From assembly GCA_947501005.1 (NCBI GenBank), contig CANMTU010000002.1:1-64000 (forward strand): a stretch of 64,000 bases of DNA, given 5' to 3'. Under the pieces are notes generated by a model that worked only from the letters and a program-made list of their open reading frames with translations, was not told the DNA's origin and did no database searches. Both the position numbers and the translations under genes were made by a program. Each line of letters starts with the position of its first letter. Position 1 is the first letter of the stretch. Below are positions 1 to 64,000 of this stretch, piece after piece. Source of the DNA: an uncultured Erythrobacter sp. (GTDB taxonomy: Bacteria > Pseudomonadota > Alphaproteobacteria > Sphingomonadales > Sphingomonadaceae).

Positions 1-214
1 AAGGTCATCCATCGAAGGGTTGACTTGGGCGGCGACTTCGCTGCCGACGTCCCCGAAAGCAGACGGTCGCAAAACCAATCCATTTGCGGACGCTGGATGG
101 TGTCAGGCAGCTTCCTCAAGCCGACAGGCAGTTTCGCCATGATTTGGAGGTAGACCGGACGAGTCGCAAACCGAAAACATTGCAGACGTTCGCGAACTCC
201 GCCATCTCGAATCC

Positions 215-763
215 ATGAGATCATTATCTGCTCTTTTATCTTGGATTGTCGCGGTGTGTTCTACTAGTGCGCTCGCAGCGCCAGACCCTCGTGCTAAAGA
301 TGCAGTTGATGCATTTTCGCAACTCTGTGTATCAATGTTTGTCGGCGGCCATTCATATGCCGATCCTGAACGTTTCGACGTAACCAGACTGGACGACGCT
401 ACCCGCGAGCAGATTAAGCCAGACATCAAGGCTTCAACACTCTGGGACGTGCACGCGAAGGCTTCGGACGCATCAATGCTAGTGCATTCTGAGCCATCCG
501 GCATTTGCATGGTCGAAGTCGCAGAAGCGGATGAAGCTTCTATCCACGACGCAGTTGCCCAAGTTGCTGCCGACGCTGCCGCATCGGTCGACACGACCGC
601 CGTCGCCCAATCTGGCGAGACGCGCCAAGTCGCAGGGCTAGGAGCAACCACATCTTCTTGGCGCTTCGCGTCGGATAAAGGTGATGTGTTGATTATGGCC
701 ACTACGCTGCCGAAGTCGAAGTTCATGATCCAGCATGTGTTAACGGCCTCATACGTCCGCTAA
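215..763 (+). CDS. Hypothetical secreted protein
   Basis: This 182-residue protein opens with a clear export signal: a short charged start, then LLSWIVAVCSTSALAA with an Ala-Ala cleavage site near residue 22. The mature part is acidic and Ala/Asp-rich, with two cysteines and no motif I recognise. The ATG at 215 is chosen because it begins the signal peptide; the upstream ribosome site is weak. It stands alone, convergent with the recombinase pseudogene to its right. The preceding 214 bases hold no gene I can support. A periplasmic location is inferred from the signal; the function is unknown. Confidence 0.6.
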   Translation: MRSLSALLSWIVAVCSTSALAAPDPRAKDAVDAFSQLCVSMFVGGHSYADPERFDVTRLDDATREQIKPDIKASTLWDVHAKASDASMLVHSEPSGICMVEVAEADEASIHDAVAQVAADAAASVDTTAVAQSGETRQVAGLGATTSSWRFASDKGDVLIMATTLPKSKFMIQHVLTASYVR

Positions 764-808
764 CCACCCTAATTCCGGCCGCCCGACCGTGCGTGGCAGA
801 TAACCTAA

Positions 809-839
809 AGCGGCCGACCAATACCATTGGCCGACCGCT
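809..839 (-). terminator. Hairpin downstream of recombinase pseudogene
   Basis: A 14-base inverted repeat (arms AGCGGCCGACCAAT and ATTGGCCGACCGCT, two wobble positions, 3-base loop) lies just past the recombinase stop codon and is followed by TTTAGG on the minus strand. A related hairpin sits at the same place after the intact copy near 48.2 kb, so it belongs to the recombinase unit. It may be a terminator or a recombination site. Confidence 0.5.
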
Positions 840-846
840 CGATGGA

Positions 847-1479
847 TCAGATTTCCGTGCGCTCTGCCAGGAGGAGAGCGTCTTCGACATCGACACCGAG
901 ATAGCGGACCGTGTTCTCGATCTTGGTGTGCCCCAGCAAAATCTGGATCGCCCTGATGTTGCCTGTGGCCCGATAGATCATTGCGGCTTTTGTCCTCCGA
1001 AGCGAATGCGTTCCGTATTCAGACTTCCGAAGACCGATCGCAGTCACCCATTCATCAACCAAGCGGGCATACTGGCGCGTGCTCATGTGTCCGGCATGAT
1101 CAACCCTGCTTGGGAAAAGGTAATCGCCCGTCGAACCGCCCCGTCGTTCCAGCCAGGCTAGTAACGTCGCACGTACATCGGCGGTGAGTTCGAACTGCAC
1201 TGGTCGATTGGTCTTTTGTTGAATGACGATCGCGCGATTGCGGATGTCAGCACCAGCGACCACATCGCCAATCTTGATCTTCACCAGATCGCAGCCGCGC
1301 AACTTGCTATCGATGGCGAGATCGAAGAGCGCCCTGTCTCTCAACCGGCCTTCGCGATCGAGGTGAAAGCGGATCGCTCATATCTGTTTTTGCGTTAGCG
1401 GGCGCTTGGTTCCGACGTTTTTGCCAGCGTTCCATGCCACGCGTCTCTGCATGGCAGGATCAAATCGTGAGTATCCCAT
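847..1479 (-). pseudogene. Small tyrosine recombinase interrupted by a TGA stop
   Basis: Read from ATG at 1479, this is a 210-residue tyrosine recombinase nearly identical to the intact gene at 47600-48232. Codon 34 is TGA (1378-1380) where the intact copy has Trp (QKQI-W-AIRFHL), so a single TGG to TGA change splits it. The catalytic set is otherwise present: Arg in KLRGCD, Lys in QKTNRP, HSLRR, LLGH and the Tyr in VRYLG. It has only the catalytic domain plus a short N-terminus and lacks a normal core-binding domain. The fragment after the stop could be re-initiated at TTG 1344 but would lose the N-terminal segment. It points outward, away from the ars operon. Confidence 0.85.
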
Positions 1480-1617
1480 TGTCTCTTCTCCTAGACCATC
1501 ATTGGCCAAGGGAAGAGCATCCGAAGAAGGTAAAGATCTGGGCCCTAGCGGAATGTCTGTTTTGAAGCGTGGATCCCTACGAAGCAGACTTTCTGCACAA
1601 GCCGCCTCCGACATTCG

Positions 1618-2358
1618 TCAGTCTGCTGCTAATCCGGCTTTCTCGACGTGCGTTTCTACTGGCAAACCCTTGTCCACGCGTTCGGAATACCGATCGACCA
1701 GTTGATCTGCATGCGGCCGCAGGAGGACAGTGAAGCGGACCAGTTCCTCCATCACGTCGACGATGCGGTCATAATAGGCAGACGGCTTCATCCGGCCCGC
1801 TTCGTCGAATTCCTCGTAGGCCTTGGCGACCGAGGACTGGTTGGGGATGGTAAACATGCGCATCCATCGCCCCAGCACGCGCAACGCGTTGACCGTGTTG
1901 AAACTCTGCGAACCTGCGCAGACCTGCATCACGGCCAGCGTGCGTCCCTGTGTTGGGCGCAGGCCTTTGTAGGCCAGTGGCAGGTGGTCGATCTGCGCCT
2001 TCATGATCCCGGTCATCTGGCCGTGCCGCTCGGGACTGCACCAGACTTGCCCCTCGGACCATAGCGAATGCTCGCGCAGTTCGTGAACGGCAGGATGGTC
2101 GTCATCCTTCACTTGGTCAGGTAGAGGCAGGTCCGACGGATCGAAAATCCGCGTGTCGCAGCCGAAGAACTGCAACAGACGAGCCGCTTCCTCAGCGGCC
2201 AGCCTCGAATAGGATCGCTCTCGCAGCGATCCGTAGAGCAGCAGGATACGCGGCGGCGGGTCCATTACACCGAGCCCCATTGCTGGGTTGCGATGGAGAT
2301 ACTCGGCACGCAGCGCGGGCAGGTGTTCAGGGTCGGACAGCGTGCGCAGGCGGGACAT
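1618..2358 (-). CDS. arsH: ArsH NADPH-dependent FMN oxidoreductase (organoarsenical resistance)
   Basis: The 246-residue protein matches the ArsH family in length and order: an N-terminal tail, then the flavodoxin-like FMN-binding loop [11 protein letters not shown], the [16 protein letters not shown] segment and a C-terminal [19 protein letters not shown] tail. ArsH oxidises trivalent organoarsenicals such as methylarsenite to the less toxic pentavalent forms using NADPH and FMN in the cytoplasm. It is the last gene of the leftward ars operon, 15 bases after acr3. The start has AGCC spacing only, but it fits the family start. Confidence 0.93.
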
Positions 2359-2373
2359 AAGGCTCGTTCTGTC

Positions 2374-3444
2374 TCAGGACTGGGGGAAACGATCGCGCGT
2401 GCGATTGGCGAAGGCCACCAGCGACAGCATCACCGGGACTTCCACCAGCACGCCGACGACGGTTGCCAGTGCTGCGCCACTCGTCAGGCCGAACAGACCG
2501 ATGGCGACGGCCACCGCCAGTTCGAAGAAGTTGGAGGTGCCGATCAGCGCGCATGGTGCAGCAATATCGTGCGGCACCTTCCACGCCTTGGCGGCTGCAT
2601 AGGCGACGGCGAAAATCCCGTAGGATTGGATGATGATCGGGATTGCAATCATCACGATCAGCAGCGGATTGGAGATGATGGTTCTGGCCTGGAAGGCAAA
2701 CAGCAGCACGACGGTCGCCAGCAGGCCGATGATCGACCAGGGCTTGAGCCGCGCAGTGAAAGCATCGACCGCCGCCTTGTCGCCATCGTGCGAGCGAATG
2801 ACCTGTCGTCTGGCGATCGCCCCTGCCACCAGCGGAATGACGACATAGAGCACGACCGAGAGGAGCAGCGTCTCCCACGGCACAACGATATCGGTCACGC
2901 CCAGCAGCAGCGCCACGATGGGCACAAAGGCGAAGATCATGACGAGGTCGTTCACCGACACTTGCACCAGCGTGTAGGCCGGATCGCCCCGCGTCAGCTG
3001 CGACCAGACGAACACCATGGCGGTGCAAGGTGCTGCGCCCAGGATGATGAGCCCGGCGATATACTGGTCCGCGTCACCTTCCGACATCAGCCCGGCGTAG
3101 AGATAATCAAAGAACAGCACCGCCAGCGCCGCCATCGTGAATGGCTTGACCAGCCAGTTGACGACCAGCGTGATGACCAGCCCCTTGGGCTTGCGACCTA
3201 CGTCCTTGATGCTCGAAAAGTCGACGCCCACCATCATCGGGAAGATCATCGCCCAGATCAGCACCGCGACCACGAGATTGACCGAGGCGTATTCGAGATC
3301 TGCCAGGAGTCCAATTACACCCGGTGCGACCATGCCAAGTGCCAGACCGGCGAGGATAGCCCCCAGAACCCATAATGACAGGAAGCGTTCGAAGGTGCCG
3401 AGGGGCGAGACCGCCGGAGCGGGTTCTGCAATGGTTCGGGTCAT
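2374..3444 (-). CDS. acr3: Arsenite efflux permease, ACR3 family
   Basis: A 356-residue inner-membrane protein with about ten hydrophobic segments that extrudes arsenite using the proton motive force. The family hallmark Cys is seen in [14 protein letters not shown], and the protein begins with the short soluble tail usual for ACR3 ([20 protein letters not shown]). It lies 21 bases downstream of arsC and 15 upstream of arsH in a five-gene operon, so it exports the product of the two arsenate reductases. Often annotated arsB in this context, but it belongs to the ACR3 rather than the ArsB family. Confidence 0.95.
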
Positions 3445-3465
3445 TTTACCTGTCCTGACGTTCGC

Positions 3466-3894
3466 TCAGCGCACGCGCACGCCAGCGGCGTCGACCACGT
3501 GTTCGCCGTCTTCCTTGGCGAACGCCCCTCGTTGGGCGGCAGGTATGAGGTCGAGCACTTCTTCCGACGGGCGGCAAAGCTTCACCCCGAGCGTTGAAAC
3601 CACCAATGGGCGGTTGATGAGGATGGGATGCTCCATCATCGCGTCGATCAGCTGCACGTCCGACAGGCCCGGATCGTCGAGACCGAGTTCGGCGAACGGC
3701 GTGCCTTTCTCGCGCAGCAGCTCGCGAGGGGTGAAGCCGGCCCGTGCGATCAGGCCTTCGAGCATTGCGCGCGAAGGTGGCGTCTTGAGATATTCGACGA
3801 CGTGCGGCTCGATCCCGACATTGCGGATCATGGCCAGCGCATTGCGCGAAGTTCCGCATTCGGGATTGTGATAGATGATGAGGTCGGAAATCAT
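3466..3894 (-). CDS. arsC: Arsenate reductase, glutaredoxin-linked ArsC type
   Basis: A 142-residue thioredoxin-fold ArsC/Spx-family protein. The catalytic cysteine is Cys13 in IYHNPECGTSRNAL, the signature of the E. coli plasmid R773 class, which takes electrons from glutathione and glutaredoxin. The central helix contains the ISRAGFTPRELLR-like region typical of the family. It overlaps the upstream arsenate reductase by four bases, which suggests translational coupling. Arsenite made here would leave through ACR3. It is notable that a second, unrelated reductase is encoded directly next door. Confidence 0.93.
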   Translation of the reverse strand: MISDLIIYHNPECGTSRNALAMIRNVGIEPHVVEYLKTPPSRAMLEGLIARAGFTPRELLREKGTPFAELGLDDPGLSDVQLIDAMMEHPILINRPLVVSTLGVKLCRPSEEVLDLIPAAQRGAFAKEDGEHVVDAAGVRVR

Positions 3895-4424
3895 TGGGCG
3901 TCCCCGTCTCTGGCCTGCGCTTTGGTGCTGGCACCTTCCTCGCGCCCGATCTCGGCGAGTTTGGTGCGCATCGCCATCTCGTCGATGGTCTTGATCGGCA
4001 GCATCAGGAACAGTTCGATGCGGCGCTTGAGATAACTGAGGGCATCGAGGAACGCCTTGCGCTGGCCTTCACCTTCGACGGCAGCCGGGTCCTCGACACC
4101 CCAGTGTGCGGTGATTGGCTTACCCGGAAAAACGGGGCAGCTTTCGCCAGCAGCGTTGTCACAAACGGTGATAATGAAATCGAACTCGGGCGCGCCGGGC
4201 TTCGTGAATTCATCCCAGTTTTTCGAGTGCAGGCCATCGGTCGGATAGCCGAAGTTGCCCAGCACTTCGATCGCCATCGGATGCACATCACCCTTGGGCT
4301 GACTGCCAGCGCTGTAGGCAGCGAACTGGCCTTCGCCCATCCTGTTCATCAGCGCTTCGCCTAGAATCGAGCGTGCCGAATTCCCGGTGCATAGAAACAA
4401 TACGTTGTAGACCTTGTCAGACAT
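3891..4424 (-). CDS. arsC: Arsenate reductase, low-molecular-weight phosphatase type
   Basis: A 177-residue protein with the P-loop CTGNSARS (Cys12 to Arg18-Ser19), the CX5RS signature of the LMW protein tyrosine phosphatase fold used by thioredoxin-linked arsenate reductases. Two further cysteines, at about residues 88 and 96 (VCDNAAGESCP), match the cysteine pair that relays the disulphide in this class. The C-terminal 30 residues form an extra acidic/Ala tail. It is the second gene of the ars operon, 30 bases after arsR, and overlaps the glutaredoxin-type arsC. Confidence 0.93.
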   Translation of the reverse strand: MSDKVYNVLFLCTGNSARSILGEALMNRMGEGQFAAYSAGSQPKGDVHPMAIEVLGNFGYPTDGLHSKNWDEFTKPGAPEFDFIITVCDNAAGESCPVFPGKPITAHWGVEDPAAVEGEGQRKAFLDALSYLKRRIELFLMLPIKTIDEMAMRTKLAEIGREEGASTKAQARDGDAQ

Positions 4425-4454
4425 CGGAACCTCGAAATGAGCGGTGGTTGGTGA

Positions 4455-4826
4455 TTAGGGCTTGCAGGCAGCAATCTCGGAGAAATCGGCGCAGAGCAGC
4501 GGATCCCCCTGGCAGCAATCTTCCATCAGGAAGGCGAGCAGCTGCCGCATGCCGGCGTAATCCGCGCGGTAGCGGATCACCCGGCTCTCGCGCTGCGATG
4601 TCGCAAGGCCTGCCCGCTCGAGGTTTGCCAAGTGATGCGACATCGTGGAGGCGGGAACGCCGCAACCCTGCGCAATCTCGCCCGCCATCAGCCCGTTTGC
4701 CCCCGCCTTCACGAGCATACGGAAAACTGACAGCCGTGTCTCGTGCCCGAGGGCCTGCAGGGCATCGACGGCCCAGATCTGATCGCCCTGTGTGATACGA
4801 ATCTCCGGTTGCTTTGAACGTATCAT
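4455..4826 (-). CDS. arsR: ArsR-family arsenic-responsive repressor
   Basis: A 123-residue winged-helix repressor. The recognition helix region is GCGVPASTMSHHLANLERAGL, followed by a wing (SQRESRVIRYRADY). It lacks the ELCVCDL arsenic site of the R773 protein; instead a C-terminal cluster CCQGDPLLC (Cys104, Cys105, Cys112) is present. That arrangement resembles the independently evolved C-terminal As(III) site described for Acidithiobacillus ferrooxidans ArsR. It is first in the ars operon and divergent from the hybrid kinase gene, with a candidate operator in the 149-base gap. It is expected to repress its own operon until arsenite binds. Confidence 0.92.
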   Translation of the reverse strand: MIRSKQPEIRITQGDQIWAVDALQALGHETRLSVFRMLVKAGANGLMAGEIAQGCGVPASTMSHHLANLERAGLATSQRESRVIRYRADYAGMRQLLAFLMEDCCQGDPLLCADFSEIAACKP

Positions 4827-4853
4827 AAAGCGGCTTCAGACCCCCGCAATCGA

Positions 4854-4876
4854 TAATTCGAGAAGAATCGAAATTA
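4854..4876. promoter_or_regulatory. Candidate ArsR operator
   Basis: An imperfect inverted repeat, TAATTCGA-gaagaa-TCGAAATTA, sits 28 bases upstream of the arsR start codon in the divergent arsR/kinase gap. Its position and dyad symmetry are what an autoregulating ArsR dimer would need. No footprint is known for this protein, so assignment is by position only. Confidence 0.4.
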
Positions 4877-4975
4877 CGGATTTCTGCTGTGTATCCCGTC
4901 CGGTAGAAAATCAGTTGCCTGCCGGAATTTGCGTGTATTTAGGGCGGCAGGCTCGTCCTTTGAGGTTGATAGATT

Positions 4976-7900
4976 TTGCAAGAACTTAAGACGAAACAGG
5001 GCATCCGTCTCTCCTCCACCCGGTGGTCGATCATCGGCCTGCTGGTGGGCCTCGGGTTCTTCCTCGTCACGGCATATGCCGCCTACTCCAACGTGATCGG
5101 GATGCGGGAGAATGAGGCGCGTATCCGCAACACCCACGAAGTGCTCACTGCGCTTGACGAACTGATGATCGCGACGCTCGATGTGGAGAGCGGCCAGCGC
5201 GGCTACGTCATTACTGGTGAAGAAGAATATCTTGAACCCTATCGAACGGGAGTGGAAGATGTTCGCCGAAGCCTCTCCTCACTTGAGACGCTGACGCAGG
5301 CCAACGAGGTTCAGGGTCAGAGTTTCGGCATACTTCGATCCGCAGTCGAGACCCGGCTCGGCCTCGCAGAACGTTCCATCCAGACTCGGCGTGATGAGGG
5401 CTTCGCAACAGCCATAGAGATGATCGACGGCGATCGGGGCCGGATCGCCATGGATGTGATCCGGCAGCAGATCGCGCAGATGAACGTCGAAGAAGCGCAG
5501 GAGCGCCAGCAGCGGGTCGAAGAGCTTGCTTCGGCTTCGCGTGCCGCGATCATCAGCGCCATCGTCACCAGCCTGATCGGCATCGCACTGACGATCGCCA
5601 TCTTCATCATCGTGGCAAGAAGCAACCGAACTCGCGAGCGGCAGAGCTGGCTACAGGCTGCACAGGTGGAATTGGGCGAGGCCATGCGGGGTGAGAAGAC
5701 GGTGCCCCAAGTTGCTGCCGCCGTGTTGTCGTTTCTTGCCGAAAGGACGGGCGCGAATGCCGGGGCAGTCTTCAAGGGTGAGGGCGGCACATTCAATCGG
5801 GCGGCCCTGCTCGGCGTTGCGGACAGCGCCTCCGTGCCGGAGTCATTCGGCCTGAACGAGGGCCTTCTCGGCAAGGTGGCGGCGGATGCGCGGGCAACCA
5901 CGCTATCGGACATACCCGCCGGTTACCTGAAGATCGGATCGGCGCTGGGCAGCGACGCGCCGAGGCACCTCGTCGTTGCCCCCGTCTTCTACGAAGGGTT
6001 GGTCAACGCCGTTATCGAACTCGGCTTCTTCGAAGAGGTGGACGAGCGCACGCTTGAGCTGCTCGACACCGTCGCCGGCTCGATCGGCGTCGCGCTTCGC
6101 TCGGCACGCTTCCGCGAACGATTGCAGGAAATGTTGGAGGAAACCCAGCGTCAGGCGGGCGAACTGCAGGCCCAGAGCGAGGAACTGCGGGTCTCCAACG
6201 AGGAGCTGGAGGAGCAGGGCAACGCGCTGAAGGAATCCCAGGCGCGCCTTGAACTCCAACAAGTGGAGCTGGAACAGACCAACAGCCAGCTCGAAGAGCA
6301 GGCGCAGACCCTTGAAGGACAGCGCGACGAACTCAAGCGCGCTACGGCCGCCCTGCAGCTCAAGGCGCGTGAGCTGGAACAGGCGAGCCAATACAAGTCG
6401 GATTTCCTCGCCAACATGAGCCACGAGTTGCGCACACCGCTCAATTCGTTGCTGATCCTGTCCAAGCTGCTCGGAGACAACAGCGACGGCAATCTCACCG
6501 CCGACCAGGTCAAGTTCGCCCGCACGATAGAATCGTCCGGCAACGATCTGCTGAACCTCATCAACGACATCCTCGACCTGTCGAAGATCGAGGCTGGCCA
6601 TGTCGAAATCGAGGCTGGCACGGTTTCGACCGACCGGCTGACCTCCGATCTGCGCAAGGTTTTCGAGCCGCTTGCACAGCAGCGCGGCCTGGAGCTCAGC
6701 ATCGCACTGGAATCCGGTGCGCCGCGTTCGATCGAGACCGACCGGATGCGGCTGGAGCAGGTGCTGAAAAACCTGCTGTCCAACGCGATCAAGTTTACCG
6801 AGGACGGAAGCGTCACCCTGACCATATCGCCAGACGAGAACGATATGGTCGACTTCGCCGTGGCCGACACCGGCATCGGCATCGACGAAGCACAGCGCGA
6901 GCCGATCTTCGAAGCCTTCCGCCAGGCGGACGGCACGATCAGCCGCAAGTTCGGCGGAACGGGACTGGGGCTGTCCATTTCGCGCGAGCTGGTCCGCCTG
7001 CTTGGCGGCAGCATCCGTCTCGAAAGCGAAAAGGGCAAGGGCAGCACCTTTATCGTCAGTGTGCCCGCCACATATGACCCCGCAATGGTTGCACCGAGGC
7101 AGCTTCCCTCTGCTGGTGAGGTAGCGACGGAGACGGCGCTCCCCCCCTCGTCCGCACCCGCCAGGCCAAAATCCGCAAAAGCGAGTGCGCCCGTGCTGGA
7201 CGACGACCGCAAGGACCTTTCGGAAGACAAGCGGCTCCTGCTGGTGATCGAGGACGACACGACCTTTGCCGGTATCGTGTGCGACCTGTCGCGCGAGCTG
7301 GGCTTCCAGTGCATCATTGCCGGAACGGCGACCGAAGCCATCGAGCTTGCCCGCGAATATCGCCCGAGCGCGATCGTGCTCGATATCGGATTGCCCGATC
7401 AGTCCGGCCTGACCGTGCTCGACCAGCTCAAGCACGAGGAAGAAACGCGCCATATCCCGATCCACGTGATATCCGGGACGGACCAGAGCCAGACCGCGCT
7501 GGCGCTCGGCGCGATCGGCTTTCTCGAAAAGCCAGCCCCGCGCGAACGTTTGGCCGAAGTGCTCTCGGGCTTGCAGGAGAAACTGGCTTCGCGCGTGCGG
7601 CGCGTGCTGATCGTGGAGGATGACAAGGTCCAGCGCGAAGCGGTGGCCAGCCTGCTCGGTTCGCAGGATGTCGAGACCGTGGGTGTCGGCACCGCAGCCG
7701 AATGCCTCGAGGAATTGCGCGAGGGGCAATACGACTGCATGGTTCTCGACCTCGCACTGCCCGATGCGTCGGGGTTCTCGCTGCTCGAAACCTTGAGTGA
7801 GGAACAGGACGGGCCCCTTCCGCCGGTCATCGTCTATACCGGCCGCGACCTGTCGGCCGACGAGGAGCAGCGCCTGCGCCGCTATTCCAGTTCGATCATC

Positions 7901-8416
7901 ATCAAGGGTGCCAAGTCGCCCGAGCGGCTGCTGGACGAGGTATCGCTGTTCCTCCATCGAGTCGTATCGGACCTTCCACCCGAACAGCGCCAGATGATCG
8001 AGAAGGCGCGCCATCGCGACGCCGCACTGGAAGGACGGCGCATACTGATTGTCGAGGACGACGTGCGCAATGTCTACTCTCTCACCAGCATCCTCGAGCC
8101 GCGCGGTGCGCTGACGCAGATCGCGCGCAACGGGCAGGAGGCGCTCGACGCGCTCGGCGAGGCTGCGGACGATCCCGATAAGGCCATCGACCTTGTGCTG
8201 ATGGACGTGATGATGCCGGTGATGGACGGCCTTACCGCCGCCCGCGCGATCCGCGCCGATGCGCGCTGGAAGAAGCTGCCGATCGTTATGCTTACTGCCA
8301 AGGCGATGCCCGACGATCAGCAAAAATGCATCGATGCAGGCGCCAATGATTACATGGCCAAGCCGATCGATGTGGACAAGCTGCTGTCGCTGGTGCGCGT
8401 ATGGATGCCCCGGTGA
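4976..8416 (+). CDS. Hybrid sensor histidine kinase: CHASE3, GAF, HisKA/HATPase and three receivers
   Basis: A 1146-residue inner-membrane kinase. Order: TM1 (about 16-38); periplasmic CHASE3 domain (signature ESGQRGYVITGEEEYLEPY); TM2 (about 192-214); GAF domain (about 240-375); a long Gln/Glu-rich coiled coil (about 380-472); HisKA with His483 in FLANMSHELRTPLN; HATPase with NLLSNAIKF, DTGIGI and GTGLGLS; then three receivers with aspartates in VLDIGLPD, VLDLALPD and LMDVMMPVMDG. The start is TTG at 4976 with GAGG upstream; no in-frame ATG fits before TM1. Its stop overlaps the CheR start by one base, so the four signalling genes are co-translated. The signal sensed is unknown. No output regulator is encoded nearby, so its own receivers or the later receiver-kinase probably relay the phosphate. 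Confidence 0.9.
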   Translation: MQELKTKQGIRLSSTRWSIIGLLVGLGFFLVTAYAAYSNVIGMRENEARIRNTHEVLTALDELMIATLDVESGQRGYVITGEEEYLEPYRTGVEDVRRSLSSLETLTQANEVQGQSFGILRSAVETRLGLAERSIQTRRDEGFATAIEMIDGDRGRIAMDVIRQQIAQMNVEEAQERQQRVEELASASRAAIISAIVTSLIGIALTIAIFIIVARSNRTRERQSWLQAAQVELGEAMRGEKTVPQVAAAVLSFLAERTGANAGAVFKGEGGTFNRAALLGVADSASVPESFGLNEGLLGKVAADARATTLSDIPAGYLKIGSALGSDAPRHLVVAPVFYEGLVNAVIELGFFEEVDERTLELLDTVAGSIGVALRSARFRERLQEMLEETQRQAGELQAQSEELRVSNEELEEQGNALKESQARLELQQVELEQTNSQLEEQAQTLEGQRDELKRATAALQLKARELEQASQYKSDFLANMSHELRTPLNSLLILSKLLGDNSDGNLTADQVKFARTIESSGNDLLNLINDILDLSKIEAGHVEIEAGTVSTDRLTSDLRKVFEPLAQQRGLELSIALESGAPRSIETDRMRLEQVLKNLLSNAIKFTEDGSVTLTISPDENDMVDFAVADTGIGIDEAQREPIFEAFRQADGTISRKFGGTGLGLSISRELVRLLGGSIRLESEKGKGSTFIVSVPATYDPAMVAPRQLPSAGEVATETALPPSSAPARPKSAKASAPVLDDDRKDLSEDKRLLLVIEDDTTFAGIVCDLSRELGFQCIIAGTATEAIELAREYRPSAIVLDIGLPDQSGLTVLDQLKHEEETRHIPIHVISGTDQSQTALALGAIGFLEKPAPRERLAEVLSGLQEKLASRVRRVLIVEDDKVQREAVASLLGSQDVETVGVGTAAECLEELREGQYDCMVLDLALPDASGFSLLETLSEEQDGPLPPVIVYTGRDLSADEEQRLRRYSSSIIIKGAKSPERLLDEVSLFLHRVVSDLPPEQRQMIEKARHRDAALEGRRILIVEDDVRNVYSLTSILEPRGALTQIARNGQEALDALGEAADDPDKAIDLVLMDVMMPVMDGLTAARAIRADARWKKLPIVMLTAKAMPDDQQKCIDAGANDYMAKPIDVDKLLSLVRVWMPR

Positions 8417-9240
8417 TGAGCGAAAGTATCGAGGATATCGAGATCCAGCTGCTGCTGGATGCCGTCTATCGCCATTATCACTACGATTTCCGTCATTATG
8501 CTCGGGCGTCGATCAAACGGCGGCTGCTTCAGGCCCGTAGCCAGTGGGGATACGACAGCATCTCCGATATCCAGTCGGCCGTTCTCCACGACGAGAGCAT
8601 CCTCCCGAAGCTGCTGAATTTCCTCACTGTGCAGGTGAGCGAGATGTTCCGCGACCCATCCTATTTTCGTGCGCTGCGCGAAAAGGTGGTGCCGCATTTG
8701 CGCACCTATCCCTCGCTCAAGGTATGGGTCGCAGGGTGCAGCCAAGGCGAGGAGCTCTATTCCCTGGCCGTTCTTTTCGCGGAAGAGGGGCTGTTCGAAC
8801 GAACGATCTTCTATGCTACCGATATCAACCCCGCTGCCCTCCGTGCGGCGCAGGCGGGCATATATCCGCTCGACCGCATCCAACTGTTCACCGAGAACCA
8901 CCGCCTTTCGGGCGGGCATAGCTCGCTGTCGGACCACTACACCGCGGACTACGACCGGGCCGTGTTCAGCAAATCGCTGCGAGAACGAACTGTTTTTTCG
9001 GACCACAGCCTGGTGACCGACGCAGCCTTTGGCGAGATGCACCTGATCTCCTGTCGCAACGTGCTCATCTACTTCGATCGCGAGTTGCAGGACCGGGTCG
9101 TGGGCTTGTTCGGCGAGTCGCTCGTGCGCGGCGGTTTTCTCGGCATTGGATCGAAGGAAAGCCTGCGTTTTTCGGAACATGCGGACATGTTCGCGGAATT
9201 CGTGCGAGAGGAAAGAATCTATCGGAGGAGTTCGCAATGA
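8416..9240 (+). CDS. cheR: CheR-type protein-glutamate methyltransferase
   Basis: A CheR-family SAM methyltransferase of 274 residues. The N-terminal helical domain (DIEIQLLLDAVYRHYHYDFRHYARASIKRRL) is followed by the SAM-binding part with VWVAGCSQGEELYSLA, the loop YATDINPAAL and CRNVLIYFD. It would methylate glutamates on a coiled-coil target. The ATG at 8416 overlaps the kinase stop (TGATG); an in-frame ATG at 8401 is the alternative. Downstream it overlaps cheB by four bases. There is no chemoreceptor, CheA or CheW in the window, so the likely target is the adjacent kinase, not a flagellar pathway. Confidence 0.9.
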   Translation: MSESIEDIEIQLLLDAVYRHYHYDFRHYARASIKRRLLQARSQWGYDSISDIQSAVLHDESILPKLLNFLTVQVSEMFRDPSYFRALREKVVPHLRTYPSLKVWVAGCSQGEELYSLAVLFAEEGLFERTIFYATDINPAALRAAQAGIYPLDRIQLFTENHRLSGGHSSLSDHYTADYDRAVFSKSLRERTVFSDHSLVTDAAFGEMHLISCRNVLIYFDRELQDRVVGLFGESLVRGGFLGIGSKESLRFSEHADMFAEFVREERIYRRSSQ

Positions 9241-9803
9241 CCCTCCAGGCCGTCGTGATCGGCACTTCGGCTGGCGGCGTCCAGGCGCTGTCGCAGGTGC
9301 TCCCCAGGCTGCCGGCGGATTTTCCCGCCCCGGTTCTCGTGGTCGTCCATGTCCCGCCGAAGCAAAGCAATTCGATCGTCGACCTGTTCGCCGCGAAGTG
9401 TCGGCTCCCGGTCAAAGAAGCGGAGGACAAGGAACCTCTAGCGCCCGGCACGATCTATTTCGCTCCGCCGGATTATCACCTGCTCGTCGAAGCCTGTGGA
9501 ACCATCGCCCTGTCCTCGGACGAGCCTGTCAATCACTCGCGTCCGGCGATCGATGTGCTGTTCGAAAGCGCAGCCGATGCCTTTGGTCCGGGATTGGCCG
9601 GCATCGTCATGACCGGGGCAAACAGCGATGGGGCGCAGGGCCTGCGGGCCGTATACGCCGCCGATGGACAGGCCATCGTGCAAATCCCCGCCACGGCAGA
9701 AGTCGCGACCATGCCTGAGGCCGCACTGACCGCCTGTCCCGACGCGCGGACGATGGCACTGGAAAGAATTGTACCCGCTCTGGAGGCGATGATCGCGCGA
9801 TGA
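9237..9803 (+). CDS. cheB: CheB-type methylesterase without receiver domain
   Basis: 188 residues forming only the CheB catalytic domain. The triad is visible: Ser11 in GTSAGGVQAL, His38 in VVVHVPP and Asp131 in MTGANSDGAQGL. The usual N-terminal receiver that controls CheB by phosphorylation is absent, so activity must be constitutive or set by partner binding. It would remove the methyl groups added by the preceding CheR, or deamidate glutamines. ATGA overlaps at both ends tie it to cheR and to the following receiver-kinase. Confidence 0.9.
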   Translation: MTLQAVVIGTSAGGVQALSQVLPRLPADFPAPVLVVVHVPPKQSNSIVDLFAAKCRLPVKEAEDKEPLAPGTIYFAPPDYHLLVEACGTIALSSDEPVNHSRPAIDVLFESAADAFGPGLAGIVMTGANSDGAQGLRAVYAADGQAIVQIPATAEVATMPEAALTACPDARTMALERIVPALEAMIAR

Positions 9804-10936
9804 CCGATACTGTCAAATTCCTGCTGGTAGACGATCTGGAGGAGAACCTCCTTGCGCTGGAGGCGCTGCTGGCGCGTGAAGATCTTGAACTGCACAAGGC
9901 TCACAGCGGGGAGGAAGCTCTCGAACTGATGCTGGGCAACGAATATGCGCTTGCCCTGCTCGACGTGCAGATGCCTGGCATGGATGGCTTCGAATTGGCC
10001 GAAATCATGCGCGCAAACGAGCGTTCGCGGCATATTCCAATCATTTTCCTCACCGCAGGCAGCGGGGATGCGGCGCGCAAGTTCCGCGGATACGAGGCAG
10101 GCGCGGTCGACTTCATCCAGAAGCCGATCGAAGCCGACATCCTGCGATCCAAGTCGAGCGTCTTCTTCGATATGTTCATCCAGCGTCAGCAGATTATTTT
10201 GCAGCGGGACGAGTTGGCAAACTTGACCAAAGCGCTGCAAGCCGCCGACCAGCAAAAGAACCGTTTCCTGGGAGTGCTCGCCCACGAACTGCGCAACCCG
10301 CTGGCGGTGCTGGCGGCCGGGCTCAATTTCCTAGAACGTCCGAGAGAGGGTCTGGACCGCGAGACCGTCCACAAATCGATCAGGCAACACCTCGGTCACA
10401 TGACCCGGCTTGTCGACGATCTGCTCGATATAAACCGTATCGAGCACGGCAAGATATCGCTGCGCAAGGAAAAGCTCTTCCTCGGCGACCTCATGCCGCA
10501 AGCACTGGAAATCGCAGGGCCGTCAATCGAGGCGGGAGGTCATGAACTTCTGGTGGATCTTCCCGAAGACCCGATCATGCTCGATGTAGATCCAGCTCGC
10601 TTTATCCAGATTGTTGGCAACATCGTCGGCAACGCGGCTCGGTATACACCCAATGGTGGCCGGATCGCTGTCACTGCTGCGAAGTTGAATGATCGCGCGA
10701 CCCTGACAGTGTCGGATAACGGCGTAGGCATCCCGACCGAACGGCAAACGCTGATTTTCGAAATGTTCGAACAATCGGATAATGGTCTCGGGATCGTTAG
10801 TGATGGACTGGGGATCGGTCTCGCACTGGTGAAACAATTCGTCGAACTGCACGGCGGGGAAATACGCCTTGTCAAGAGCGCTCCGGGAGAAGGCAGCACG
10901 TTTGAGGTATGGCTGCCACTAGCTCAGCTAGAGTGA
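9800..10936 (+). CDS. Response regulator-histidine kinase (REC-HisKA-HATPase)
   Basis: A soluble 378-residue kinase with an N-terminal receiver (acidic pair in LLVDDLEEN, phospho-acceptor Asp55 in LLDVQMPGMDG, Lys in IQKPIEAD). A short coiled linker leads to HisKA (His162 in GVLAHELRNPLAVL) and HATPase (NIVGNAARYTPNG, DNGVGIP, GLGIGLALV). It has no membrane segment. The receiver-first layout is usual for kinases that take a phosphoryl group from another kinase, here most likely the CHASE3 hybrid kinase at the head of the operon. It is the last gene of the operon. The 286 bases after it hold no gene I can support. Confidence 0.88.
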   Translation: MTDTVKFLLVDDLEENLLALEALLAREDLELHKAHSGEEALELMLGNEYALALLDVQMPGMDGFELAEIMRANERSRHIPIIFLTAGSGDAARKFRGYEAGAVDFIQKPIEADILRSKSSVFFDMFIQRQQIILQRDELANLTKALQAADQQKNRFLGVLAHELRNPLAVLAAGLNFLERPREGLDRETVHKSIRQHLGHMTRLVDDLLDINRIEHGKISLRKEKLFLGDLMPQALEIAGPSIEAGGHELLVDLPEDPIMLDVDPARFIQIVGNIVGNAARYTPNGGRIAVTAAKLNDRATLTVSDNGVGIPTERQTLIFEMFEQSDNGLGIVSDGLGIGLALVKQFVELHGGEIRLVKSAPGEGSTFEVWLPLAQLE

Positions 10937-11222
10937 ACTCGAATGCAGCCGCTTGCGAGCGATTGAGCTCCTTTCTCCGATCATCCAGGACGAGATGCTC
11001 CCGGAATAAGAGACGCCCGCGGCAGGTATTCTCATGCATCCGGACGAAGCTCTTTGAGCGCTCGGCGCCAAGGGCGCGGACTGAAAGGATCCGCATTGAG
11101 GACGGCAGCTTTCAGGACAAAAAACCAAACCCCCGAATGACCGGAACGAGGGCGCAAAGCTGACGCTACTGGCCGAGAGTTCCGGTCGATCTGAACTCGA
11201 TCGGACATAGGCCGGATCCCTT

Positions 11223-12521
11223 TCAGCCGATGCCCAGGTTCGCCTTCAGGATCGCCGCCATGCCGTGATCTCGGATCGTCGCGGCTCGGGCAAATACGGT
11301 TGGTCCGAGCTCGGCCAGCGCCGCGATCTTGTGCTGCTTGGCGTCGAGATAGTCGGGGTCGTCCTTTGCGATCACCTCGATAGCCGCTTCGATGAGCTCG
11401 CCGGTGCTGTCGTCCTGAATGTCGAGAACGAGATCCGGTCGGATCGGCCCGATCCGCGACGCGAGGTCGAACGGCGGGCGCTTGAAGCCGATCGCGATAT
11501 CGCGGCGGCGCCAGCGATACTGGAGGTCGAGAAGACCGGTCACGGCGTCGCGCTCGGCCTGGTTGTGGACCGCCACGAAGTTCGTGGCGCGCGCGAGTGG
11601 CTGGGCGTAGGCGCGCAACGCAGCATAGCCGTCGCGTGGATTGTGTTCGCCGACCACGACAAGGACAAGATATGGGGGGCCGGCGAGCGCGCCCGTATAT
11701 TGGACTTGGGTCTTGATCTCCAGCTCGTGACCCTGGGCTAGCGTGATCGTCGTTCCCGAAATATCGAGCGCGTAGAGGGCGAGAAAGGCTTGCGGAGCGA
11801 GCCCGGTCGGCCAGGTCTGCGCCGCCTTGCGCAGTCGCGCGAACACGACATTGCGCTGGTAGGGCTCGATGTGGGTGTAGAAGTGCTTGGAGAGCGGAAT
11901 GCCCGGGGCAACGAACAGGCGTTCGGCGGCGCTGCGCAGGCGCGCAAACTCCTTTGCCATCGAGCTGTCGCGGCCGCTGTCCGCCGGGAGCGGCTCGACC
12001 ACGTTCACCGCCGACATTTCCATCAGCAGCCAGAGCAGGCGTGCGAGTCGCGGTATCGTAACGCCGCGGGTCCGGTCGTCGGGTTCGCTCTCGTCGGGCA
12101 TGCCGGCGAGCTTCTCCGGAGCAAGCCCGTGGGCCGTGAACAGCCCGTGCGGTTCGTCGGTCGTCGGCGGGACGGCGCTGCGCTTCTCGCGGAAGCGCTG
12201 GGGCGCCTGCTCGCGGAAAAATGGGCAGTCGTTCTCGTGTTCGGGGCGCTTCTGGCGTTCGCTGGTGAGGCGTCGCAGATAGTAGGTTTCGGCTTCCGAG
12301 AGATAGGCTGGCGACATGAGCGGTGGGGGCGTGTCCGCGCCGAGGCAATCGCACGCGATCCATTGCCCATGCGTCCGTGCCTTGACGACCATGGTGACGC
12401 TGGCGCGGTGGTCGGCATCGGTGCCCTCCCCTTCGTACCAGCGCACGAGCGCGTCGCGGACCACTTGAGGGACGTCCGAACGGAGAGACAGGCCTCTCGA
12501 CTGGCGAGGCACCAACCACAT
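11223..12521 (-). CDS. Unknown plasmid-backbone protein with possible nuclease-like C-terminus
   Basis: A 432-residue protein I do not recognise. The N-terminal half has spaced Cys/His pairs (WIACDCLGAD, EHENDCPFF) that could bind a metal. The C-terminal part reads IGPIRPDLVLDI, then AIEVIAKDDPDYLDAKQHK; the spacing PD...(E)xV..D..Y..K resembles the PD-(D/E)XK nuclease core, but this is pattern reading only. It is preceded by an AGGA ribosome site and lies at the left end of the backbone block, 75 bases from a divergent small gene. A role in plasmid DNA processing is a guess from context. Confidence 0.65.
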   Translation of the reverse strand: MWLVPRQSRGLSLRSDVPQVVRDALVRWYEGEGTDADHRASVTMVVKARTHGQWIACDCLGADTPPPLMSPAYLSEAETYYLRRLTSERQKRPEHENDCPFFREQAPQRFREKRSAVPPTTDEPHGLFTAHGLAPEKLAGMPDESEPDDRTRGVTIPRLARLLWLLMEMSAVNVVEPLPADSGRDSSMAKEFARLRSAAERLFVAPGIPLSKHFYTHIEPYQRNVVFARLRKAAQTWPTGLAPQAFLALYALDISGTTITLAQGHELEIKTQVQYTGALAGPPYLVLVVVGEHNPRDGYAALRAYAQPLARATNFVAVHNQAERDAVTGLLDLQYRWRRRDIAIGFKRPPFDLASRIGPIRPDLVLDIQDDSTGELIEAAIEVIAKDDPDYLDAKQHKIAALAELGPTVFARAATIRDHGMAAILKANLGIG

Positions 12522-12595
12522 GCCTTGTTCCTAGCCGAAACCGCGTTGACGGTCTAGTCTGTTCACTCTACGTTCACAGTAAGGAGACCTGTGAC

Positions 12596-13081
12596 ATGAA
12601 GCGATCTGCGTATCTCAACCGGTTCGATCTCGACATCACACTGCGCGATGCGAGCGTTGATCCTGCCAATCGGCCGACCCAGCGCATGCTCGCGGCGGCT
12701 GCGATAGGAATGGACGTCGAGGACGCGTATTTCGCGGCCGTGGAGCTGCGCGAGGCGGTCGAGTGGGTCCACGAGGGTGTCTCGGGCGGTAAACGCAAGC
12801 TGTCGACGATCCTGGGCAACAGCTGTGACGACTACCAGCGGTGCCTCTACTACATTCTCGCGGGCCGCGGTGTCGTGCAGATGCTGGACGATCTCATGTG
12901 GCTTGAGGAGCTGCTCGAGGCCCGCGGGCGTGTTGCGGGTAAGCTGCCTAGGCGTGGGGTCACGACGATGCCGCTGGTGAATCCCTACGTCGCGGCGGAG
13001 CCCGATGGGCCAGTGGTCCGCCCTCTCGACGATTTCGTGCAGGGCGCGTCCTGGTCGGCAGATCCGGCGCTCACCGAATGA
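12596..13081 (+). CDS. Hypothetical protein
   Basis: 161 residues, no signal peptide or membrane segment, mostly helical and acidic (e.g. VELREAVEWVHEGV, MLDDLMWLEELLEA). The start has a strong AAGGAGA site seven bases upstream. Family unknown to me. It is divergent from the 432-residue protein and convergent with the nuclease gene, whose 3' end it overlaps by 11 bases. Such tight convergence suggests both genes are real and of long standing in this backbone. Confidence 0.65.
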   Translation: MKRSAYLNRFDLDITLRDASVDPANRPTQRMLAAAAIGMDVEDAYFAAVELREAVEWVHEGVSGGKRKLSTILGNSCDDYQRCLYYILAGRGVVQMLDDLMWLEELLEARGRVAGKLPRRGVTTMPLVNPYVAAEPDGPVVRPLDDFVQGASWSADPALTE

Positions 13082-13511
13082 GATCGGGCGACGCCGTGAT
13101 GGCGTCGGGGCAGGTGCGCATGATGGCCGAGAGATCGTCCCAATCGGAACGATAAAGCGCCTGCCCTGCGCTCAGCTGGTGACAGGAAAGGTCCGTGCCA
13201 TCGGCTGAAACCATCGCGAGCGTGCGCCCGTAGCGATCCTTTCCGAAGCGACGGATGGCGAGGCGTCCCGTCATGGCGGAGCTGAGACTGTCTGCGCTTG
13301 TGGACGGATCTCCGGGCGCACAGGCGCGCCCAGGTCGGCAGTGTCCGGGAAGCTCGGGTGCGTCGATGCCGAGAAGCCGTATGCGCTCCTCGCCGCAGCG
13401 GATCGTGTCACCGTCGGAGACGCTGCAGTCGGCCAGCGCTTCTTCCGGCGGGAGCGGCGGCGGTGCGCATGCAGCCAATGTGATAACAAGTGAGAGTGTG
13501 CACACGTTCAC
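13071..13511 (-). CDS. Thermonuclease-like (SNase-fold) lipoprotein
   Basis: 146 residues from a GTG start at 13511 that forms a GTGA overlap with the stop of the upstream small ORF. The short N-terminus CTLSLVITLAAC ends in a lipobox cysteine. The rest carries the staphylococcal-nuclease-like core: VSDGDTIRCGEERIRLLGIDAPELPG and FGKDRYGRTLAMV, with Asp and Arg residues in the places the fold uses. The signal is unusually short and lacks basic residues, so membrane anchoring is uncertain. A periplasmic nuclease could act during DNA transfer or nutrient scavenging; that is inference. A longer in-frame start in the track has no supporting ribosome site. Confidence 0.75.
   Translation of the reverse strand: MNVCTLSLVITLAACAPPPLPPEEALADCSVSDGDTIRCGEERIRLLGIDAPELPGHCRPGRACAPGDPSTSADSLSSAMTGRLAIRRFGKDRYGRTLAMVSADGTDLSCHQLSAGQALYRSDWDDLSAIMRTCPDAITASPDLIR
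13493..13508. repeat. Degenerate copy of the CACGTGT-NN-ACACGTG palindrome (site F)
   Basis: Reads AGAGTGT-GC-ACACGTT on the plus strand, retaining GTGT-NN-ACACGT of the consensus. It lies over the first codons of the nuclease gene, where a bound protein would block transcription or translation start. Weakest member of the family. Confidence 0.4.
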
Positions 13512-13738
13512 GAGCGAACCTCGACCACCACCCTGCCCTCCGCACCGTCGCACTTGCCGACGCGAAAGGGTTGAAGCGGATTGCCGGTGTGAATAACCGC
13601 CATTGGGCGGCCGAGTTGGTCCATCAGCCGTCCTGCGAGCCGCTGCGCATGCGTACGGCTGCACAGGTCATACCGCTTCGGGCTGAGGTTGGCGGGCTCC
13701 GCGAGGGGGTCGGTCATGGTCGGGTCTTTCTTGTTCAT
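13508..13738 (-). CDS. Small hypothetical protein, coupled to nuclease
   Basis: 76 residues starting at ATG 13738; hydrophilic, with RTHAQRLAGRLMDQLGRP and a PFRVGKCDGAEGRVVVEVRS end that looks like a small beta-rich domain. Its stop overlaps the GTG start of the nuclease gene (GTGA), so translation is coupled. It sits 26 bases downstream of the 220-residue gene, in the same leftward series. Function unknown to me. Confidence 0.6.
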   Translation of the reverse strand: MNKKDPTMTDPLAEPANLSPKRYDLCSRTHAQRLAGRLMDQLGRPMAVIHTGNPLQPFRVGKCDGAEGRVVVEVRS

Positions 13739-13764
13739 GGTCTGCCACGTTGTGTTTAGGCGCG

Positions 13765-14427
13765 CTAGAACTGCGTGGCGTGAACCTTGGTCTGGGGCAC
13801 GATCGAGAACCTCATCTTGGCAAGGTTGCTCACTCGGTATCGCGCGGGCCCGCTATCGGTCAGCGCGAGAGCGGTGCGGCGGCCTTGTTTGCGGATGACG
13901 AAGTCCGTCCCTTCATGCCCGTCGACGAACCTGATCGGTGAGGCGAAGCGGATTCGCATTCCGTCCTCGAGCTTGCGTGTCGCACGGGCCAGATTGCGGA
14001 TGCAGCGCCTGCGCCAATTGAGTGCGGCAGGGACGTCGGTCTCTCCGAGCAGCGCGAGGATCCGCTCGGGACAATCGTCCTCGTAAGGACCGACGGTTTC
14101 GTCCATATCCTTGAAGGCGAAGACGTAGCCATCCTTCGCGCGCGGGGTCCAGCGGACGAGGCAGACGACGGCGAAAGCCGTGCCCGCGATACCGTCGGTT
14201 ATCGGCACAACCGCCGCATAATACACCTTGTTGTGCAGGCAGGACGATGCCAGCACCCGCAAGCCCCGCCGTTGGTGGCCATCGGGCAGCGTGGGTGCTG
14301 TTTTCAACGTGTCAACACGTTCACCTGTTGGACCATAAACGTGTTCGTAGGTGAATTGGTGGTCGAGATACGCCTTCGGTGTCGAGTGCGGGTACATGCT
14401 CGACAGCGGCATGGAGAGCCATCCCAT
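13765..14427 (-). CDS. Hypothetical backbone protein
   Basis: 220 residues beginning MGWLSMPLSSM, with no export signal. The central part is a mixed alpha/beta sequence with AFAVVCLVRWTPRAKDG and DETVGPYEDDCPERILALL, and a basic C-terminus. I do not recognise the family with confidence; proteins with this kind of start occur on sphingomonad plasmids. It is 15 bases downstream of the next leftward gene, so the genes from about 16.2 to 13.1 kb form one transcription unit. A 16-bp palindrome (site A) is embedded in its N-terminal coding part. Confidence 0.6.
   Translation of the reverse strand: MGWLSMPLSSMYPHSTPKAYLDHQFTYEHVYGPTGERVDTLKTAPTLPDGHQRRGLRVLASSCLHNKVYYAAVVPITDGIAGTAFAVVCLVRWTPRAKDGYVFAFKDMDETVGPYEDDCPERILALLGETDVPAALNWRRRCIRNLARATRKLEDGMRIRFASPIRFVDGHEGTDFVIRKQGRRTALALTDSGPARYRVSNLAKMRFSIVPQTKVHATQF
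14306..14321. repeat. Palindrome AACGTGT-CA-ACACGTT (site A)
   Basis: A perfect 7+2+7 inverted repeat inside the 220-residue gene, in the codons for ERVDTL. It shares ACGTGT-NN-ACACGT with sites at 15258, 16201, 18643 and, with one mismatch, 58026. Confidence 0.7.
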
Positions 14428-14442
14428 GATGGAATCCTTTCT

Positions 14443-15108
14443 TCAGAGTGCGGTCGTTTGGGCGGGCGCCGCGAGATGCAGCTCGCGGCAAAGGGTGCGG
14501 GCGAACTTGGCGATATCGCCGAGGATGCCGATCTCCACGCGTGTGGGCGAGCCGGTCCATCCTCCCTGGCGTTGTTCGGCGCGCATGTAGGTGACCTCGC
14601 GGCCGGGCATCATCCGGTCGGGATCGAGTTGCAGTCGGAAGCGGTCGGTGGCCAGCTCGAAGCGCGGAACGACCGCCGATCCCCCTGCAAGGCTGCGCAG
14701 ATCGTAGGTGTCGCCGTAGAACCCGAGTTCATGCGCCAAGGCTCGTAGCCGCGTTCGGGCGGCGTCCTTGTAGACGCGGATGAGATGCGGATCGTATCCG
14801 ACGCCGCGGCGCACCAGCGGCACGAGAACATCAGTCGAGCGCAATTGTCTGATCCGCTCCGTGCAGGCCGCGCGAAGGACCGCGTCCTCGAGATGCCTGG
14901 CCTCGGGGTCGCCGCCGGCGGCGATTCGCCCCATGTGCCGGGCTAGAAGCAGGACGGCGGGATCGGTTTCGGGGTCGAGGCCGGCGAGACGAGCGTCGTC
15001 CATCGCCTCGTTGACGGCGCGCGCGCATGTGGTGACGACACGCAGTGCGTCCGGCTGCAGCGCCCGTTCGAAGCGGAACGCGAGATCGTAAGCGGGGATT
15101 GGAGGCAT
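14443..15108 (-). CDS. Hypothetical backbone protein
   Basis: 221 residues from ATG 15108, chosen because AAGGGAG lies seven bases upstream; the track's earlier start has none. A helical, Arg-rich N-terminal half (AVNEAMDDARLAGLDPETDPAVLLLARHMG) precedes a mixed C-terminal half. No family recognised. It sits between ardC (65 bases upstream) and the 220-residue gene (15 bases downstream) and is presumably cotranscribed with them. Confidence 0.6.
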   Translation of the reverse strand: MPPIPAYDLAFRFERALQPDALRVVTTCARAVNEAMDDARLAGLDPETDPAVLLLARHMGRIAAGGDPEARHLEDAVLRAACTERIRQLRSTDVLVPLVRRGVGYDPHLIRVYKDAARTRLRALAHELGFYGDTYDLRSLAGGSAVVPRFELATDRFRLQLDPDRMMPGREVTYMRAEQRQGGWTGSPTRVEIGILGDIAKFARTLCRELHLAAPAQTTAL

Positions 15109-15173
15109 GGCGTATCTCCCTTGGAAAGCCGCCCCTCCCCCTCCCCCCCTTCCCTCTTGCGCCGGTCGTGCCG

Positions 15174-16169
15174 TCACGCGGTCAGGTCGACGGTCTCGCG
15201 CTCACCGCCGGTTCCGATTGCGTCGTCGCCTGCGTCGGACTCGGCGTCGAACCTGTCCACGTGTTCACACGTGGGCGTGCCGAAACTCTTAAGATAACCG
15301 AACGCCTGTTCCGCCTTGGAGGCGGCGTGGATGATCGCGCTCGTGTCACCCTTCAGGATCTTCAGCCAGTGGTCGATATAACTGGCGTGGTTGTCGTGCA
15401 GCTCGGCGGGTAGATCCAGGTCGGCGCAAACGAGGCATTGGCCGATTGAGGCCACGAGTTCCTCGAAAGCGTAGGCGGCATCACCGAAGCGCTTGCCGAA
15501 TTTGCGCTCGAGTCGCCCTGCCCCGCCTGACCAGTGAATCGACTCGTGCGCGCGGGTGCTTGCGTAAAGGTCGTCCGAATAAAACGCGCCGCGCTCGGGC
15601 ATCTGGATGTAATCGCCGACAGGTGAGAAATAGGCGGCGTTGCCACCGTGCCGAACCTCGACCGGAAGGTTGGTGAAGAAGCCGTCGATCGCTGCGCGGT
15701 GTTGTGATTCCTGCCGGGGCTCCGGCGGAACGAGCTCCGGGTAGTAATGCATCGGCAAACCGTCGATCTGGTCGGCGTTGAAGACGTTGTAGGCTTTCAG
15801 GAAGCGGATGCTGCGGTTGTGCTCCTCGCCGGTGACCTTGTTGGTGTCGGTCTTGCTAATCTGCGAGTAGTAGACGCTGAGCGAGGAAGTTTCGCCCTTG
15901 CGGACCTGCGCGCCAATGGCCTGTGCCTGGCGATACGTCATCCAGTACCGGCTATTGAAGCCGCACGCATCGGCCATGGCCCAAAGGAACAGGGTGTTGA
16001 TCCCGGTATAGGGGGTGCCGCAGTGACGCAGCGGGCGCCCGCCACCCCCAGAACGGTCCCACGGTCGTGCCCAGGGCAGAACGCCGGTTTCGAGTTTGGA
16101 AAGAATGAGGGCGCTGATCTCGTTGGCGATGTCGCGGCGCGGGCGAGGGGCGCGGGAAGGCTTGCGCAT
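15174..16169 (-). CDS. ardC: ArdC-like antirestriction protein
   Basis: 331 residues matching the ArdC family. The N-terminal single-strand-DNA-binding domain is ISALILSKLETGVLPWARPWDRSGGGGRP...GTPYTGIN; the C-terminal metallopeptidase-like domain carries HESIHWSG (HExxH) after YIQMPERGAFYS. ArdC proteins coat incoming single-stranded plasmid DNA and protect it from restriction in a new host. The ATG at 16169 has AAGG upstream. A 16-bp palindrome lies 32-47 bases before the start and a second is inside the 3' coding part, suggesting control by a shared regulator. It heads the leftward block down to the nuclease gene. Confidence 0.88.
   Translation of the reverse strand: MRKPSRAPRPRRDIANEISALILSKLETGVLPWARPWDRSGGGGRPLRHCGTPYTGINTLFLWAMADACGFNSRYWMTYRQAQAIGAQVRKGETSSLSVYYSQISKTDTNKVTGEEHNRSIRFLKAYNVFNADQIDGLPMHYYPELVPPEPRQESQHRAAIDGFFTNLPVEVRHGGNAAYFSPVGDYIQMPERGAFYSDDLYASTRAHESIHWSGGAGRLERKFGKRFGDAAYAFEELVASIGQCLVCADLDLPAELHDNHASYIDHWLKILKGDTSAIIHAASKAEQAFGYLKSFGTPTCEHVDRFDAESDAGDDAIGTGGERETVDLTA
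15258..15273. repeat. Palindrome CACGTGT-TC-ACACGTG (site B)
   Basis: A perfect 7+2+7 inverted repeat inside the 3' end of ardC (codons for CEHVD), 150 bases upstream of the next gene's start. Same family as sites A, C, D and E. Confidence 0.75.
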
Positions 16170-16200
16170 GATGGAACCTTTCGGCTGAATGCAACATGCA

Positions 16201-16216
16201 CACGTGTGAACACGTG
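16201..16216. promoter_or_regulatory. Palindrome CACGTGT-GA-ACACGTG upstream of ardC (site C)
   Basis: A perfect 7+2+7 inverted repeat in the short gap between the ParB-like gene and ardC, followed by a partial half-site GCGTGTTGA. Its position just ahead of the ardC start is what a repressor operator would occupy. It is the one intergenic member of the family. Confidence 0.65.
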
Positions 16217-16316
16217 AGCGTGTTGAATGATGGCAAGAAGAATGCGGCAGCCGATCGCAACCGGCTGCCGCGAGTGTCGCCCAGGAGACAGGCGCCAAAG
16301 AAGACTGGGCGGGCCG

Positions 16317-18398
16317 CTATTCGGCGGGTTCGAGGACGTCTTCGGGATGCTCGACGTCGAAGTCGTTGCCGTCGTCACCGAAGCCGTCGGCAGGATCGTC
16401 GTCGGGATCGACACCCTCGTCGTCCTTGTGGACACCCGTTTCGTCGTCATCCTCGTCGTCGAGCGAGTCTTCGAGGGCGGGGCGTTCGACGTCGAAGCGC
16501 ATCGCGTCGGGCACCCATGCAAGGGCAGCTTCCTTGGTGTCGGTTTCGGTGATTGCCTCTCCAGCGAAGAGCTTTTCGCAGGCCGAGGATACGTCCCCCT
16601 TCTTCGAAGCGCTGTAGCGCGCCGCGAGCGTCGTGCCGCCGATCTCGGTGAGCAGCGCGAGCAGGGTGCCCTTGGCGACGCGGTCGAAGAAGTTCGCCGA
16701 AGTCGGCCGCCACCATTGCGCGACGTCGATTTCGAGGATCGACGCGAGCCGCGCGTGCAGCGGGTTGGTCGTCGCCGAATACTCGGGCTTGGCCTCGAGC
16801 GAGCCCGCCACCATCAGCGCGAGCCAGGCCGCCTTGGCCTCGTCGTCGAGGGTGCGGAACGCCTCGAAACGCGCGGTCACGTCACCGGCCTCGGTCCAGC
16901 TCGCATCGAGCGCTTCGCGTGCCTGTTCGATCGCGATGCGGGCCTGGGTGGGCTCCATCTCGCTGCCGAGTGCCGGATCCTGTGGGCGCGATGCCTTCAT
17001 CGTCGTGCCGTAGCGATCGTAGCCGCGGTTCCCGTCGATCATTGCGAACAGAGCGTAATCGAGGGCGAGGGCGGGGTTTGCGAGGATCGAGGCGGCGAGG
17101 ATATCACGGCGCTGCATCGCCAGTTCGTCCGAGAGGCGCGCGCTCAACGGCTTGCCGCCGGGAGCGGTCGTCTCGGGTGCCGACAGTGCGCCGTTGCTCT
17201 TGATCGCGCCTCCGGTCGAGCCCTGATCGTCGTCCTCGCGGCGGATCGGCGTCTCGCTGAAGTAGCTGGTTTCCAGCTTCATCGAGCCGTCGGGTGCGAG
17301 GATGAGGAAGGTGCCGACCTGTGCCTTCAACTCGTCGGGCAGGATCGTTGGCCGATCGTTGAGCTCGTCGTACTCGGCGTCGAGCGTGCGGTACTCGTCC
17401 TCAAGGGTGGCGGCCGCCTCGTCCTCGACCTGGCCGCTGTCGATCTGCCCGGCGATCTCGTCCATGCGCTCAGCGATGGTGTCGATCCGCTGCTGCTCTT
17501 CGTCGGTAAACGAGACAGTGGGGAGACTGACCCGGTGAAGATCGGCGGTCGCGTTGTAGATATGCGAGCTGGCGATCGGACGGATCCAGGCAAGCCCGGT
17601 TTCCTCGCCGAGGCGCTGGGCTTCGGCTTCCATCAGCTTGCCGGCGAGCTCGCGCGCGATTTCGGGGTCCGTCCAACGGTCACCGTCCTCGCTGAACAGC
17701 TCGCGCTCGACGCTGCCGCCGGCGGCGACATAGGCGTCTTCGCCCACGAGGATTGCGATCGGATCGCTCGCCTTCAGCGCGTCGCCGGCGATCGACCGTC
17801 GAATTTGGTCGGGCGTGGTGTAGCTGTAATGGCCGTACTGTTCGAAGATCCGCACCTGTTTGGTGTGATCGTCGGTCGATGCGTAGGCCTTCGCCATGTC
17901 GAGGGTCATGTCGCCCTTGGCGAGGGCCTCGAACACGGGGTCTGCGAGCCCGGCGAGGCGCAGGCGTCCTTCAATGAACCGCCGGGTCTGCCCAAACCGC
18001 TTGGCCACCGCGTCGATGTCTCCGTCGACTCCCAGGAAGTGCTGGAAGGCCCGGCATTCCTCGGCGGGCGTGAGCTTGAGTTGGTGGAAGTTGGCGGCAA
18101 GCGAGGTCTCGCTCAGTTCGGCGTCCTCGGCCTTCACGACGAGGACCGGAACCTCGAAGGTCGCGGCGTCGATCGTTCCTTGTTCGGCGAGCAGGTTCAG
18201 CGCACGAAGCCGCCGTCCGCCGTCGAACACCTCGAAGCTGCCGCGCGGCTTCTTCACTGGCGTGGCGAGCAGGTTCTGCAGAACGCCGCGCGCCGCGATG
18301 TCGGCCGCCATGGAGGGAATGTTGAGCTTATCGTCCGACACGGTGCGGACGTTGATGGGCGAAAGCCGGAGCTTCGCCAGCGGGATCATCTGGTTCAT
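16317..18398 (-). CDS. Large ParB/KorB-like DNA-binding protein
   Basis: 693 residues from ATG 18398 with AGGAGA upstream. The N-terminus is a ParB/Srx-type domain (IPLAKLRLSPINVRTV, then FEVFDGGRRLRALNLL, then ELSETSLAANFHQLKLTPAEE) followed by an HTH region (AVAKRFGQTRRFIEGRLRLAGL). The remaining 450 residues are a helical region and a strongly acidic tail (DDEDDDETGVHKDDEG). It is distinct from the 327-residue ParB at 28.2 kb, so it is probably not the main partition protein; large ParB-like proteins of this kind often act as KorB-like global plasmid regulators. It is encoded beside ardC and the helicase giant. It is the leading candidate to bind the dispersed 16-bp palindromes, by inference only. 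Confidence 0.82.
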   Translation of the reverse strand: MNQMIPLAKLRLSPINVRTVSDDKLNIPSMAADIAARGVLQNLLATPVKKPRGSFEVFDGGRRLRALNLLAEQGTIDAATFEVPVLVVKAEDAELSETSLAANFHQLKLTPAEECRAFQHFLGVDGDIDAVAKRFGQTRRFIEGRLRLAGLADPVFEALAKGDMTLDMAKAYASTDDHTKQVRIFEQYGHYSYTTPDQIRRSIAGDALKASDPIAILVGEDAYVAAGGSVERELFSEDGDRWTDPEIARELAGKLMEAEAQRLGEETGLAWIRPIASSHIYNATADLHRVSLPTVSFTDEEQQRIDTIAERMDEIAGQIDSGQVEDEAAATLEDEYRTLDAEYDELNDRPTILPDELKAQVGTFLILAPDGSMKLETSYFSETPIRREDDDQGSTGGAIKSNGALSAPETTAPGGKPLSARLSDELAMQRRDILAASILANPALALDYALFAMIDGNRGYDRYGTTMKASRPQDPALGSEMEPTQARIAIEQAREALDASWTEAGDVTARFEAFRTLDDEAKAAWLALMVAGSLEAKPEYSATTNPLHARLASILEIDVAQWWRPTSANFFDRVAKGTLLALLTEIGGTTLAARYSASKKGDVSSACEKLFAGEAITETDTKEAALAWVPDAMRFDVERPALEDSLDDEDDDETGVHKDDEGVDPDDDPADGFGDDGNDFDVEHPEDVLEPAE

Positions 18399-18473
18399 GA
18401 CAACGTCTCCTGGTAGGAATGGACCGGCGAAATCCTCGCCGGACACCTTCTCCGGTCCTCCTTCCCTTTCTCT

Positions 18474-21400
18474 TCAGGCCGTCCCGGCCGCCGTTGAGGC
18501 GAGCAGGCGCGCGAGGATGTCGGGCACCTGGTCGACAGGGAGGAAAACCCGGGTGCGGTACGAAATCACCTCGGAGAAGCAGCCAAGGGACTTGAGCCAG
18601 GGGAGTTGCCTGGCCGGGGCCCCGACGATTTCCACACGTGTGGACGTGTTAACACGTGAACGCCTTAGTTCGCAGGGGAAGGGGTGCTGCAATGGAACGC
18701 TGGCGCCGCCCAAGACTGCGGCGGCGATCTGTTCGGGCGGCAGCGCGGCCGTCTGCTTGACCCCGAGCGTGGTAAGCAGCTTGGCGACGTCCTTCGGAAA
18801 AACGATGCGGCCGAGCCAGGATTGACCCTGCGCGTCGACGACCCGGTTGACCTCGAGATAATCGGAGGGGAGGGCGGACCAGATGGGCAACAGCAGCCCG
18901 GTCGCGAGCTGAATGGTCTCGTGATCGAGCCGGTTCTCGGCGTCGTCGGCCTCGGCCGCCCACGCCGCAGCGAAGACCGCCTCAGGGCAGGGCTCCCACG
19001 CGGATTCGAACATGTCATGTTCGCGGTGGTATTCGCGCCGGGTCGGACGTTGCAGCTCGATGCGCGGATGGGTCGTTCCGTCGTCGGTCATCTCGGACCG
19101 GGACTTCGTGCTGAGTGCGACCTTGCCCGATCGGGCGTTCTTGAGGAAGCGGGCGGAGGCGTCGCTCGCCGCGAGCCGCATCACCCGCTCGAGGGGTACG
19201 GGATGCCGGCGTCGGGCCATCTCGATCGTCAACAAGTGCGAGGTCGCGCCGCTGACCGGATCGGTGCACAGCAACGTATCGTCGATGATGGTGGCGGTCT
19301 CGACCGGCATGGTCTCGACTCCGACATCGAGCGTGCCCGCTTCCCGAGCGGCGGAAACCCTCGTTTCGACGAGTGACAGAAATTCGTCGAAGATGAGGTT
19401 CTGCAGGCCGATCGGCAGGGCGAGGATGCGGTTCAGCCAGCGCTGGATCGGCGGCAGATCCTCTTTCAGGATGCCGTCGGTATCGGTCAGCTCGAGCCCG
19501 GTGCGTTCCTCGAACTCGGAGAAGCTGACACTGGTGAGCTTGCCGCTAACGAGCAGGTGAAACCAGGTGACCAGCGCCGCCTTGGCGTAATCGCTTTCGA
19601 GATTATCGGCGGGATCGAACAGGTTTTGGCCACCGGTCTGCCGCTGGCCGCGGGTCAGTGCGCCCAGACTGTCGAGACGACGGGCGATGGTCGAGGTGAA
19701 GCGCAACTCGCCCTTGCAGGAAGTCGTGACGGGCCGGAACAGGGGCGCGGAAGCCTGATGAGTGCGGTGGGTGCGCCCGAGGCCCTGGATCGCCCTGTCG
19801 GCCCGCCAGCCCGGCTCCAGGAGGAGATGGACACGCTGCTGCTGGTTGGGGACGTCGAGGCTGGCGTGGTAGGAGCGCCCCGTGCCGCCCGCATCCGAGA
19901 AAATGAGGATGCGCTTGGTGCCTTCCATGAAGGCGGCCGCGTCGGCCTGGGTCGACCGCGTGGTGCGGGTTTCGAGCTTCTGGCCGCCGCGGCCGGTGGG
20001 AACGAGCCGCTTGGAGCGTCCGGTCACCTCGGCGACGTTTTCGTGCCCGAAGCGCTCGAGGATCGCGTCCAGCGCAGCCTTGATCGGGGGGAGGGCGCAC
20101 AAGTGCTCGATCAGCTCGGCCCGCTTGGCCTCCGCCTCGGGATTGACGACGGGGTTGCCGGCAGCGTCGAACATCGGCCGCGAGCGGACCTCGCCCGTAT
20201 CGTCGGTGTAGGTCTCCATCTGCCGTGTCGGGAAGGCGCGGGTCAGATAGTCGATGACGTACTCGACCGGGCTCAATTCCAGTTCCGGATCGGCCCGTTC
20301 CTCGGGCGAGAGTTCGGCCAGGCGGCGATTGAGGATGGATTCCGCCGTGGTGACGAGCTGCAGCACCACCGACGTGCCGTCGGCTATGTGCTGTTCGACC
20401 GCGGCGATGACGGTCGGCAGCTTCATGGAAAGGAGCACTTGTCCGAAGAAACGCTGCTTCGTGCTTTCGAACCGGGATCGCGCGGCCGCCTTGGCCCCGG
20501 AGTTGAGTGTGGAGCCGTCGAGCTCGTCGACGACGCCGGTCAGCTCCAGCGCCGCTTCCATGTTTCGGTGGATGATGGCCCAGGCATCGGCGTAGGTGTC
20601 GTAGATTGCGATCTGCTCGTCGGTCAGTTCGTGTCGCAGAATCTCGTACTCTACCCCGGCGAATGAGAGCGCTCGCGCCATGTAGAGACCAGTCGCCTTG
20701 AGATCGCGGGCGACCAGCTCCATGGCGGCGATCCCGCCCTGACGGATCTCGGAGATGAAAGCCTCGCGGTTGGCGAACGCGGTTTCCGGGCCCCACAGGC
20801 CGAGCCGGACGGCGTAGGCAAGGTTGTTGACTTCGGAGGCCCCGGTCGCGGATGCGTAAAGCACGCGCGCGCCTGGTAACCGGTTCTGGAGCAGCACCCC
20901 GGCGATCCCCTGTTGCGAGCCCTTCTTGGTGCCCCCAATCCCCCTTCCAGAGGCGCCTTCGCCACCGGCGACACCGCCCATTTCGTGCGCCTCGTCAAAC
21001 GCGATGACCCCCTCGAACCCCTCACCGGCCCACTGGATGATCTGCTCAAGACGGCTCGCGTCGCCCCGCATCGAGCGCAGCGTGGGATAGCTGACGAACA
21101 GCACGCCTTCGTCGAGCGTGATGGGCTGGTCGATCTTCCAGCACGAAAGCGACTGCACGTCGGCGGCGATCCCGCCAAGCGCCGTCCAGTCCCGGCGAGC
21201 GTCCTCGAGGAGCGGTTCGTTCTTCGAGACCCAGATGGCGCGGCGGCGGCCCTGCAGCCAGTTGTCGAGCACTACGGCGGCGATCTGGCGCCCCTTGCCG
21301 GCGCCGGTGCCGTCGCCGAGGAAGAAGCCCTTGCGATAGCGGACACCGTCCGCGTCGAGGAGAAGACCGACGCCCTCCTTGTCGGGGCGGAAGCTCCCCG

Positions 21401-22727
21401 GGAGCCACTGGCTCCACGCGCTGCCGGCATAGACCACGGTTTCGAGCTGCGAAGCCGACAACATGCGTTCGCTGACCGTGCGCTCGGGCAGGTGAGGGAT
21501 GTGGTTTGGAATTGGGGCGGGGATTGAGCCCATTGCCACCGACTCGACCAGCGCCGTGGGATGCTCTCCGGCCGCGGAGAAGATGATCCGGCTTGGCCGG
21601 TAGGGAAGATAGACGCCGGTTTGTTCGAGCAGGGCTGCAGGCGCCTCCAGGGCCTCGTAGGCGACGGGCAGGATGTCGTTGCGGACCGGGGCCCGGAAGA
21701 CTCGGGGAGCGGCCACCTTGGCCTTGCGCGCGCTGCCGAAAAGCGAAACGCCCCTGGGCGAAGCGGCGGTCGGTTGGAGTTCGGGGATGATGGCGCTTCG
21801 CGGCGTCGACGCCACACAGTCGAGAAGCTCGGCCGTGGTGGTGCGCTGGAAGGTGGAGGGCAGTTGTCCGCCCGGGATCTTGTCCAGCACGTAGAGACGC
21901 ACGGCGATCCCGGTTCCGTGCTTGGCATAGGCGCGCTCGAGGCGGATCGAGGTTCGGACGGTCACGGGTGCGAGCGTGTTGCGGAAGATTTCGTCCATTT
22001 TCGCCGACGGAGCGAACCAGTCCGGCATGATCGCTACGATGCGGCCACCGCCCCGGAGATGCCGGATCGCCGCGTTAAGATGGCGGACCGCGGCCAGGTG
22101 ATCGCCGCCACGCCCGAGCGAGCGCGAAAATGGAGGATTCAACAGGATCAGGGTTGGCCGGTCGGCACCGGCCAGCGTGCTGGCGATCGAGGCTCCATCG
22201 TGCCCGGTAACGCGCTGTTTGAAGCTGTCCTCAAGGCGTTCGCGCCGCGCCGGATCGAGTTCATTGAGACTGAGGTCGCGCACGCGCGGCAGCAACGCGA
22301 CGAGAAGGCCATTGCCGGCGCTCGGTTCGAGCACGATATCATCGGCCTGGGGCTGCGCCATGAAGACGGCGAAGGCCGCGAGGTCGATCGGCGTTGAGAA
22401 TTGTTGCCAGTCGAGCTGCTCCTCGCTGCGCACGGTCTGGGTCGGCATGCGGGCGGCGAGATCGATGGCCGTCTCGACGTCGCCGGACGTGATGGCGGAG
22501 CGCGGTTCGGCGCGGAGGGAAAGGGCGAGGGCGTGCTCGAGCGCCTCAAAGCTGTCGCGCTGGGTCCATTTGCCCTGCGCATCGGTGCCGCCGTGGGCCG
22601 AGGTCATCGCGGCGTTGAGGACGGAGCGCGTGATCGCTTCGCCCGAAGCGATGCGGTCGGCCAGCGAGCTTGCGGCGGCGAGCGAGGGCGAGCGGCGCTG
22701 TTCGGCCGCGTCGAAGAGATCGGACAT
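18474..22727 (-). CDS. Methyltransferase-fold / Strawberry-notch helicase fusion protein
   Basis: A 1417-residue protein. Residues about 110-280 form an adenine-methyltransferase-like fold with motif I VLEPSAGNGLL and the catalytic-type NPPF (about 197-200). An SF2 helicase of the Strawberry-notch class follows: Walker A GDGTGAGKGRQ (about 471-481), DEAH-type box FDEAHEMGG (about 577), and a C-terminal SNO domain with FSDAGGTGRSYHAS and GLGRTHRTHQA. It may modify and remodel incoming plasmid DNA; the true role of this conserved plasmid giant is not settled. ATG 22727 begins MSDLFDAAEQRR. A palindrome (site D) sits in the last 180 bases of coding sequence. Confidence 0.88.
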   Translation of the reverse strand: MSDLFDAAEQRRSPSLAAASSLADRIASGEAITRSVLNAAMTSAHGGTDAQGKWTQRDSFEALEHALALSLRAEPRSAITSGDVETAIDLAARMPTQTVRSEEQLDWQQFSTPIDLAAFAVFMAQPQADDIVLEPSAGNGLLVALLPRVRDLSLNELDPARRERLEDSFKQRVTGHDGASIASTLAGADRPTLILLNPPFSRSLGRGGDHLAAVRHLNAAIRHLRGGGRIVAIMPDWFAPSAKMDEIFRNTLAPVTVRTSIRLERAYAKHGTGIAVRLYVLDKIPGGQLPSTFQRTTTAELLDCVASTPRSAIIPELQPTAASPRGVSLFGSARKAKVAAPRVFRAPVRNDILPVAYEALEAPAALLEQTGVYLPYRPSRIIFSAAGEHPTALVESVAMGSIPAPIPNHIPHLPERTVSERMLSASQLETVVYAGSAWSQWLPGSFRPDKEGVGLLLDADGVRYRKGFFLGDGTGAGKGRQIAAVVLDNWLQGRRRAIWVSKNEPLLEDARRDWTALGGIAADVQSLSCWKIDQPITLDEGVLFVSYPTLRSMRGDASRLEQIIQWAGEGFEGVIAFDEAHEMGGVAGGEGASGRGIGGTKKGSQQGIAGVLLQNRLPGARVLYASATGASEVNNLAYAVRLGLWGPETAFANREAFISEIRQGGIAAMELVARDLKATGLYMARALSFAGVEYEILRHELTDEQIAIYDTYADAWAIIHRNMEAALELTGVVDELDGSTLNSGAKAAARSRFESTKQRFFGQVLLSMKLPTVIAAVEQHIADGTSVVLQLVTTAESILNRRLAELSPEERADPELELSPVEYVIDYLTRAFPTRQMETYTDDTGEVRSRPMFDAAGNPVVNPEAEAKRAELIEHLCALPPIKAALDAILERFGHENVAEVTGRSKRLVPTGRGGQKLETRTTRSTQADAAAFMEGTKRILIFSDAGGTGRSYHASLDVPNQQQRVHLLLEPGWRADRAIQGLGRTHRTHQASAPLFRPVTTSCKGELRFTSTIARRLDSLGALTRGQRQTGGQNLFDPADNLESDYAKAALVTWFHLLVSGKLTSVSFSEFEERTGLELTDTDGILKEDLPPIQRWLNRILALPIGLQNLIFDEFLSLVETRVSAAREAGTLDVGVETMPVETATIIDDTLLCTDPVSGATSHLLTIEMARRRHPVPLERVMRLAASDASARFLKNARSGKVALSTKSRSEMTDDGTTHPRIELQRPTRREYHREHDMFESAWEPCPEAVFAAAWAAEADDAENRLDHETIQLATGLLLPIWSALPSDYLEVNRVVDAQGQSWLGRIVFPKDVAKLLTTLGVKQTAALPPEQIAAAVLGGASVPLQHPFPCELRRSRVNTSTRVEIVGAPARQLPWLKSLGCFSEVISYRTRVFLPVDQVPDILARLLASTAAGTA
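18632..18658. repeat. Double palindrome CCACACGTGTGG + ACGTGT-TA-ACACGT (site D)
   Basis: A perfect 12-bp palindrome (18632-18643) abuts a perfect ACGTGT-TA-ACACGT dyad (18644-18657), giving two tandem binding-site-like elements. They lie in the 3' coding end of the helicase gene, about 245 bases ahead of the ParB-like gene start. Confidence 0.7.
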
Positions 22728-22794
22728 GATGGGGACTCCTGGGTCGGCCGAGTGCCAATAACACCGGGCTCATGATCCCCGTTCCCTCTCCCCT

Positions 22795-23634
22795 TTACTG
22801 GTCCTCCAAGACGTCGGCCCAATCGCCGTAACGTTCCGGGGGCGGCATGCGACGGACGGCGAAGCCTTGGCTCTCATAAATTTGCAGGGCGCCCTCCCCA
22901 GCCCTGTGGCCGACGGCGCCGTTATCCTCGGCCAGGATGACCGATGTGACACTTTTGGGTAGCGCGAGTGCACCCAGACGCTTCGCGCCCAGCGAGGCCC
23001 AGCACGGAATCCCTTGAAGTTGGGTGAAGGCGGCGGCAGTTTCGAAGCCCTCAGCGATCGCGACCGTGTCTTCGGTCGGGGTGCCGCGCCAGCTGCCGGC
23101 GCCGGTTTCGCCGAGCAACATCTTGTCTGTGTAGCCGCCATGCTCGAGATCAAGAAAGGTCCGCTGGACCGCGGTTATGCCGGCGTCGTTGCGCACGCCA
23201 ATGAGCAAGGCTGGCAAGAAGGCCGTCAGCGGCTTGCGGCCTTTTGGGCAGCGCGGATGATAGCGCAAGTCGACAAAATCGAGCGCGAGCGAACGGCTCT
23301 GAAGATAGTGTTCGGCCGGCGTGCCACACACCGCCCTCCCCTCCCCCCATATTCTGGCTACGAGGGCACCCGGTTCTAAGGCAATCGGGATCTTGGGAAT
23401 GGGATAGTTCTTGTCGGATTTGATCAGCCGGAGCTCGCGTAGGACGGTCTCGGATGAACACCCGGCGAAACAATGAACGAGAATGCCCTTGTCACCTTGA
23501 CGCAACGATAGGCTAGCCGTTGAGTCGGCGTGGCCGGGGCATCGGCACATGGCCGTTCTGCCAAGCCAGCGTCCCCCGAGGGTACCGACCAGATTCACGA
23601 GGTCCGAAGTCGGCTGAAGAGCAGTGATGGGCAT
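22795..23634 (-). CDS. Toprim-domain plasmid primase-like protein
   Basis: 279 residues. The N-terminus has a zinc-finger pattern (CRCPGHADST...HCFAGCS) like DnaG/TraC-type primases; the C-terminal half is a Toprim domain with VAIAEGFETAAAFTQ (Glu) and VILAEDNGAVGH (Asp). It likely primes the complementary strand of transferred DNA or acts in plasmid replication. It lacks a fused helicase, which would have to come from another protein. It lies upstream of the helicase giant in the same leftward series and is divergent from the lytic transglycosylase. Confidence 0.82.
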   Translation of the reverse strand: MPITALQPTSDLVNLVGTLGGRWLGRTAMCRCPGHADSTASLSLRQGDKGILVHCFAGCSSETVLRELRLIKSDKNYPIPKIPIALEPGALVARIWGEGRAVCGTPAEHYLQSRSLALDFVDLRYHPRCPKGRKPLTAFLPALLIGVRNDAGITAVQRTFLDLEHGGYTDKMLLGETGAGSWRGTPTEDTVAIAEGFETAAAFTQLQGIPCWASLGAKRLGALALPKSVTSVILAEDNGAVGHRAGEGALQIYESQGFAVRRMPPPERYGDWADVLEDQ

Positions 23635-23705
23635 ACCCAGTTCCTTTCCCTCGTTCTACCCCCCTCCCCTCTTTTGAATGCGCCGCGAACGGCAAGTCAG
23701 ACCCG

Positions 23706-23728
23706 AACTCCTCCTGGTAGGAGTTTTT
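23706..23728 (+). terminator. Intrinsic terminator-like hairpin in transglycosylase leader
   Basis: A perfect 7-bp stem (AACTCCT / AGGAGTT, loop CCTGGT) followed by a T run lies 58 bases before the transglycosylase start on the same strand. No rightward gene precedes it, so it may work as an attenuator. A second hairpin (GAGGCC-TTTT-GGCCTT) directly precedes the GGAGGG ribosome site. Confidence 0.5.
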
Positions 23729-23785
23729 CTCCGGATTGACGGGGCATCCAATCCGAGGCCTTTTGGCCTTTCGGAGGGCGGTGTT

Positions 23786-24664
23786 ATGAAGCGGATACTT
23801 GCGAGCCTCGGCGCGATGTTTGCGATGACCGCACCTGTTTCTGCGCGGCAGGTCGAACTTCTAAACTTCGGGGCGCCGAGCCCCGATGTAGTCCTGCATG
23901 TCGGGGGGCCAGTTGCTCGCCAACAGGTGGCTGGGTCCGAGGCCGACGTGGAAAACGTTCTAACCGCAGAATTTGGCAAGTTTGGCATAGAATTGGCGGG
24001 CGCACCGCTTCATCCGACGGTGTCGCGCATAGATGTGCCGATGTGGATGCGGACGGGTAAAGCCGCTGGCGCAAGTAGGATAGCCTGGCCCGGCGGCAAC
24101 CGATCGTTCGACGAAACTTGCGCTCCTCCCCTCTTCCGCCCTCGCCGGGATCTCGGTTTCAGAACCGAACAGCGGCGCGCTGCGCTCTATCCGCTGGTGT
24201 CGGCGATCGCATGCGAGCATGGATTACCTGTTGGACTGTTCGATGCGCTGATCGCGCAGGAGAGCCGCTACCGGCTCGATGCGCTCTCTCCGGCAGGGGC
24301 GATGGGGTTGGCGCAACTGATGCCCGATACAGCACGGTACCTGAGGGTCCACAACCCGTGGGATGCAATAGACAATCTTCGTGGCGGTGCCCGTTACCTG
24401 CGCGAACAGCTCGACGAGTTTGGGCGGGTCGATCTGGCCCTCGCCGCGTACAATGCCGGACCCGGCCGCGTGCGCGCTCGACGCAGAGTGCCGCGGATCA
24501 CGGAGACAATCGATTATGTTTCGAAGATTACTGCGGCCTGGAGCAGATTGATGAGCCACGAAACGACCTTGATCAACGCAGGAACGCCCGCTCAGCGCCC
24601 CGGCCCGCTCCGCCAAACCGCGGTGCTGACCTATACGTCGCCAAGCGCCCCAAACCCTAAGTGA
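23786..24664 (+). CDS. Lytic transglycosylase (conjugation-associated, SLT family)
   Basis: 292 residues from ATG 23786, which has GGAGGG upstream and begins a signal peptide (KRILASLGAMFAMTAPVSA). The SLT domain in the C-terminal half shows the catalytic Glu in ALIAQESRYRLDALS, then AGAMGLAQLMPDTA and ALAAYNAGPGRV. The enzyme cleaves peptidoglycan in the periplasm to let the transfer apparatus through, the VirB1/TraB-associated role. It is the only rightward gene between 13.1 and 26.8 kb, and its leader contains terminator-like hairpins, so it may be separately controlled. Confidence 0.88.
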   Translation: MKRILASLGAMFAMTAPVSARQVELLNFGAPSPDVVLHVGGPVARQQVAGSEADVENVLTAEFGKFGIELAGAPLHPTVSRIDVPMWMRTGKAAGASRIAWPGGNRSFDETCAPPLFRPRRDLGFRTEQRRAALYPLVSAIACEHGLPVGLFDALIAQESRYRLDALSPAGAMGLAQLMPDTARYLRVHNPWDAIDNLRGGARYLREQLDEFGRVDLALAAYNAGPGRVRARRRVPRITETIDYVSKITAAWSRLMSHETTLINAGTPAQRPGPLRQTAVLTYTSPSAPNPK

Positions 24665-25028
24665 ATGAGCGAACAGGGCGGCGATTAGCAGTGCGACCGC
24701 AGCCCCGGTAAGAAATTGACTTGCCATCGTCACCAGAGCCTCGGGACGGCCAGTGCCCTTATCCTTCCAGCTGTCGAACGAAAGGGGCCATCCCGCCAGT
24801 CAGCACCTTAACCCCGGTTTTTATCGTCGCAGCGGCAGCGCAAATTGCGGTGACCAAGCCGACGCCGACATATAGCGAAAGACAGGCTTGACAGGTCTCG
24901 ATCGGCATGGCGCGTATCAATCTTCGGGTCGATACAAACCGCCTTAGTTGAAATTGGTTGCAAGCCTATGTGCAAACCGGCCCCCTACCCTTTCTTGGGG
25001 GCCCGTCGCGAGGTCGCCGTCTTCATGG
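24665..25028. other. 364-base gap between transglycosylase and repA
   Basis: No confident gene. On the minus strand it holds a 49-codon ORF with a hydrophobic stretch and, after it, the start of a longer hydrophobic ORF (24733 leftward) that runs antisense through the transglycosylase gene. No terminator with a T run was recognised. Confidence 0.4.
24759..24908 (-). CDS. Possible small membrane protein (49 aa)
   Basis: An ORF below the track's length limit, with one hydrophobic span (SLYVGVGLVTAICAAAATI) and two Cys near the start (ETCQACL). The ribosome site is weak. It is downstream of repA on the same strand, and an ORF beginning ASQFLTGAAVALLIAALFAHSL follows after a GAGG site. Both could encode small plasmid membrane proteins, but there is no homology evidence, so this is tentative. 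Confidence 0.25.
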   Translation of the reverse strand: MPIETCQACLSLYVGVGLVTAICAAAATIKTGVKVLTGGMAPFVRQLEG

Positions 25029-26330
25029 CTAGCTTGCCGCTTGAGGGTGACGCCGCTTAGCGTAGCTGACAACGAAGGCTTCCCACATGCGCAGCCATTC
25101 CTTCTGGGTTCGTGGTTTCTCGATGTTGGGGCAACCGCGCCGGAACTCGGTAGCCATCAAATCCACATCCCACGGCGCACCTTTCGTCTTGCCCACTTCG
25201 AGGAAGGGTGCCTCGATGGTGCCATAGCGAATTGATCCTGTCGGGAACGCAAATGTCTCCACGGCAGGTGCGACCGCCCTGCCCTCCCGGGTTTCGTCGG
25301 CCTCGACCGATGATCTCGGTGCTTTCTTGGGCGAATGACCGACGAGCCGTAGATGCGTGCCCACCAGTTTTCGCTCCAGCGGCGCGGGAGAGGGATGAAG
25401 CACAACCTTTCGGCCCGAAAGATCGACGTTGGCATTCGGGTAGACCGAGGAGACGAGTTGCATCGTTTCACGCACCGTCTGTCGGAAGCGCTTGGTATCA
25501 GCGAGGTTGCCGAGATGCTTTGCGAGTTGGTCCCAGCTTATAACCTGACCCCGATCAGAGGTAATCCTAGGCAGTCGGTAAGCGAGATAGGTGTAGAGAT
25601 CGAGCGCGGTCGGGACACCCTTGAGTTCGCGCACGGCCACTTCGTTTAATGGCACGGCATGCTCAACCAGATGATTGTAGAAAATTTCCGACATGCGGAT
25701 TTCCCGGGCAAACGCACCATTGCGATCAAGTGAGCCGGCATATTCATTGGATATTTTGACGTCGCGAACGGCGAACGCGCTTTCGTCACTAGCCTGGCCA
25801 TCCCAACGAATTTGCCACTCACACGCTAGCAGCCGGTCGACCTGTTCGCGCATGAGGTTAGCAGTGCCGCGCGGACCATAGCTGACAGTCTTGTAGCCAA
25901 GACGCCGCATCCAATCAGTAAAGTTTCTTCCAAGATAAACATCGCGTGATCGTTTGGTCACGGCCTGAGAGAGCATGTAAATCAGAGCGACGCGAGGGTA
26001 GGATCCAAACGGTACACCCATGCTGCGAAGCTGCGTTTTTCCGTCAACGGTCTGGAGCACCGGGCGAGGATTGATGGCAAGTGCATACTTGCCATCCTCA
26101 CGGATGATCGGTGCGGTATCGTCTTTGGGTCTTTTCGTGGGTAATGACATCGCGCAAAGCGCCGAATGGAGAAATGCAGGTACTGGCTCCTCATCTTGGA
26201 CCCGCAGGAATGCGTCCATGGTAAGTTGCGTGCCGGCCTCCACTGCAAATGAGCGGACCTCGTCGGCGCCGCCTTGGATCATTGCGATCGCATATTGGTG
26301 CCCGATTGGCGCGGTGTTCTCGTTGCTCAT
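25029..26330 (-). CDS. repA: Plasmid replication initiator RepA
   Basis: 433 residues from ATG 26330, which has GGGGAGGA eight bases upstream; the track's longer start lacks such a site. It matches the RepA initiator family of alphaproteobacterial plasmids: FGSYPRVALIYMLSQAVTKRSRDVYLG, then FTDWMRRLGY and a winged-helix-like region (SEIFYNHLVEHAVPLNEVAVRELKG). It should bind the iterons in the adjacent gap and open the origin. It is divergent from parA. One iteron-like copy lies in its own 3' coding region near 25307, a position that could mediate handcuffing or autoregulation (inference). Confidence 0.88.
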   Translation of the reverse strand: MSNENTAPIGHQYAIAMIQGGADEVRSFAVEAGTQLTMDAFLRVQDEEPVPAFLHSALCAMSLPTKRPKDDTAPIIREDGKYALAINPRPVLQTVDGKTQLRSMGVPFGSYPRVALIYMLSQAVTKRSRDVYLGRNFTDWMRRLGYKTVSYGPRGTANLMREQVDRLLACEWQIRWDGQASDESAFAVRDVKISNEYAGSLDRNGAFAREIRMSEIFYNHLVEHAVPLNEVAVRELKGVPTALDLYTYLAYRLPRITSDRGQVISWDQLAKHLGNLADTKRFRQTVRETMQLVSSVYPNANVDLSGRKVVLHPSPAPLERKLVGTHLRLVGHSPKKAPRSSVEADETREGRAVAPAVETFAFPTGSIRYGTIEAPFLEVGKTKGAPWDVDLMATEFRRGCPNIEKPRTQKEWLRMWEAFVVSYAKRRHPQAAS

Positions 26331-26442
26331 CGCGAATCCTCCCCGCAGCCGTTTTGATACGCAGAATGATTCCACAACGAGCATGGAGTAATCAAGCCTT
26401 TTGGCGATTTCCCCGCCGACAACGCCGTCGAACTTCCAAAAA

Positions 26443-26775
26443 CACCGATGATCTCGGTGCAAAACGAGGCTTTTCTAACCCCTTCCCGGCCCTATCCCCG
26501 GATTTAATCGAATTCAAAAATTGAAAACGATTCGCGAATCGGATTCTTGAGGGAGATTCTTTAAGTAGGTATGCGCTCCGACATCATCGGTTGATCGGCA
26601 CCGAGATCATTTGCCGCTCGCACGCTGATCATCGGTGCGCACCGACATCATTGGTGATTATCGACAATCCATCCGGGAACTGCCGATCACTCGTAGGCCA
26701 GATGTCGCGACTGGTTCTTGTCGATGACGCGTCAGCCAGTTGCGCTACCGGTCGGCACGGAGATCATCGGTTGAC
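26443..26775. other. Iteron-type replication origin (oriV)
   Basis: The repA-parA gap contains repeated copies of a 17-18 bp element, consensus GCACCGAGATCATCGGT, in both orientations. The first is at 26443-26460. Four clustered copies have ATCAT cores starting at 26583, 26606, 26628 and 26647 (spacing 23, 22 and 19 bases). Another is at 26754-26774. Further copies lie in repA (25307) and early parA (26900). An AT-rich tract at about 26505-26575 with a perfect palindrome CGATTCGCGAATCG (26528-26541) is a candidate unwinding region. Iterons next to repA define the origin of this plasmid class. Confidence 0.75.
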
Positions 26776-26799
26776 TTGTAGATTTGATGGCCAAATATT
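26771..26799 (+). promoter_or_regulatory. Sigma-70-like promoter for parA
   Basis: TTGACT, a 17-base spacer and AATATT form a near-consensus promoter directed at parA. The iteron at 26754-26774 runs into the -35 box, so RepA binding there could repress parAB. Flanking arms CTTGTA and TACAAG make a possible ParA operator. Confidence 0.55.
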
Positions 26800-26856
26800 G
26801 CATACAGTTTACAAGCGGGTCAGGTTGAGCCCTCAAACTTCCAGATGGGACCCCGG

Positions 26857-28065
26857 ATGGCAATGCAAACAACACTTTCAAATAATCAACCGCCTTCGGT
26901 GACCGATGATCTCGGTATCCTCCACCGGAAGGCCGCGACCATTCTCAAGCGGCTCCGCGACGGCGTCATCGATCCTGCGACTGGACAAAAGGGTGGCCCT
27001 ACCTTCGCGATCTCCAAGGCCGCCAAACTCGTCGACCGGACCGCTTCAGCAATCCGCGAGGCGGAACGCGACGGCCGTTTGCCCGAACGTGAACGGACCG
27101 CGGCGGGCCATCGAGTCCAGTATACGCTTGAAGAACTTGATGAGATGAGAAAGGTTTTCGGTACGCGGCCTTGGCGTGAGCCTGAGGACACGCCTGCCAT
27201 CGTTTCAGTATCGAACTTCAAGGGCGGTGTAGGCAAGAGCACAATAGCTCTTCATCTGGCGCAGTCTCTGGCCATTAAGGGGTATCGGGTCCTGCTCGTC
27301 GACTGTGACAGTCAAGCCAGTTCGACGATGATGTTCGGCTATCGTCCCGACATCGATCTCGGCGAAAACGATACGCTTTACGGGCATTTCCATGACCCAG
27401 AACTCCTCGGCGTCCAGTCGATCATTCGCAAGACCCATTTTCACGGGCTCGATCTGATCCCGGCTAACCTCAAACTCTACAACCTCGAATACGAGATCGC
27501 TGCCCATCTGGCGCAAACCCGCAGTTTTGAGTTGATCGATCTTATCTCGGAGGCAATTCAGACGGTCGTTTATGATTACGATGTGGTCGTGATGGACCCG
27601 CCGCCAGCGCTTGGTATGGTATCAATGGCGGTTCTTCAAGCAGCCAACGCGATGGTCATTCCGATGCCGCCGAGCGTGATCGACTTCTCTTCGACAGTCT
27701 CGTTCATTGACATGGCGCGAACGACAATGGCACAGCTTGAAAGACTGCAAGGGAGGATGCGCCCGGCGTACAACTTTATCCGCATTGTGGCGAGCCGCGT
27801 GGACGAGAACAAGTCCATGCACCGGGAACTCCTTGCCATGATGCGCGAAGTATTCGGGGGCTCGATGATCGCGTCGGTCATGCCGACGAGTGCCGAGATC
27901 GACAACGCCAGTTCCCGCATGAAGACCGTCTTTGAACTCGAAAAGGCCGTCACATCGCATGAGGTGCACACGCGATGCCTGATCCATCTCAATGCGGTCT
28001 GCGATGATATTGAAAAGGACATCCTGCGAACCTGGGCGAGTCGGGCAGGGGAGGGGATGCTCTAA
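26857..28065 (+). CDS. parA: ParA partition ATPase with N-terminal HTH
   Basis: About 402 residues. An N-terminal DNA-binding region (FAISKAAKLVDRTASAIREAERDG) precedes a deviant Walker A motif VSNFKGGVGKSTIALHL, Walker A' LLVDCDSQASS and Walker B VVVMDPPPALG, so this is a type Ia ParA able to autoregulate. ATG 26857 follows GGGA at a proper distance; 26845 and 26863 are alternatives. It moves ParB-parS complexes over the nucleoid using ATP. An iteron copy is embedded in codons for VTDDLG near its start. Its stop codon is one base before the first parS-like palindrome. Confidence 0.93.
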   Translation: MAMQTTLSNNQPPSVTDDLGILHRKAATILKRLRDGVIDPATGQKGGPTFAISKAAKLVDRTASAIREAERDGRLPERERTAAGHRVQYTLEELDEMRKVFGTRPWREPEDTPAIVSVSNFKGGVGKSTIALHLAQSLAIKGYRVLLVDCDSQASSTMMFGYRPDIDLGENDTLYGHFHDPELLGVQSIIRKTHFHGLDLIPANLKLYNLEYEIAAHLAQTRSFELIDLISEAIQTVVYDYDVVVMDPPPALGMVSMAVLQAANAMVIPMPPSVIDFSSTVSFIDMARTTMAQLERLQGRMRPAYNFIRIVASRVDENKSMHRELLAMMREVFGGSMIASVMPTSAEIDNASSRMKTVFELEKAVTSHEVHTRCLIHLNAVCDDIEKDILRTWASRAGEGML

Positions 28066-28066
28066 T

Positions 28067-28082
28067 GTTGCCACGTGACAAC
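28067..28082. promoter_or_regulatory. parS-like palindrome 1 (GTTGCCACGTGACAAC)
   Basis: A 16-bp near-palindrome with one mismatched pair, starting one base after the parA stop. Its form fits the GTT-N10-AAC centromere sites known from repABC-type plasmids. It is likely bound by the downstream ParB. Confidence 0.7.
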
Positions 28083-28179
28083 ACTGGACGGCTTTCTTTA
28101 AAGCGCAACGGTTTGGAGCGCCGTCTTGTCTCCGCAAGATTGTCGGCGGAACCCGGCAAATCCGGTAGCGCGCGCGTTT

Positions 28180-28195
28180 GTTGCCACGTGGCAAC
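28180..28195. promoter_or_regulatory. parS-like palindrome 2 (GTTGCCACGTGGCAAC)
   Basis: A perfect 16-bp palindrome 113 bases from the first copy and 41 bases before the parB start, in the only long gap between parA and parB. The duplicated, almost invariant sequence in otherwise unconstrained DNA supports a centromere. Confidence 0.75.
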
Positions 28196-28236
28196 AACGA
28201 GGTCCGTAGCCGATTCTGCGCAGATTGGAGCTGCTA

Positions 28237-29220
28237 ATGGGTAAGGGTAACAAGGGCTTCGGGGCGTCGCTGACCGCTGGCTTGGATGAAGAGCAGGGCG
28301 ATGCTGTTGCTGCGCCAGCGGAAAGCATTATGGCGAGCCGAAGCGACACGCTTGCGCGCCTCGCTTCGGGAAAGGTTGTGTCCGACCGGACCGAGTTCGT
28401 CGACCCCGATCGCTGCCGCCCATGGCGACTTCACAATCGCGACCTCGATCATCTCGATGAAGGATCCTGCCGCGATTTGATCGATGCATTTCTGTCGGCG
28501 AAGAAGCAACGTATTCCTGCCGTTGTTCGCCGGGTTCGCGACGATCCGAACGTGGATTACGAGATTATCGCGGGAGTGCGTCGCTGGTGGACGGTCATGT
28601 GGCTCCGCGCCCACAACCACCCCGAGTTCGACTACCTTATCACGGTTCAAAGTCTAACTGACGAGGAGGCGTTTCGGGTTTCCGACATAGAGAACCGTGC
28701 ACGCAAAGACATAAGCGATTGGGAGCGCGCGCGCGAATACTCGGGAGCACTCGACGAATTTTACAATAGCAACCAAAGCCAAATGGCCGAGCATCTCAAT
28801 ATCTCGCGCTCGTGGCTGAGCCGCATGCTCGATGTTGCCCGACTTCCTAAGCAGGTTGTTGCCGGCTTCGCTGACACGCATGACATTACCGTTCGGATTG
28901 CGCGTGATCTGAAGCCGCTTACCAACGATGCGCGCGCGCTGTCCGCTATGACGAAAGAGGCTGAAAAACTGGTGGCCGAACGCGGGAAGGGCGCTAGTGC
29001 GCTGCCTGGACCGGCCGTCGCAAAACGGTTAGTTGCGGCGACCGTTGCGCAAAAGGCCCCACGCACGAGCGGGCGCTCGCGCATTATCGAAAGTGCAGCC
29101 GGAAAGAAGATGATGACCGTCACCCAAGGGAAGCGGGCAGGGGCGCTGACACTTCAGCTTCATCCAGGCGCGGACGCGGACAAAGACGAGATTTTGCGCG
29201 CCGTCGAAAGCCTGCTTTAA
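28237..29220 (+). CDS. parB: ParB/RepB centromere-binding partition protein
   Basis: 327 residues from ATG 28237 (GGAG six bases upstream). It shows the ParB-family N-terminal domain (QRIPAVVRRVRDDPNVDYEIIAGVRRWW, then FRVSDIENRARKDISDWERAREY) and an HTH (SQMAEHLNISRSWLSRMLDVARLP). The C-terminus is basic and Ala-rich with a short terminal domain. It should bind the two palindromes just upstream and be moved by ParA. Its stop codon overlaps that of the convergent DUF1612 gene. Confidence 0.93.
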   Translation: MGKGNKGFGASLTAGLDEEQGDAVAAPAESIMASRSDTLARLASGKVVSDRTEFVDPDRCRPWRLHNRDLDHLDEGSCRDLIDAFLSAKKQRIPAVVRRVRDDPNVDYEIIAGVRRWWTVMWLRAHNHPEFDYLITVQSLTDEEAFRVSDIENRARKDISDWERAREYSGALDEFYNSNQSQMAEHLNISRSWLSRMLDVARLPKQVVAGFADTHDITVRIARDLKPLTNDARALSAMTKEAEKLVAERGKGASALPGPAVAKRLVAATVAQKAPRTSGRSRIIESAAGKKMMTVTQGKRAGALTLQLHPGADADKDEILRAVESLL

Positions 29221-30287
29221 ATCGTTTTGCGATAGGAGCACAGCTGCACTTCAAGGGTCTCGCCCTCGTCCATGTCGTCGTCCAAGACTCCGAGCTCTTT
29301 CAGCTTCGCGTCGATTTCCTCCATCTGTCGATCGAACGCGCGCAAGGTCGCATCAATCCGCGGTAGTGGAGCACAGATCTTTCGCGGACGTCCTCGTGGG
29401 GCGTCGAGAAAACCGTATTCGATGGCAAGATCGGGGGCGAGGTAAAGCTTCCAGGCCTGCCGACCGGAAACTTCCGCGACGAGCTTGAACTCTGCCGCGC
29501 GGGCGAGCAGCTTGCCGGCACCCGAGATCGTCAGGCCGAGTGCAAGCTGGACCTTGCGGGGAGAAAGAGCGGGGCGTTGGGAGAGAAGAGCAAGCAACTC
29601 CGGCATCTGTCCTGGACGCCGGAGCTGGGCAAGGGTTTCTGCGGCCCGCGCCCGGTCGCTCTCGAGCCGCCGCAGCCTTGCTAACCCGTGATCGGCGGCG
29701 CTCGCCAGATGCTTCAAAAAGCGCAGCCGTATCGCCTGGCGATCGCGCGGGGCAAGTCGCCAGGCCTTGTCGTTGAGGACCAGGCAGGGGAGGGGGGTGC
29801 GAACTATCCCCAGCGCTTGCAGCAGGCGCGGAAGGCTTAAGGCGGGATCGGCGCTCCGGTCGCGCCGTGCATGATCCGCAGTCAGTTCCAACGCGCGCAG
29901 CAGCACGGGGCGTTGCGCCCAGTCGGCCGACAGCGTTCGGGGGTAGGAGACTAGTTCGCGCCAGTGTGGCACTTGAGATTTGGCTAGAGAGGCTTGCCAC
30001 GCGCCGCGTTGTCCGTCGTCCAAGATATTGGTCGCTAGAAGCGCCCTTTGAGGCAGGGGGACGTCCGTCTCACGCAAAAAAACATCGATTTCCTCGATTT
30101 CGACACCTTGTCCTTGCAGCGCAGCGGCAAAGCCTGTCCAGCTGGCTCGTTCAACCCACGCTTCTCGTACACAAGTGGCGGAAACCCGGGCATCAAGGCG
30201 AGCTATTGCGAAGGCCGCTCGTTCGAGCGCCAGCATTTCAGAAGCACCAAGATCGGGCAACGACAGATCGGTTTCAGCACTAAGCAC
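29217..30287 (-). CDS. DUF1612-like (RHE_PE00001 type) HTH protein
   Basis: 356 residues from a GTG at 30287. An N-terminal helical half (DVFLRETDVPLPQRALLATNIL) precedes a C-terminal HTH region LSPRKVQLALGLTISGAGKLLARAAEFKLV with a basic follow-on RGRPRKI. I recognise the pattern from rhizobial and sphingomonad plasmid proteins annotated RHE_PE00001/DUF1612, whose function is unknown. The DNA-binding look and the position beside parAB suggest a plasmid maintenance or regulatory role. It is convergent with parB. Confidence 0.7.
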   Translation of the reverse strand: MLSAETDLSLPDLGASEMLALERAAFAIARLDARVSATCVREAWVERASWTGFAAALQGQGVEIEEIDVFLRETDVPLPQRALLATNILDDGQRGAWQASLAKSQVPHWRELVSYPRTLSADWAQRPVLLRALELTADHARRDRSADPALSLPRLLQALGIVRTPLPCLVLNDKAWRLAPRDRQAIRLRFLKHLASAADHGLARLRRLESDRARAAETLAQLRRPGQMPELLALLSQRPALSPRKVQLALGLTISGAGKLLARAAEFKLVAEVSGRQAWKLYLAPDLAIEYGFLDAPRGRPRKICAPLPRIDATLRAFDRQMEEIDAKLKELGVLDDDMDEGETLEVQLCSYRKTI

Positions 30288-30344
30288 GAAGCTTCTTTAG
30301 ACTGAAAGCAAGGTTAACGTCTACCACGACATACCCGCAGTAGC

Positions 30345-30361
30345 GATAATGGCTGATTATC
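30345..30361. repeat. Inverted repeat GATAAT-GGCTG-ATTATC next to recombinase
   Basis: Perfect 6-bp arms around a 5-base centre, 40 bases upstream of the tyrosine recombinase gene. The size suits the arms-plus-spacer layout of a tyrosine recombinase crossover site or a small operator. Nothing shows which. Confidence 0.35.
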
Positions 30362-30401
30362 CACACTAGACATTCGTCTGCGCCTCGCCGAGAAGCGGCT
30401 T

Positions 30402-31544
30402 ATGAACGCCGTCATCTCCGTCCAGCTTGCGGCGCCGACGCCCGCATCCGAGGCCGATCGTCCCGTGGTGGAGGCGGTGACAGGTCTCGTATCGGCTGAG
30501 GAGTCGATCGACCGCGCCACCGTGGCGGCCGCGGCGCGGGCGTGGTCGGCCAACACCAAGCGCGCCTTTCTCGCCGATCTGACGCTGTGGAACGCTTGGT
30601 GCCGCAAGTGCCACACCGTGCCGGCGCAGGCGACCCCGGCGCTGGTCGCGGCTTGGATCCGCGCGCTTGCTGGAACGAAGACCGAGGGGGAGGGCGGTCC
30701 ACCCCTGCCGCGGCGCAAACCCGCCACGATTGCGCGTTATCTCGTCCATCTCGGCATGGCCTACCGGATGGCGGGGCTCGATGATCCAACCGCAGCGCCG
30801 CTGGTCAAGCTCGAGCTCAAGGCTGTGCGCCGCACGCGTGGCCGTCGTCAGCGCCAGGCGCGCGGGATCCGGTTCAAAGGTGAGATCGCAGATCTCGACG
30901 GCCCCGCCGCCGGCGTCTGCCTCGCACATCTCTTGCAAGCGTGTCGGCGCGATTGGCTCGGGCTTCGCGACGCGGCGCTTTTGCGCGTCGCCTACGATAC
31001 CGCCTGCCGGCGTTCCGAACTTGTTGCGATCGAAATCGACCATATCGAGGCGGGCGAGGGCGGGGCAGGAGTGCTGCATATTCCGTCGAGCAAGACCGAC
31101 GCAGAAGGGGAGGGGGCCTATGCCTATCTCTCGCCTACGACGATGGACGCGATCCGCCGCTGGAAGAAGGAAGCCGACATTCGCTCAGGGCCCCTGTTCC
31201 GACGGGTCGAGGTGCATGGCGATGGCACCGTGCGCGCGGTCGGCCAGAAGCGGCTGCATCCCAACTCGATCACGCTCATCTACCGCCGTCTTGTTCGCGC
31301 AGCGCACGCCAAGGGCTTGCTTGGGGCAATGGGCGAGGTAGGCCTTGAGGGGTGGGTCAAGGCAGTCTCGTCGCATTCGATCAGGGTAGGGGTGGCGCAG
31401 GACAATTTTGCGGCCGGGGAAGGTCTACCCGCGATCATGCAGGCCTATCGTTGGCGGGATGCCCGCACGGTCATGCGCTACGGGGCCAAGCTTGCTGCGC
31501 AAAGCGGCGCCGCCTCGCGGTTGGCGAAGCGATTTGCCGGATAA
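30402..31544 (+). CDS. Tyrosine site-specific recombinase
   Basis: 380 residues with a SAM-like core-binding domain (SANTKRAFLADLTLWNAWC...ATIARYLVHLGMAYRMAG) and a catalytic domain showing Arg in YDTACRRSELV, HSIRVG, and the YRWRDARTVMRYG box with the nucleophilic Tyr. The usual second His is replaced by Trp in WRDA, as in many XerCD-like enzymes. Its place in the replication/partition core suggests resolution of plasmid multimers into monomers, the classical helper of low-copy partition. It is not related closely to the small recombinases at 0.8 and 47.6 kb. Confidence 0.88.
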   Translation: MNAVISVQLAAPTPASEADRPVVEAVTGLVSAEESIDRATVAAAARAWSANTKRAFLADLTLWNAWCRKCHTVPAQATPALVAAWIRALAGTKTEGEGGPPLPRRKPATIARYLVHLGMAYRMAGLDDPTAAPLVKLELKAVRRTRGRRQRQARGIRFKGEIADLDGPAAGVCLAHLLQACRRDWLGLRDAALLRVAYDTACRRSELVAIEIDHIEAGEGGAGVLHIPSSKTDAEGEGAYAYLSPTTMDAIRRWKKEADIRSGPLFRRVEVHGDGTVRAVGQKRLHPNSITLIYRRLVRAAHAKGLLGAMGEVGLEGWVKAVSSHSIRVGVAQDNFAAGEGLPAIMQAYRWRDARTVMRYGAKLAAQSGAASRLAKRFAG

Positions 31545-31867
31545 GCTTTGAGCGCATTTCTTTGTGAGAGAATGACAGCTAAGCGCCCTCATATTGGACA
31601 TTTGATCGGTCTCGTCGCGATCCTGAAACCTGCCACTGGACTAGGTAGTAGCTGAGGGCGGCTTCGTGCCCTCAATTCGGAAATCGGAGATACAAATGCC
31701 GATCTCGAAAGCCGACATTCTCCAAGTGCAAGGCAGACTGTTCGCGTAAGGCTTTTGACAACACCAGATCAATGATCTAGCAGTTTGACTTCGGGCACTT
31801 ATTCCGGCGCCCGGTAAGGCAATGCGCCCAAGTCCGGCTCGATGAGCTGTGTGCGAAGGACGCGTTG
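31545..31867. other. 323-base gap before chrA with short leader ORF
   Basis: No full gene. A 17-codon ORF (31696-31749, MPISKADILQVQGRLFA) has a convincing CGGAGA site, so it may be translated: either a leader peptide or the 5' stub of a gene cut off when the chromate module arrived. The remainder holds no recognised site. Confidence 0.4.
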
Positions 31868-33262
31868 ATGAATTCTCCCGCTAATTCAGGTTCCGTAGAA
31901 CAAACTCCGATCCCGTTTTCCGAAGGGGTGCGTGTCTGGGCGCGCGTGGCCGCGTTGAGCTTTGGTGGACCAGCGGGCCAGATCGCGGTGATGCACCGCA
32001 TTCTAGTCGATGAAAAGCGCTGGATCGGGGAGAACCGGTTCCTGCATGCGCTCAATTACTGCATGCTCCTGCCCGGACCGGAAGCCATGCAGCTTGCCAC
32101 CTATATTGGCTGGTTGCTCCACGGCGTTCGCGGTGGCCTCGTCGCAGGATGCCTGTTCGTCCTTCCCGGCTTCCTCAGCATTATGGCGCTTAGCGTGCTC
32201 TATGCCAGTTTTCAGGAGGCCAGCTTCGTCCAGGCGATTTTCTTCGGCATTAAGGCGGCGGTGCTCGCCATAGTCATCGAGGCCCTGCTGCGCATCGGGA
32301 AAAGGGCATTGAAAACTTGGCCCATGTATCTGATTGCCGCCGCAGCCTTCGTGGCGATATTCGCATTCGATGCACCTTTCCCGCTGATTATCGCGGCCGC
32401 CGCGCTGGTCGGTTTTCTTGGAGGGCATTTCGATCCTGCACGGTTTCTGGTCATTCGCGCCCGTGAAACGACCGAGGACGGGGAGAGCAAGCCGGAAGCC
32501 GTGCTTCATACAGGCGGTATGGCGAAAGCGCAGCCTACATGGCGCGGAGCAGTCCGCACGGCCTTGATCTGGGGCAGCATCTGGGCAGCTCCCATAATTG
32601 CGCTGATCCTTCTTGTTGGCCCAAATCACGTGTTCACGGAACTGGCGGTTTTCTTCTCCAAGCTCGCGGTCGTGACATTCGGGGGCGCGTATGCCGTGCT
32701 GGCCTATATGGCGCAGGAAGCCGTGCAGACGCATGGCTGGCTTGCCCCCGGTGAAATGCTCGATGGGTTGGGCATGGCGGAGACCACGCCGGGTCCACTG
32801 ATCCAGGTCGTCCAATTCGTGGGGTTCATGGGGGGATATCGCGAAGCAGACATGTTAGGCCCGGTGGCTTCGGGCATCGCGGCTTCGGTCATCGTCACGT
32901 GGGTCACGTTCGTGCCGTGCTTCCTATGGATTTTCCTTGGTGCGCCATTTATCGAAAAACTGCGCGGCGTGAAGCTTCTGACAGCGGCGCTTTCGGCGGT
33001 GACGGCAGCAGTCGTCGGTGTGATCCTAAACCTTGCCATCTGGTTTGCGCTGCACGTTGCCTTCGCACGGCTTGACGAGGTTCGAGGTTACGGCGCACGC
33101 CTGCTCGTGCCGGACTTCGCCACGATCGACGTCGCCTCCGTCGTCATTGCCGCTGCGGCCCTGATCGCCATGCTGCGCTTCAAGATCGGGATGTTGCTCG
33201 TTCTCTTCGTGAGCGCACTCATTGGGTCGCTGTATTACCTCGCAATGATGGCTGGCACCTGA
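31868..33262 (+). CDS. chrA: Chromate efflux transporter ChrA
   Basis: 464 residues, about ten membrane spans in two homologous halves, the long form of the CHR superfamily. Each half begins with the family motif: LSFGGPAGQIAVMH and VTFGGAYAVLAYM; the second half has GLGMAETTPGPLIQ. The protein exports chromate from the cytoplasm. ATG 31868 has AAGGA upstream. The DUF1259 gene follows after 23 bases, a known pairing in chromate loci. Confidence 0.94.
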   Translation: MNSPANSGSVEQTPIPFSEGVRVWARVAALSFGGPAGQIAVMHRILVDEKRWIGENRFLHALNYCMLLPGPEAMQLATYIGWLLHGVRGGLVAGCLFVLPGFLSIMALSVLYASFQEASFVQAIFFGIKAAVLAIVIEALLRIGKRALKTWPMYLIAAAAFVAIFAFDAPFPLIIAAAALVGFLGGHFDPARFLVIRARETTEDGESKPEAVLHTGGMAKAQPTWRGAVRTALIWGSIWAAPIIALILLVGPNHVFTELAVFFSKLAVVTFGGAYAVLAYMAQEAVQTHGWLAPGEMLDGLGMAETTPGPLIQVVQFVGFMGGYREADMLGPVASGIAASVIVTWVTFVPCFLWIFLGAPFIEKLRGVKLLTAALSAVTAAVVGVILNLAIWFALHVAFARLDEVRGYGARLLVPDFATIDVASVVIAAAALIAMLRFKIGMLLVLFVSALIGSLYYLAMMAGT

Positions 33263-33285
33263 AATCACATCCAAGGAGAACTAAG

Positions 33286-34203
33286 ATGAAGCAATTACGC
33301 AGAACATTGTTCGTCGGCGGCTTGGCTCTATCGCTATCAGCGATGTCGGCGGCTCTTCACGCGCAGGATAATCTCGGCAATCTCGAGGCACTGATTTTCG
33401 AGGCATCGCACTCGGAGGTCACCATGACCGACGATGGGGTCGCACGCATCGGTTGGACGCGCGCCGACGTGCCGGTGATGGTCGACGGCATGCGCCTCGA
33501 TCCCCCGGCAGGTCTCGGCTCATGGGCTGCCTTCAAACCCGTCGATGGCGGAGTGATGGTCATGGGCGACACGGTCGTATTCGAGGATGAGATAACAGCC
33601 GCGATGGACGCTGCCCTCGCCAACGGGTTGACCGTCACCGCGCTGCACAATCATTTCATATTCGACGATCCGCCGGTCTATTTTATGCATATCGGCGGGC
33701 ATGGGGAAACCGCCAAGATGGCAGCGGGTGTAAAAGCCGTCTGGGATGCCATCAAGGAAGTGCGCGCCGCCTCGCCGACGCCGCAGCGCAGTTTCGGTGG
33801 CATGACGCCGGATGCAAACGGCACGATCGAAGCCCTGGCGCTGAGCGAAATCTTGGGCACCGAGCCAAGCATCGCCGATGGTGTCGTGAAATACACCTTC
33901 GCTCGCCAAGGCCGCATGCACGGCGTTGAGATCGGTGGTTCGATGGGGCTTACGACCTGGGCGGCGTTCTCGGGCACCAACGACCTTGCCGCCGTGGATG
34001 GTGACTTCATCATGACCGAGGACGAAGTCCAGCCCGTGCTCCGCGCACTGCGCGAGCGGGATATCCATATCGTAGCATTGCATAACCACATGATCGGCGG
34101 TGAACCGATGTTTTACTTCCTCCACTACTGGGGAGTGGGTCCAGCAAAAGAGCTTGCAGCGGCGATTGCTGCTGCCCGTAACGCACAGGCCGAAACCGGA
34201 TAG
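33286..34203 (+). CDS. DUF1259 (LppY/LpqO-like) secreted protein
   Basis: 305 residues with a signal peptide ending MSAALHAQ. Two homologous halves each contain a His-rich motif: ALHNHFIFDDPPVYFMHIGGHG and ALHNHMIGGEPMFYFLHYWGVG. These look metal-binding. The family is known from chromate operons, but its reaction is not. The start has AAGGAG. It is the last gene of the chromate unit; a short inverted repeat CGCGATT-TG-AATCGCG at 34350-34365 lies downstream without a T run. Confidence 0.85.
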   Translation: MKQLRRTLFVGGLALSLSAMSAALHAQDNLGNLEALIFEASHSEVTMTDDGVARIGWTRADVPVMVDGMRLDPPAGLGSWAAFKPVDGGVMVMGDTVVFEDEITAAMDAALANGLTVTALHNHFIFDDPPVYFMHIGGHGETAKMAAGVKAVWDAIKEVRAASPTPQRSFGGMTPDANGTIEALALSEILGTEPSIADGVVKYTFARQGRMHGVEIGGSMGLTTWAAFSGTNDLAAVDGDFIMTEDEVQPVLRALRERDIHIVALHNHMIGGEPMFYFLHYWGVGPAKELAAAIAAARNAQAETG

Positions 34204-34383
34204 GCGCAACCATTCCGATAAAAATCAGTAAGGCAGCGATCGCTTGCACCTCATTGCGACAGGCATTGTCTTCGAAATGGCAGGGAACGTGAGTTATGTC
34301 GCTAGCTGGTGGGCTTGTCTTTGAATGCGATGTGGATGGGACACGGCGCCGCGATTTGAATCGCGACCGGATTGTCCGTTTTC

Positions 34384-34653
34384 TTAGGAAAGCTTCCGAA
34401 ACCAGACTGTCTCGAAGCGGCTGATCATGATCCCCTCCCGGCGCAGCAGGATATGCAGACGCCGATAGCCGAACCGGCGACGCTGGTTGGCCAGCTCGCG
34501 CAGCTTCTCCCTAAGTTCTGCATCGTCATCTCGCTTCGAACGGTAACGCACGCTCTTGCGATCGGCATCGATGACACGGCACGCCCGCCGCTCGCTCATC
34601 CTATGGCACGCCTGGAGATGAGCAACAGCTTCTCGCTGCGCGGCGGGCGTCAA
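34384..34653 (-). pseudogene. IS3 OrfB transposase, 5' fragment
   Basis: The first ~75 codons of an IS3-type OrfB: REAVAHLQACHRMSERRACRVI followed by RRFGYRRLHILLRREG, the HTH_21-type region. The integrase core with its DDE residues is absent because the element is truncated; the last residues (ISRFETVWFRKLS) come from flanking DNA. Inactive. Confidence 0.85.
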
Positions 34654-34916
34654 AACTTTTTTGCCAGAAGATCCTTCAACGCGGCCTGATCCAGCATCGC
34701 ATCGGCAAGCAAACGCTTGAGCTTCGCGTTCTCGCTCTCGAGCTCCTTCAGTCGGCGGGCATCGGACACCTCCAGCCCGCCATACTTCGACTTCCAGTTG
34801 TAGATCGTCGCTTCCGACACTCCGTGTCGACGGGCCAGGTCAGCGGTCTTCGCACCCGCCTCAGCCTCCTTCAGCACTCCGATGATCTGCTCTTCTGAAA
34901 ACCTCGTTCTCTTCAT
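34650..34916 (-). CDS. IS3-family OrfA (HTH) transposase subunit
   Basis: 88 residues, complete: an HTH (RFSEEQIIGVLKEAEAG, then LARRHGVSEATIYNWKSKYGG) and a leucine-zipper-like helix (ELESENAKLKRLLADAML). The 3' end has the slippery run A-AAA-AAG before its stop, as used for the -1 frameshift that makes OrfAB in IS3 elements. With OrfB truncated, it can at most act as a DNA-binding inhibitor of related elements. Confidence 0.88.
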   Translation of the reverse strand: MKRTRFSEEQIIGVLKEAEAGAKTADLARRHGVSEATIYNWKSKYGGLEVSDARRLKELESENAKLKRLLADAMLDQAALKDLLAKKF

Positions 34917-35087
34917 CTCGTCCGTCCTTCTACTAGGGACGGATTCTAATCCAACTTGGAGGAAAATCAGGGGGTCACGTCACGATCCATTAACAATGGT
35001 TTAGATCCTTAATTGTTCTTCATATTCGCAACCGAATCCCGCGTTCTTCGTTGGCTTTACGAATTCCAACCAGATCGGAGAATGCGC

Positions 35088-37181
35088 ATGTCGGACGAAC
35101 TTAATCTGACCAAGGGCGGTGCCCCCCATCAAGAACCCAAGGGTGAAGATGATATCCTGACCACCGCGCAGGGCGCGCCGGTTGTCGATAACCAGAACTG
35201 GCTCAGCGCCGGTCCGCGCGGTCCGCAACTCCTGGAAGACCATGTCGCCCGCGAGAAGATCTTTCACTTCGATCATGAACGCATTCCCGAGCGCGTCGTC
35301 CACGCTCGCGGCTATGGCATTCACGGCACTTTCGAGCTGAAGAAGGCAATTCCCGAATATTCACACGCCGCGATCTTCAATAATGTCGGTGAGAAGACCC
35401 CTACCTTCACCCGTTTCTCCACGGTGGCCGGGAACAAGGGCTCACCCGATCTGGCGCGCGACGTCCGCGGCTTCGCGACGAAGTTCTATACGAAGGAAGG
35501 CAATTGGGATCTGGTCGGCAACAACATCCCGGTGTTCTTCATCCAGGATGCGATCAAGTTCCCGGACCTGGTCCACGCCGCCAAGCCCGCGCCGGATCGC
35601 GGCTTCCCCCAGGCACAGAGCGCACATGACAACTTCTGGGATTTCATCAGCCTGAGCCCGGAAAGCATGCACATGGTGATGTGGATCATGTCCGATCGCA
35701 CCATTCCGCGCAGCTTCCGTTTCATGGAAGGTTTCGGGGTACATACCTTCCGCCTGATCAATGCGAAGGGCGAGGCGAAATTCGTCAAGTTCCACTGGAA
35801 GCCCAAGCAGGGTCTGCAATCGGTAATCTGGAACGAGGCGCTGAAGATCAACGGTATGGACCCAGATTTCCATCGCCGCGATATGTGGGATTCGATCGAG
35901 GCGGGCGACTTCCCGCAATGGGATCTGGGCATTCAGGTGTTCGATGAGGAATTCGCCGAGAGTTTCGAATTCGACGTGCTCGACGCGACCAAGATCATTC
36001 CCGAGGAACAGGTTCCGGTTGAAATCATCGGCACGCTCACGCTCGATGCCAATGTCGACAATTTCTTTGCGGAAACCGAGCAGGTCGCCTTCTGCACACA
36101 GAACATCGTGCCCGGGATGGACTTCAGTGAGGATCCGCTGCTCCAGGGCCGCAATTTCTCCTATCTCGACACGCAGCTGAAGCGGCTGGGTGGCCCGAAC
36201 TTCACGCATATCCCCATCAACGCGCCCAAGTGCCCGGTCCACAATTTCCAGCAGGATGGCCACATGGCTATGACCAACCCCAAGGGGCGGGCGAATTACG
36301 AACCTAACAGCTGGTCGGGCGATATGGACGACAACCGCGAACCGCGTGGCCCCCGCGCCAGTGCCGAGCATGGCTTCACCAGCTACGAAGCGCCGGTTAC
36401 CGGGCCCAAGGTTCGGGTGCGCAGCGAGACCTTTGCCGATCACTACAGCCAGGCGCGCCAGTTCTACATCTCGCAGACCGCGATCGAGCAGACCCATATG
36501 GGCAATGCGCTGGTGTTCGAGCTTTCCAAGGTCGAGCGGATGGACATTCGCAAGCGGATGGTAAGCCATCTGCGCCACATCGACGATGGCCTTGCCAAGG
36601 TGGTTGCCGACGGCATCGGTCTGACCGAAATGCCTGAAAAGATCACCGCCGCGCGCAAGCCGATCGACGATCTGCCCGAAAGCCCGGCGCTGTCCATCCT
36701 CAAGAACGGACCGGACAGTTTCAAGGGCCGCAAGCTGGGCATCTATATCGCCGAAGGCGGTGATGCCGCAGTGGTGAAAGCGTTGAAGGACGCGGCCAAG
36801 GGCGAGGGCGCAATGGTCGAGATCATCGCCCCGCATGTGGCGGGTGCGAAACTCTCCGACGGCGAGATGATGGAAGCCGACCAGAAGATCGATGGCGGCC
36901 CCTCGGTGGTTTACGACGCCGTGGCGCTGGTGATGGGCGAGAAGGCCGCCGAGAATTTCGGCAAGGACAAGCCCAGCATCGACTTCGTCAACGACGCCTT
37001 CGCCCACGCCAAGTTCATTGCCTACGTCCCCGACACAATGGCGCTGCTCGAAGGCGCCGGTGTGGCAAAGCGGATGGACGACGGCTTCGTCGAACTGGCC
37101 AAGCCCGATGCCGCCAAGGATTTCATCAGTCGCTGCGCAAAGCTGCGCTTCTGGGATCGCGAAGAGGTAAAGAAGGATTGA
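35088..37181 (+). CDS. katE: Large-subunit heme catalase (HPII type)
   Basis: 697 residues from ATG 35088 (GGAG eight bases upstream). Catalytic His in [13 protein letters not shown], Asn in [11 protein letters not shown] and the heme-ligand Tyr in [15 protein letters not shown] are present. The C-terminal 140 residues form the flavodoxin/GATase-like extra domain seen only in large-subunit catalases ([19 protein letters not shown]). It breaks down hydrogen peroxide in the cytoplasm. It heads a rightward three-gene unit with the SRPBCC and alcohol dehydrogenase genes, nine bases and then an overlap apart. Confidence 0.95.
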
Positions 37182-37190
37182 GGACAGACC

Positions 37191-37841
37191 ATGACCAATG
37201 ACAAGCAACTCGGCCTGGCTGGCACCGTTGCCGGCCTCGGCCTTGCGATCGGGGGGCTGGCCTTCGGCGCCTTCCTGTCGCAACGGCGCAAGGCGGGCGA
37301 TGACGATGCCCCCTTCTACACCCGCAAAAGCCCCGATAGCGACAATGCGGTGCTCGGGCGCACGGTTACAATCCGCAAGCCGCGCGCCGAACTCTATGCC
37401 TTCTGGCGCGATTTCGGCAATCTTCCAAGGTTCATGGAGAATGTCGAGACGATCCGGAAAGAGGGCGACCACCGCGTTTGGGTGATCAAGGCTCCCGCCG
37501 GACAGACGGTCGAGATCAAGACTGAGGTTTGTGAGGATGTCGAAGGCAAACGCATCGCCTGGCGCTCGGTCGAAGGCTCGGACATCGAGACGCGCGGCAG
37601 CGTTGAATTCGCTGACGCACCGGGCGATCGCGGAACCCGCGTTTCGCTGGTGATGTCCTACAATCCGCCCGCCGGAAACCTCGGCCGTACCATTGCAAAG
37701 CTGTTCCAGCGCGAGCCGGAGGTGCAGGCGCGCCACGATCTCAAGCGCTTCAAGGGGCTGATGGAAACCGGCGAGATCGCCACCTCCGCCCACCGCAAGG
37801 AAAACACCCGCGCTGCCAAGCAGCAGGAGAAGGAAACATGA
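37191..37841 (+). CDS. SRPBCC-family membrane-anchored protein
   Basis: 216 residues. One N-terminal hydrophobic span (LAGTVAGLGLAIGGLAFGAFL) anchors a cyclase/dehydrase-type START-like domain: VTIRKPRAELYAFWRDFGNLPRFMENV, then GSVEFADAPGDRGTRVSLVM. The C-terminal tail is charged. Such proteins bind hydrophobic ligands, but the ligand is unknown. It lies nine bases after katE and overlaps the alcohol dehydrogenase start by four bases, a grouping repeated in stress islands of Alphaproteobacteria. Confidence 0.82.
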   Translation: MTNDKQLGLAGTVAGLGLAIGGLAFGAFLSQRRKAGDDDAPFYTRKSPDSDNAVLGRTVTIRKPRAELYAFWRDFGNLPRFMENVETIRKEGDHRVWVIKAPAGQTVEIKTEVCEDVEGKRIAWRSVEGSDIETRGSVEFADAPGDRGTRVSLVMSYNPPAGNLGRTIAKLFQREPEVQARHDLKRFKGLMETGEIATSAHRKENTRAAKQQEKET

Positions 37842-39031
37842 GAGCCCTCACCTGGCACGGGACGCACGACGTCCGGGTCGACACCGTCGACGATCCCGAA
37901 ATCATCAATTCGCGTGATGCGATCATCGAGGTTACCTCCACCGCGATCTGCGGCAGCGACCTCCACCTTTACGACGGGGTTATTCCCGGCGTACTTCCCG
38001 GCGACGTGCTGGGCCATGAATTCATGGGCCGCGTGGTCGAAACCGGCAGCGACAGCACGCTCAAGAAGGGCCAGCGCGTCGTGGTGCCCTTCACCATCAG
38101 CTGCGGCGGCTGCTTCCATTGCCAGATCCAGCAGTTCTCGGCCTGCGAAAATTCCAATCCGGCAGAAAAGCAGGATATGTCGGCCAAGCTCTACGGTCAC
38201 TCCATGGCGGCGCTGTTCGGATATTCGCACATGACCGGCGGCTACTCGGGCGGTCAGGCGGAATATGTCCGCGTGCCCTATTCCGATGTCGGCCCGATCG
38301 TGGTCCCCGACCATCTTGACGATGACAAGGTGCTGTTCCTTTCCGACATCCTGCCCACCGGGTGGATGGCGGCGGAAAACGCCGAAATCCAGCCCGACGA
38401 TACCGTCGCGGTCTGGGGCTGTGGCCCCGTCGGCCTGTTCGCGATCCAGTCCGCGATCGTGATGGGCGCCAGCAAGGTGATCGCCATCGACCATTATCCC
38501 AACCGCCTCGCGCTGGCCAAACAGCTTGGTGCCGAGGTGATCGATTTCCGCAAGACGAACGTCCGCGAAGCGCTGATGGAAATGTCGGGCGGGATTGGTG
38601 TCGACGCGGTGATCGATGCTGTCGGGATGGAAAGCCACGGCTTCGCGGTCGACAACTTGGTCGATGTTGTGAAGCAGAAGGTCGGCATGGGTGCGGATCG
38701 CGCCAGTGCGCTGAAGCAGGCGATCCTTGCGGTCCGGCCCGGTGGGCGCGTTTCCATACCCGGCGTCTATGGCGGGTTGACCGATAAATTCCCGCTGGGT
38801 GCGCTGATGGAGAAAGGCCTCCATATCCGCAGCGGGCAGACCCATGTCCAGCGCTACACCAAGGATCTGCTCGAGAAGATCGAGGACGGCACGCTCGACA
38901 CCACCTTCCTGATCTCGCATCGCCTCCCGCTTGAGGACGCAGCCCGTGGCTACGAATGTTTCAGCACCGAGCAGGACAGCTGGACCAAGGTGGTGCTCAA
39001 GCCGGGTATGGACACGCCTGCGACGAACTAG
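37838..39031 (+). CDS. Zinc-dependent alcohol dehydrogenase (formaldehyde dehydrogenase-like)
   Basis: 397 residues of the medium-chain dehydrogenase family. Catalytic zinc ligands are in TAICGSDLH and GHEFMG; the structural zinc cysteines are in ISCGGCFHCQIQQFSACE; the NAD-binding Rossmann motif is VWGCGPVGLFAIQSA. The insertion with YGHSMAALFGYSHMTGGYSGGQAEY is typical of the glutathione-independent formaldehyde dehydrogenase-like branch. The substrate is unproven. Its stop codon shares the CTAG with the convergent methyltransferase gene, closing the catalase unit. Confidence 0.88.
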   Translation: MRALTWHGTHDVRVDTVDDPEIINSRDAIIEVTSTAICGSDLHLYDGVIPGVLPGDVLGHEFMGRVVETGSDSTLKKGQRVVVPFTISCGGCFHCQIQQFSACENSNPAEKQDMSAKLYGHSMAALFGYSHMTGGYSGGQAEYVRVPYSDVGPIVVPDHLDDDKVLFLSDILPTGWMAAENAEIQPDDTVAVWGCGPVGLFAIQSAIVMGASKVIAIDHYPNRLALAKQLGAEVIDFRKTNVREALMEMSGGIGVDAVIDAVGMESHGFAVDNLVDVVKQKVGMGADRASALKQAILAVRPGGRVSIPGVYGGLTDKFPLGALMEKGLHIRSGQTHVQRYTKDLLEKIEDGTLDTTFLISHRLPLEDAARGYECFSTEQDSWTKVVLKPGMDTPATN

Positions 39032-39612
39032 TCGCCGGGCGTCCGCACGAGCAGATCGAGCCGGTAGAACTCCTCGCGCCGCGCCTTGGCCACCTGCCAG
39101 GGCGCGGCGTCGAGAAACAGTTTGACCGCGGCATCACCATCGATGGGCAGATCGTTGAGGCCGATCCAATTGACCAGCAGACACAGCCCGTTCCCGGTCA
39201 AGCTTTCATGGGCAAACTGCGAGACCTGGCGAATTTCCCCGACGCTGAGAAAATAGAGAACTTCTGACAGGATCACCGCGTCGAACTGCCCCGCTGGCCA
39301 ATAATCGGGCACTTCGGCCACAACGAACTCGACACTGTCGCACCGAGGTAGCCTCCTAGCCGCCAGATCGATCGCCTTTGTCGAGACATCCAGTGCCACT
39401 ATCGAACTGGCAAGTTCCGCCAGGCGTTCGGTCAGCGCCCCTCCTGCGCATCCCACTTCCAGCATGCGTGCAAAGCGCCGCTTGCCCAGTGCGGCGAGCA
39501 CAGCCTCCCGCTTGCCGCGTTCATAGTCGCTGGTGTCGATGTCCCAGGGGTCGGGGTTTTCGGCGAACAACTGGTCGAAGCGTGCCTGCCGCTCGCTGGG
39601 TGCCTCAGTCAC
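39028..39612 (-). CDS. NodS-like SAM-dependent methyltransferase
   Basis: 194 residues, class I Rossmann methyltransferase. The start is NodS-like (FDQLFAENPDPWDIDTSDYERGK); motif I is MLEVGCAGGALTERLA; ALDVSTKAI and FDAVILSEVLYFL follow. NodS itself N-methylates a de-acetylated glucosamine in Nod factor synthesis. Here the neighbouring gene is a PIG-L deacetylase, which would supply such a free amine, so an amino-sugar target is plausible. It overlaps the PIG-L gene by eight bases and is last in a four-gene leftward operon. Confidence 0.85.
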   Translation of the reverse strand: MTEAPSERQARFDQLFAENPDPWDIDTSDYERGKREAVLAALGKRRFARMLEVGCAGGALTERLAELASSIVALDVSTKAIDLAARRLPRCDSVEFVVAEVPDYWPAGQFDAVILSEVLYFLSVGEIRQVSQFAHESLTGNGLCLLVNWIGLNDLPIDGDAAVKLFLDAAPWQVAKARREEFYRLDLLVRTPGD

Positions 39613-40327
39613 GGTGGAATATCTCCGGATGCGCGGCGAAATGCGCCAGCAGCGGTGCGGGCATCATAAAGGCCTCCGAGTCGTCGATGAGGTCGGTGAA
39701 TTGCGACCGGTAGGCCGAAAGCGCAAGCCGCTTGCGCTCTGCCAGCGAAGGCGCTTCAAACAGGCGAAGCTCGGTCTCGGGCAGCCGTCGTTCGCCAAAG
39801 CGCCCCCAGATCGGCGCGCTCCACAGCGGTGCCCGGTAATGCTGTGCCAGATCGCGCGCGATCGCATGCGCGGTGATGTGATCGCAATGTGGATCGAGAT
39901 AGGAGGTGGTCCAGATCGCCTGCGGATCGATGATGTCTGCAAAGGCGAACAGCGCCTCCTGACCCGCGTCGGTGAGATCGCCCTGGCGACTTTGCCCGTC
40001 GAGCAGTCCAAGCGCATGAACTGCGGCCGGACGCCGCGGGGCGAGGCTCGATAGCGCTTCCTCCAGCTCGGCGCGGCGCATTGCAACCAGCTTGGCGCGA
40101 TCGCAGCCGGGGTGCGAACCCTCGCCATTGGTCACCAGCACCACCCCGATCGTTCGCCCCGCATCGGCCGCTGCGGCCAGAGCCTGACCGCAACCAAGCG
40201 TCTCGTCGTCGGGATGCGGCATCACCAGCAGTAGCCCGCCGGGCGGCGACAGCTCGTCCAGTTGGATCGCGGTCGCGCCTTCCGCAGCGCGAAGCACGCT
40301 GCCTTGCGCGACGACAGGAACGCTCAC
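39605..40327 (-). CDS. PIG-L (LmbE) family deacetylase
   Basis: 240 residues with the zinc-binding signature LLVMPHPDDETLGCG and a downstream His motif YLDPHCDHITAHAIARD. Enzymes of this family remove N-acetyl groups from GlcNAc-containing substrates (PIG-L, MshB, BshB). It overlaps both neighbours: the acyl-CoA dehydrogenase by four bases and the methyltransferase by eight. Together with the GT2 gene this suggests build, deacetylate, methylate steps on a sugar conjugate. The actual substrate is unknown. Confidence 0.88.
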   Translation of the reverse strand: MSVPVVAQGSVLRAAEGATAIQLDELSPPGGLLLVMPHPDDETLGCGQALAAAADAGRTIGVVLVTNGEGSHPGCDRAKLVAMRRAELEEALSSLAPRRPAAVHALGLLDGQSRQGDLTDAGQEALFAFADIIDPQAIWTTSYLDPHCDHITAHAIARDLAQHYRAPLWSAPIWGRFGERRLPETELRLFEAPSLAERKRLALSAYRSQFTDLIDDSEAFMMPAPLLAHFAAHPEIFHRD

Positions 40328-41424
40328 AGATCTTCTGCCCGCAACCCGCGCCCGGCCAGAGCCCGCGCGGTGCGCTGACGCTTGGCATCAGGCTGCGCCT
40401 GGCACAGGAACAGCCCCAGATCGCGGCGGATCCGTTCGATCGCGGTGCCTTCCTCGTGCGCTGCCATCCCCAGCCCGCGCTCGACCAGCGCCAGCACAGT
40501 GCGGCAATTGTCCTCGGTCACCTGCCGCGCCAGTAGCGAGAGGGTGGCGGTGTCGGGCTTCGCATCGCGCGTCTCTACCGCTCTTGCTGCTCGCCACAGC
40601 CACAGCCGCATGGTTTCGAGCGCGATAGCGCCGGTCGCGATACGGTCGAGCTGGTGAGGATCCTCGATCCTGCCGCGCTCCTGCAAGGCTTCGCGGAAAT
40701 GCGCGAACAGCGCCTCGGCACCGCCACAATGCGCAGCGCAATAGCGCCAGATCCCGCCCTGGAAATGCGGCTCGCGGGAATAATCCCCCAGTTCGCCGAG
40801 CACGGCATCGTCTGCAAGTTCGCCCCTGGTAAAATCGTAACGCCCAGATCGCGTGGCGCGCATCCCCGAGACGTTCCAGCCGGAAGGATCGCAGCGCGAA
40901 GGATCGTTGGCCGGGGCGAGTGCCAGCAAGACGCCCTGCTCTCCATTGATCGCCACCACCGCCTGGCGAACGAGGCCGAGGCCCGATGCGAAGCGTTTGG
41001 CGCCCCCCAGCACAATGCCTGCGGGTTGGTTCGAGAGTGTCAGCGGGCTGGCTGGATCGTCCGCACCCCATACGCCGAGCAGCTCGCCTGCATGAACACT
41101 GTGCGCGAGACGCTGCTGCGTGTCCTCCCGGCCATAAAGCGCCACCAGCTTTACCGCGTTCATATGGCCTTCGAACAACCGCGCGACCGAGAGATTGGCC
41201 CGTCCAAGGTCACGCAAGGCTTCGAATGCCCCCGCCACCCCTTCCGGCGAGCAACCCCAGCCCTGTCCGCCGTGCTCTAGCGGGAGGCAGGAGGCAAGCC
41301 ACCCAGCATCGTGGAGCGCCGCGACATCGTGGGAGAGGTCACCACCCATCCGGTCACTGGCGGCCGCGCGGGCGGCAATGGCAGCGAGCATTTCCTTACG
41401 GGGATCAGGCCGGGGCGCTATCAT
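40324..41424 (-). CDS. Acyl-CoA dehydrogenase-family protein
   Basis: About 366 residues from ATG 41424; the track's start at 41469 adds an atypical Cys-rich leader. It follows the flavin-dependent acyl-CoA dehydrogenase layout: helical N-terminus (HDVAALHDAGWLASCLPLEHGGQGWG), beta middle (LLGVWGADDP...GAKRFASGLGLVRQAV) and helical C-terminus (LARQVTEDNCRTVLALVERGLGM). The usual catalytic Glu cannot be placed by eye. In this operon it may act on a carrier- or sugar-linked acyl group, not in beta-oxidation. It overlaps the PIG-L gene. Confidence 0.82.
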   Translation of the reverse strand: MIAPRPDPRKEMLAAIAARAAASDRMGGDLSHDVAALHDAGWLASCLPLEHGGQGWGCSPEGVAGAFEALRDLGRANLSVARLFEGHMNAVKLVALYGREDTQQRLAHSVHAGELLGVWGADDPASPLTLSNQPAGIVLGGAKRFASGLGLVRQAVVAINGEQGVLLALAPANDPSRCDPSGWNVSGMRATRSGRYDFTRGELADDAVLGELGDYSREPHFQGGIWRYCAAHCGGAEALFAHFREALQERGRIEDPHQLDRIATGAIALETMRLWLWRAARAVETRDAKPDTATLSLLARQVTEDNCRTVLALVERGLGMAAHEEGTAIERIRRDLGLFLCQAQPDAKRQRTARALAGRGLRAEDL

Positions 41425-41560
41425 GCAGTGGCCCGGTATGGACGCATCCATGCAGACGTGCTTTGGCATCGGGGTGCCTGCTCTTCGGCAGCGGACTGGA
41501 GGTGCCCGGTCCGCGAAGAGAATATTGCTCGATTGATGCCGGGTCTTGCCAAACGGTCAG

Positions 41561-42691
41561 TCACGCTCTGACACCCGCTGCGCGAAGCGCACTCGTTGTG
41601 TCATCCAGTGTCTCCTTTCGAGCATTGGACAGGTTGACCATGACCTGGGACATGCGCATCCGGCGATGTTGCAATGCAGGATCGCGCGCTATTGCGTCCT
41701 GGAACTGCGCGTATCTCCCCATGCCGAATTGCAAACCATTCCAGACATCCGCAAGGCGTTGCAGAAGGGCGAGCGGCACCAGCTGCTCATCGCAGTAAGG
41801 ATCGTCGTGCGTGGCACGGTCGCGCAATGCATCGCCCATTCCGCCAGCCGCGCGCCCAAAAAGTCGTCCGGAGGTACTGGCTGTCACGTCGCTCGCTACC
41901 TTGATGGACCAGTCACGGCGACGGGCGAGAATGGCCAGCGCCTTATCCTCGGCAACAGGTGGTATCGGCATACCGCCGATACCACGATAGCGCGCAGTCG
42001 GCAGCGCCAAGCTGGCACCCATCGCGGCGATCTGGAAACTCGGCGCATCCCCGCCGGTCCAACGCTGCCACAGCTGTTCAAGCTCTGCCGAGTAAGCTGC
42101 TTCAACCTTCCCGCAACGCCGAACGGAGTGGGGGAGGCCAGTATATTCTTGCGGGTCGATCGAAACGCTGCCGCACACCAGATCGGTACCATCGCGAATA
42201 TGCCGAAGGTTCGCCGCCGCCCAATTCGGAGCGACAAGGGTGTCGGCATCGGTTGTGAGTAGCGCGCCATCCGGAACGAGTAGCGCCCCGATATCAAGCG
42301 CGATACGCCGTGCGTGCGGTGCATCGGCGACGGCTGGCCGCAGCGAAACCTTGACGAGCAGATAGTTGCATCCCGAAGCCTCGAGCATGCTGGAGGCGAC
42401 CTGCCAAGAACGGTCTGCGCTGTTGTTGATCAGCAGGACAATTGCCCCTACCGCGCCGCTGCGCTCAACCGTATCGATGAGTGACGCCAGAGAAGCGGGC
42501 AGGATATGCTCCTCGTTCCGGGCGGGAACGCAGATAGCGAAATCCACTTTTGCGGGGAGTGACGAGGCAACCGTTCCGACGGCAATCCGGTTCTTAAACG
42601 GCAACCCGGCAACCGCTTCCTCGATGATCGACGAGGTGCGAATGCGTCGGCTGCCGACCCACTTGGTCAAGGGGCCAGCACCCATCATCAT
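41561..42691 (-). CDS. Family 2 glycosyltransferase
   Basis: 376 residues with a GT-A fold: VDFAICVPARNEEHILPASLASLI near the start, the metal-binding DxD-like LLTTDADTLVAPNW, and an acceptor-side PIPPVAEDKALAILARR (ED). No transmembrane segments are evident, so it is a cytoplasmic or peripheral enzyme. It is the first gene of the leftward four-gene cluster and begins one base after the DUF892 gene's stop, so it may be transcribed from that gene's promoter. The 136 bases to the next gene hold no promoter I can name. Confidence 0.85.
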   Translation of the reverse strand: MMMGAGPLTKWVGSRRIRTSSIIEEAVAGLPFKNRIAVGTVASSLPAKVDFAICVPARNEEHILPASLASLIDTVERSGAVGAIVLLINNSADRSWQVASSMLEASGCNYLLVKVSLRPAVADAPHARRIALDIGALLVPDGALLTTDADTLVAPNWAAANLRHIRDGTDLVCGSVSIDPQEYTGLPHSVRRCGKVEAAYSAELEQLWQRWTGGDAPSFQIAAMGASLALPTARYRGIGGMPIPPVAEDKALAILARRRDWSIKVASDVTASTSGRLFGRAAGGMGDALRDRATHDDPYCDEQLVPLALLQRLADVWNGLQFGMGRYAQFQDAIARDPALQHRRMRMSQVMVNLSNARKETLDDTTSALRAAGVRA

Positions 42692-42692
42692 G

Positions 42693-43190
42693 TCAGCCCT
42701 TGGCTTGGAGGTTGACCGATCGTTCCGCCAGATCGGTCATGTTTTCGTCCGCGCCGTAGATATCGGCCGTAATTGTATCAAGCTTGGCGGCGTGGTCATT
42801 CTTGCCGAGCGCTTCGGCAAACGCCTTGGCAGTGCCGAAGCCGCAAATACCGTAATGGCACATGCGTTGATACTGCGACACGATGACGACGTCGCGAACA
42901 TCATCATCGTCGATATCCGCATCGATGACATGCTTCTTCGTCTCTTTGACGAGGCCTTCCATGCCTTTGCAATGCTCTTTCTCGCTCTCGCCGCAATCCT
43001 TCAGCAGCTTCTCCAGGGTCGCGGTATGATCCTTGATACCCTCGGCAGCCTTGCTGAGACGTTCCTTGAGCTTGGGATCGCTCGCTTCGTCGGCCAGTTG
43101 GCTGACCATTTTCGACATCTAATCATTTGCAGACCAGTTGTCCGCCAGTTCTTCCTTGTAGCAATCTTCGAGGTTTTTCGGTGCAGACAC
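42693..43190 (-). pseudogene. DUF892 (YciE-like ferritin-like) gene with in-frame amber codon
   Basis: From GTG 43190, preceded by a near-perfect AAGGAGG site, the frame reads VSAPKNLEDCYKEELADNWSAND, then TAG (43119-43121), then MSKMVSQLADEASDPKLKERL to the normal C-terminus. Full length would be 165 residues, the family norm, and the family usually has Gln after the SAE/SAND segment, so CAG to TAG is the simplest explanation. The part after the stop could be re-initiated at the adjoining ATG 43118 but lacks a ribosome site and loses helix 1. DUF892 proteins are di-iron four-helix stress proteins. Readthrough, re-initiation or true loss are all possible. Confidence 0.72.
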
Positions 43191-43459
43191 AATAGGCCTC
43201 CTTTTTGATGGCCATGAAAACTCACGGCAGCTTCTGATTGGGTAATCTCTGAGCGGGCCGTTTGGTTTCGAATAATTTAAATCCAAGGAATTAACGGTAT
43301 AGCCGTAACAATCGATATGCTGGGATGTCTTGGTGATTATCGGCAAACGCCGTTGAACAACGGTTCCTGCGGTCACTTATGAGCTGAAATGGTTCGCAAG
43401 GAACATGGTTTTCATCTGGCTCGATGTAACGACCGTTTGCGAGATGCATGCAAACAACG

Positions 43460-44008
43460 TTACGAGCCGCCCGGTCCAACGTCCTTCATCAACTGCGCAT
43501 TGTCCAAAGATGTATCGTCTCGAGGGATGATCGAAAACTTTCCGTCATTTTCAAGGATTACCCAGTTGGCATCGTCGAGGCTCAGGTGCCCCTTCTGCCT
43601 CAAAGCGTTGTAGATTTCGGCTTCGGAGATGCGTTCGGCGCGCATCGCGTCCTTCTGTAGTTCGCCCTTGTGCAACAGCATGCGCGGTTCTGCCTTGATA
43701 AGCTTGGAGAAAACATCGCTGCGCAGCACCAGCCAGGACGTCGCCCACTGAAGCGCGAACATGATTGCAATTCCCAAAGCAGCGTCGGCTATACTGACAT
43801 CTTTAAGCAAGATACCCGAGGCCGCGAGACTCCCCACCGCGACGGTCACCATCCAGTCGAAATTGTTCATCTGACTGGTCGTGCGCTTGCCCGTAACGCG
43901 GGTCATCGCAACGATCAGGATATAGAACACGACCGCGCCGATAGCGACGCTAGTAAGCCGATCGAAGCTGTTGAACCAGGTATCAATATCGCTGCTCGGT
44001 GAAGTCAT
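43460..44008 (-). CDS. DUF421 (YetF-like) membrane protein
   Basis: 182 residues: three hydrophobic spans (IGAVVFYILIVAMTRVTGKRTTSQMNNFDW contains the family RxxGKR-QM-FD signature), then a soluble alpha/beta domain (KLIKAEPRMLLHKGELQKDAM, SLDDANWVILENDGKFSII). Family members are inner-membrane proteins induced by stress; their activity is undefined. It is monocistronic by spacing: 269 empty bases to the DUF892 gene and 207 to yihY. Confidence 0.88.
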   Translation of the reverse strand: MTSPSSDIDTWFNSFDRLTSVAIGAVVFYILIVAMTRVTGKRTTSQMNNFDWMVTVAVGSLAASGILLKDVSIADAALGIAIMFALQWATSWLVLRSDVFSKLIKAEPRMLLHKGELQKDAMRAERISEAEIYNALRQKGHLSLDDANWVILENDGKFSIIPRDDTSLDNAQLMKDVGPGGS

Positions 44009-44215
44009 TTATACGCTCGCAAGGGTTCGGCGGTTGGTCCTCGAATGAATAGCTAAGCACCGACAGGGCAGAGTGCAATCGGCGACACAAGCAGAATGAC
44101 GGCGTTACGCAACCGTTCTCGCATGGTTCTCACCGAAATCCGGGCCAGACCCCGAAATCCCGTCCGGTGCAATGGTATGCGGGGTTGCCAAACACAACAT
44201 TCGGCGTTCGGCAGT

Positions 44216-45175
44216 TCAGGTTTTTTCTTCCCCGAGCGTATCGGCTTTGATGGCATCGCGATTGCCCATCCGCTCGTTCGGTCCGACCGTCGTATCGAGG
44301 CGGGTCTGGTGCTCGATTTCGGAATCGAGTTCTGCACCAAGCAGCACGATGTATGACGACACCCATAACCACATCAGCAATACGATAACGCCGCCGAGCG
44401 CCCCGTAGGTTTCGTTATAGCTACCGAAATTCCGCACGTAGAAGGCAAAGGCGATCGATGCGAGTAACCAAACCGTCACCGCCGCGACCGAACCCAGCGT
44501 GACCCAGCGCCATTCCGGCGCATCGCGCGAGGGACCATATCGGTAGAGCACGGACAACCCGCCAAAAGCGATAAGAGCCAACAACACCCACCGGCCATAG
44601 AATACAACGGTTTGAATGAAGGACGGCAGTCCAAGTCCGTCGGCAAGCAGGGGCAGGACGATCATCAGGCCCATCGCGATAACGAGGACGAGCACCATGA
44701 GAACCGTCAGCACAAGGGCTGTCGCATTGATCCGAAGAAAGCCACGCGTTTCCGCTTCGTCATAGGCGACGTTCATGCCTACCATCAGCGTTTTGACGCC
44801 TTTCGACGCGCCGTAGATCGCGAAGAGAATGCTGCCGAGCGCAGCCCAGCCCAACGTGGTGTTCGCGCCGGCGGCAACCTTGCGGGCTTGGTTCTCCAGT
44901 ATTTCGGCTGCGTTTTGCGGTAGCCCGGCGGCGAAACTTTCGATCTGCTGTTCGACCACCATCGGATCAACGACTAATCCCGCGATCAGGATGATCGCGG
45001 CGATCGCGGGAAAGAGCGCGAGCATGCCGAAGAAGGCGACGCCTGCGGACACGACCGAAACATGGTCGGCTTCGAGCTCGTCCTTCGTTCTCAGAAGGAT
45101 GTCCTTCCAGCCTTTCGCAGGAATGTGCGAAGGTTTCTTTGCCGTGCGCCCACGTGGTTCGTCAGTCGAAGTCAT
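44216..45175 (-). CDS. YihY/BrkB-family inner-membrane protein
   Basis: 319 residues with six predicted membrane spans, starting with the family region GWKDILLRTKDELEADHVSVVSAGVAFFGMLALFPA and ending with YGALGGVIVLLMWLWVSSYIVLLGAELDSEIE. Once called ribonuclease BN, the family has no established enzymatic role and is usually described as a possible transporter or efflux protein. The tail is charged and short. It lies in the envelope-stress part of the island, 178 bases from the DUF3618 gene. Confidence 0.9.
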   Translation of the reverse strand: MTSTDEPRGRTAKKPSHIPAKGWKDILLRTKDELEADHVSVVSAGVAFFGMLALFPAIAAIILIAGLVVDPMVVEQQIESFAAGLPQNAAEILENQARKVAAGANTTLGWAALGSILFAIYGASKGVKTLMVGMNVAYDEAETRGFLRINATALVLTVLMVLVLVIAMGLMIVLPLLADGLGLPSFIQTVVFYGRWVLLALIAFGGLSVLYRYGPSRDAPEWRWVTLGSVAAVTVWLLASIAFAFYVRNFGSYNETYGALGGVIVLLMWLWVSSYIVLLGAELDSEIEHQTRLDTTVGPNERMGNRDAIKADTLGEEKT

Positions 45176-45353
45176 AGATTGCCAATCGAATTATCCTAAG
45201 GTGATCTAACGCGTCAGACCGGCGAACACCGTTTGATGCCGCCGGCATGATTTCAGACAATTGCCCGATGCATCCGGGCTCAATACCCGTGCGCCAGTCC
45301 CGACAGAGATGAAACCTCGATCGGACTGACGCAACTGGCGAGCAGGCAATGCG

Positions 45354-46178
45354 TTACGCCGGCCCTTTTTCTTCCATCTTGCGGTCGGCCTTGGCAACCG
45401 CTTCGTCCTTCTTCGCGCGTGCTTCGCGGCCAACCTCGCGGGCTTTCGCCTTGGCTTGGTCCAGTGTCTTGGCACCTTGGGGGCCCAGCTTTTCGCGCTC
45501 CGTTTGCGACGACGGTATCACCGATCCGGCAATGGCGCCGACGATGGCCGCTGCCAGCCCGCCGACGAGCGGATTGCTGTTATAGGCATCGCGTCCCTTG
45601 TCCATCGTGCGCCGACCACGTTTAGCCAGGTCACTTCGCGTTTGGCGCGCGCTATCGGCAAAGCTGTCCCGTTTTTCGCGCATGCGGTTGGTCGCGTCGT
45701 CGAGCCGCTTGCGATAGGACTTGTCGTCCTCGTCGTGATCGCGTTCGATCATCAGATAGGTTCCGCGATGTTCGTCGCGACGGCGGCGATAGATCGTGTC
45801 GTCTTCGTCGGGCTGCCGCTCGATACGCGACATATGTTCGACATAGCCGCGATGATCGGGATCGTAATCGTACGCGTTGCTCGAAACGCCGTCGCTTCCG
45901 GAATTGGATGTGAACGCCGATGGCTTGGCATCGTAATCGCTGACCAGCCAAATGCCACCGGCAGAGATCAGCGCCATGGCGAGCGGATTGCGGCGGGCAC
46001 CGTCGAGGATGTAGCGCGCGTCGATGCCGTTCTCGTCCGCCTTGTCTAGCAAAGCGTCAAACAGTTTGCGCGGCGACATCTGGTCGCCGATCCGATCGAC
46101 AGTTTCGCTCATGTTTTCCTGTGTGCGGCGGATGTCGGCTTCGATGGCGTCGGGGTCGCGAGTTTGGTTCTGGGTCAT
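45354..46178 (-). CDS. DUF3618-domain membrane protein
   Basis: 274 residues. The N-terminus is the DUF3618 signature (DPDAIEADIRRTQENMSETVDRIGDQMSP), followed by a hydrophobic span (NPLAMALISAGGIWLVS), a long Arg/Asp-rich middle and a second Gly/Ala span (LVGGLAAAIVGAIAGSVIP). The charged middle resembles a disordered cytoplasmic stretch. It is the third gene of a coupled leftward operon with the holin-X-like and 210-residue genes (ATGA overlaps). The trio recurs in stress loci and probably supports the cell envelope; no activity is known. Confidence 0.85.
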   Translation of the reverse strand: MTQNQTRDPDAIEADIRRTQENMSETVDRIGDQMSPRKLFDALLDKADENGIDARYILDGARRNPLAMALISAGGIWLVSDYDAKPSAFTSNSGSDGVSSNAYDYDPDHRGYVEHMSRIERQPDEDDTIYRRRRDEHRGTYLMIERDHDEDDKSYRKRLDDATNRMREKRDSFADSARQTRSDLAKRGRRTMDKGRDAYNSNPLVGGLAAAIVGAIAGSVIPSSQTEREKLGPQGAKTLDQAKAKAREVGREARAKKDEAVAKADRKMEEKGPA

Positions 46179-46621
46179 CGTTTTGCTCCGGAATGGGTAA
46201 GGTCGCCGGTGGCCGCATCAGGCGTGCGTTCGACCGTATCGATCGTGCGCTCCGGCTTGAGATTGGTTGCCTTCATCTTGCTTCGGGCGACGCCATAGAG
46301 GATGGCAGCCAGGATGAGGGTTGCAAGGCCGACCAGCAGGGTAGCCAGATCGCGGTCGTCGATGGCGTCGCCGATCAAATAGGCAATGCCCATCAACGTG
46401 ACACTGAGACCGGCTATGCCGAACACCGCTGCGCCCAGAAGGCTCGCAACCGATTTCTGGATGTCTGCCACGGACGCGCGCATCTCCGCCTGGACGAGAT
46501 TGACCTGCTGCTGCGCCAGACGCGCGCTCTGACTGGTGAGACGGCCAAGCAAATCTACGACATTGTCGTCGGTTCTGCCGGTCGTCGTCGCGCGGTCGGT
46601 TCTGTTGTCGATCTGGCTCAT
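46175..46621 (-). CDS. Holin-X (phage-holin-like) family membrane protein
   Basis: 148 residues. An amphipathic N-terminal helix (DLLGRLTSQSARLAQQQVNLVQAEMRASVADIQKSV) precedes two adjacent hydrophobic spans (AAVFGIAGLSVTLMGIAYLIG, LATLLVGLATLILAAILYGVA) and a charged tail. This is the layout of the putative holin superfamily/Actinobacterial Holin-X proteins, which are not phage lysis genes in this setting. It overlaps both neighbours by four bases, so it is made together with the DUF3618 protein. Confidence 0.85.
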   Translation of the reverse strand: MSQIDNRTDRATTTGRTDDNVVDLLGRLTSQSARLAQQQVNLVQAEMRASVADIQKSVASLLGAAVFGIAGLSVTLMGIAYLIGDAIDDRDLATLLVGLATLILAAILYGVARSKMKATNLKPERTIDTVERTPDAATGDLTHSGAKR

Positions 46622-47250
46622 CGCGTTTCTCCTGTTGATCGGGAAGACGCAACGCTGGTGCGCGCCTGTGCCACGGTCTTTTCGCGATCACCCAGGCCCG
46701 TCGTCGCGGTGGGAGTGGTCGAGGCGGCGGTAGTGGCCGGAGTGTTCTCGGCTATGCCGGTCGAAGCACCATAGGTTCCGCGTGTCTGGTAAGCGTCGCT
46801 GCGGTCGCTGTCGTTCTGGCCGACATCGTAGTCGTCGTGATATTCGGCGCCGGCACGAAGGAAGCGGGCGGCAGCGAACCCGGCGGCAGCCGATGCAGCG
46901 AGGAAGGCTGACGGATTGTCGCGGGCGATCCGGCGCGTTTCGTTAGCCAGTTCACGCGGAGACTTGTCCTCCAATCGCGATGCCAGCCCGTCCACTTCGC
47001 GTGCCACGCTGCTGAATGCAGAAGCAAGCCAATCGGGTGCCCGGTCGTCGCCCTGCAGTTCGTCGGCGGCGGTTTGCATGGCCGAAAAAGCGGAATGCGC
47101 CGCGCGTCCGACCCGATCCTTTTCTTCGGCAGCCTTCGCTTCGCCCTGTCTGGTCGCCGTTTCCTTGAGGTCGCGGGCGTCGCCCTTGAGATCATCGGCT
47201 ACGTCGAAGTGCTGAGAGCTACTTGTTCGGTTTCGTGGGGTGTCCACCAT
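46618..47250 (-). CDS. Envelope-stress operon protein (nutrient-deprivation-induced type)
   Basis: 210 residues, first of the three-gene operon. A charged helical N-terminal half (DDLKGDARDLKETATRQGEAKAAEEKDRVG, then AREVDGLASRLEDKSPRELANETRRIARDNP) leads to one weak membrane span (AFLAASAAAGFAAARFL) and a low-complexity Thr/Ala tail. The layout resembles proteins annotated as nutrient-deprivation-induced. A TTAGGAGA site precedes ATG 47250. Function unknown; it probably partners the holin-X-like and DUF3618 membrane proteins. Confidence 0.78.
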   Translation of the reverse strand: MVDTPRNRTSSSQHFDVADDLKGDARDLKETATRQGEAKAAEEKDRVGRAAHSAFSAMQTAADELQGDDRAPDWLASAFSSVAREVDGLASRLEDKSPRELANETRRIARDNPSAFLAASAAAGFAAARFLRAGAEYHDDYDVGQNDSDRSDAYQTRGTYGASTGIAENTPATTAASTTPTATTGLGDREKTVAQARTSVASSRSTGETR

Positions 47251-47599
47251 GGTTAATCTCCTAAAAAGATAACACTAGGACGGTATCGCGCTGAGATTGT
47301 TCTGCAACTTGCCCAAGCTCAATCGAATTGCAGCGTCCAAAGTCCGCGCATCTTGCCTTCGGGAAATCTGTACCAAAGAAAGGCCCCATGTTCAGAGATC
47401 GACACGAGCCATAGATAGTCTGATGGAAGGACTGCTTGCGAAAGGGGGCCAGCAGCACCATAGTGACCGCCTTTGGTCGCGCGTGGAATGTCGGCTTTCG
47501 ACGCTGCAGCCACCAGATCCGGACAATCCGTTTCCGGCCCACCACCCGCCAAGCTGCGACCGTTCTCTTTGTGGCCAATCATGGCCGAGGAGAACGAAA
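47251..47599. other. 349-base gap with possible EcfG-type promoter
   Basis: The gap lies between the leftward envelope operon and the rightward recombinase. Reading leftward, AGAAC (47303-47299), 16 bases and CGTC (47282-47279) stand about 30 bases from the operon start. This is one mismatch in each half from GGAAC-N16/17-CGTT, the promoter class of the alphaproteobacterial general stress sigma factor EcfG. The last ~35 bases before 47600 (GGCCAATCATGGCCGAGGAG) are conserved in front of all three recombinase copies. Confidence 0.3.
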
Positions 47600-48232
47600 A
47601 TGGGCTATTCGAGATTTGATCCTGCCATACAGGCGCGTGCAGCGTGGAATGCTGGCAAGACCGTCGGCACAAAGCGACCACTGACACAAAAACAGATTTG
47701 GGCAATCCGCTTCCATCTGGATCGTGAAGGTCGGCTACGGGATAAGGCGCTATTCGACCTAGCAATCGATAGCAAGTTGCGCGGATGCGACTTGGTCAAG
47801 ATCAAGATCGGCGACGTCGTAGCTGGGACCGAAATCCGCACTGGGGCAATTGTCGTCCAGCAGAAGACCAATCGGCCAGTTCAGTTCGAGCTCACAGCCG
47901 ATGTCCGTTCAACCCTGCTTTCCTGGTTAGAACGTCGGGGAGGCTCGACCAGCGAGTACCTCTTTCCAAGCAGGATCGACCACGCCGGACACATGAGCAC
48001 GCGCCAGTATGCGCGTTTGGTGGATGAGTGGGTTACCGCGATTGGCCTACGGAAATCTGAGTACGGGACGCACTCGCTTCGACGGACGAAGGCCGCGGTG
48101 ATCTACCGCGCTACGGGCAACATCCGCGCAATTCAGATACTTCTAGGTCACACCAAGATCGAGAACACCGTTCGCTATCTTGGGGTCGATGTCGAAGACG
48201 CACTACGACTGGCGGAGCGCACGGAAATCTGA
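47600..48232 (+). CDS. Small tyrosine recombinase, intact copy
   Basis: 210 residues from ATG 47600 (GAGGAG upstream). It is the intact partner of the pseudogene at 847-1479, about 90% identical by eye. Catalytic residues: Arg in KLRGCD, Lys in QKTNRP, HSLRR, LLGHTKIENTVRYLG (His and Tyr). It carries only a ~35-residue N-terminal arm before the catalytic domain, so it is a minimal recombinase. The track's longer start runs through non-coding sequence. It points rightward and the left copy points leftward, so the two face away from each other across 46 kb. A hairpin follows the stop. Confidence 0.88.
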   Translation: MGYSRFDPAIQARAAWNAGKTVGTKRPLTQKQIWAIRFHLDREGRLRDKALFDLAIDSKLRGCDLVKIKIGDVVAGTEIRTGAIVVQQKTNRPVQFELTADVRSTLLSWLERRGGSTSEYLFPSRIDHAGHMSTRQYARLVDEWVTAIGLRKSEYGTHSLRRTKAAVIYRATGNIRAIQILLGHTKIENTVRYLGVDVEDALRLAERTEI

Positions 48233-48241
48233 CACCTTCGG

Positions 48242-48270
48242 GCGGTCGACCTCACCTGGTCGACCGCTTT
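48242..48270 (+). terminator. Hairpin after recombinase gene
   Basis: GCGGTCGACC-tcacct-GGTCGACCGC, a perfect 10-bp stem followed by TTT, lies nine bases after the recombinase stop. It is related in sequence to the hairpin behind the left copy. It works as a terminator or could be part of a recombination site. Confidence 0.65.
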
Positions 48271-48329
48271 CGGGTTGCGCCTGGAAGGTGCGATTGGCTG
48301 CAGTTGGGGTGGATTCCGGCCAAACGCCT

Positions 48330-48665
48330 TCAGATCGGAGGAAGCCCAGACGGGTATTCGACGTCGCCCTTTCGACGGAGAAAAACGTTCGTGAATCCTG
48401 CAGAACGCATGATCTTCGCCGCGCGCTCAACACACGCTTGATGCTCGCCGACAGCTACCAGATCGATTTGCCTCGATTTGCTTGTGAGCTGCATCATCCA
48501 ATCCGAAAGGCTCCGACTTTTCACAATCATGTCTTGAATTTGAAAGCTGCCTTGTCGTTGATCGGCGTTCACGAACACCGGATAGCCCGGTGGCAAATCA
48601 CGGGAAGCCAATGAGAGGCTCTGTGATGTCGCGCATCCGGAGAGAGAGAGCGAAAAGGATTGCAC
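48330..48665 (-). CDS. Putative lipoprotein with frame-shifting CT repeat in its signal peptide
   Basis: The open frame (GTG 48665) gives MQSFSLSLSGCATSQSLSLAS and a 111-residue product with a lipobox SLSGC but a stunted signal. Ten bases upstream, ATG 48675 starts MKICAILFALSL, a proper signal, in a different frame. The two frames meet in the tract CGCTCTCTCTCTCCGG: one extra CT unit would give MKICAILFALSLSGCATSQ without interruption. So the gene is either frameshifted or switchable by repeat slippage. The mature part (ERAAKIMRSAGFTNVFLRR) is not recognised. Confidence 0.6.
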   Translation of the reverse strand: MQSFSLSLSGCATSQSLSLASRDLPPGYPVFVNADQRQGSFQIQDMIVKSRSLSDWMMQLTSKSRQIDLVAVGEHQACVERAAKIMRSAGFTNVFLRRKGDVEYPSGLPPI

Positions 48666-48802
48666 AGATCTTCATAGTGGCAAAATAGCCGGAACGCCGG
48701 AGTCCGCAAAGGGGTCGTTAGCCGAATGGCCGCTTTGCGAGATCTCCCACCCGAAACCGGTCAGTCCGAAATCGGCCTATCAGCTGCCAACTCCCGAACA
48801 TT

Positions 48803-48911
48803 CCTATGTTGGCAAATCACGGCCGAGAAGAAGAGCTATGGGATAGTCTCGATTTAATTCGCCCCGTAGGGTGCGTGCTCTGGAACCCCGGTAAGAATGT
48901 CGGGACAGAGC
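48803..48911 (+). pseudogene. Decayed 5' fragment of a third recombinase copy
   Basis: About 110 bases align by eye with the leader and first 30 codons of the intact recombinase: CAAATCACGGCCGAGAAGAA for the leader, then ATGGGATA...ATT, GGAA...GGTAAGAATGTCGG. It has lost frame and has stops; homology ends near GACAGAGC. It shows that this region took up or duplicated the recombinase unit more than once. Confidence 0.6.
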
Positions 48912-49237
48912 ATGCTTGTCAGAACTTCGATATCGTCCGGCGAGACCCTGTCACCGAACAGGATAAGCGCCGTCTCCGGATCGCAGCGGCGTCACGTCAA
49001 GATCAGCCCATCGACATTCGGTTGTCGGTCAGCAGCGACGCCAAGTGCGCCCCCGTCGAACCCGCAGTAGGGATGCATGGCGAGGAGAGCGAGACGTATC
49101 GGACCGGCTACTGGGACAGAGCTAGATTAATTCCAATGTCCTTGGCCAAACTAACGATCGATCGACTGAATCAGTTGCCGCGACGTGATTCAAATTTTCG
49201 GTTGGACCGCATACCAGATCGTTGCCACCGAGGCCAG
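48912..49237. other. 326-base gap without recognisable gene
   Basis: Between the recombinase fragment and the WGR gene. The track ORF crossing it is a composite of the decayed fragment and the WGR frame; its middle has no family resemblance. I see no terminator or repeat here. Confidence 0.4.
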
Positions 49238-49510
49238 ATGATCCGATCTTTCGACATGCATTGGCATTGGCAGGCCATTGATCGCAATCGCAACATTGCT
49301 CGAGACTATTCTCTAGTCGTCAGTACGGACTTGTTTGGCTGGACGATCGTCCAGAAACGTTGGGGCCGGATTGGCGGGAAGGCGCGAGTGCAAAGCTTGG
49401 CGTTCGCAAGCCGAGATGAAGCGGCTCAGGCGGTCAAGGAAATCAAAGCGCGCCGCGCTACCGCAAAGCAACGTATTGGGACAGGTTATGCGCTCGTCTC
49501 GAGCGGCTAG
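49238..49510 (+). CDS. Stand-alone WGR-domain protein
   Basis: 90 residues from ATG 49238 (GAGG five bases upstream). It is essentially one WGR domain: RDYSLVVSTDLFGWTIVQKRWGRIGGKARVQSLAFASRDEAAQAVKEIKARRA, with the naming Trp-Gly-Arg in RWGRIG. WGR domains occur in poly(ADP-ribose) polymerases and in bacterial MolR-like proteins and are thought to bind nucleic acid. Small single-domain versions are common on alphaproteobacterial plasmids with no defined role. It is convergent with the HTH gene. Confidence 0.8.
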   Translation: MIRSFDMHWHWQAIDRNRNIARDYSLVVSTDLFGWTIVQKRWGRIGGKARVQSLAFASRDEAAQAVKEIKARRATAKQRIGTGYALVSSG

Positions 49511-49533
49511 ATACCACGTATAGCAGCAAGTCT

Positions 49534-50028
49534 TCAAGCGGCACGGTTGAAGCCTTGGACGTGACCGACTTCGCAAAACCGATGAGCAACGTCGCCTCCA
49601 GCTTGGGCCGATACGCGTTCGACGGCAGAGCGCGAGAAGGCGGCGAAGATGCATTTCTCGTCGAACTCGTCGCTACTTTCCAATCTAGCGCGCAATTCGT
49701 GAAGAAAACCCATCGTTGCGTAACACACGTTGCGAAAGGTTGGATCGAAATACAATGCGCCGTCATGAGCGACCTCAATCGCAAGATATAGGCGAGTTCG
49801 ATCCAGGCACAGCAAGTCGATCATCTGGTTCACTATCCGGGCAGTGATAGGTAACCGGCCGTTTCTGATCTTACTGACCAGGCTGACACTGCGACCAAGA
49901 AACGCGGCGACCTCCGCGTTCTTCATGCCCTGTCTCCGCCATGCTTCGACGATTATGAGCCGATGCTCCTCGAGCCGCTCCGCCCGTTCTTCGTGACGCG
50001 GCGCGCAATCGGGAATGTCTGTGACCAT
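49534..50028 (-). CDS. HTH transcriptional regulator
   Basis: 164 residues from ATG 50028, preceded by GAGGGGG. A Cro/CI-like HTH lies near the middle: GMKNAEVAAFLGRSVSLVSKIRNGRLPITARIVNQMIDLL. The rest (LYFDPTFRNVCYATMGFLHELRARLES) is unfamiliar and may bind a ligand or mediate dimerisation. It is divergent from the transfer operon across about 430 bases and is therefore a candidate regulator of tra transcription. That role is inferred from position. Confidence 0.65.
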   Translation of the reverse strand: MVTDIPDCAPRHEERAERLEEHRLIIVEAWRRQGMKNAEVAAFLGRSVSLVSKIRNGRLPITARIVNQMIDLLCLDRTRLYLAIEVAHDGALYFDPTFRNVCYATMGFLHELRARLESSDEFDEKCIFAAFSRSAVERVSAQAGGDVAHRFCEVGHVQGFNRAA

Positions 50029-50462
50029 GTGCGACCCCCTCAACCCGATTGAAGATTAACGATTCGTTCGTGATTCGGTCAAGATGCGCAATATCCCGTA
50101 AGCGATCGCAGCACATAGAATTCCAACTGACTTTAGAGGCTGCATTCCGTTCGGAAAGGCGCCCAAAACCTCCTTCGACTCGGGTGACTGATCGCTTGGT
50201 ACTAGCGGGGTTCGAGCTCTCAGAACTTAGCAGATAAACTGCCAACCCGGTGAACTGTGCTCTGAACCAAAGCAAATCAATGGCTCTGATAAGCAAAACG
50301 TCGAATATTCGTGGCAGCCAAAATGAGCGAACCGATAGCGAAATTGCATGTATTCGGTCGGCAGTCGATGCCACTTTCACGTAATCGTTGAGCTAACGAT
50401 TGGTTTCGGTTTCCCTAACGCCGGTTCCGCAATTCCGCGCGAACCGTTTCAGGGGAACTGCA
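50029..50462. other. 434-base upstream region of the tra operon
   Basis: The only long gap ahead of traA and so the place for the main transfer promoter and its control sites. It is more AT-rich than its neighbours (AACGATTCGTTCGTGATTCGG near 50058 has short direct repeats of GATTCG/TTCGTG). I cannot fix a -35/-10 pair. There is no copy of the 16-bp palindrome here. Confidence 0.4.
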
Positions 50463-50786
50463 ATGCATGCACTCTCGATGAAGAAGGAGCTGCCTCTCAA
50501 CGGCATTCTCCTGGGCCTGGCCGTCCTGGCTTTGGTCATGATCCTCGGTGCCGGCGCGGCGTATGCCGGCGCCGACACCACCTTCGACACCGCACTGACG
50601 AAGTTTACCGACTTCCTCGAAGGCTCGGGCGGCAAGATCATCACCGTGATGAGCCTCGCCGGCGGCATCGTGGCGCTCGCCTCGGGCCGTTTCAGCCTGG
50701 GCCAAGTCGCCGTCCCGGTCGCCGTCGGCGTCGGAGCCGGCACCGGCGTTCCGATCGTCACCTCGACCGTCACTGCGACGATCTGA
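50463..50786 (+). CDS. traA: TraA-like F-type pilin
   Basis: 107 residues from ATG 50463 (AGGGGA upstream). A long leader ending AGAAYAGA is followed by a mature part with two hydrophobic spans: KIITVMSLAGGIVALASGRF and VAVPVAVGVGAGTGVPIVTSTV. Length and layout fit conjugative pilin precursors. The mature peptide would be the subunit of the pilus. It is first in the tra operon, 33 bases before traL, as in F-type systems. Confidence 0.82.
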   Translation: MHALSMKKELPLNGILLGLAVLALVMILGAGAAYAGADTTFDTALTKFTDFLEGSGGKIITVMSLAGGIVALASGRFSLGQVAVPVAVGVGAGTGVPIVTSTVTATI

Positions 50787-50819
50787 GGTCGGACCCTTTT
50801 CGGGAAGGCGACTTAGCTT

Positions 50820-51104
50820 ATGGATCGGTACAGCATTCCCTCGCATCTCGACGATCCGGAGCTGATCGGCTTCTGGACGCTGGATGAGTTCCTCGCGATG
50901 GTCATTCCATTCGTCTGGGGCATCCTCAGTCAGCACATCGTGATCGGGGTGGTGTTGTCCATTCTCGGATGGTGGGGCTTTCGAAAACTCAAAGCCGGAA
51001 AAGCCAGTTCGTGGATTCTCCACATGGCCTACTGGCACCTGCCGTCGAGCTTCACGGGCCTCAAAGCGACGCCGCCTTCCCACCTTCGTCTGATGGTGGG
51101 CTGA
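50820..51104 (+). CDS. traL: TraL, T4SS inner-membrane component
   Basis: 94 residues with the TraL family start YSIPSHLDDPELIGFWTLDEF and two hydrophobic spans (LAMVIPFVWGILSQHIVIGVVLSILGWW). TraL is the VirB3-like inner-membrane protein that works with the TraC ATPase in pilus assembly. One base separates its stop from the traE start. Confidence 0.9.
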   Translation: MDRYSIPSHLDDPELIGFWTLDEFLAMVIPFVWGILSQHIVIGVVLSILGWWGFRKLKAGKASSWILHMAYWHLPSSFTGLKATPPSHLRLMVG

Positions 51105-51105
51105 C

Positions 51106-51684
51106 ATGGATTATTCGGTAGGTCTCGCGCAAAACCAGCGCGTCTTGAAGCAGCGCAACGCGCTCGGGATCGCGGTGATGGTGCTGCTCGGTCTCGTGGT
51201 GATACTCTTCACCGTCGGAGCGACCCGCGACCGCGAAGTCGTTCTTCAACCGATCCTGCGCAATCCGCTGTCGATCTCCTCGAGCGGCGTCTCCGCCGAT
51301 TACCTCGAAATGGTGACGCGCGACACCGCGCTGATCGCGCTCAACCGCTCCCCCGAGAACCTCAATTACTGGATGAACTCGATCCTCGAGATTGCCGCGC
51401 CCGAGGCGCACGGCCGCCTCAAGCGGGATCTGATGAAAGTCGTCCAGGAGCAGGGCGGGTCGAGCATCAGCCAGTATTACACGATCGACAGCATGACCGT
51501 CGATCCGGACCGCCTGACCTCCGAGGTCAGCGGCACGCTTCACACGGTGGTTGGCTCGAAGGCCGTGACGGCCGAGGTCAAGCGCTTCCGCTTCATCTGG
51601 AAATATTCCGGCCTGTCGCTGCAGCTCCGCGGCTTCGGGATGGTGAAGCCTGCCGAACAAGACGACACGGGGAGGGCGCTATGA
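51106..51684 (+). CDS. traE: TraE, VirB8-like T4SS protein
   Basis: 192 residues: one N-terminal span (NALGIAVMVLLGLVVILFTVGA) and a periplasmic domain with YLEMVTRDTALIALNRSPENLNYWMNSIL and RFRFIWKYSGLSLQLRGFGMV, as in F TraE. It links inner-membrane and outer-membrane parts of the channel. An ATGA overlap couples it to traK. Confidence 0.9.
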   Translation: MDYSVGLAQNQRVLKQRNALGIAVMVLLGLVVILFTVGATRDREVVLQPILRNPLSISSSGVSADYLEMVTRDTALIALNRSPENLNYWMNSILEIAAPEAHGRLKRDLMKVVQEQGGSSISQYYTIDSMTVDPDRLTSEVSGTLHTVVGSKAVTAEVKRFRFIWKYSGLSLQLRGFGMVKPAEQDDTGRAL

Positions 51685-52505
51685 TTTCGGCCATGGCCAT
51701 CGGTTGCATCGCGGCGGGCACCGCATTCGCCGCAAGGCCGCTCTGCATCGCCTCGCGCGGATTCGGTGGCATTCTGATCGCGATCGGCGCGTTCGGAATC
51801 GCCACGCCCGCCTATGCAGACGAGACGCTGCTCGCCAGCGACAACAGCGAGGTCGCCTGCACGATCTCCAAGAGCGGGCTCACCCGGGTGAGCCTGAAGG
51901 ACGATCGCTTCGCATCGGTCTCCAAGCTCACCACGGGTGTCGAAACCGAGGACTTCTCGGTGGTCAACGAACCGACCCGCGGCGACATCTACATCTCGGT
52001 TCCCGAGGGCTTCGGGCGACCGGAGGTGTCGTTCTTCGGCACCACGGCCAAGGGCTATGTCTACAAGTTTGCCTGCCGCCTCGAGGGCGAGCGGGCACAC
52101 CAGGTTTTCGTCGAGAACCGCGACATCATGGGCGAACGCCCTGCCGAACTGGCCCGGGCCGCAAGCCCGCAGGAGACCTCGGCGAGTCTGGTGCAGGCGA
52201 TGTACCAGAGCCAGGCGATGGACGGCTTCGAGATTTCTCAGCCCGCACTCGATGCCGTGATGGTGGGCGACCTCAAGGTGCAGATGATCACCGAGTATCG
52301 CGGCCTCAGCCTCGCGGGGCGCGTCCTGCGGATCGAAAACACCGGCAAGAAGGCGGTGACGCTCGATGAGCAGGTGCTCGCGCCCACCAACGCGATCGCC
52401 GTGAGCGTCGCCGATCCGGACCTCGCGCCGGGCAGGGTCACCACCGCCTACATCGTCACGCCTTCGGGCCAGCTCGCCGCCAACGACATGGAAGGACGGC
52501 CATGA
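51681..52505 (+). CDS. traK: TraK, outer-membrane secretin-like T4SS protein
   Basis: 274 residues with an export signal (FGGILIAIGAFGIATPAYA) placed after a 25-residue leader, so an internal start is possible. The mature part matches the VirB9-like TraK family (DNSEVACTISKSGLTRVSLKDDRFASV; KGYVYKFACRLE). TraK docks on TraV and TraB to form the outer-membrane core. It overlaps traB by four bases. Confidence 0.85.
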   Translation: MISAMAIGCIAAGTAFAARPLCIASRGFGGILIAIGAFGIATPAYADETLLASDNSEVACTISKSGLTRVSLKDDRFASVSKLTTGVETEDFSVVNEPTRGDIYISVPEGFGRPEVSFFGTTAKGYVYKFACRLEGERAHQVFVENRDIMGERPAELARAASPQETSASLVQAMYQSQAMDGFEISQPALDAVMVGDLKVQMITEYRGLSLAGRVLRIENTGKKAVTLDEQVLAPTNAIAVSVADPDLAPGRVTTAYIVTPSGQLAANDMEGRP

Positions 52506-53812
52506 ACTTTCCCAATCCCTTCGCGAAGAAGGCCAAGCAGCTCGACGCGGACGATACCGTCGACGTCGAGGGCTTCGGCACGAATGACGAGGTCCGTAAG
52601 AAGCAGATGCTGCTTCTCGGCGGAGCAGGGGCGGTCGCGCTGGTGCTCGGGTCGATGTATATTTTCGACGACGGCGACGATGACGCCGCAACGGTCGACG
52701 AGCGCGGGCAGGAGATTCAGATCGCGACCGACGACATGGTCAACCGCAACATGTCGCAGCGCGAATGGCAGGCTGCATCCGAAGCACAGATGCAGGGCAT
52801 GCAAAATCAGCTGCGTGGGGTCGATGGGCAGGCGCGCCAGATGGATGCCCTGCAGGCTCAGCTCGCTGCCCTGCAGGCCGAGAACCAGGGCATGGCGTCC
52901 GATGGTCAGCGCGTCATGAGCGCCTACGAGCAGGAGAACCAGCAGCTGCGCCAGCAGCTTGCGCAGCGCTCCTCGCAGGCTGCTCCGGCACCGATGTACG
53001 GGCCCCCGCCAGCTCGGCCCTCCGCGGTCGCTCAGGGGAACTCCGCTGAAGCTGCGGCGCTGGCGGCGGCTTCGAGCTCACCGTTCGGTCCGCGCAGCAT
53101 CAAAATGGTGTCGTTCGAAGGCGGTCCGTCCGGAACGGCTACGCGGATCAGCGGCGGCAACACGAGCTACACCGACAGCCCGAATTACCTGCCGCCGAAC
53201 TCGATCGCCAGGGCCCGCGTGATCGTCGGCGTCGACGCGTCGGCGGGTGTTACGTCGCAGACCGATCCGCTCCCGGTGGTGCTGCGTATCACCGGACCAG
53301 CTCGATCGGTCTATCGGGACGGCAAGCTGCTCACGACGCGGATCGATGGCTGTCTCGTCAACGGCGCCGCGCGTGGCGATCTTTCAAGCGAGAAGGTCTA
53401 CGTAAAGCTGCAGCGCATGACCTGCCCCCAAACCAACGGGCGCTACGCCGTCTCGGAAGTTAAGGGCTTCATCAGCTTCGCGGGTAAGACCGGCGTCCGG
53501 GGCAGGGTGGTTAGCCGCGAGGGCTCGCTCGCCGCACAGGCGTTCTTGGCAGGTCTGGTCTCCAGCGCGGGTAGCGCGTTGAACAATGCCTATCAGCAGC
53601 CTCTCATCAGCACCGGCGCGGACGGACGACGCGAAGCCCCGGGTGCCGGGGAGATCGGATTGCGTGCGCTCGGTGGAGGAGCCGACCAGGCCGGCAAGAC
53701 CGTCTCGCAGTATCTGATCGAGCGCGCCGAACAGTATCAACCCGTCATCGAAATGCCGACCGGCATCGATGTCGAAATCGTCTTCCTCGAAGGCGTCTTC
53801 ATTCAGAACTGA
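52502..53812 (+). CDS. traB: TraB, VirB10-like T4SS scaffold protein
   Basis: 436 residues: cytoplasmic N-terminus, a TM span (MLLLGGAGAVALVLGSMYIF), a coiled coil (QAQLAALQAENQGMASDGQRVMSAYEQENQQLRQQLAQ), a Pro/Ala linker, and the C-terminal beta-barrel domain (LPPNSIARARVIVGVDASAG, then GRYAVSEVKGFISFAGKTGVRGRVV). It spans the periplasm and relays energy to the outer-membrane core. It ends 13 bases before the dsbC start. Confidence 0.92.
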   Translation: MNFPNPFAKKAKQLDADDTVDVEGFGTNDEVRKKQMLLLGGAGAVALVLGSMYIFDDGDDDAATVDERGQEIQIATDDMVNRNMSQREWQAASEAQMQGMQNQLRGVDGQARQMDALQAQLAALQAENQGMASDGQRVMSAYEQENQQLRQQLAQRSSQAAPAPMYGPPPARPSAVAQGNSAEAAALAAASSSPFGPRSIKMVSFEGGPSGTATRISGGNTSYTDSPNYLPPNSIARARVIVGVDASAGVTSQTDPLPVVLRITGPARSVYRDGKLLTTRIDGCLVNGAARGDLSSEKVYVKLQRMTCPQTNGRYAVSEVKGFISFAGKTGVRGRVVSREGSLAAQAFLAGLVSSAGSALNNAYQQPLISTGADGRREAPGAGEIGLRALGGGADQAGKTVSQYLIERAEQYQPVIEMPTGIDVEIVFLEGVFIQN

Positions 53813-53825
53813 GGAGCGTGTGGCG

Positions 53826-54644
53826 ATGGACAGCCTTTCCTATTTTGTTGGCATTCCGATCATGTCGGCGGCGCTCGGCCTGGCTGCCTCGGCAGCGAAC
53901 CCCGATGTCGCACAGCTGCTGAAGACCCGGCTTCCGAAGACCGAAGTCACTCAGGTCGATTGCAGCAAGGTCGACGGGCTGTGCGAGGTCACCGCCGGCG
54001 AGAACCTGTTCTACGTCGACAAGTCGGCGCGCTATCTCGTTATCGGCCGGGTTTACGACATGGAGACGCGTCAGGATCTGACCGCCGCGCGCCTGCTCGA
54101 GCTCAATCCCGACATGCTGGTGGGGGGTGCGGCCCGGGCGAATGCCAACGCGAACGCGAATGGCGGTGCGGATACGGCCGAGCTGACGGGCGGCGTTCGC
54201 CGTAAAGCGCCCGTGGCTGCGGCGCGCAAGGTCGACCTCTCGCGCCTGTCTGACAAGGGCGCGATCGTCTGGGGGAGCGGTGTCAGCGAGGTGACCGTCT
54301 TCTCGGATTTCCACTGCGGCTACTGCCGCGCGCTCGCCGAGCAGCTCGAGCAGATGAACGTCACCGTCATCGAAAGACCGATCTCGGTGCTCGGAAGCCG
54401 GGATGTCGCGGACCAGGTGCTGTGCGCCAAGGATCATCGGCGCGCCGTTCGCGCAGCCTATGCTCAAGAGCCCATCCAGGCCGCGGGCCAGTGCGATACG
54501 AGCGGCCTCGACGAGAACGAGGCCTTCGCGCGCGCGCATGGCTTCACCGGCACGCCGGTGATCGTGCGCTCCGACGGCGCCGTCTTGGAAGGATACCGCC
54601 CGAAGGCGGCGCTGATCGCATGGATGAAGGGAGGGGAATCGTGA
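53826..54644 (+). CDS. dsbC: DsbC-like disulphide isomerase of the transfer operon
   Basis: 272 residues from ATG 53826, with an N-terminal hydrophobic signal (FVGIPIMSAALGLAASAANP). An N-terminal dimerisation-like domain is followed by an Asn/Ala-rich linker and a thioredoxin fold with the active site DFHCGYCRAL and a cis-Pro in GFTGTPVIV. It would shuffle disulphides in the Cys-rich TraU and TraN, which are encoded downstream and need correct pairing. A GTGA overlap couples it to traV. Confidence 0.88.
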   Translation: MDSLSYFVGIPIMSAALGLAASAANPDVAQLLKTRLPKTEVTQVDCSKVDGLCEVTAGENLFYVDKSARYLVIGRVYDMETRQDLTAARLLELNPDMLVGGAARANANANANGGADTAELTGGVRRKAPVAAARKVDLSRLSDKGAIVWGSGVSEVTVFSDFHCGYCRALAEQLEQMNVTVIERPISVLGSRDVADQVLCAKDHRRAVRAAYAQEPIQAAGQCDTSGLDENEAFARAHGFTGTPVIVRSDGAVLEGYRPKAALIAWMKGGES

Positions 54645-55384
54645 ACAGAGCCCGTTCGACATCGAATCTGCCGGAGGTGATCTGTCTACCGGATGGCCCG
54701 GTGTCCGCGTGGCGGCGACGGCCGTCCAAGCGGGCACTCGTCGCGCTCGGCGGCGCTTTCCTCACACTGGCGGGATGCACGACCTTCGCGACGAACGTAA
54801 AGGGCAGTTTCGCTTGCGGTGCGCCCGGCGATGGCACTTGTGCCCCGGCCACGGTCATCGACGATCGCGCTCTCGCGCAGATCACCGGTGACCCAGCCTA
54901 TGTTCCCGCCGGGCCATATCGCCCGGCACCGGTCGATATGGGTCCGGGCGTCATCGCGGCAATCGCTCCTGCAGCCGAGCGGACGGTGGCGCAGAACGCG
55001 CCGGTTCCGGTCGGACAGAAGGTGCTGCGGATCGTCTTTCCGGCGCATGTCGACCGGTCCGGGCGATACCACGAGACGAGCATCGTGCGGGCGGTGGTGG
55101 ACAACGGGTCGTGGATGCGCGCCAGCGCGGATCACGGTGTGCCCCTTGCGCAGACCGTCAACCTGACCGTCAATTCCGACATCCTCTCCCAGCTCGATGC
55201 CGGCCTCTCCGCCCGGCAGCAGCAGCCCGGGATGACCGAACAGCCGGAGGTGGCCGCGATCGATCTCAATCTGCCCACTGCCGATGCGGTCGCGGCTGCG
55301 CGGGCGCGGGGCGCGGCACGGGTCGCCAACAGCGGCAACCCCGTCAATCGGCCCGCCGCCTACAACCCCCAAGTGGAGAACTGA
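54641..55384 (+). CDS. traV: TraV outer-membrane lipoprotein
   Basis: 247 residues from a GTG at 54641 overlapping the dsbC stop. A 40-residue N-terminal extension precedes the lipoprotein signal ALVALGGAFLTLAGC; the mature part has two more Cys (FACGAPGDGTC) and a C-terminal region VLRIVFPAHVDRSGRYHETSIVRAVV typical of TraV. It anchors the TraK-TraB core in the outer membrane. A start nearer the signal is possible. Confidence 0.85.
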   Translation: MNRARSTSNLPEVICLPDGPVSAWRRRPSKRALVALGGAFLTLAGCTTFATNVKGSFACGAPGDGTCAPATVIDDRALAQITGDPAYVPAGPYRPAPVDMGPGVIAAIAPAAERTVAQNAPVPVGQKVLRIVFPAHVDRSGRYHETSIVRAVVDNGSWMRASADHGVPLAQTVNLTVNSDILSQLDAGLSARQQQPGMTEQPEVAAIDLNLPTADAVAAARARGAARVANSGNPVNRPAAYNPQVEN

Positions 55385-55388
55385 CGCG

Positions 55389-57935
55389 ATGGACGTCAAG
55401 ACGGGCTTCATGAGCCGGCTCCTGGGCGATCAGCGTGCGCCCGATCAGGGCACGCCTTCGCACGGTGTTCCGATGCTGGCACAATGGCTTCCGTATCGCA
55501 GTTTCGACCGCAAGACGGATGTCTTCTACCAGACCGACTCGATCGCTTTCGCACTCGAGGTCGCCCCTTTGGTCGGTGCCGACGAACGGACCGGCGAGAT
55601 CCTTGCGCAGTTCCTGTCGGAGGGCATGCCCGCCGCCTCGCGTCTACAGATCCTATCCTTCCAGTCCCCGCGCGTGGGCGAGACGATCGCCCGCTACGCG
55701 CTGCCGCGCTTCGCCGCCGGCGGGGTCCACCGCAAGATTGCGGAGCATCGGTCGCGGTTCCTGGGGGAGGGGGCGTGGGTGTCGCTTTCGAACGATGGCC
55801 CATTCCATATTCGCCAGCATCGCATCATCCTGTCGGTGTCCTTCAAGCTCGGCAAGGGCTCGGTTGACGAGCTCGTCACCGTGCGCGATTCCATCACCTC
55901 GCTTCTGCAATCGATCAACGTCTCTGTCGCCCGCTATTCCCCGGTCGACCTGATGGCGTTGATCGACGATCTTACGGCCCCGGCCTTTGACGTCTCTGAC
56001 CACCAGATCGAGTATTCCGAGCTCGATCCCATTGCCGATCAGTGCATGCGCCGCGACGTGCAGACGCAGGTTCAGGCCGATCGCTTACTGCTTTCGGTAG
56101 AGCCGCTGCGCGCCGTCACGACGCTGTCGGGGGAGACCGAGTTCGCGGAGATCCGGCCCGATACCTTCGACTATCGCTTCTTCTCGGTGCGCAACTTTCC
56201 GACGCGCTGGGCGCCCTGGGACGGCCAGAAGGTGATCGGCGACATGTTCGCCGACAAGCTGCGGCCCGGATGTCCCACGATGACGAGCCTGTGTCTCGTC
56301 TATCAGGACGAGGAGGCGGCATCCTCCAAGGCGGGCTACAAGTTCATGCGGACCTCGAGCCTGGCCGACAGCAAGTCGGCGCGGTTGCTGCCGCAGCTCA
56401 AGGACCAAAGTCGCGAGTGGGAGCATATCAGCCAGGAGCTTCGGCTCGGCCGCAAACTGGTCCAGGCCTACTACACGGTCGGGATCATGAGCCCGAAGGG
56501 CCGGGGCGACGCCAACGAGCGCACGATCAAGTCGATTTACAAGGCGGCCGGGTGGGATCTGCTCGATGAGCGGTTCCTGCAGATCATGGCGTTCATGAGC
56601 TGCCTGCCGATGACACTCGCCAACGGTCTCGATTCCGATCTGAAGCGCATGAAGCGCCTGCGCACGATGCTGACCACCACGGCGGCCAACATCGCACCGC
56701 TACAGGGCGAGTTTCTCGGCGGACGTCTGCCGCATCTCATGTTCATCGGACGGCGCGGCCAGCCCTTCTTCTGGTCGCCTTTCGAGAACAACGCGGGCAA
56801 CCACAACGTCGCGGTGTTCGGCAAGTCGGGCTCGGGTAAGTCGGTTGCGCTGCAGGAACTGTGCGCCGCGCTCGCCGGTGTCGGCGCGAAGATCATCGTG
56901 ATCGACGACGGCCGCTCGTTCGAGCATATGGCCAAGATGCTCGGCGGCAATTTCGTCAAGTTTCGCCTGCGCGACGGGTTCTCGCTCAATCCGTTCTCGA
57001 TGATCGACGTCGACCTGATCGCGAACGATCCGGACTACCTCGTCGACGCGCTCGCCATGCTCAAGTCGATCATCGGCCAGATGGGCCGGCATATCGACCG
57101 TCTTACCGACACCGAGCGCGGTCTGATCGACAACGCGGTCAACCAGGTGTGGGAAGAGAAGGGTAGGGGCGGCACGATCGACGACGTGATCACCGTCCTC
57201 CGCACGATTGATAACATCGCGGCCGAGGATCTCGCCACCGCCATGTTCCCGTTCTCGGGCCGTGGCACCTACGGCCGTTTCTTTGAAGGCGAGGCCAGCA
57301 TCGACATGACGGCGTCGATGACGGTCTTCGAGCTGTCCGACCTGTCGAGCCGCGAGGAGCTGCGGTCGGTGGTGCTCACCGCGATTATGTTCATGTCTTC
57401 GCAGACGATGCGCCGGATCGACCGCACGACCCCGAAGGCGCTTCTAATCGACGAGGCCTGGCAAATGCTGCGCGGCGGCTCGATGGCCGATTTTGTCGAG
57501 ACCTACAGCCGAACCTGCCGTAAGTACGGCGCCTCACTCATCACTGCGACGCAATCGCTCAACGACTACTACAAGTCGGAAGGGTCGCTCGCCGCGCTTG
57601 AGAACTCGGACTGGTCGGTCATCCTGCAACAGAAGCCCGAGACCATCTCGGACTTCCAGAAGCACGATCGCTTCGACATGGACCCGCATACCGAGGCGCT
57701 GCTCCGCTCGCTCAAGCGCAACGGCACCGACTATTCGGACATCATGATCAAAGGCCCCGACACGCTCGCGGTCGGCCGTCTGGTGCTCGATCCCTATTCT
57801 GCGACGCTCTATTCCTCCTCGCCGGCGGTGTTCGGCCGCATCGAGCATCTGATCGAACAGGGCCTGACGATGGATGAAGCCATCGAGCGGGTCGCGTTCC
57901 CCGACATGCCCCAGACGATGGAGGCGGCGGAATGA
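55389..57935 (+). CDS. traC: TraC, VirB4-like T4SS ATPase
   Basis: 848 residues from ATG 55389. An N-terminal TraC-type domain (AQWLPYRSFDRKTDVFYQTDSIAFALEV) leads to the ATPase with Walker A VFGKSGSGKSVALQEL, Walker B-type KALLIDEAWQMLRGG and a GASLITATQSLNDYY box. It powers pilus assembly and substrate transfer at the cytoplasmic face. The track's earlier start lies within traV. It overlaps the next gene by four bases. Confidence 0.94.
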   Translation: MDVKTGFMSRLLGDQRAPDQGTPSHGVPMLAQWLPYRSFDRKTDVFYQTDSIAFALEVAPLVGADERTGEILAQFLSEGMPAASRLQILSFQSPRVGETIARYALPRFAAGGVHRKIAEHRSRFLGEGAWVSLSNDGPFHIRQHRIILSVSFKLGKGSVDELVTVRDSITSLLQSINVSVARYSPVDLMALIDDLTAPAFDVSDHQIEYSELDPIADQCMRRDVQTQVQADRLLLSVEPLRAVTTLSGETEFAEIRPDTFDYRFFSVRNFPTRWAPWDGQKVIGDMFADKLRPGCPTMTSLCLVYQDEEAASSKAGYKFMRTSSLADSKSARLLPQLKDQSREWEHISQELRLGRKLVQAYYTVGIMSPKGRGDANERTIKSIYKAAGWDLLDERFLQIMAFMSCLPMTLANGLDSDLKRMKRLRTMLTTTAANIAPLQGEFLGGRLPHLMFIGRRGQPFFWSPFENNAGNHNVAVFGKSGSGKSVALQELCAALAGVGAKIIVIDDGRSFEHMAKMLGGNFVKFRLRDGFSLNPFSMIDVDLIANDPDYLVDALAMLKSIIGQMGRHIDRLTDTERGLIDNAVNQVWEEKGRGGTIDDVITVLRTIDNIAAEDLATAMFPFSGRGTYGRFFEGEASIDMTASMTVFELSDLSSREELRSVVLTAIMFMSSQTMRRIDRTTPKALLIDEAWQMLRGGSMADFVETYSRTCRKYGASLITATQSLNDYYKSEGSLAALENSDWSVILQQKPETISDFQKHDRFDMDPHTEALLRSLKRNGTDYSDIMIKGPDTLAVGRLVLDPYSATLYSSSPAVFGRIEHLIEQGLTMDEAIERVAFPDMPQTMEAAE

Positions 57936-58372
57936 ACGCCCAGGTTTTCGACTTCCGTCGCCAGCGCGCTTCCGCGACGACAACACCCCGCATCCTGCCG
58001 ATGGATGTGGACCTGCCAACACGTCCACGTGTGAACACTTGGCGCCACTTCGCCGTTCGTCAGATGGGAGCCGACCTGTGCTACGTCGCGCTTCGCCTGT
58101 CGGGATGGCTGGCGGTCAGCCTGCTCACCACGCTCGGCCTCTACGTGCTGTTCTTCATGGCGCTCGGGAACATGAGCGCGGAAGGCTTCTTCGCCCAGCT
58201 CGCCAACCTCGGCGACCGGTTCGTGGCCGCCGATCCCACGCGCCGTTCCTCGTTCATGTCGCTGGTCACCACGGTCAGCGCGATCCTTTTCCTCGCCGTC
58301 AGCATAGCGCGGCTGCGCTCGCTGCTGGCGATCTTCTCGCTCTCCGACCCGGCCGGAAAGGACAGGCCATGA
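57932..58372 (+). CDS. Unassigned inner-membrane protein in tra operon
   Basis: 146 residues with a basic N-terminal third and two hydrophobic spans (LAVSLLTTLGLYVLFFMALG, TTVSAILFLAVSIARLRSLL). It lies between traC and trbI with four-base overlaps on both sides, so it is made with the transfer machinery. I do not recognise it in the F plasmid set. One copy of the 16-bp palindrome (site E) is in its codons for RPRVNTW. Confidence 0.7.
   Translation: MNAQVFDFRRQRASATTTPRILPMDVDLPTRPRVNTWRHFAVRQMGADLCYVALRLSGWLAVSLLTTLGLYVLFFMALGNMSAEGFFAQLANLGDRFVAADPTRRSSFMSLVTTVSAILFLAVSIARLRSLLAIFSLSDPAGKDRP
58026..58041. repeat. Near-palindrome CACGTGT-GA-ACACTTG (site E)
   Basis: Matches the CACGTGT-NN-ACACGTG family with one changed base, inside the unassigned tra gene, 328 bases before trbI. 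It is directly preceded by ACACGTCC, an additional half-site, much like the doubled site D. Confidence 0.55.
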
Positions 58373-58914
58373 CCGATACGATGACGCTTTCGCGCGACGC
58401 CTCGATCCCCGTGGCGCCCGAACAGCCCGAGCTCGACCTGCCCTCGACACTCGCCCCTCCCGTCATTCCTCCCGCGTCCCGCCCAGCGCGCGGCAAGCCC
58501 GCGCGCAAGGGGCTTCCGCCCGCGGCTATCGCAGCAATGGCGCTGGCCGTTGCTGCGCTCCTGTGGGGTGCATGGGTGACGAAGTCGCTGATGACGCCGC
58601 CGGCGGCCGTGCCGATGGCGAGCGTTAGGCTGGAGCAGCTGGTCGGCGAATACGTCCAGGCCCAGGCGCGCAGCGCGGCGCCTCCGGAACTCGTCACCCA
58701 ACAGACGCAGGCCTTCATGTCGGCTCTTGGCGAGGAGCTGAAGCGCCGGGGCCAAGATGGGACTACCGTTCTCGTGGGCGAGGCGGTCCTGTCGCAAAAC
58801 GTGCCCGACATCACCGACCAGGTCCGTGCCGCGATCTATGCGAAGGTGCCCGCTCCCGCCGCGGGAAGCGCTCCGCCGGTCGCGTCAACGCCGCCCGGGT
58901 CACTCGGCCAGTAA
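58369..58914 (+). CDS. trbI: TrbI-like T4SS inner-membrane protein
   Basis: 181 residues from ATG 58369: Pro-rich cytoplasmic part, one TM span (AAIAAMALAVAALLWGAWVT), and a periplasmic part ending TTVLVGEAVLSQNVPDITDQVRAAI, the TrbI(F) signature. In F, TrbI affects pilus length and phage sensitivity. Its place between traC and traW matches the F order. The track's long start reads through the upstream gene in another frame. Confidence 0.82.
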   Translation: MTDTMTLSRDASIPVAPEQPELDLPSTLAPPVIPPASRPARGKPARKGLPPAAIAAMALAVAALLWGAWVTKSLMTPPAAVPMASVRLEQLVGEYVQAQARSAAPPELVTQQTQAFMSALGEELKRRGQDGTTVLVGEAVLSQNVPDITDQVRAAIYAKVPAPAAGSAPPVASTPPGSLGQ

Positions 58915-58936
58915 CGCGGGACGGGGAGGGCGCGCC

Positions 58937-59530
58937 ATGTTGAAGCCCAAGTTGCAGCCAGCGTTGGCATCGCCCGTCCCGGTTGCCGGGTCGGATTCGA
59001 TGGAGCGAGGTGAAGCGGTCGCAGAACGCCGCAACAGGCGCGTGCGGCAATGGGCTTCGGTCGTGCTGCTCGGTCTCGTCTGGGCGGGCTACAACAGTCT
59101 CAGCACATGGCAGGACAGCCATGCTTTCATGGTCAATGCGAGCGAGAGCCTGCCCAATTGGGCGTTCTTCGTCACGGACGACAAATCGCCCGATAGGGGA
59201 CAATACGTATTTTTCGCACCCCCGCAGGGAGAGATCGTCCAGCGGCATTTCGGCCCGGATCAGGGGCCGTTCGGCAAGCAGGTTATCGGCATGCCCGGCA
59301 GCGTCGTCGAGCATCGCGGCGCGTGGGTCTATGTCGACGGTGTGCGCACCGCACACATGAAGCCACGCACGCGCTTCGGCGAAAAACTGCACCCCGGCCC
59401 GACAGGCGTTGTTCCCGATAATTGCTACTATGTCGGAACGCCGCACCCCGATGGGTTCGACAGTCGCTACGCGGAGATAGGGTTCGTCTGCCGCAAGGCG
59501 GTGCTCGGCACCGGGACACCCATCCTGTGA
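58937..59530 (+). CDS. traF: TraF-type signal peptidase (S26 family)
   Basis: 197 residues from ATG 58937 (GGGGAGGG upstream). One TM span (WASVVLLGLVWAGYNSLSTW) precedes an S26 domain: catalytic Ser in VNASESLPNWAFFV and Lys region GKQVIGMPGSVVEH; a final DGFDSRYAEIGFV. It is the RP4 TraF/LepB-like peptidase, not the F-plasmid thioredoxin TraF, and probably matures the pilin or other exported transfer proteins. GTGA overlap with traW. Confidence 0.87.
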   Translation: MLKPKLQPALASPVPVAGSDSMERGEAVAERRNRRVRQWASVVLLGLVWAGYNSLSTWQDSHAFMVNASESLPNWAFFVTDDKSPDRGQYVFFAPPQGEIVQRHFGPDQGPFGKQVIGMPGSVVEHRGAWVYVDGVRTAHMKPRTRFGEKLHPGPTGVVPDNCYYVGTPHPDGFDSRYAEIGFVCRKAVLGTGTPIL

Positions 59531-60183
59531 GGGTCGGAGCGATCCTGGCGACCGGCGTCACGCTGCTCAGTCTCTCGGCGGTCCCGCCGTTCGTCATGAG
59601 CGCGATGGCGCGAGATCACGGAGTGATGGGCCAGACCTGGCCGGTCATCGAGCCCGACCTTCTGGCGACCATCGACACCCGACTGAAGACGCTCGAGGCG
59701 AACGGCGGGATCGAACGCATGCAGAAGGAGCTCGTCGCCAGGACGGAACATCGGGTGCGCAATCCGATCGCCGTCTCCGGCATCGGTGCAACCGAAAGCC
59801 CACGCGAGTGGCTGTTCGACCCGTCGATCGTGGTTCAGGACGACATCACCGATGCCAAGCGCAATGTGATTGCCGCGCGCGGGACCAAGGTCAATCCGCT
59901 CGGCCTGGTCGAGCTGAAGACCGACCTCGTCTTCGTCGACGGCCGCGATCCCGAGCAGTTGAAATGGGCGACCGGACGCTGGACCGCCACCAATGCCAAG
60001 ATCATCTTCGTGGCGGGATCTCCGTTCGACAGGATGGGCGAATACCAGCGCCGCTTCTTCTTTGACCAGCAAGGCAAGCTCACCGGCCACTTCGGGATTG
60101 CGAACGTGCCGGCCGTCGTCAGCCAGGAAGGCGAGGCGTTGAAGGTCCGCGAGCTCGTTCTCCCGAAGCGGGGAGGGGCATGA
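59527..60183 (+). CDS. traW: TraW, periplasmic T4SS assembly protein
   Basis: 218 residues from a GTG overlapping the peptidase stop. A signal peptide (ILATGVTLLSLSAVPPFVMSAMA) precedes the TraW region: DHGVMGQTWPVIEPDLLATIDTRL, then REWLFDPSIVVQDDITDAKRNVIAARGTKVNPL. TraW acts in the periplasm with TrbC and TraU in pilus assembly. Confidence 0.9.
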   Translation: MRVGAILATGVTLLSLSAVPPFVMSAMARDHGVMGQTWPVIEPDLLATIDTRLKTLEANGGIERMQKELVARTEHRVRNPIAVSGIGATESPREWLFDPSIVVQDDITDAKRNVIAARGTKVNPLGLVELKTDLVFVDGRDPEQLKWATGRWTATNAKIIFVAGSPFDRMGEYQRRFFFDQQGKLTGHFGIANVPAVVSQEGEALKVRELVLPKRGGA

Positions 60184-60458
60184 TGCCGCTCTGGCTCGAC
60201 CTTCTCAGGACACCGATGGCTGCCCGCGAAACCAAGGGGCTGAGGCGGATGCGCATGACGATCCTTTCGATCTGCACCGTCCTCCTGGTCTCGATCGCGG
60301 CGCTGACCCCCTTGCGCGCCGCGATCGGGATAGCGGCGGGAGGTCTCGTGGCGGCTTTGCTGGCCGTCCTCGCCATTCTGGTTCCGGTCTACGTCGTGAC
60401 CAAGAATCGGGCCGACGACCGCTATCTCGACACACTGGGCGAGGAGCGCGAGCCGTGA
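60180..60458 (+). CDS. Small unassigned membrane protein in tra operon
   Basis: 92 residues; a basic N-terminus then two hydrophobic spans (MTILSICTVLLVSIAALTP, IGIAAGGLVAALLAVLAILVPVYVV). It overlaps traW by four bases and traU by four bases, so it is translationally locked into the operon. No F counterpart is recognised. ATG 60183 is an alternative start. Confidence 0.65.
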   Translation: MMPLWLDLLRTPMAARETKGLRRMRMTILSICTVLLVSIAALTPLRAAIGIAAGGLVAALLAVLAILVPVYVVTKNRADDRYLDTLGEEREP

Positions 60459-61462
60459 TCCGCCGCTTGCTGGCGTCGCTTATCGCGGCATTCGCGCTCA
60501 CCCTACTGCCCGCGCCGGCGATGGCGGCAGGCAAATGCACCGGCAAGTTCGTCAATCCGATCACCGACGTCTGTTGGAGCTGCCTCTTCCCGCTGTCTCT
60601 GGGCGGGGCGAAGCTGTGGCCCGGGCGGCCGGACACCGACAACCCGGACATCCCAATCTGCGCTTGTGGCTCGCCCGTTCCGCGCATCGGCCTGGCGATC
60701 GGCTTCTGGGAGCCTGCCCGACTGGTCGACGTCACCACCAAGCCGTGGTGTTTTCCGAACCTGGGCGGCATGAAGCTCGATCCCGGGCTCGACATCGGCC
60801 ACGGACAATATACCGGGCCCGAGCTGGGTGGCGGGCGCACCTCCAACACCGCCAACTGGCAGGCGCACTACTACGTCTACCCGCTGCTCTACTGGATGGA
60901 GATCCTGACCGATTTCCTGTGCTTCGAGAGCGCCAGTTTCGACATCGCCTACATGACCGAGATCGATCCGCTCTGGAACGACGACACGCTGACCACGCTC
61001 ATCAATCCCGAGGTCGCGCTGTTCGCCAATCCGCTGGCGGTAGCGGCCTGCGCGGGCGATTGTGCCGCCGCGACGGCCAAGCTGCCGATCGACAAGATGT
61101 TCTGGTGCGACGGCTGCAACGGCTCGATGTTTCCGATGAACGGCAACGTCGCTGCCCACAACTCGCCGGTCCAGTCCTCGCGCCTCGCGGCCGAACGGTT
61201 GCTCTTTAAGATGCACCGGCAGGGCTTGGCTTGGGGCACCGCCGGATCGAAGGCGCTGTGCGGCAAATACATCATGCCGATCCTCAAGAAGTCGCAATAC
61301 CGCATCCAGATGACCAATCCGATTTCGACGGTGAACGGCAAGTATGCCTGCTCGCCGATCGGAGCCTCGACCATGCCGCCCGATGCCGGACGCAGCTATC
61401 CGGTCGGCGGCGAGGACTTTGGCTACCTGCTGTGGCGCAAGCGCAATTGTTGCATGCTGTGA
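60455..61462 (+). CDS. traU: TraU, periplasmic Cys-rich T4SS protein
   Basis: 335 residues from a GTG at 60455 with a clear signal (LLASLIAAFALTLLPAPAMAAG). The mature protein has many cysteines in the family positions (GKFVNPITDVCWSCLFPLSLGG; PICACGSPVPRIGLAIGFWEPARLVDVT; FWCDGCNGSMFPM), consistent with dependence on the DsbC isomerase. TraU is needed for DNA transfer more than for pilus formation. Confidence 0.94.
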   Translation: MIRRLLASLIAAFALTLLPAPAMAAGKCTGKFVNPITDVCWSCLFPLSLGGAKLWPGRPDTDNPDIPICACGSPVPRIGLAIGFWEPARLVDVTTKPWCFPNLGGMKLDPGLDIGHGQYTGPELGGGRTSNTANWQAHYYVYPLLYWMEILTDFLCFESASFDIAYMTEIDPLWNDDTLTTLINPEVALFANPLAVAACAGDCAAATAKLPIDKMFWCDGCNGSMFPMNGNVAAHNSPVQSSRLAAERLLFKMHRQGLAWGTAGSKALCGKYIMPILKKSQYRIQMTNPISTVNGKYACSPIGASTMPPDAGRSYPVGGEDFGYLLWRKRNCCML

Positions 61463-61473
61463 GGGGGCTGAAG

Positions 61474-62217
61474 ATGCGCAAGACCGTCCTGACCCTTGGT
61501 ATCATCGCCGTCAGCGCCGGGTTCGGCGTCGCGCTGGCGCAGACCGTCGACGGGCTCGACCTGAGCGCAATCCAGGCACGCGCCGACGCGCAATCCGACG
61601 ACGCCGCCATCCTGTCGGCCGAAGTCGCGCGGCGCGCCGAGGAGTACCGCGAGGATGCGCAAACGATCCAGTCGGCGGCGATGGAGCAGGTCAAGGGTCT
61701 CGATCCACAGGCGCTGCCCAAGGGGCCAGGGGGAACGGTCGATTTCGACGAGCTGGTCGCGGCGGCCTCCGGCAATCTGAAAGACAATCGCGGCACGGCG
61801 CCGCAGTTCATGGTGTTCGTCAGCCTGTCGATGCCCGAGCAGGCCCTCAAGCGCATCATCGACGAAACGTCGGCCGCCGGTGGGTTCGTCGTATTCCGCG
61901 GCTTCCCCAACAATTCGGGCAAGCAGTTTCTCGCCGCAATCAGCAAAGTGGTCGACAAGGACGATCAGTACGCCTCGATCGGCATCGATCCACGCCTGTT
62001 CCGCGCCTTCGATGTCAGCGCGGTTCCTACCTATGTGGCGGTCTCGAGCGACTTCACGCCGTGCGACGGGCTTGCCTGCAAGACAACGCCGCCACCCTTC
62101 GACGCGATGTCTGGAAACGTGTCGGTGTCCTATGCGCTGCAGACCTTCGCCGAGGACAACGGGCCAGGTGCGCTGGTGGCGCGGACGGCCCTCAGGAACA
62201 TGCGGGGGACACAGTGA
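61474..62217 (+). CDS. trbC: TrbC, periplasmic pilus assembly protein
   Basis: 247 residues from ATG 61474 with a signal peptide (LTLGIIAVSAGFGVALAQ). A helical N-terminal part leads to the TrbC domain: PQFMVFVSLSMPEQALKRIIDETSAAGGFVVFRGF, then GIDPRLFRAFDVSAVPTYV, a thioredoxin-like fold without an active CxxC. Works with TraW. A GTGA overlap joins it to traN. Confidence 0.9.
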   Translation: MRKTVLTLGIIAVSAGFGVALAQTVDGLDLSAIQARADAQSDDAAILSAEVARRAEEYREDAQTIQSAAMEQVKGLDPQALPKGPGGTVDFDELVAAASGNLKDNRGTAPQFMVFVSLSMPEQALKRIIDETSAAGGFVVFRGFPNNSGKQFLAAISKVVDKDDQYASIGIDPRLFRAFDVSAVPTYVAVSSDFTPCDGLACKTTPPPFDAMSGNVSVSYALQTFAEDNGPGALVARTALRNMRGTQ

Positions 62218-64000
62218 CAAGATGGTCGGCCCTCGCTCTCGTCGGCGTGGCGCTCGCGGGATCGACCGCCACGACTTTGGCGTGGGCGCAGCAACAGCAG
62301 GACAAGGACGGAGATTTCTACGAACTCGGCGAGTATAGCTACTTCGAGCCACAGCCGATCGTGGCGGAACCTGTGCGTCCTATCGATCCCACGCCCGAGC
62401 CCCATCCTGTTCCCGCGCCGTCCCCATCGCCAGCGCCCGCCCCGACCCCCATACCTTCCGCGCCCTCAACGGCTCCGACGCCCACGCCGGCCGGCGGCGG
62501 CGGGGGGAGCGTTCCGATCGGCGGCTACACGCCGGGAAGCCCGGCGACCTACCCGCAAGGCGACATGGCCGGTGCCCGGGCCGATGCGAACGCGTTCGGC
62601 AAGGCACAGCGCAGCGCAAGCGGTTCGATCACAACGTCGACGGACCTGACGTCGATCCCTGGATATTCGTCTACGCCGCTGCCCGAGGAGACGCTTTTCG
62701 ACGATCCCGGTTCCTTGACATCGCAGGGCGCCAGCGCAGCCCTTGCGAACGATCCTTGGCGCACGGTCACCAATCCCGATCGGACCGTCGTGGTGCTCGA
62801 TCCGGACTCCTTGACGCGTGCGAAGGCCGTCGAGCAGGATCCCGAAGCGTATTTGGAGGGCCAGTCCCTCGGCGCGGCGGACGGTAGTTGTCAGCCGCTG
62901 CCACCATCTTCGACAGGAACCGAATACTACGAGGCCATGTGCAATCAGGGCGCGGCCGTGGTCGATACCCCCCGTTCGTGCTCGATCCGGATGGAACCGG
63001 AGACGACCTCGGTCACCGCCTACAAATACTTCTCGGTTCCCGACAACGCCTATGGAACCCCACTGGCGCGCTATTCCGCCATTGCACCGTATGTTTCCTC
63101 GGGTGTCTGCAAGCCGACGGGCGTATCCATGGTGGCATGTGCAGCGCACAGGATTTGGGGCACGAGCACCAACAAGTTCTGCGACGACTATCGGGCAACC
63201 GAATACGTCTGCAGCGCCGATCTCAACATCGCTTACGCCGATTCCAACAGGAAGTATCCCGGCAAGAGCTACCACGAGATCACCACCACGACGACAGTGA
63301 CCACCAAGCGTGTCGACGGTTGTTCCGGTCTGGAATCCGACGCGATGTGCACGGCAACGTCCGGGGAAGTCTGTGCCGAACCCGGCGAGACCAGAATCAT
63401 CAATGGAGTTGCAGTCACCGAAGCATGCTGGGCGTGGAAACGGGACTTCGCCTGCCAATCGATCACCCAGGCATCGGATTGCAGCGAGCTACAGAGTAAC
63501 CCGCAATGCTCCTACTCGCGCGACGAATGCCTGGACGACCCTCAGGTCGGCGCCTGTCAGGTTACGACAAAGGTCTACCGCTGCCCGCTTCCGAGCGCGC
63601 CGAGTTCTGAACCGGCGCAGTATATCTGCGGCGACGACGTTTATTGCATCAACGGCGACTGCGAGCCGATCGAGCGCGAGGCGTCGACCGAGTTCAAGGA
63701 TGCGCTGGTCGGTCTTCATACGCTAGGCCAGGCGAACGCCGAGTTCGACGAAGCGACCATGACGCTGTTCTCGGGCACGCGCGAAACCTGCACCAAGAAG
63801 GTCTTCGGTCTGTCGAACTGCTGCTCGGGCAAGGGTGCCCCACTGCTCACACCGTTCCTGTGCGAGGCGACCGAGCGCGAGCTCGACAAGAAGGACGACA
63901 AGGGGCTTTGCCACCGGGTCGGCTCATACTGCTCTGACAAGGTGCTGGGGATCTGCGTCACCCGCAAAGATGCCTACTGCTGCTTCGAGTCCAAGCTCAG
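62214..64000 (+). CDS. traN: TraN mating-pair stabilisation protein (cut by window edge)
   Basis: An open frame from GTG 62214 with no stop before the window ends, giving 595 residues so far; the track misses it for lack of a stop. A signal peptide (LALVGVALAGSTATTLAWAQ) is followed by an unusual Pro/Ala/Ser-rich stretch and a GGGGGS run, then a region FGKAQRSASGSITTSTDLTSIPGY and a strongly Cys-rich part (e.g. CNQGAAVVDTPRSCSIRME, NCCSGKGAPLLTPFLC) as in TraN. TraN sits in the outer membrane and holds donor and recipient together. The many cysteines fit with the DsbC encoded upstream. Confidence 0.88.
   Translation, partial: MTRWSALALVGVALAGSTATTLAWAQQQQDKDGDFYELGEYSYFEPQPIVAEPVRPIDPTPEPHPVPAPSPSPAPAPTPIPSAPSTAPTPTPAGGGGGSVPIGGYTPGSPATYPQGDMAGARADANAFGKAQRSASGSITTSTDLTSIPGYSSTPLPEETLFDDPGSLTSQGASAALANDPWRTVTNPDRTVVVLDPDSLTRAKAVEQDPEAYLEGQSLGAADGSCQPLPPSSTGTEYYEAMCNQGAAVVDTPRSCSIRMEPETTSVTAYKYFSVPDNAYGTPLARYSAIAPYVSSGVCKPTGVSMVACAAHRIWGTSTNKFCDDYRATEYVCSADLNIAYADSNRKYPGKSYHEITTTTTVTTKRVDGCSGLESDAMCTATSGEVCAEPGETRIINGVAVTEACWAWKRDFACQSITQASDCSELQSNPQCSYSRDECLDDPQVGACQVTTKVYRCPLPSAPSSEPAQYICGDDVYCINGDCEPIEREASTEFKDALVGLHTLGQANAEFDEATMTLFSGTRETCTKKVFGLSNCCSGKGAPLLTPFLCEATERELDKKDDKGLCHRVGSYCSDKVLGICVTRKDAYCCFESKL

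Follow-up and report, generated by a model that had tools for sequence, protein, structure and literature searches.

The perfect dyads scattered through the window, the whole stretch of 64,000 nucleotides of plasmid DNA that was analysed, are very probably parts of longer arrays of octad boxes which are read, or were formerly read, by a ribbon-helix-helix (RHH) partition protein of family PF20605 encoded behind parA, and which have been orphaned in this plasmid. What was observed is the motif itself, with its 8-bp phasing, association with RHH genes and conserved positions, together with the absence of the RHH gene from this plasmid. As judged from sequence, the arrays most likely represent operator or centromere boxes for an RHH partition protein resembling omega and ParG, spread over the backbone and left as orphans, and the analysis suggests a family of RHH partition sites with an octad box, dispersed on a conjugative backbone and stranded beside other partition genes.

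Dyad copies and their rarity

Perfect ACGTGTNNACACGT dyads (ACGTGT-NN-ACACGT) were found at 14307, 15259, 16202 and 18644 of the window, in agreement within one base with the four copies reported in the initial annotation. The one-mismatch copy (58026) and the degenerate copy (13493) described there were recovered at 58027 and, with two mismatches, at 13494, and further two-mismatch copies occur at 18636 and 58011. The longer form CACGTGT-NN-ACACGTG, under which the family had been presented, is perfect in the copies at 15258 and 16201 and imperfect elsewhere, and this 16-bp dyad was rejected as the unit because it fits just two copies. The genome of 3,118,921 bp contains no perfect match beyond the four, which answers the earlier concern that the motif might be equally common in the chromosome, and the reversed pattern, used as a control, gave 0 matches in the same genome. 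Among 301 scanned genomes of the family (approximately 1 Gb), three besides this one hold a perfect dyad, one each, and 4 of the 7 perfect dyads in that approximately 1 Gb fall inside 4.4 kb. When up to three mismatches are allowed, the window shows no dyad enrichment (21 observed against 17.7 expected), and the signal is therefore confined to the strong copies.

Octad-box arrays

The dyad is not the true unit, and the dyads are slices of box arrays. Every site is an array of three to five six-base boxes (ACGTGT or its complement) set at an 8-bp step in either orientation, and the octad box has the consensus ACRTGT followed by a 2-bp spacer, as exemplified by the arrays at 15251 (ACCTGT-CC-ACGTGT-TC-ACACGT-GG-GCGTGC) and at 18636 (ACGTGT-GG-ACGTGT-TA-ACACGT). 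Tandem boxes at a fixed step of 7-8 bp are typical of RHH DNA binders. Two sites had previously been described as doubled; the extra boxes are real, but the description was an understatement, all sites being multi-box arrays. Their location in backbone and tra genes, as proposed earlier, was supported. The plasmid to which the window belongs has 129,780 bp, and two further arrays, at contig positions 65529 and 121794, lie beyond the window. The arrays within the window, with scores from the matrix described below and positions of the homologous sites in the sister plasmid plas2, are as follows.

13478..13515, unstranded: degenerate array of 5 octad boxes (ATGTGA ACAAGT GAGTGT ACACGT ACGAGC) at the start of the thermonuclease gene; matrix score 18.4, delimited by box walk, plas2 47492
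14307..14328, unstranded: 3-box array ACGTGT-ACACGT-ACCTGT in the DUF6927 gene; score 26.1
15251..15280, unstranded: 4-box array within the 3' end of an ArdC-like gene; score 26.1, plas2 45728
16194..16223, unstranded: 4-box array, intergenic, upstream of the ArdC-like gene; score 27.3, plas2 44784
18636..18665, unstranded: 4-box array within the 3' end of the strawberry-notch helicase gene; score 29.4, plas2 42366
58003..58040, unstranded: 5-box array in a 146-aa open reading frame (57932-58372) between traC and trbI; score 24.6, plas2 24517

Most of the dyads are located in genes (the copies at 14307, 15259, 18644 and 58027 inside coding sequence, the 16202 dyad in an intergenic region), as might be expected if they had arisen by chance from codon usage or protein conservation. 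This origin can be practically dismissed, as the encoded peptides differ, one array is intergenic, and just 2, 257, 3 and 93 of 200,000 synonymous re-codings of the coding copies score as well as or better than the real sequence; the concentration of perfect matches within 4.4 kb argues against it as well. For the 18636 array, 2 of 200,000 re-codings were equally good. Since so few synonymous re-codings match the real score, the DNA itself is, or was, under selection, and the claim of codon-independent selection made from the letters alone was thereby borne out.

The sister plasmid plas2 and other relatives

The closest complete array-bearing plasmid is plas2 of Croceicoccus marinus OT19 (130,419 bp), in which parA (36360-37034) and then an RHH gene (37034-37315) are located between the transglycosylase and toprim genes. 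The RHH protein comprises 93 aa and belongs to PF20605 (E = 4e-20; WP_185886215.1), and arrays flank the gene pair, the one at 36326 being 13 bp ahead of parA and the one at 37328 coming after the RHH stop. All 8 arrays of the window's plasmid have a counterpart at the homologous place of plas2, at approximately 82-87% DNA identity. At the 14307 array, about 25 bp match plas2 base for base between diverged flanks, and the 16194 array differs from plas2 44784 by one box reversed in orientation, the array being kept in both. The array scores amount to 191 bits in the window's plasmid versus 175 bits in plas2. The 12 arrays of plas2 are all found within 28 kb of its par locus on the 130-kb circle, a clustering with a probability of about 2e-4 under uniform placement of the ten arrays outside par, in a test that is rough because the 28-kb radius was picked after the data had been seen.

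A third carrier, pCME4A9II, shares a 7.7-kb piece with 96% identity to the window's plasmid that holds three perfect copies and one near copy; the RHH gene was not found in this plasmid (L020). Arrays were not found in the L022, L097 and L098 plasmids, which carry the same genes at 77-78% identity. Decay of the dyads with retention of the encoded residues, named earlier as evidence against a role of the motif, was seen solely in such outgroup plasmids wholly devoid of arrays. A 2.8-kb segment of the window (31576-34421) is 99.7% identical to plas2 in a backbone of 82-87% identity, and represents recently shared mobile cargo.

Box arrays at parA-RHH loci of other genomes

A search of 401 genomes of the order for relatives of the plas2 RHH protein recovered them in 29. 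Around these 29 RHH loci and that of plas2, pairs of ACRTGT/ACAYGT boxes no more than 40 bp apart are spaced by 8 bp (21 pairs), 16 bp (18), 24 bp (14), 32 bp (6) and 40 bp (1), and only 2 pairs are off phase (26 and 34 bp). An array matrix was trained on the RHH loci alone, with the window and plas2 excluded, and applied with a cut-off of at least 18 bits; the seeding box came from the window finding, and the 8-mers enriched at RHH loci, ACACGTTC and TGTGAACA, agree with it without the seed. This independent matrix revealed exactly 8 strong arrays in the window's plasmid (13486, 14307, 15251, 16194, 18636, 58019, 65529 and 121794), compared with 0.1 expected, and 12 arrays in plas2, compared with 0.2 expected. 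An array passing the training cut is present at only 15 of the 29 RHH loci, and box sequence therefore drifts within the RHH family.

Six sequenced stretches from plasmids with an RHH gene contain 25 strong arrays, of which 22 are situated within 1.5 kb of that gene, a neighbourhood that makes up 23 of 343 kb. In two annotated plasmids, arrays immediately precede parA and surround the RHH gene. Those of Sphingomonas NBWT7 are placed directly before parA, at the parA-RHH junction and right behind each of two RHH genes. Of the three perfect dyads in other genomes, two (G289:C33 and G290:C2) sit within about 100 bp of an RHH gene. Box arrays in mixed orientation flank or occupy the parA-RHH cassettes in plas2 and in most other plasmids examined. 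Because the boxes co-locate with ParA-linked RHH genes, they were assigned to the ParA-linked RHH protein as the putative reader. A literature search on sphingomonad RHH partition returned no paper, and a PDB search with the RHH protein sequence returned no match; the assignment provides PF20605, a family of ParA-linked RHH proteins with no solved structure found by sequence search, with a defined box and a likely reader.

Partition genes of the window's plasmid

The partition and replication features of the window are listed below.

23640..23790, unstranded: junction of the toprim and lytic transglycosylase genes; plas2 has its parA-RHH cassette here (36360-37315), the window none
25029..26462, minus strand: RepA_C replication initiator gene repA, adjoining parAB
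26845-28065 (parA) and 28225-29220 (parB), plus strand: SopAB-type pair, parB with a SopB-type HTH; partition genes unrelated to parA-RHH
28067..28082, second copy 28180-28195, unstranded: canonical parS GTTGCCACGTGACAAC of the window's ParAB, differing from the array motif

In the window, the toprim gene (22795-23634) is directly followed by the transglycosylase gene (23678-24664). HMM searches for PF20605 and RHH revealed no gene in the window's genome and plasmid and one gene in plas2. A small RHH gene right behind parA, a hallmark of an RHH-type (type Ib-like) ParABS system, is accordingly present in plas2 and absent from the window's plasmid. As the parA-RHH cassette is absent and another parAB/parS set is present, the eight arrays are regarded as orphans.

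The GTTGCCACGTGRCAAC parS-like palindromes lie between parA and parB of the window, and plas2 is devoid of them. The arrays were considered as canonical parS of a ParB, which would be one 16-bp palindrome built on CACGTG close to parAB, and rejected, since the parS of this plasmid is a different 16-mer (28067 and 28180), whereas the arrays are 8-bp phased and located elsewhere. The plasmid's own ParB, which had been listed among the proteins to assay, is not supported as the reader: its canonical parS sites are absent from plas2. The region between repA and parA (26580-26780) contains repeated ATCATCGGT/GATCATCGGT words, which look like RepA-origin iterons.

Candidate readers proposed earlier

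The initial annotation had considered the following gene product the best candidate binder, acting in a scattered operator set of KorB type.

16317..18398, minus strand: 693-aa ParB-like protein with ParB_N/HTH_ParB domains; judged unlikely as the reader

A role of this protein in reading the dyads as KorB-type operators and silencing nearby genes agrees with the position of its gene among the sites, with its ParB_N and HTH_ParB domains and with its presence in all three array-bearing plasmids, where the N-terminal domain is 98-99% identical. Nevertheless, we consider it improbable, for its relatives in L022 and L097 are 78% identical overall and 81% in the HTH region and these plasmids have no arrays; neither do L098 and the more distant carriers of the protein. 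Moreover, the same arrays adjoin RHH genes in plasmids of other gene content. Phasing of boxes by 8 bp in either orientation is a trait of RHH proteins and not of ParB operators. A scan of the genome contigs with the ParB-like protein yielded two relatives only. The dispersal implied by a KorB-type set does hold, with 8 arrays here and 12 in plas2, but its reader was probably named wrongly, the motif co-locating with RHH genes.

The HTH protein encoded at 49.5 kb, or another regulator common to this plasmid and plas2, appears a slightly poorer candidate still. It does have a homologue in plas2, and the undecayed state of the arrays would fit a reader that is still present. However, the two homologues are only 58% identical though the boxes are the same, an equally close homologue exists in the array-free L097/L098, none was found in the stretches of other array-bearing RHH plasmids, and such a reader leaves the arrays at RHH loci unexplained.

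Probable dispersed partition sites and their possible function

From the data described above we infer binding of the boxes by an RHH protein, a centromere or regulatory role of the arrays and their recent orphaning. If the RHH protein of plas2-type plasmids behaves like omega and ParG, its dimers would occupy successive boxes and bring in ParA. The arrays at the parA-RHH cassette may function both as an autoregulatory operator, which sets par expression, and as a centromere, while the extra arrays over approximately 55 kb of backbone, mostly intragenic (helicase, ArdC, DUF6927, traC-trbI, traH), might extend the partition complex and/or dampen backbone transcription. Since the plas2 arrays lie near par and are mostly intragenic, an extended partition complex appears favoured over plain promoter control. 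The arrays of the window's plasmid, which has repA and the SopAB-type parAB/parS but no parA-RHH cassette, would have been stranded recently or would be used in trans.

Some observations count against this explanation. Most arrays are intragenic and not at promoters; and those of the window's plasmid score at least as high as those of plas2, which would be unexpected for readerless sites if the gene had not been lost recently. In most RHH plasmids examined, few strong arrays occur away from par, unlike the dispersal in plas2 and the window's plasmid. The undecayed state of the arrays implies that the loss was recent, that the sites are used in trans, or that another protein reads them.

Within the orphaned RHH-site explanation, the chance that the arrays are pure relics, functionless in this plasmid, falls somewhat short of even. 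The lack of any PF20605 gene in the genome and the replacement parAB/parS speak for it, and the lack of decay speaks against it: in simulations of neutral divergence by at least 2% from a plas2-like state, fewer than 0.1% of runs reach the total score that was observed. These simulations start from plas2 instead of the true ancestor, bound only the time since loss and are subject to ascertainment bias, the window's plasmid being the one in which the sites were initially spotted. Less probable, though not negligible, is that the intragenic arrays form a distributed RHH centromere, selected here without the protein, which would let the plasmid exploit the partition machinery of an RHH plasmid in the same cell or compete with it. 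A pair of plasmids with and without the reader allows the role of dispersed RHH sites, in segregation or in transcription, to be addressed, and likewise the fate of partition sites after an exchange of partition genes.

Comparison with known systems

The omega (ParB)/parS system of pSM19035 relies on an RHH partition protein that recognizes WATCACW heptads, organized in six parS sites of 7-10 repeats each that overlap promoters (PMC9499535). It resembles the system described here in the small RHH protein encoded with a ParA ATPase and in contiguous boxes of mixed orientation at the par genes and beyond. However, the boxes here are 8-bp ACRTGTNN and not 7-bp WATCACW, and the arrays have 3-6 boxes, are mostly intragenic over approximately 55 kb and lack the reader gene in the window's plasmid. 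ParF-ParG of TP228 shares the gene order, in which a ParA-type ATPase precedes a centromere-binding RHH protein whose N-terminus is extended, whereas the RHH protein here belongs to PF20605 and Pfam reported no ParG match; a comparable dispersal of arrays is not known for ParG.

KorB of RK2, a CTP-clamp ParB with the 16-bp operator O_B (PMC11790492), is similar in that sites of a partition protein are dispersed over a conjugative plasmid backbone, and differs in that the box arrays here are likely read by an RHH protein. The RHH global regulator ArtA of pSK41 is encoded by the tra region and has six sites, of which those at tra genes act as promoter operators (PMC6540685). In both cases a single conjugative plasmid carries several sites for an RHH protein that touch tra and segregation genes, but ArtA, unlike the RHH candidate here, is not a ParA partner.

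Other repeated words

When the outgroup plasmids L022-L025, L097 and L098 were screened de novo for 8-mers that might form a dispersed motif in place of the arrays, the words that emerged were mainly of the CCCTCCCC type. The CCCTCCCC/GGGGAGGG word is strongly over-represented in window 10001-24000, L023, L024 and L097, with 9-12 copies per 14-42 kb compared with 0.4-1.1 expected. In the array-free relatives, another parA-type gene and its small partner are found behind the ArdC gene (L022 23241-24754), and TGCGC-type tandem repeats, perhaps another box system, adjoin the parA-type gene of L022 (24363-24486).
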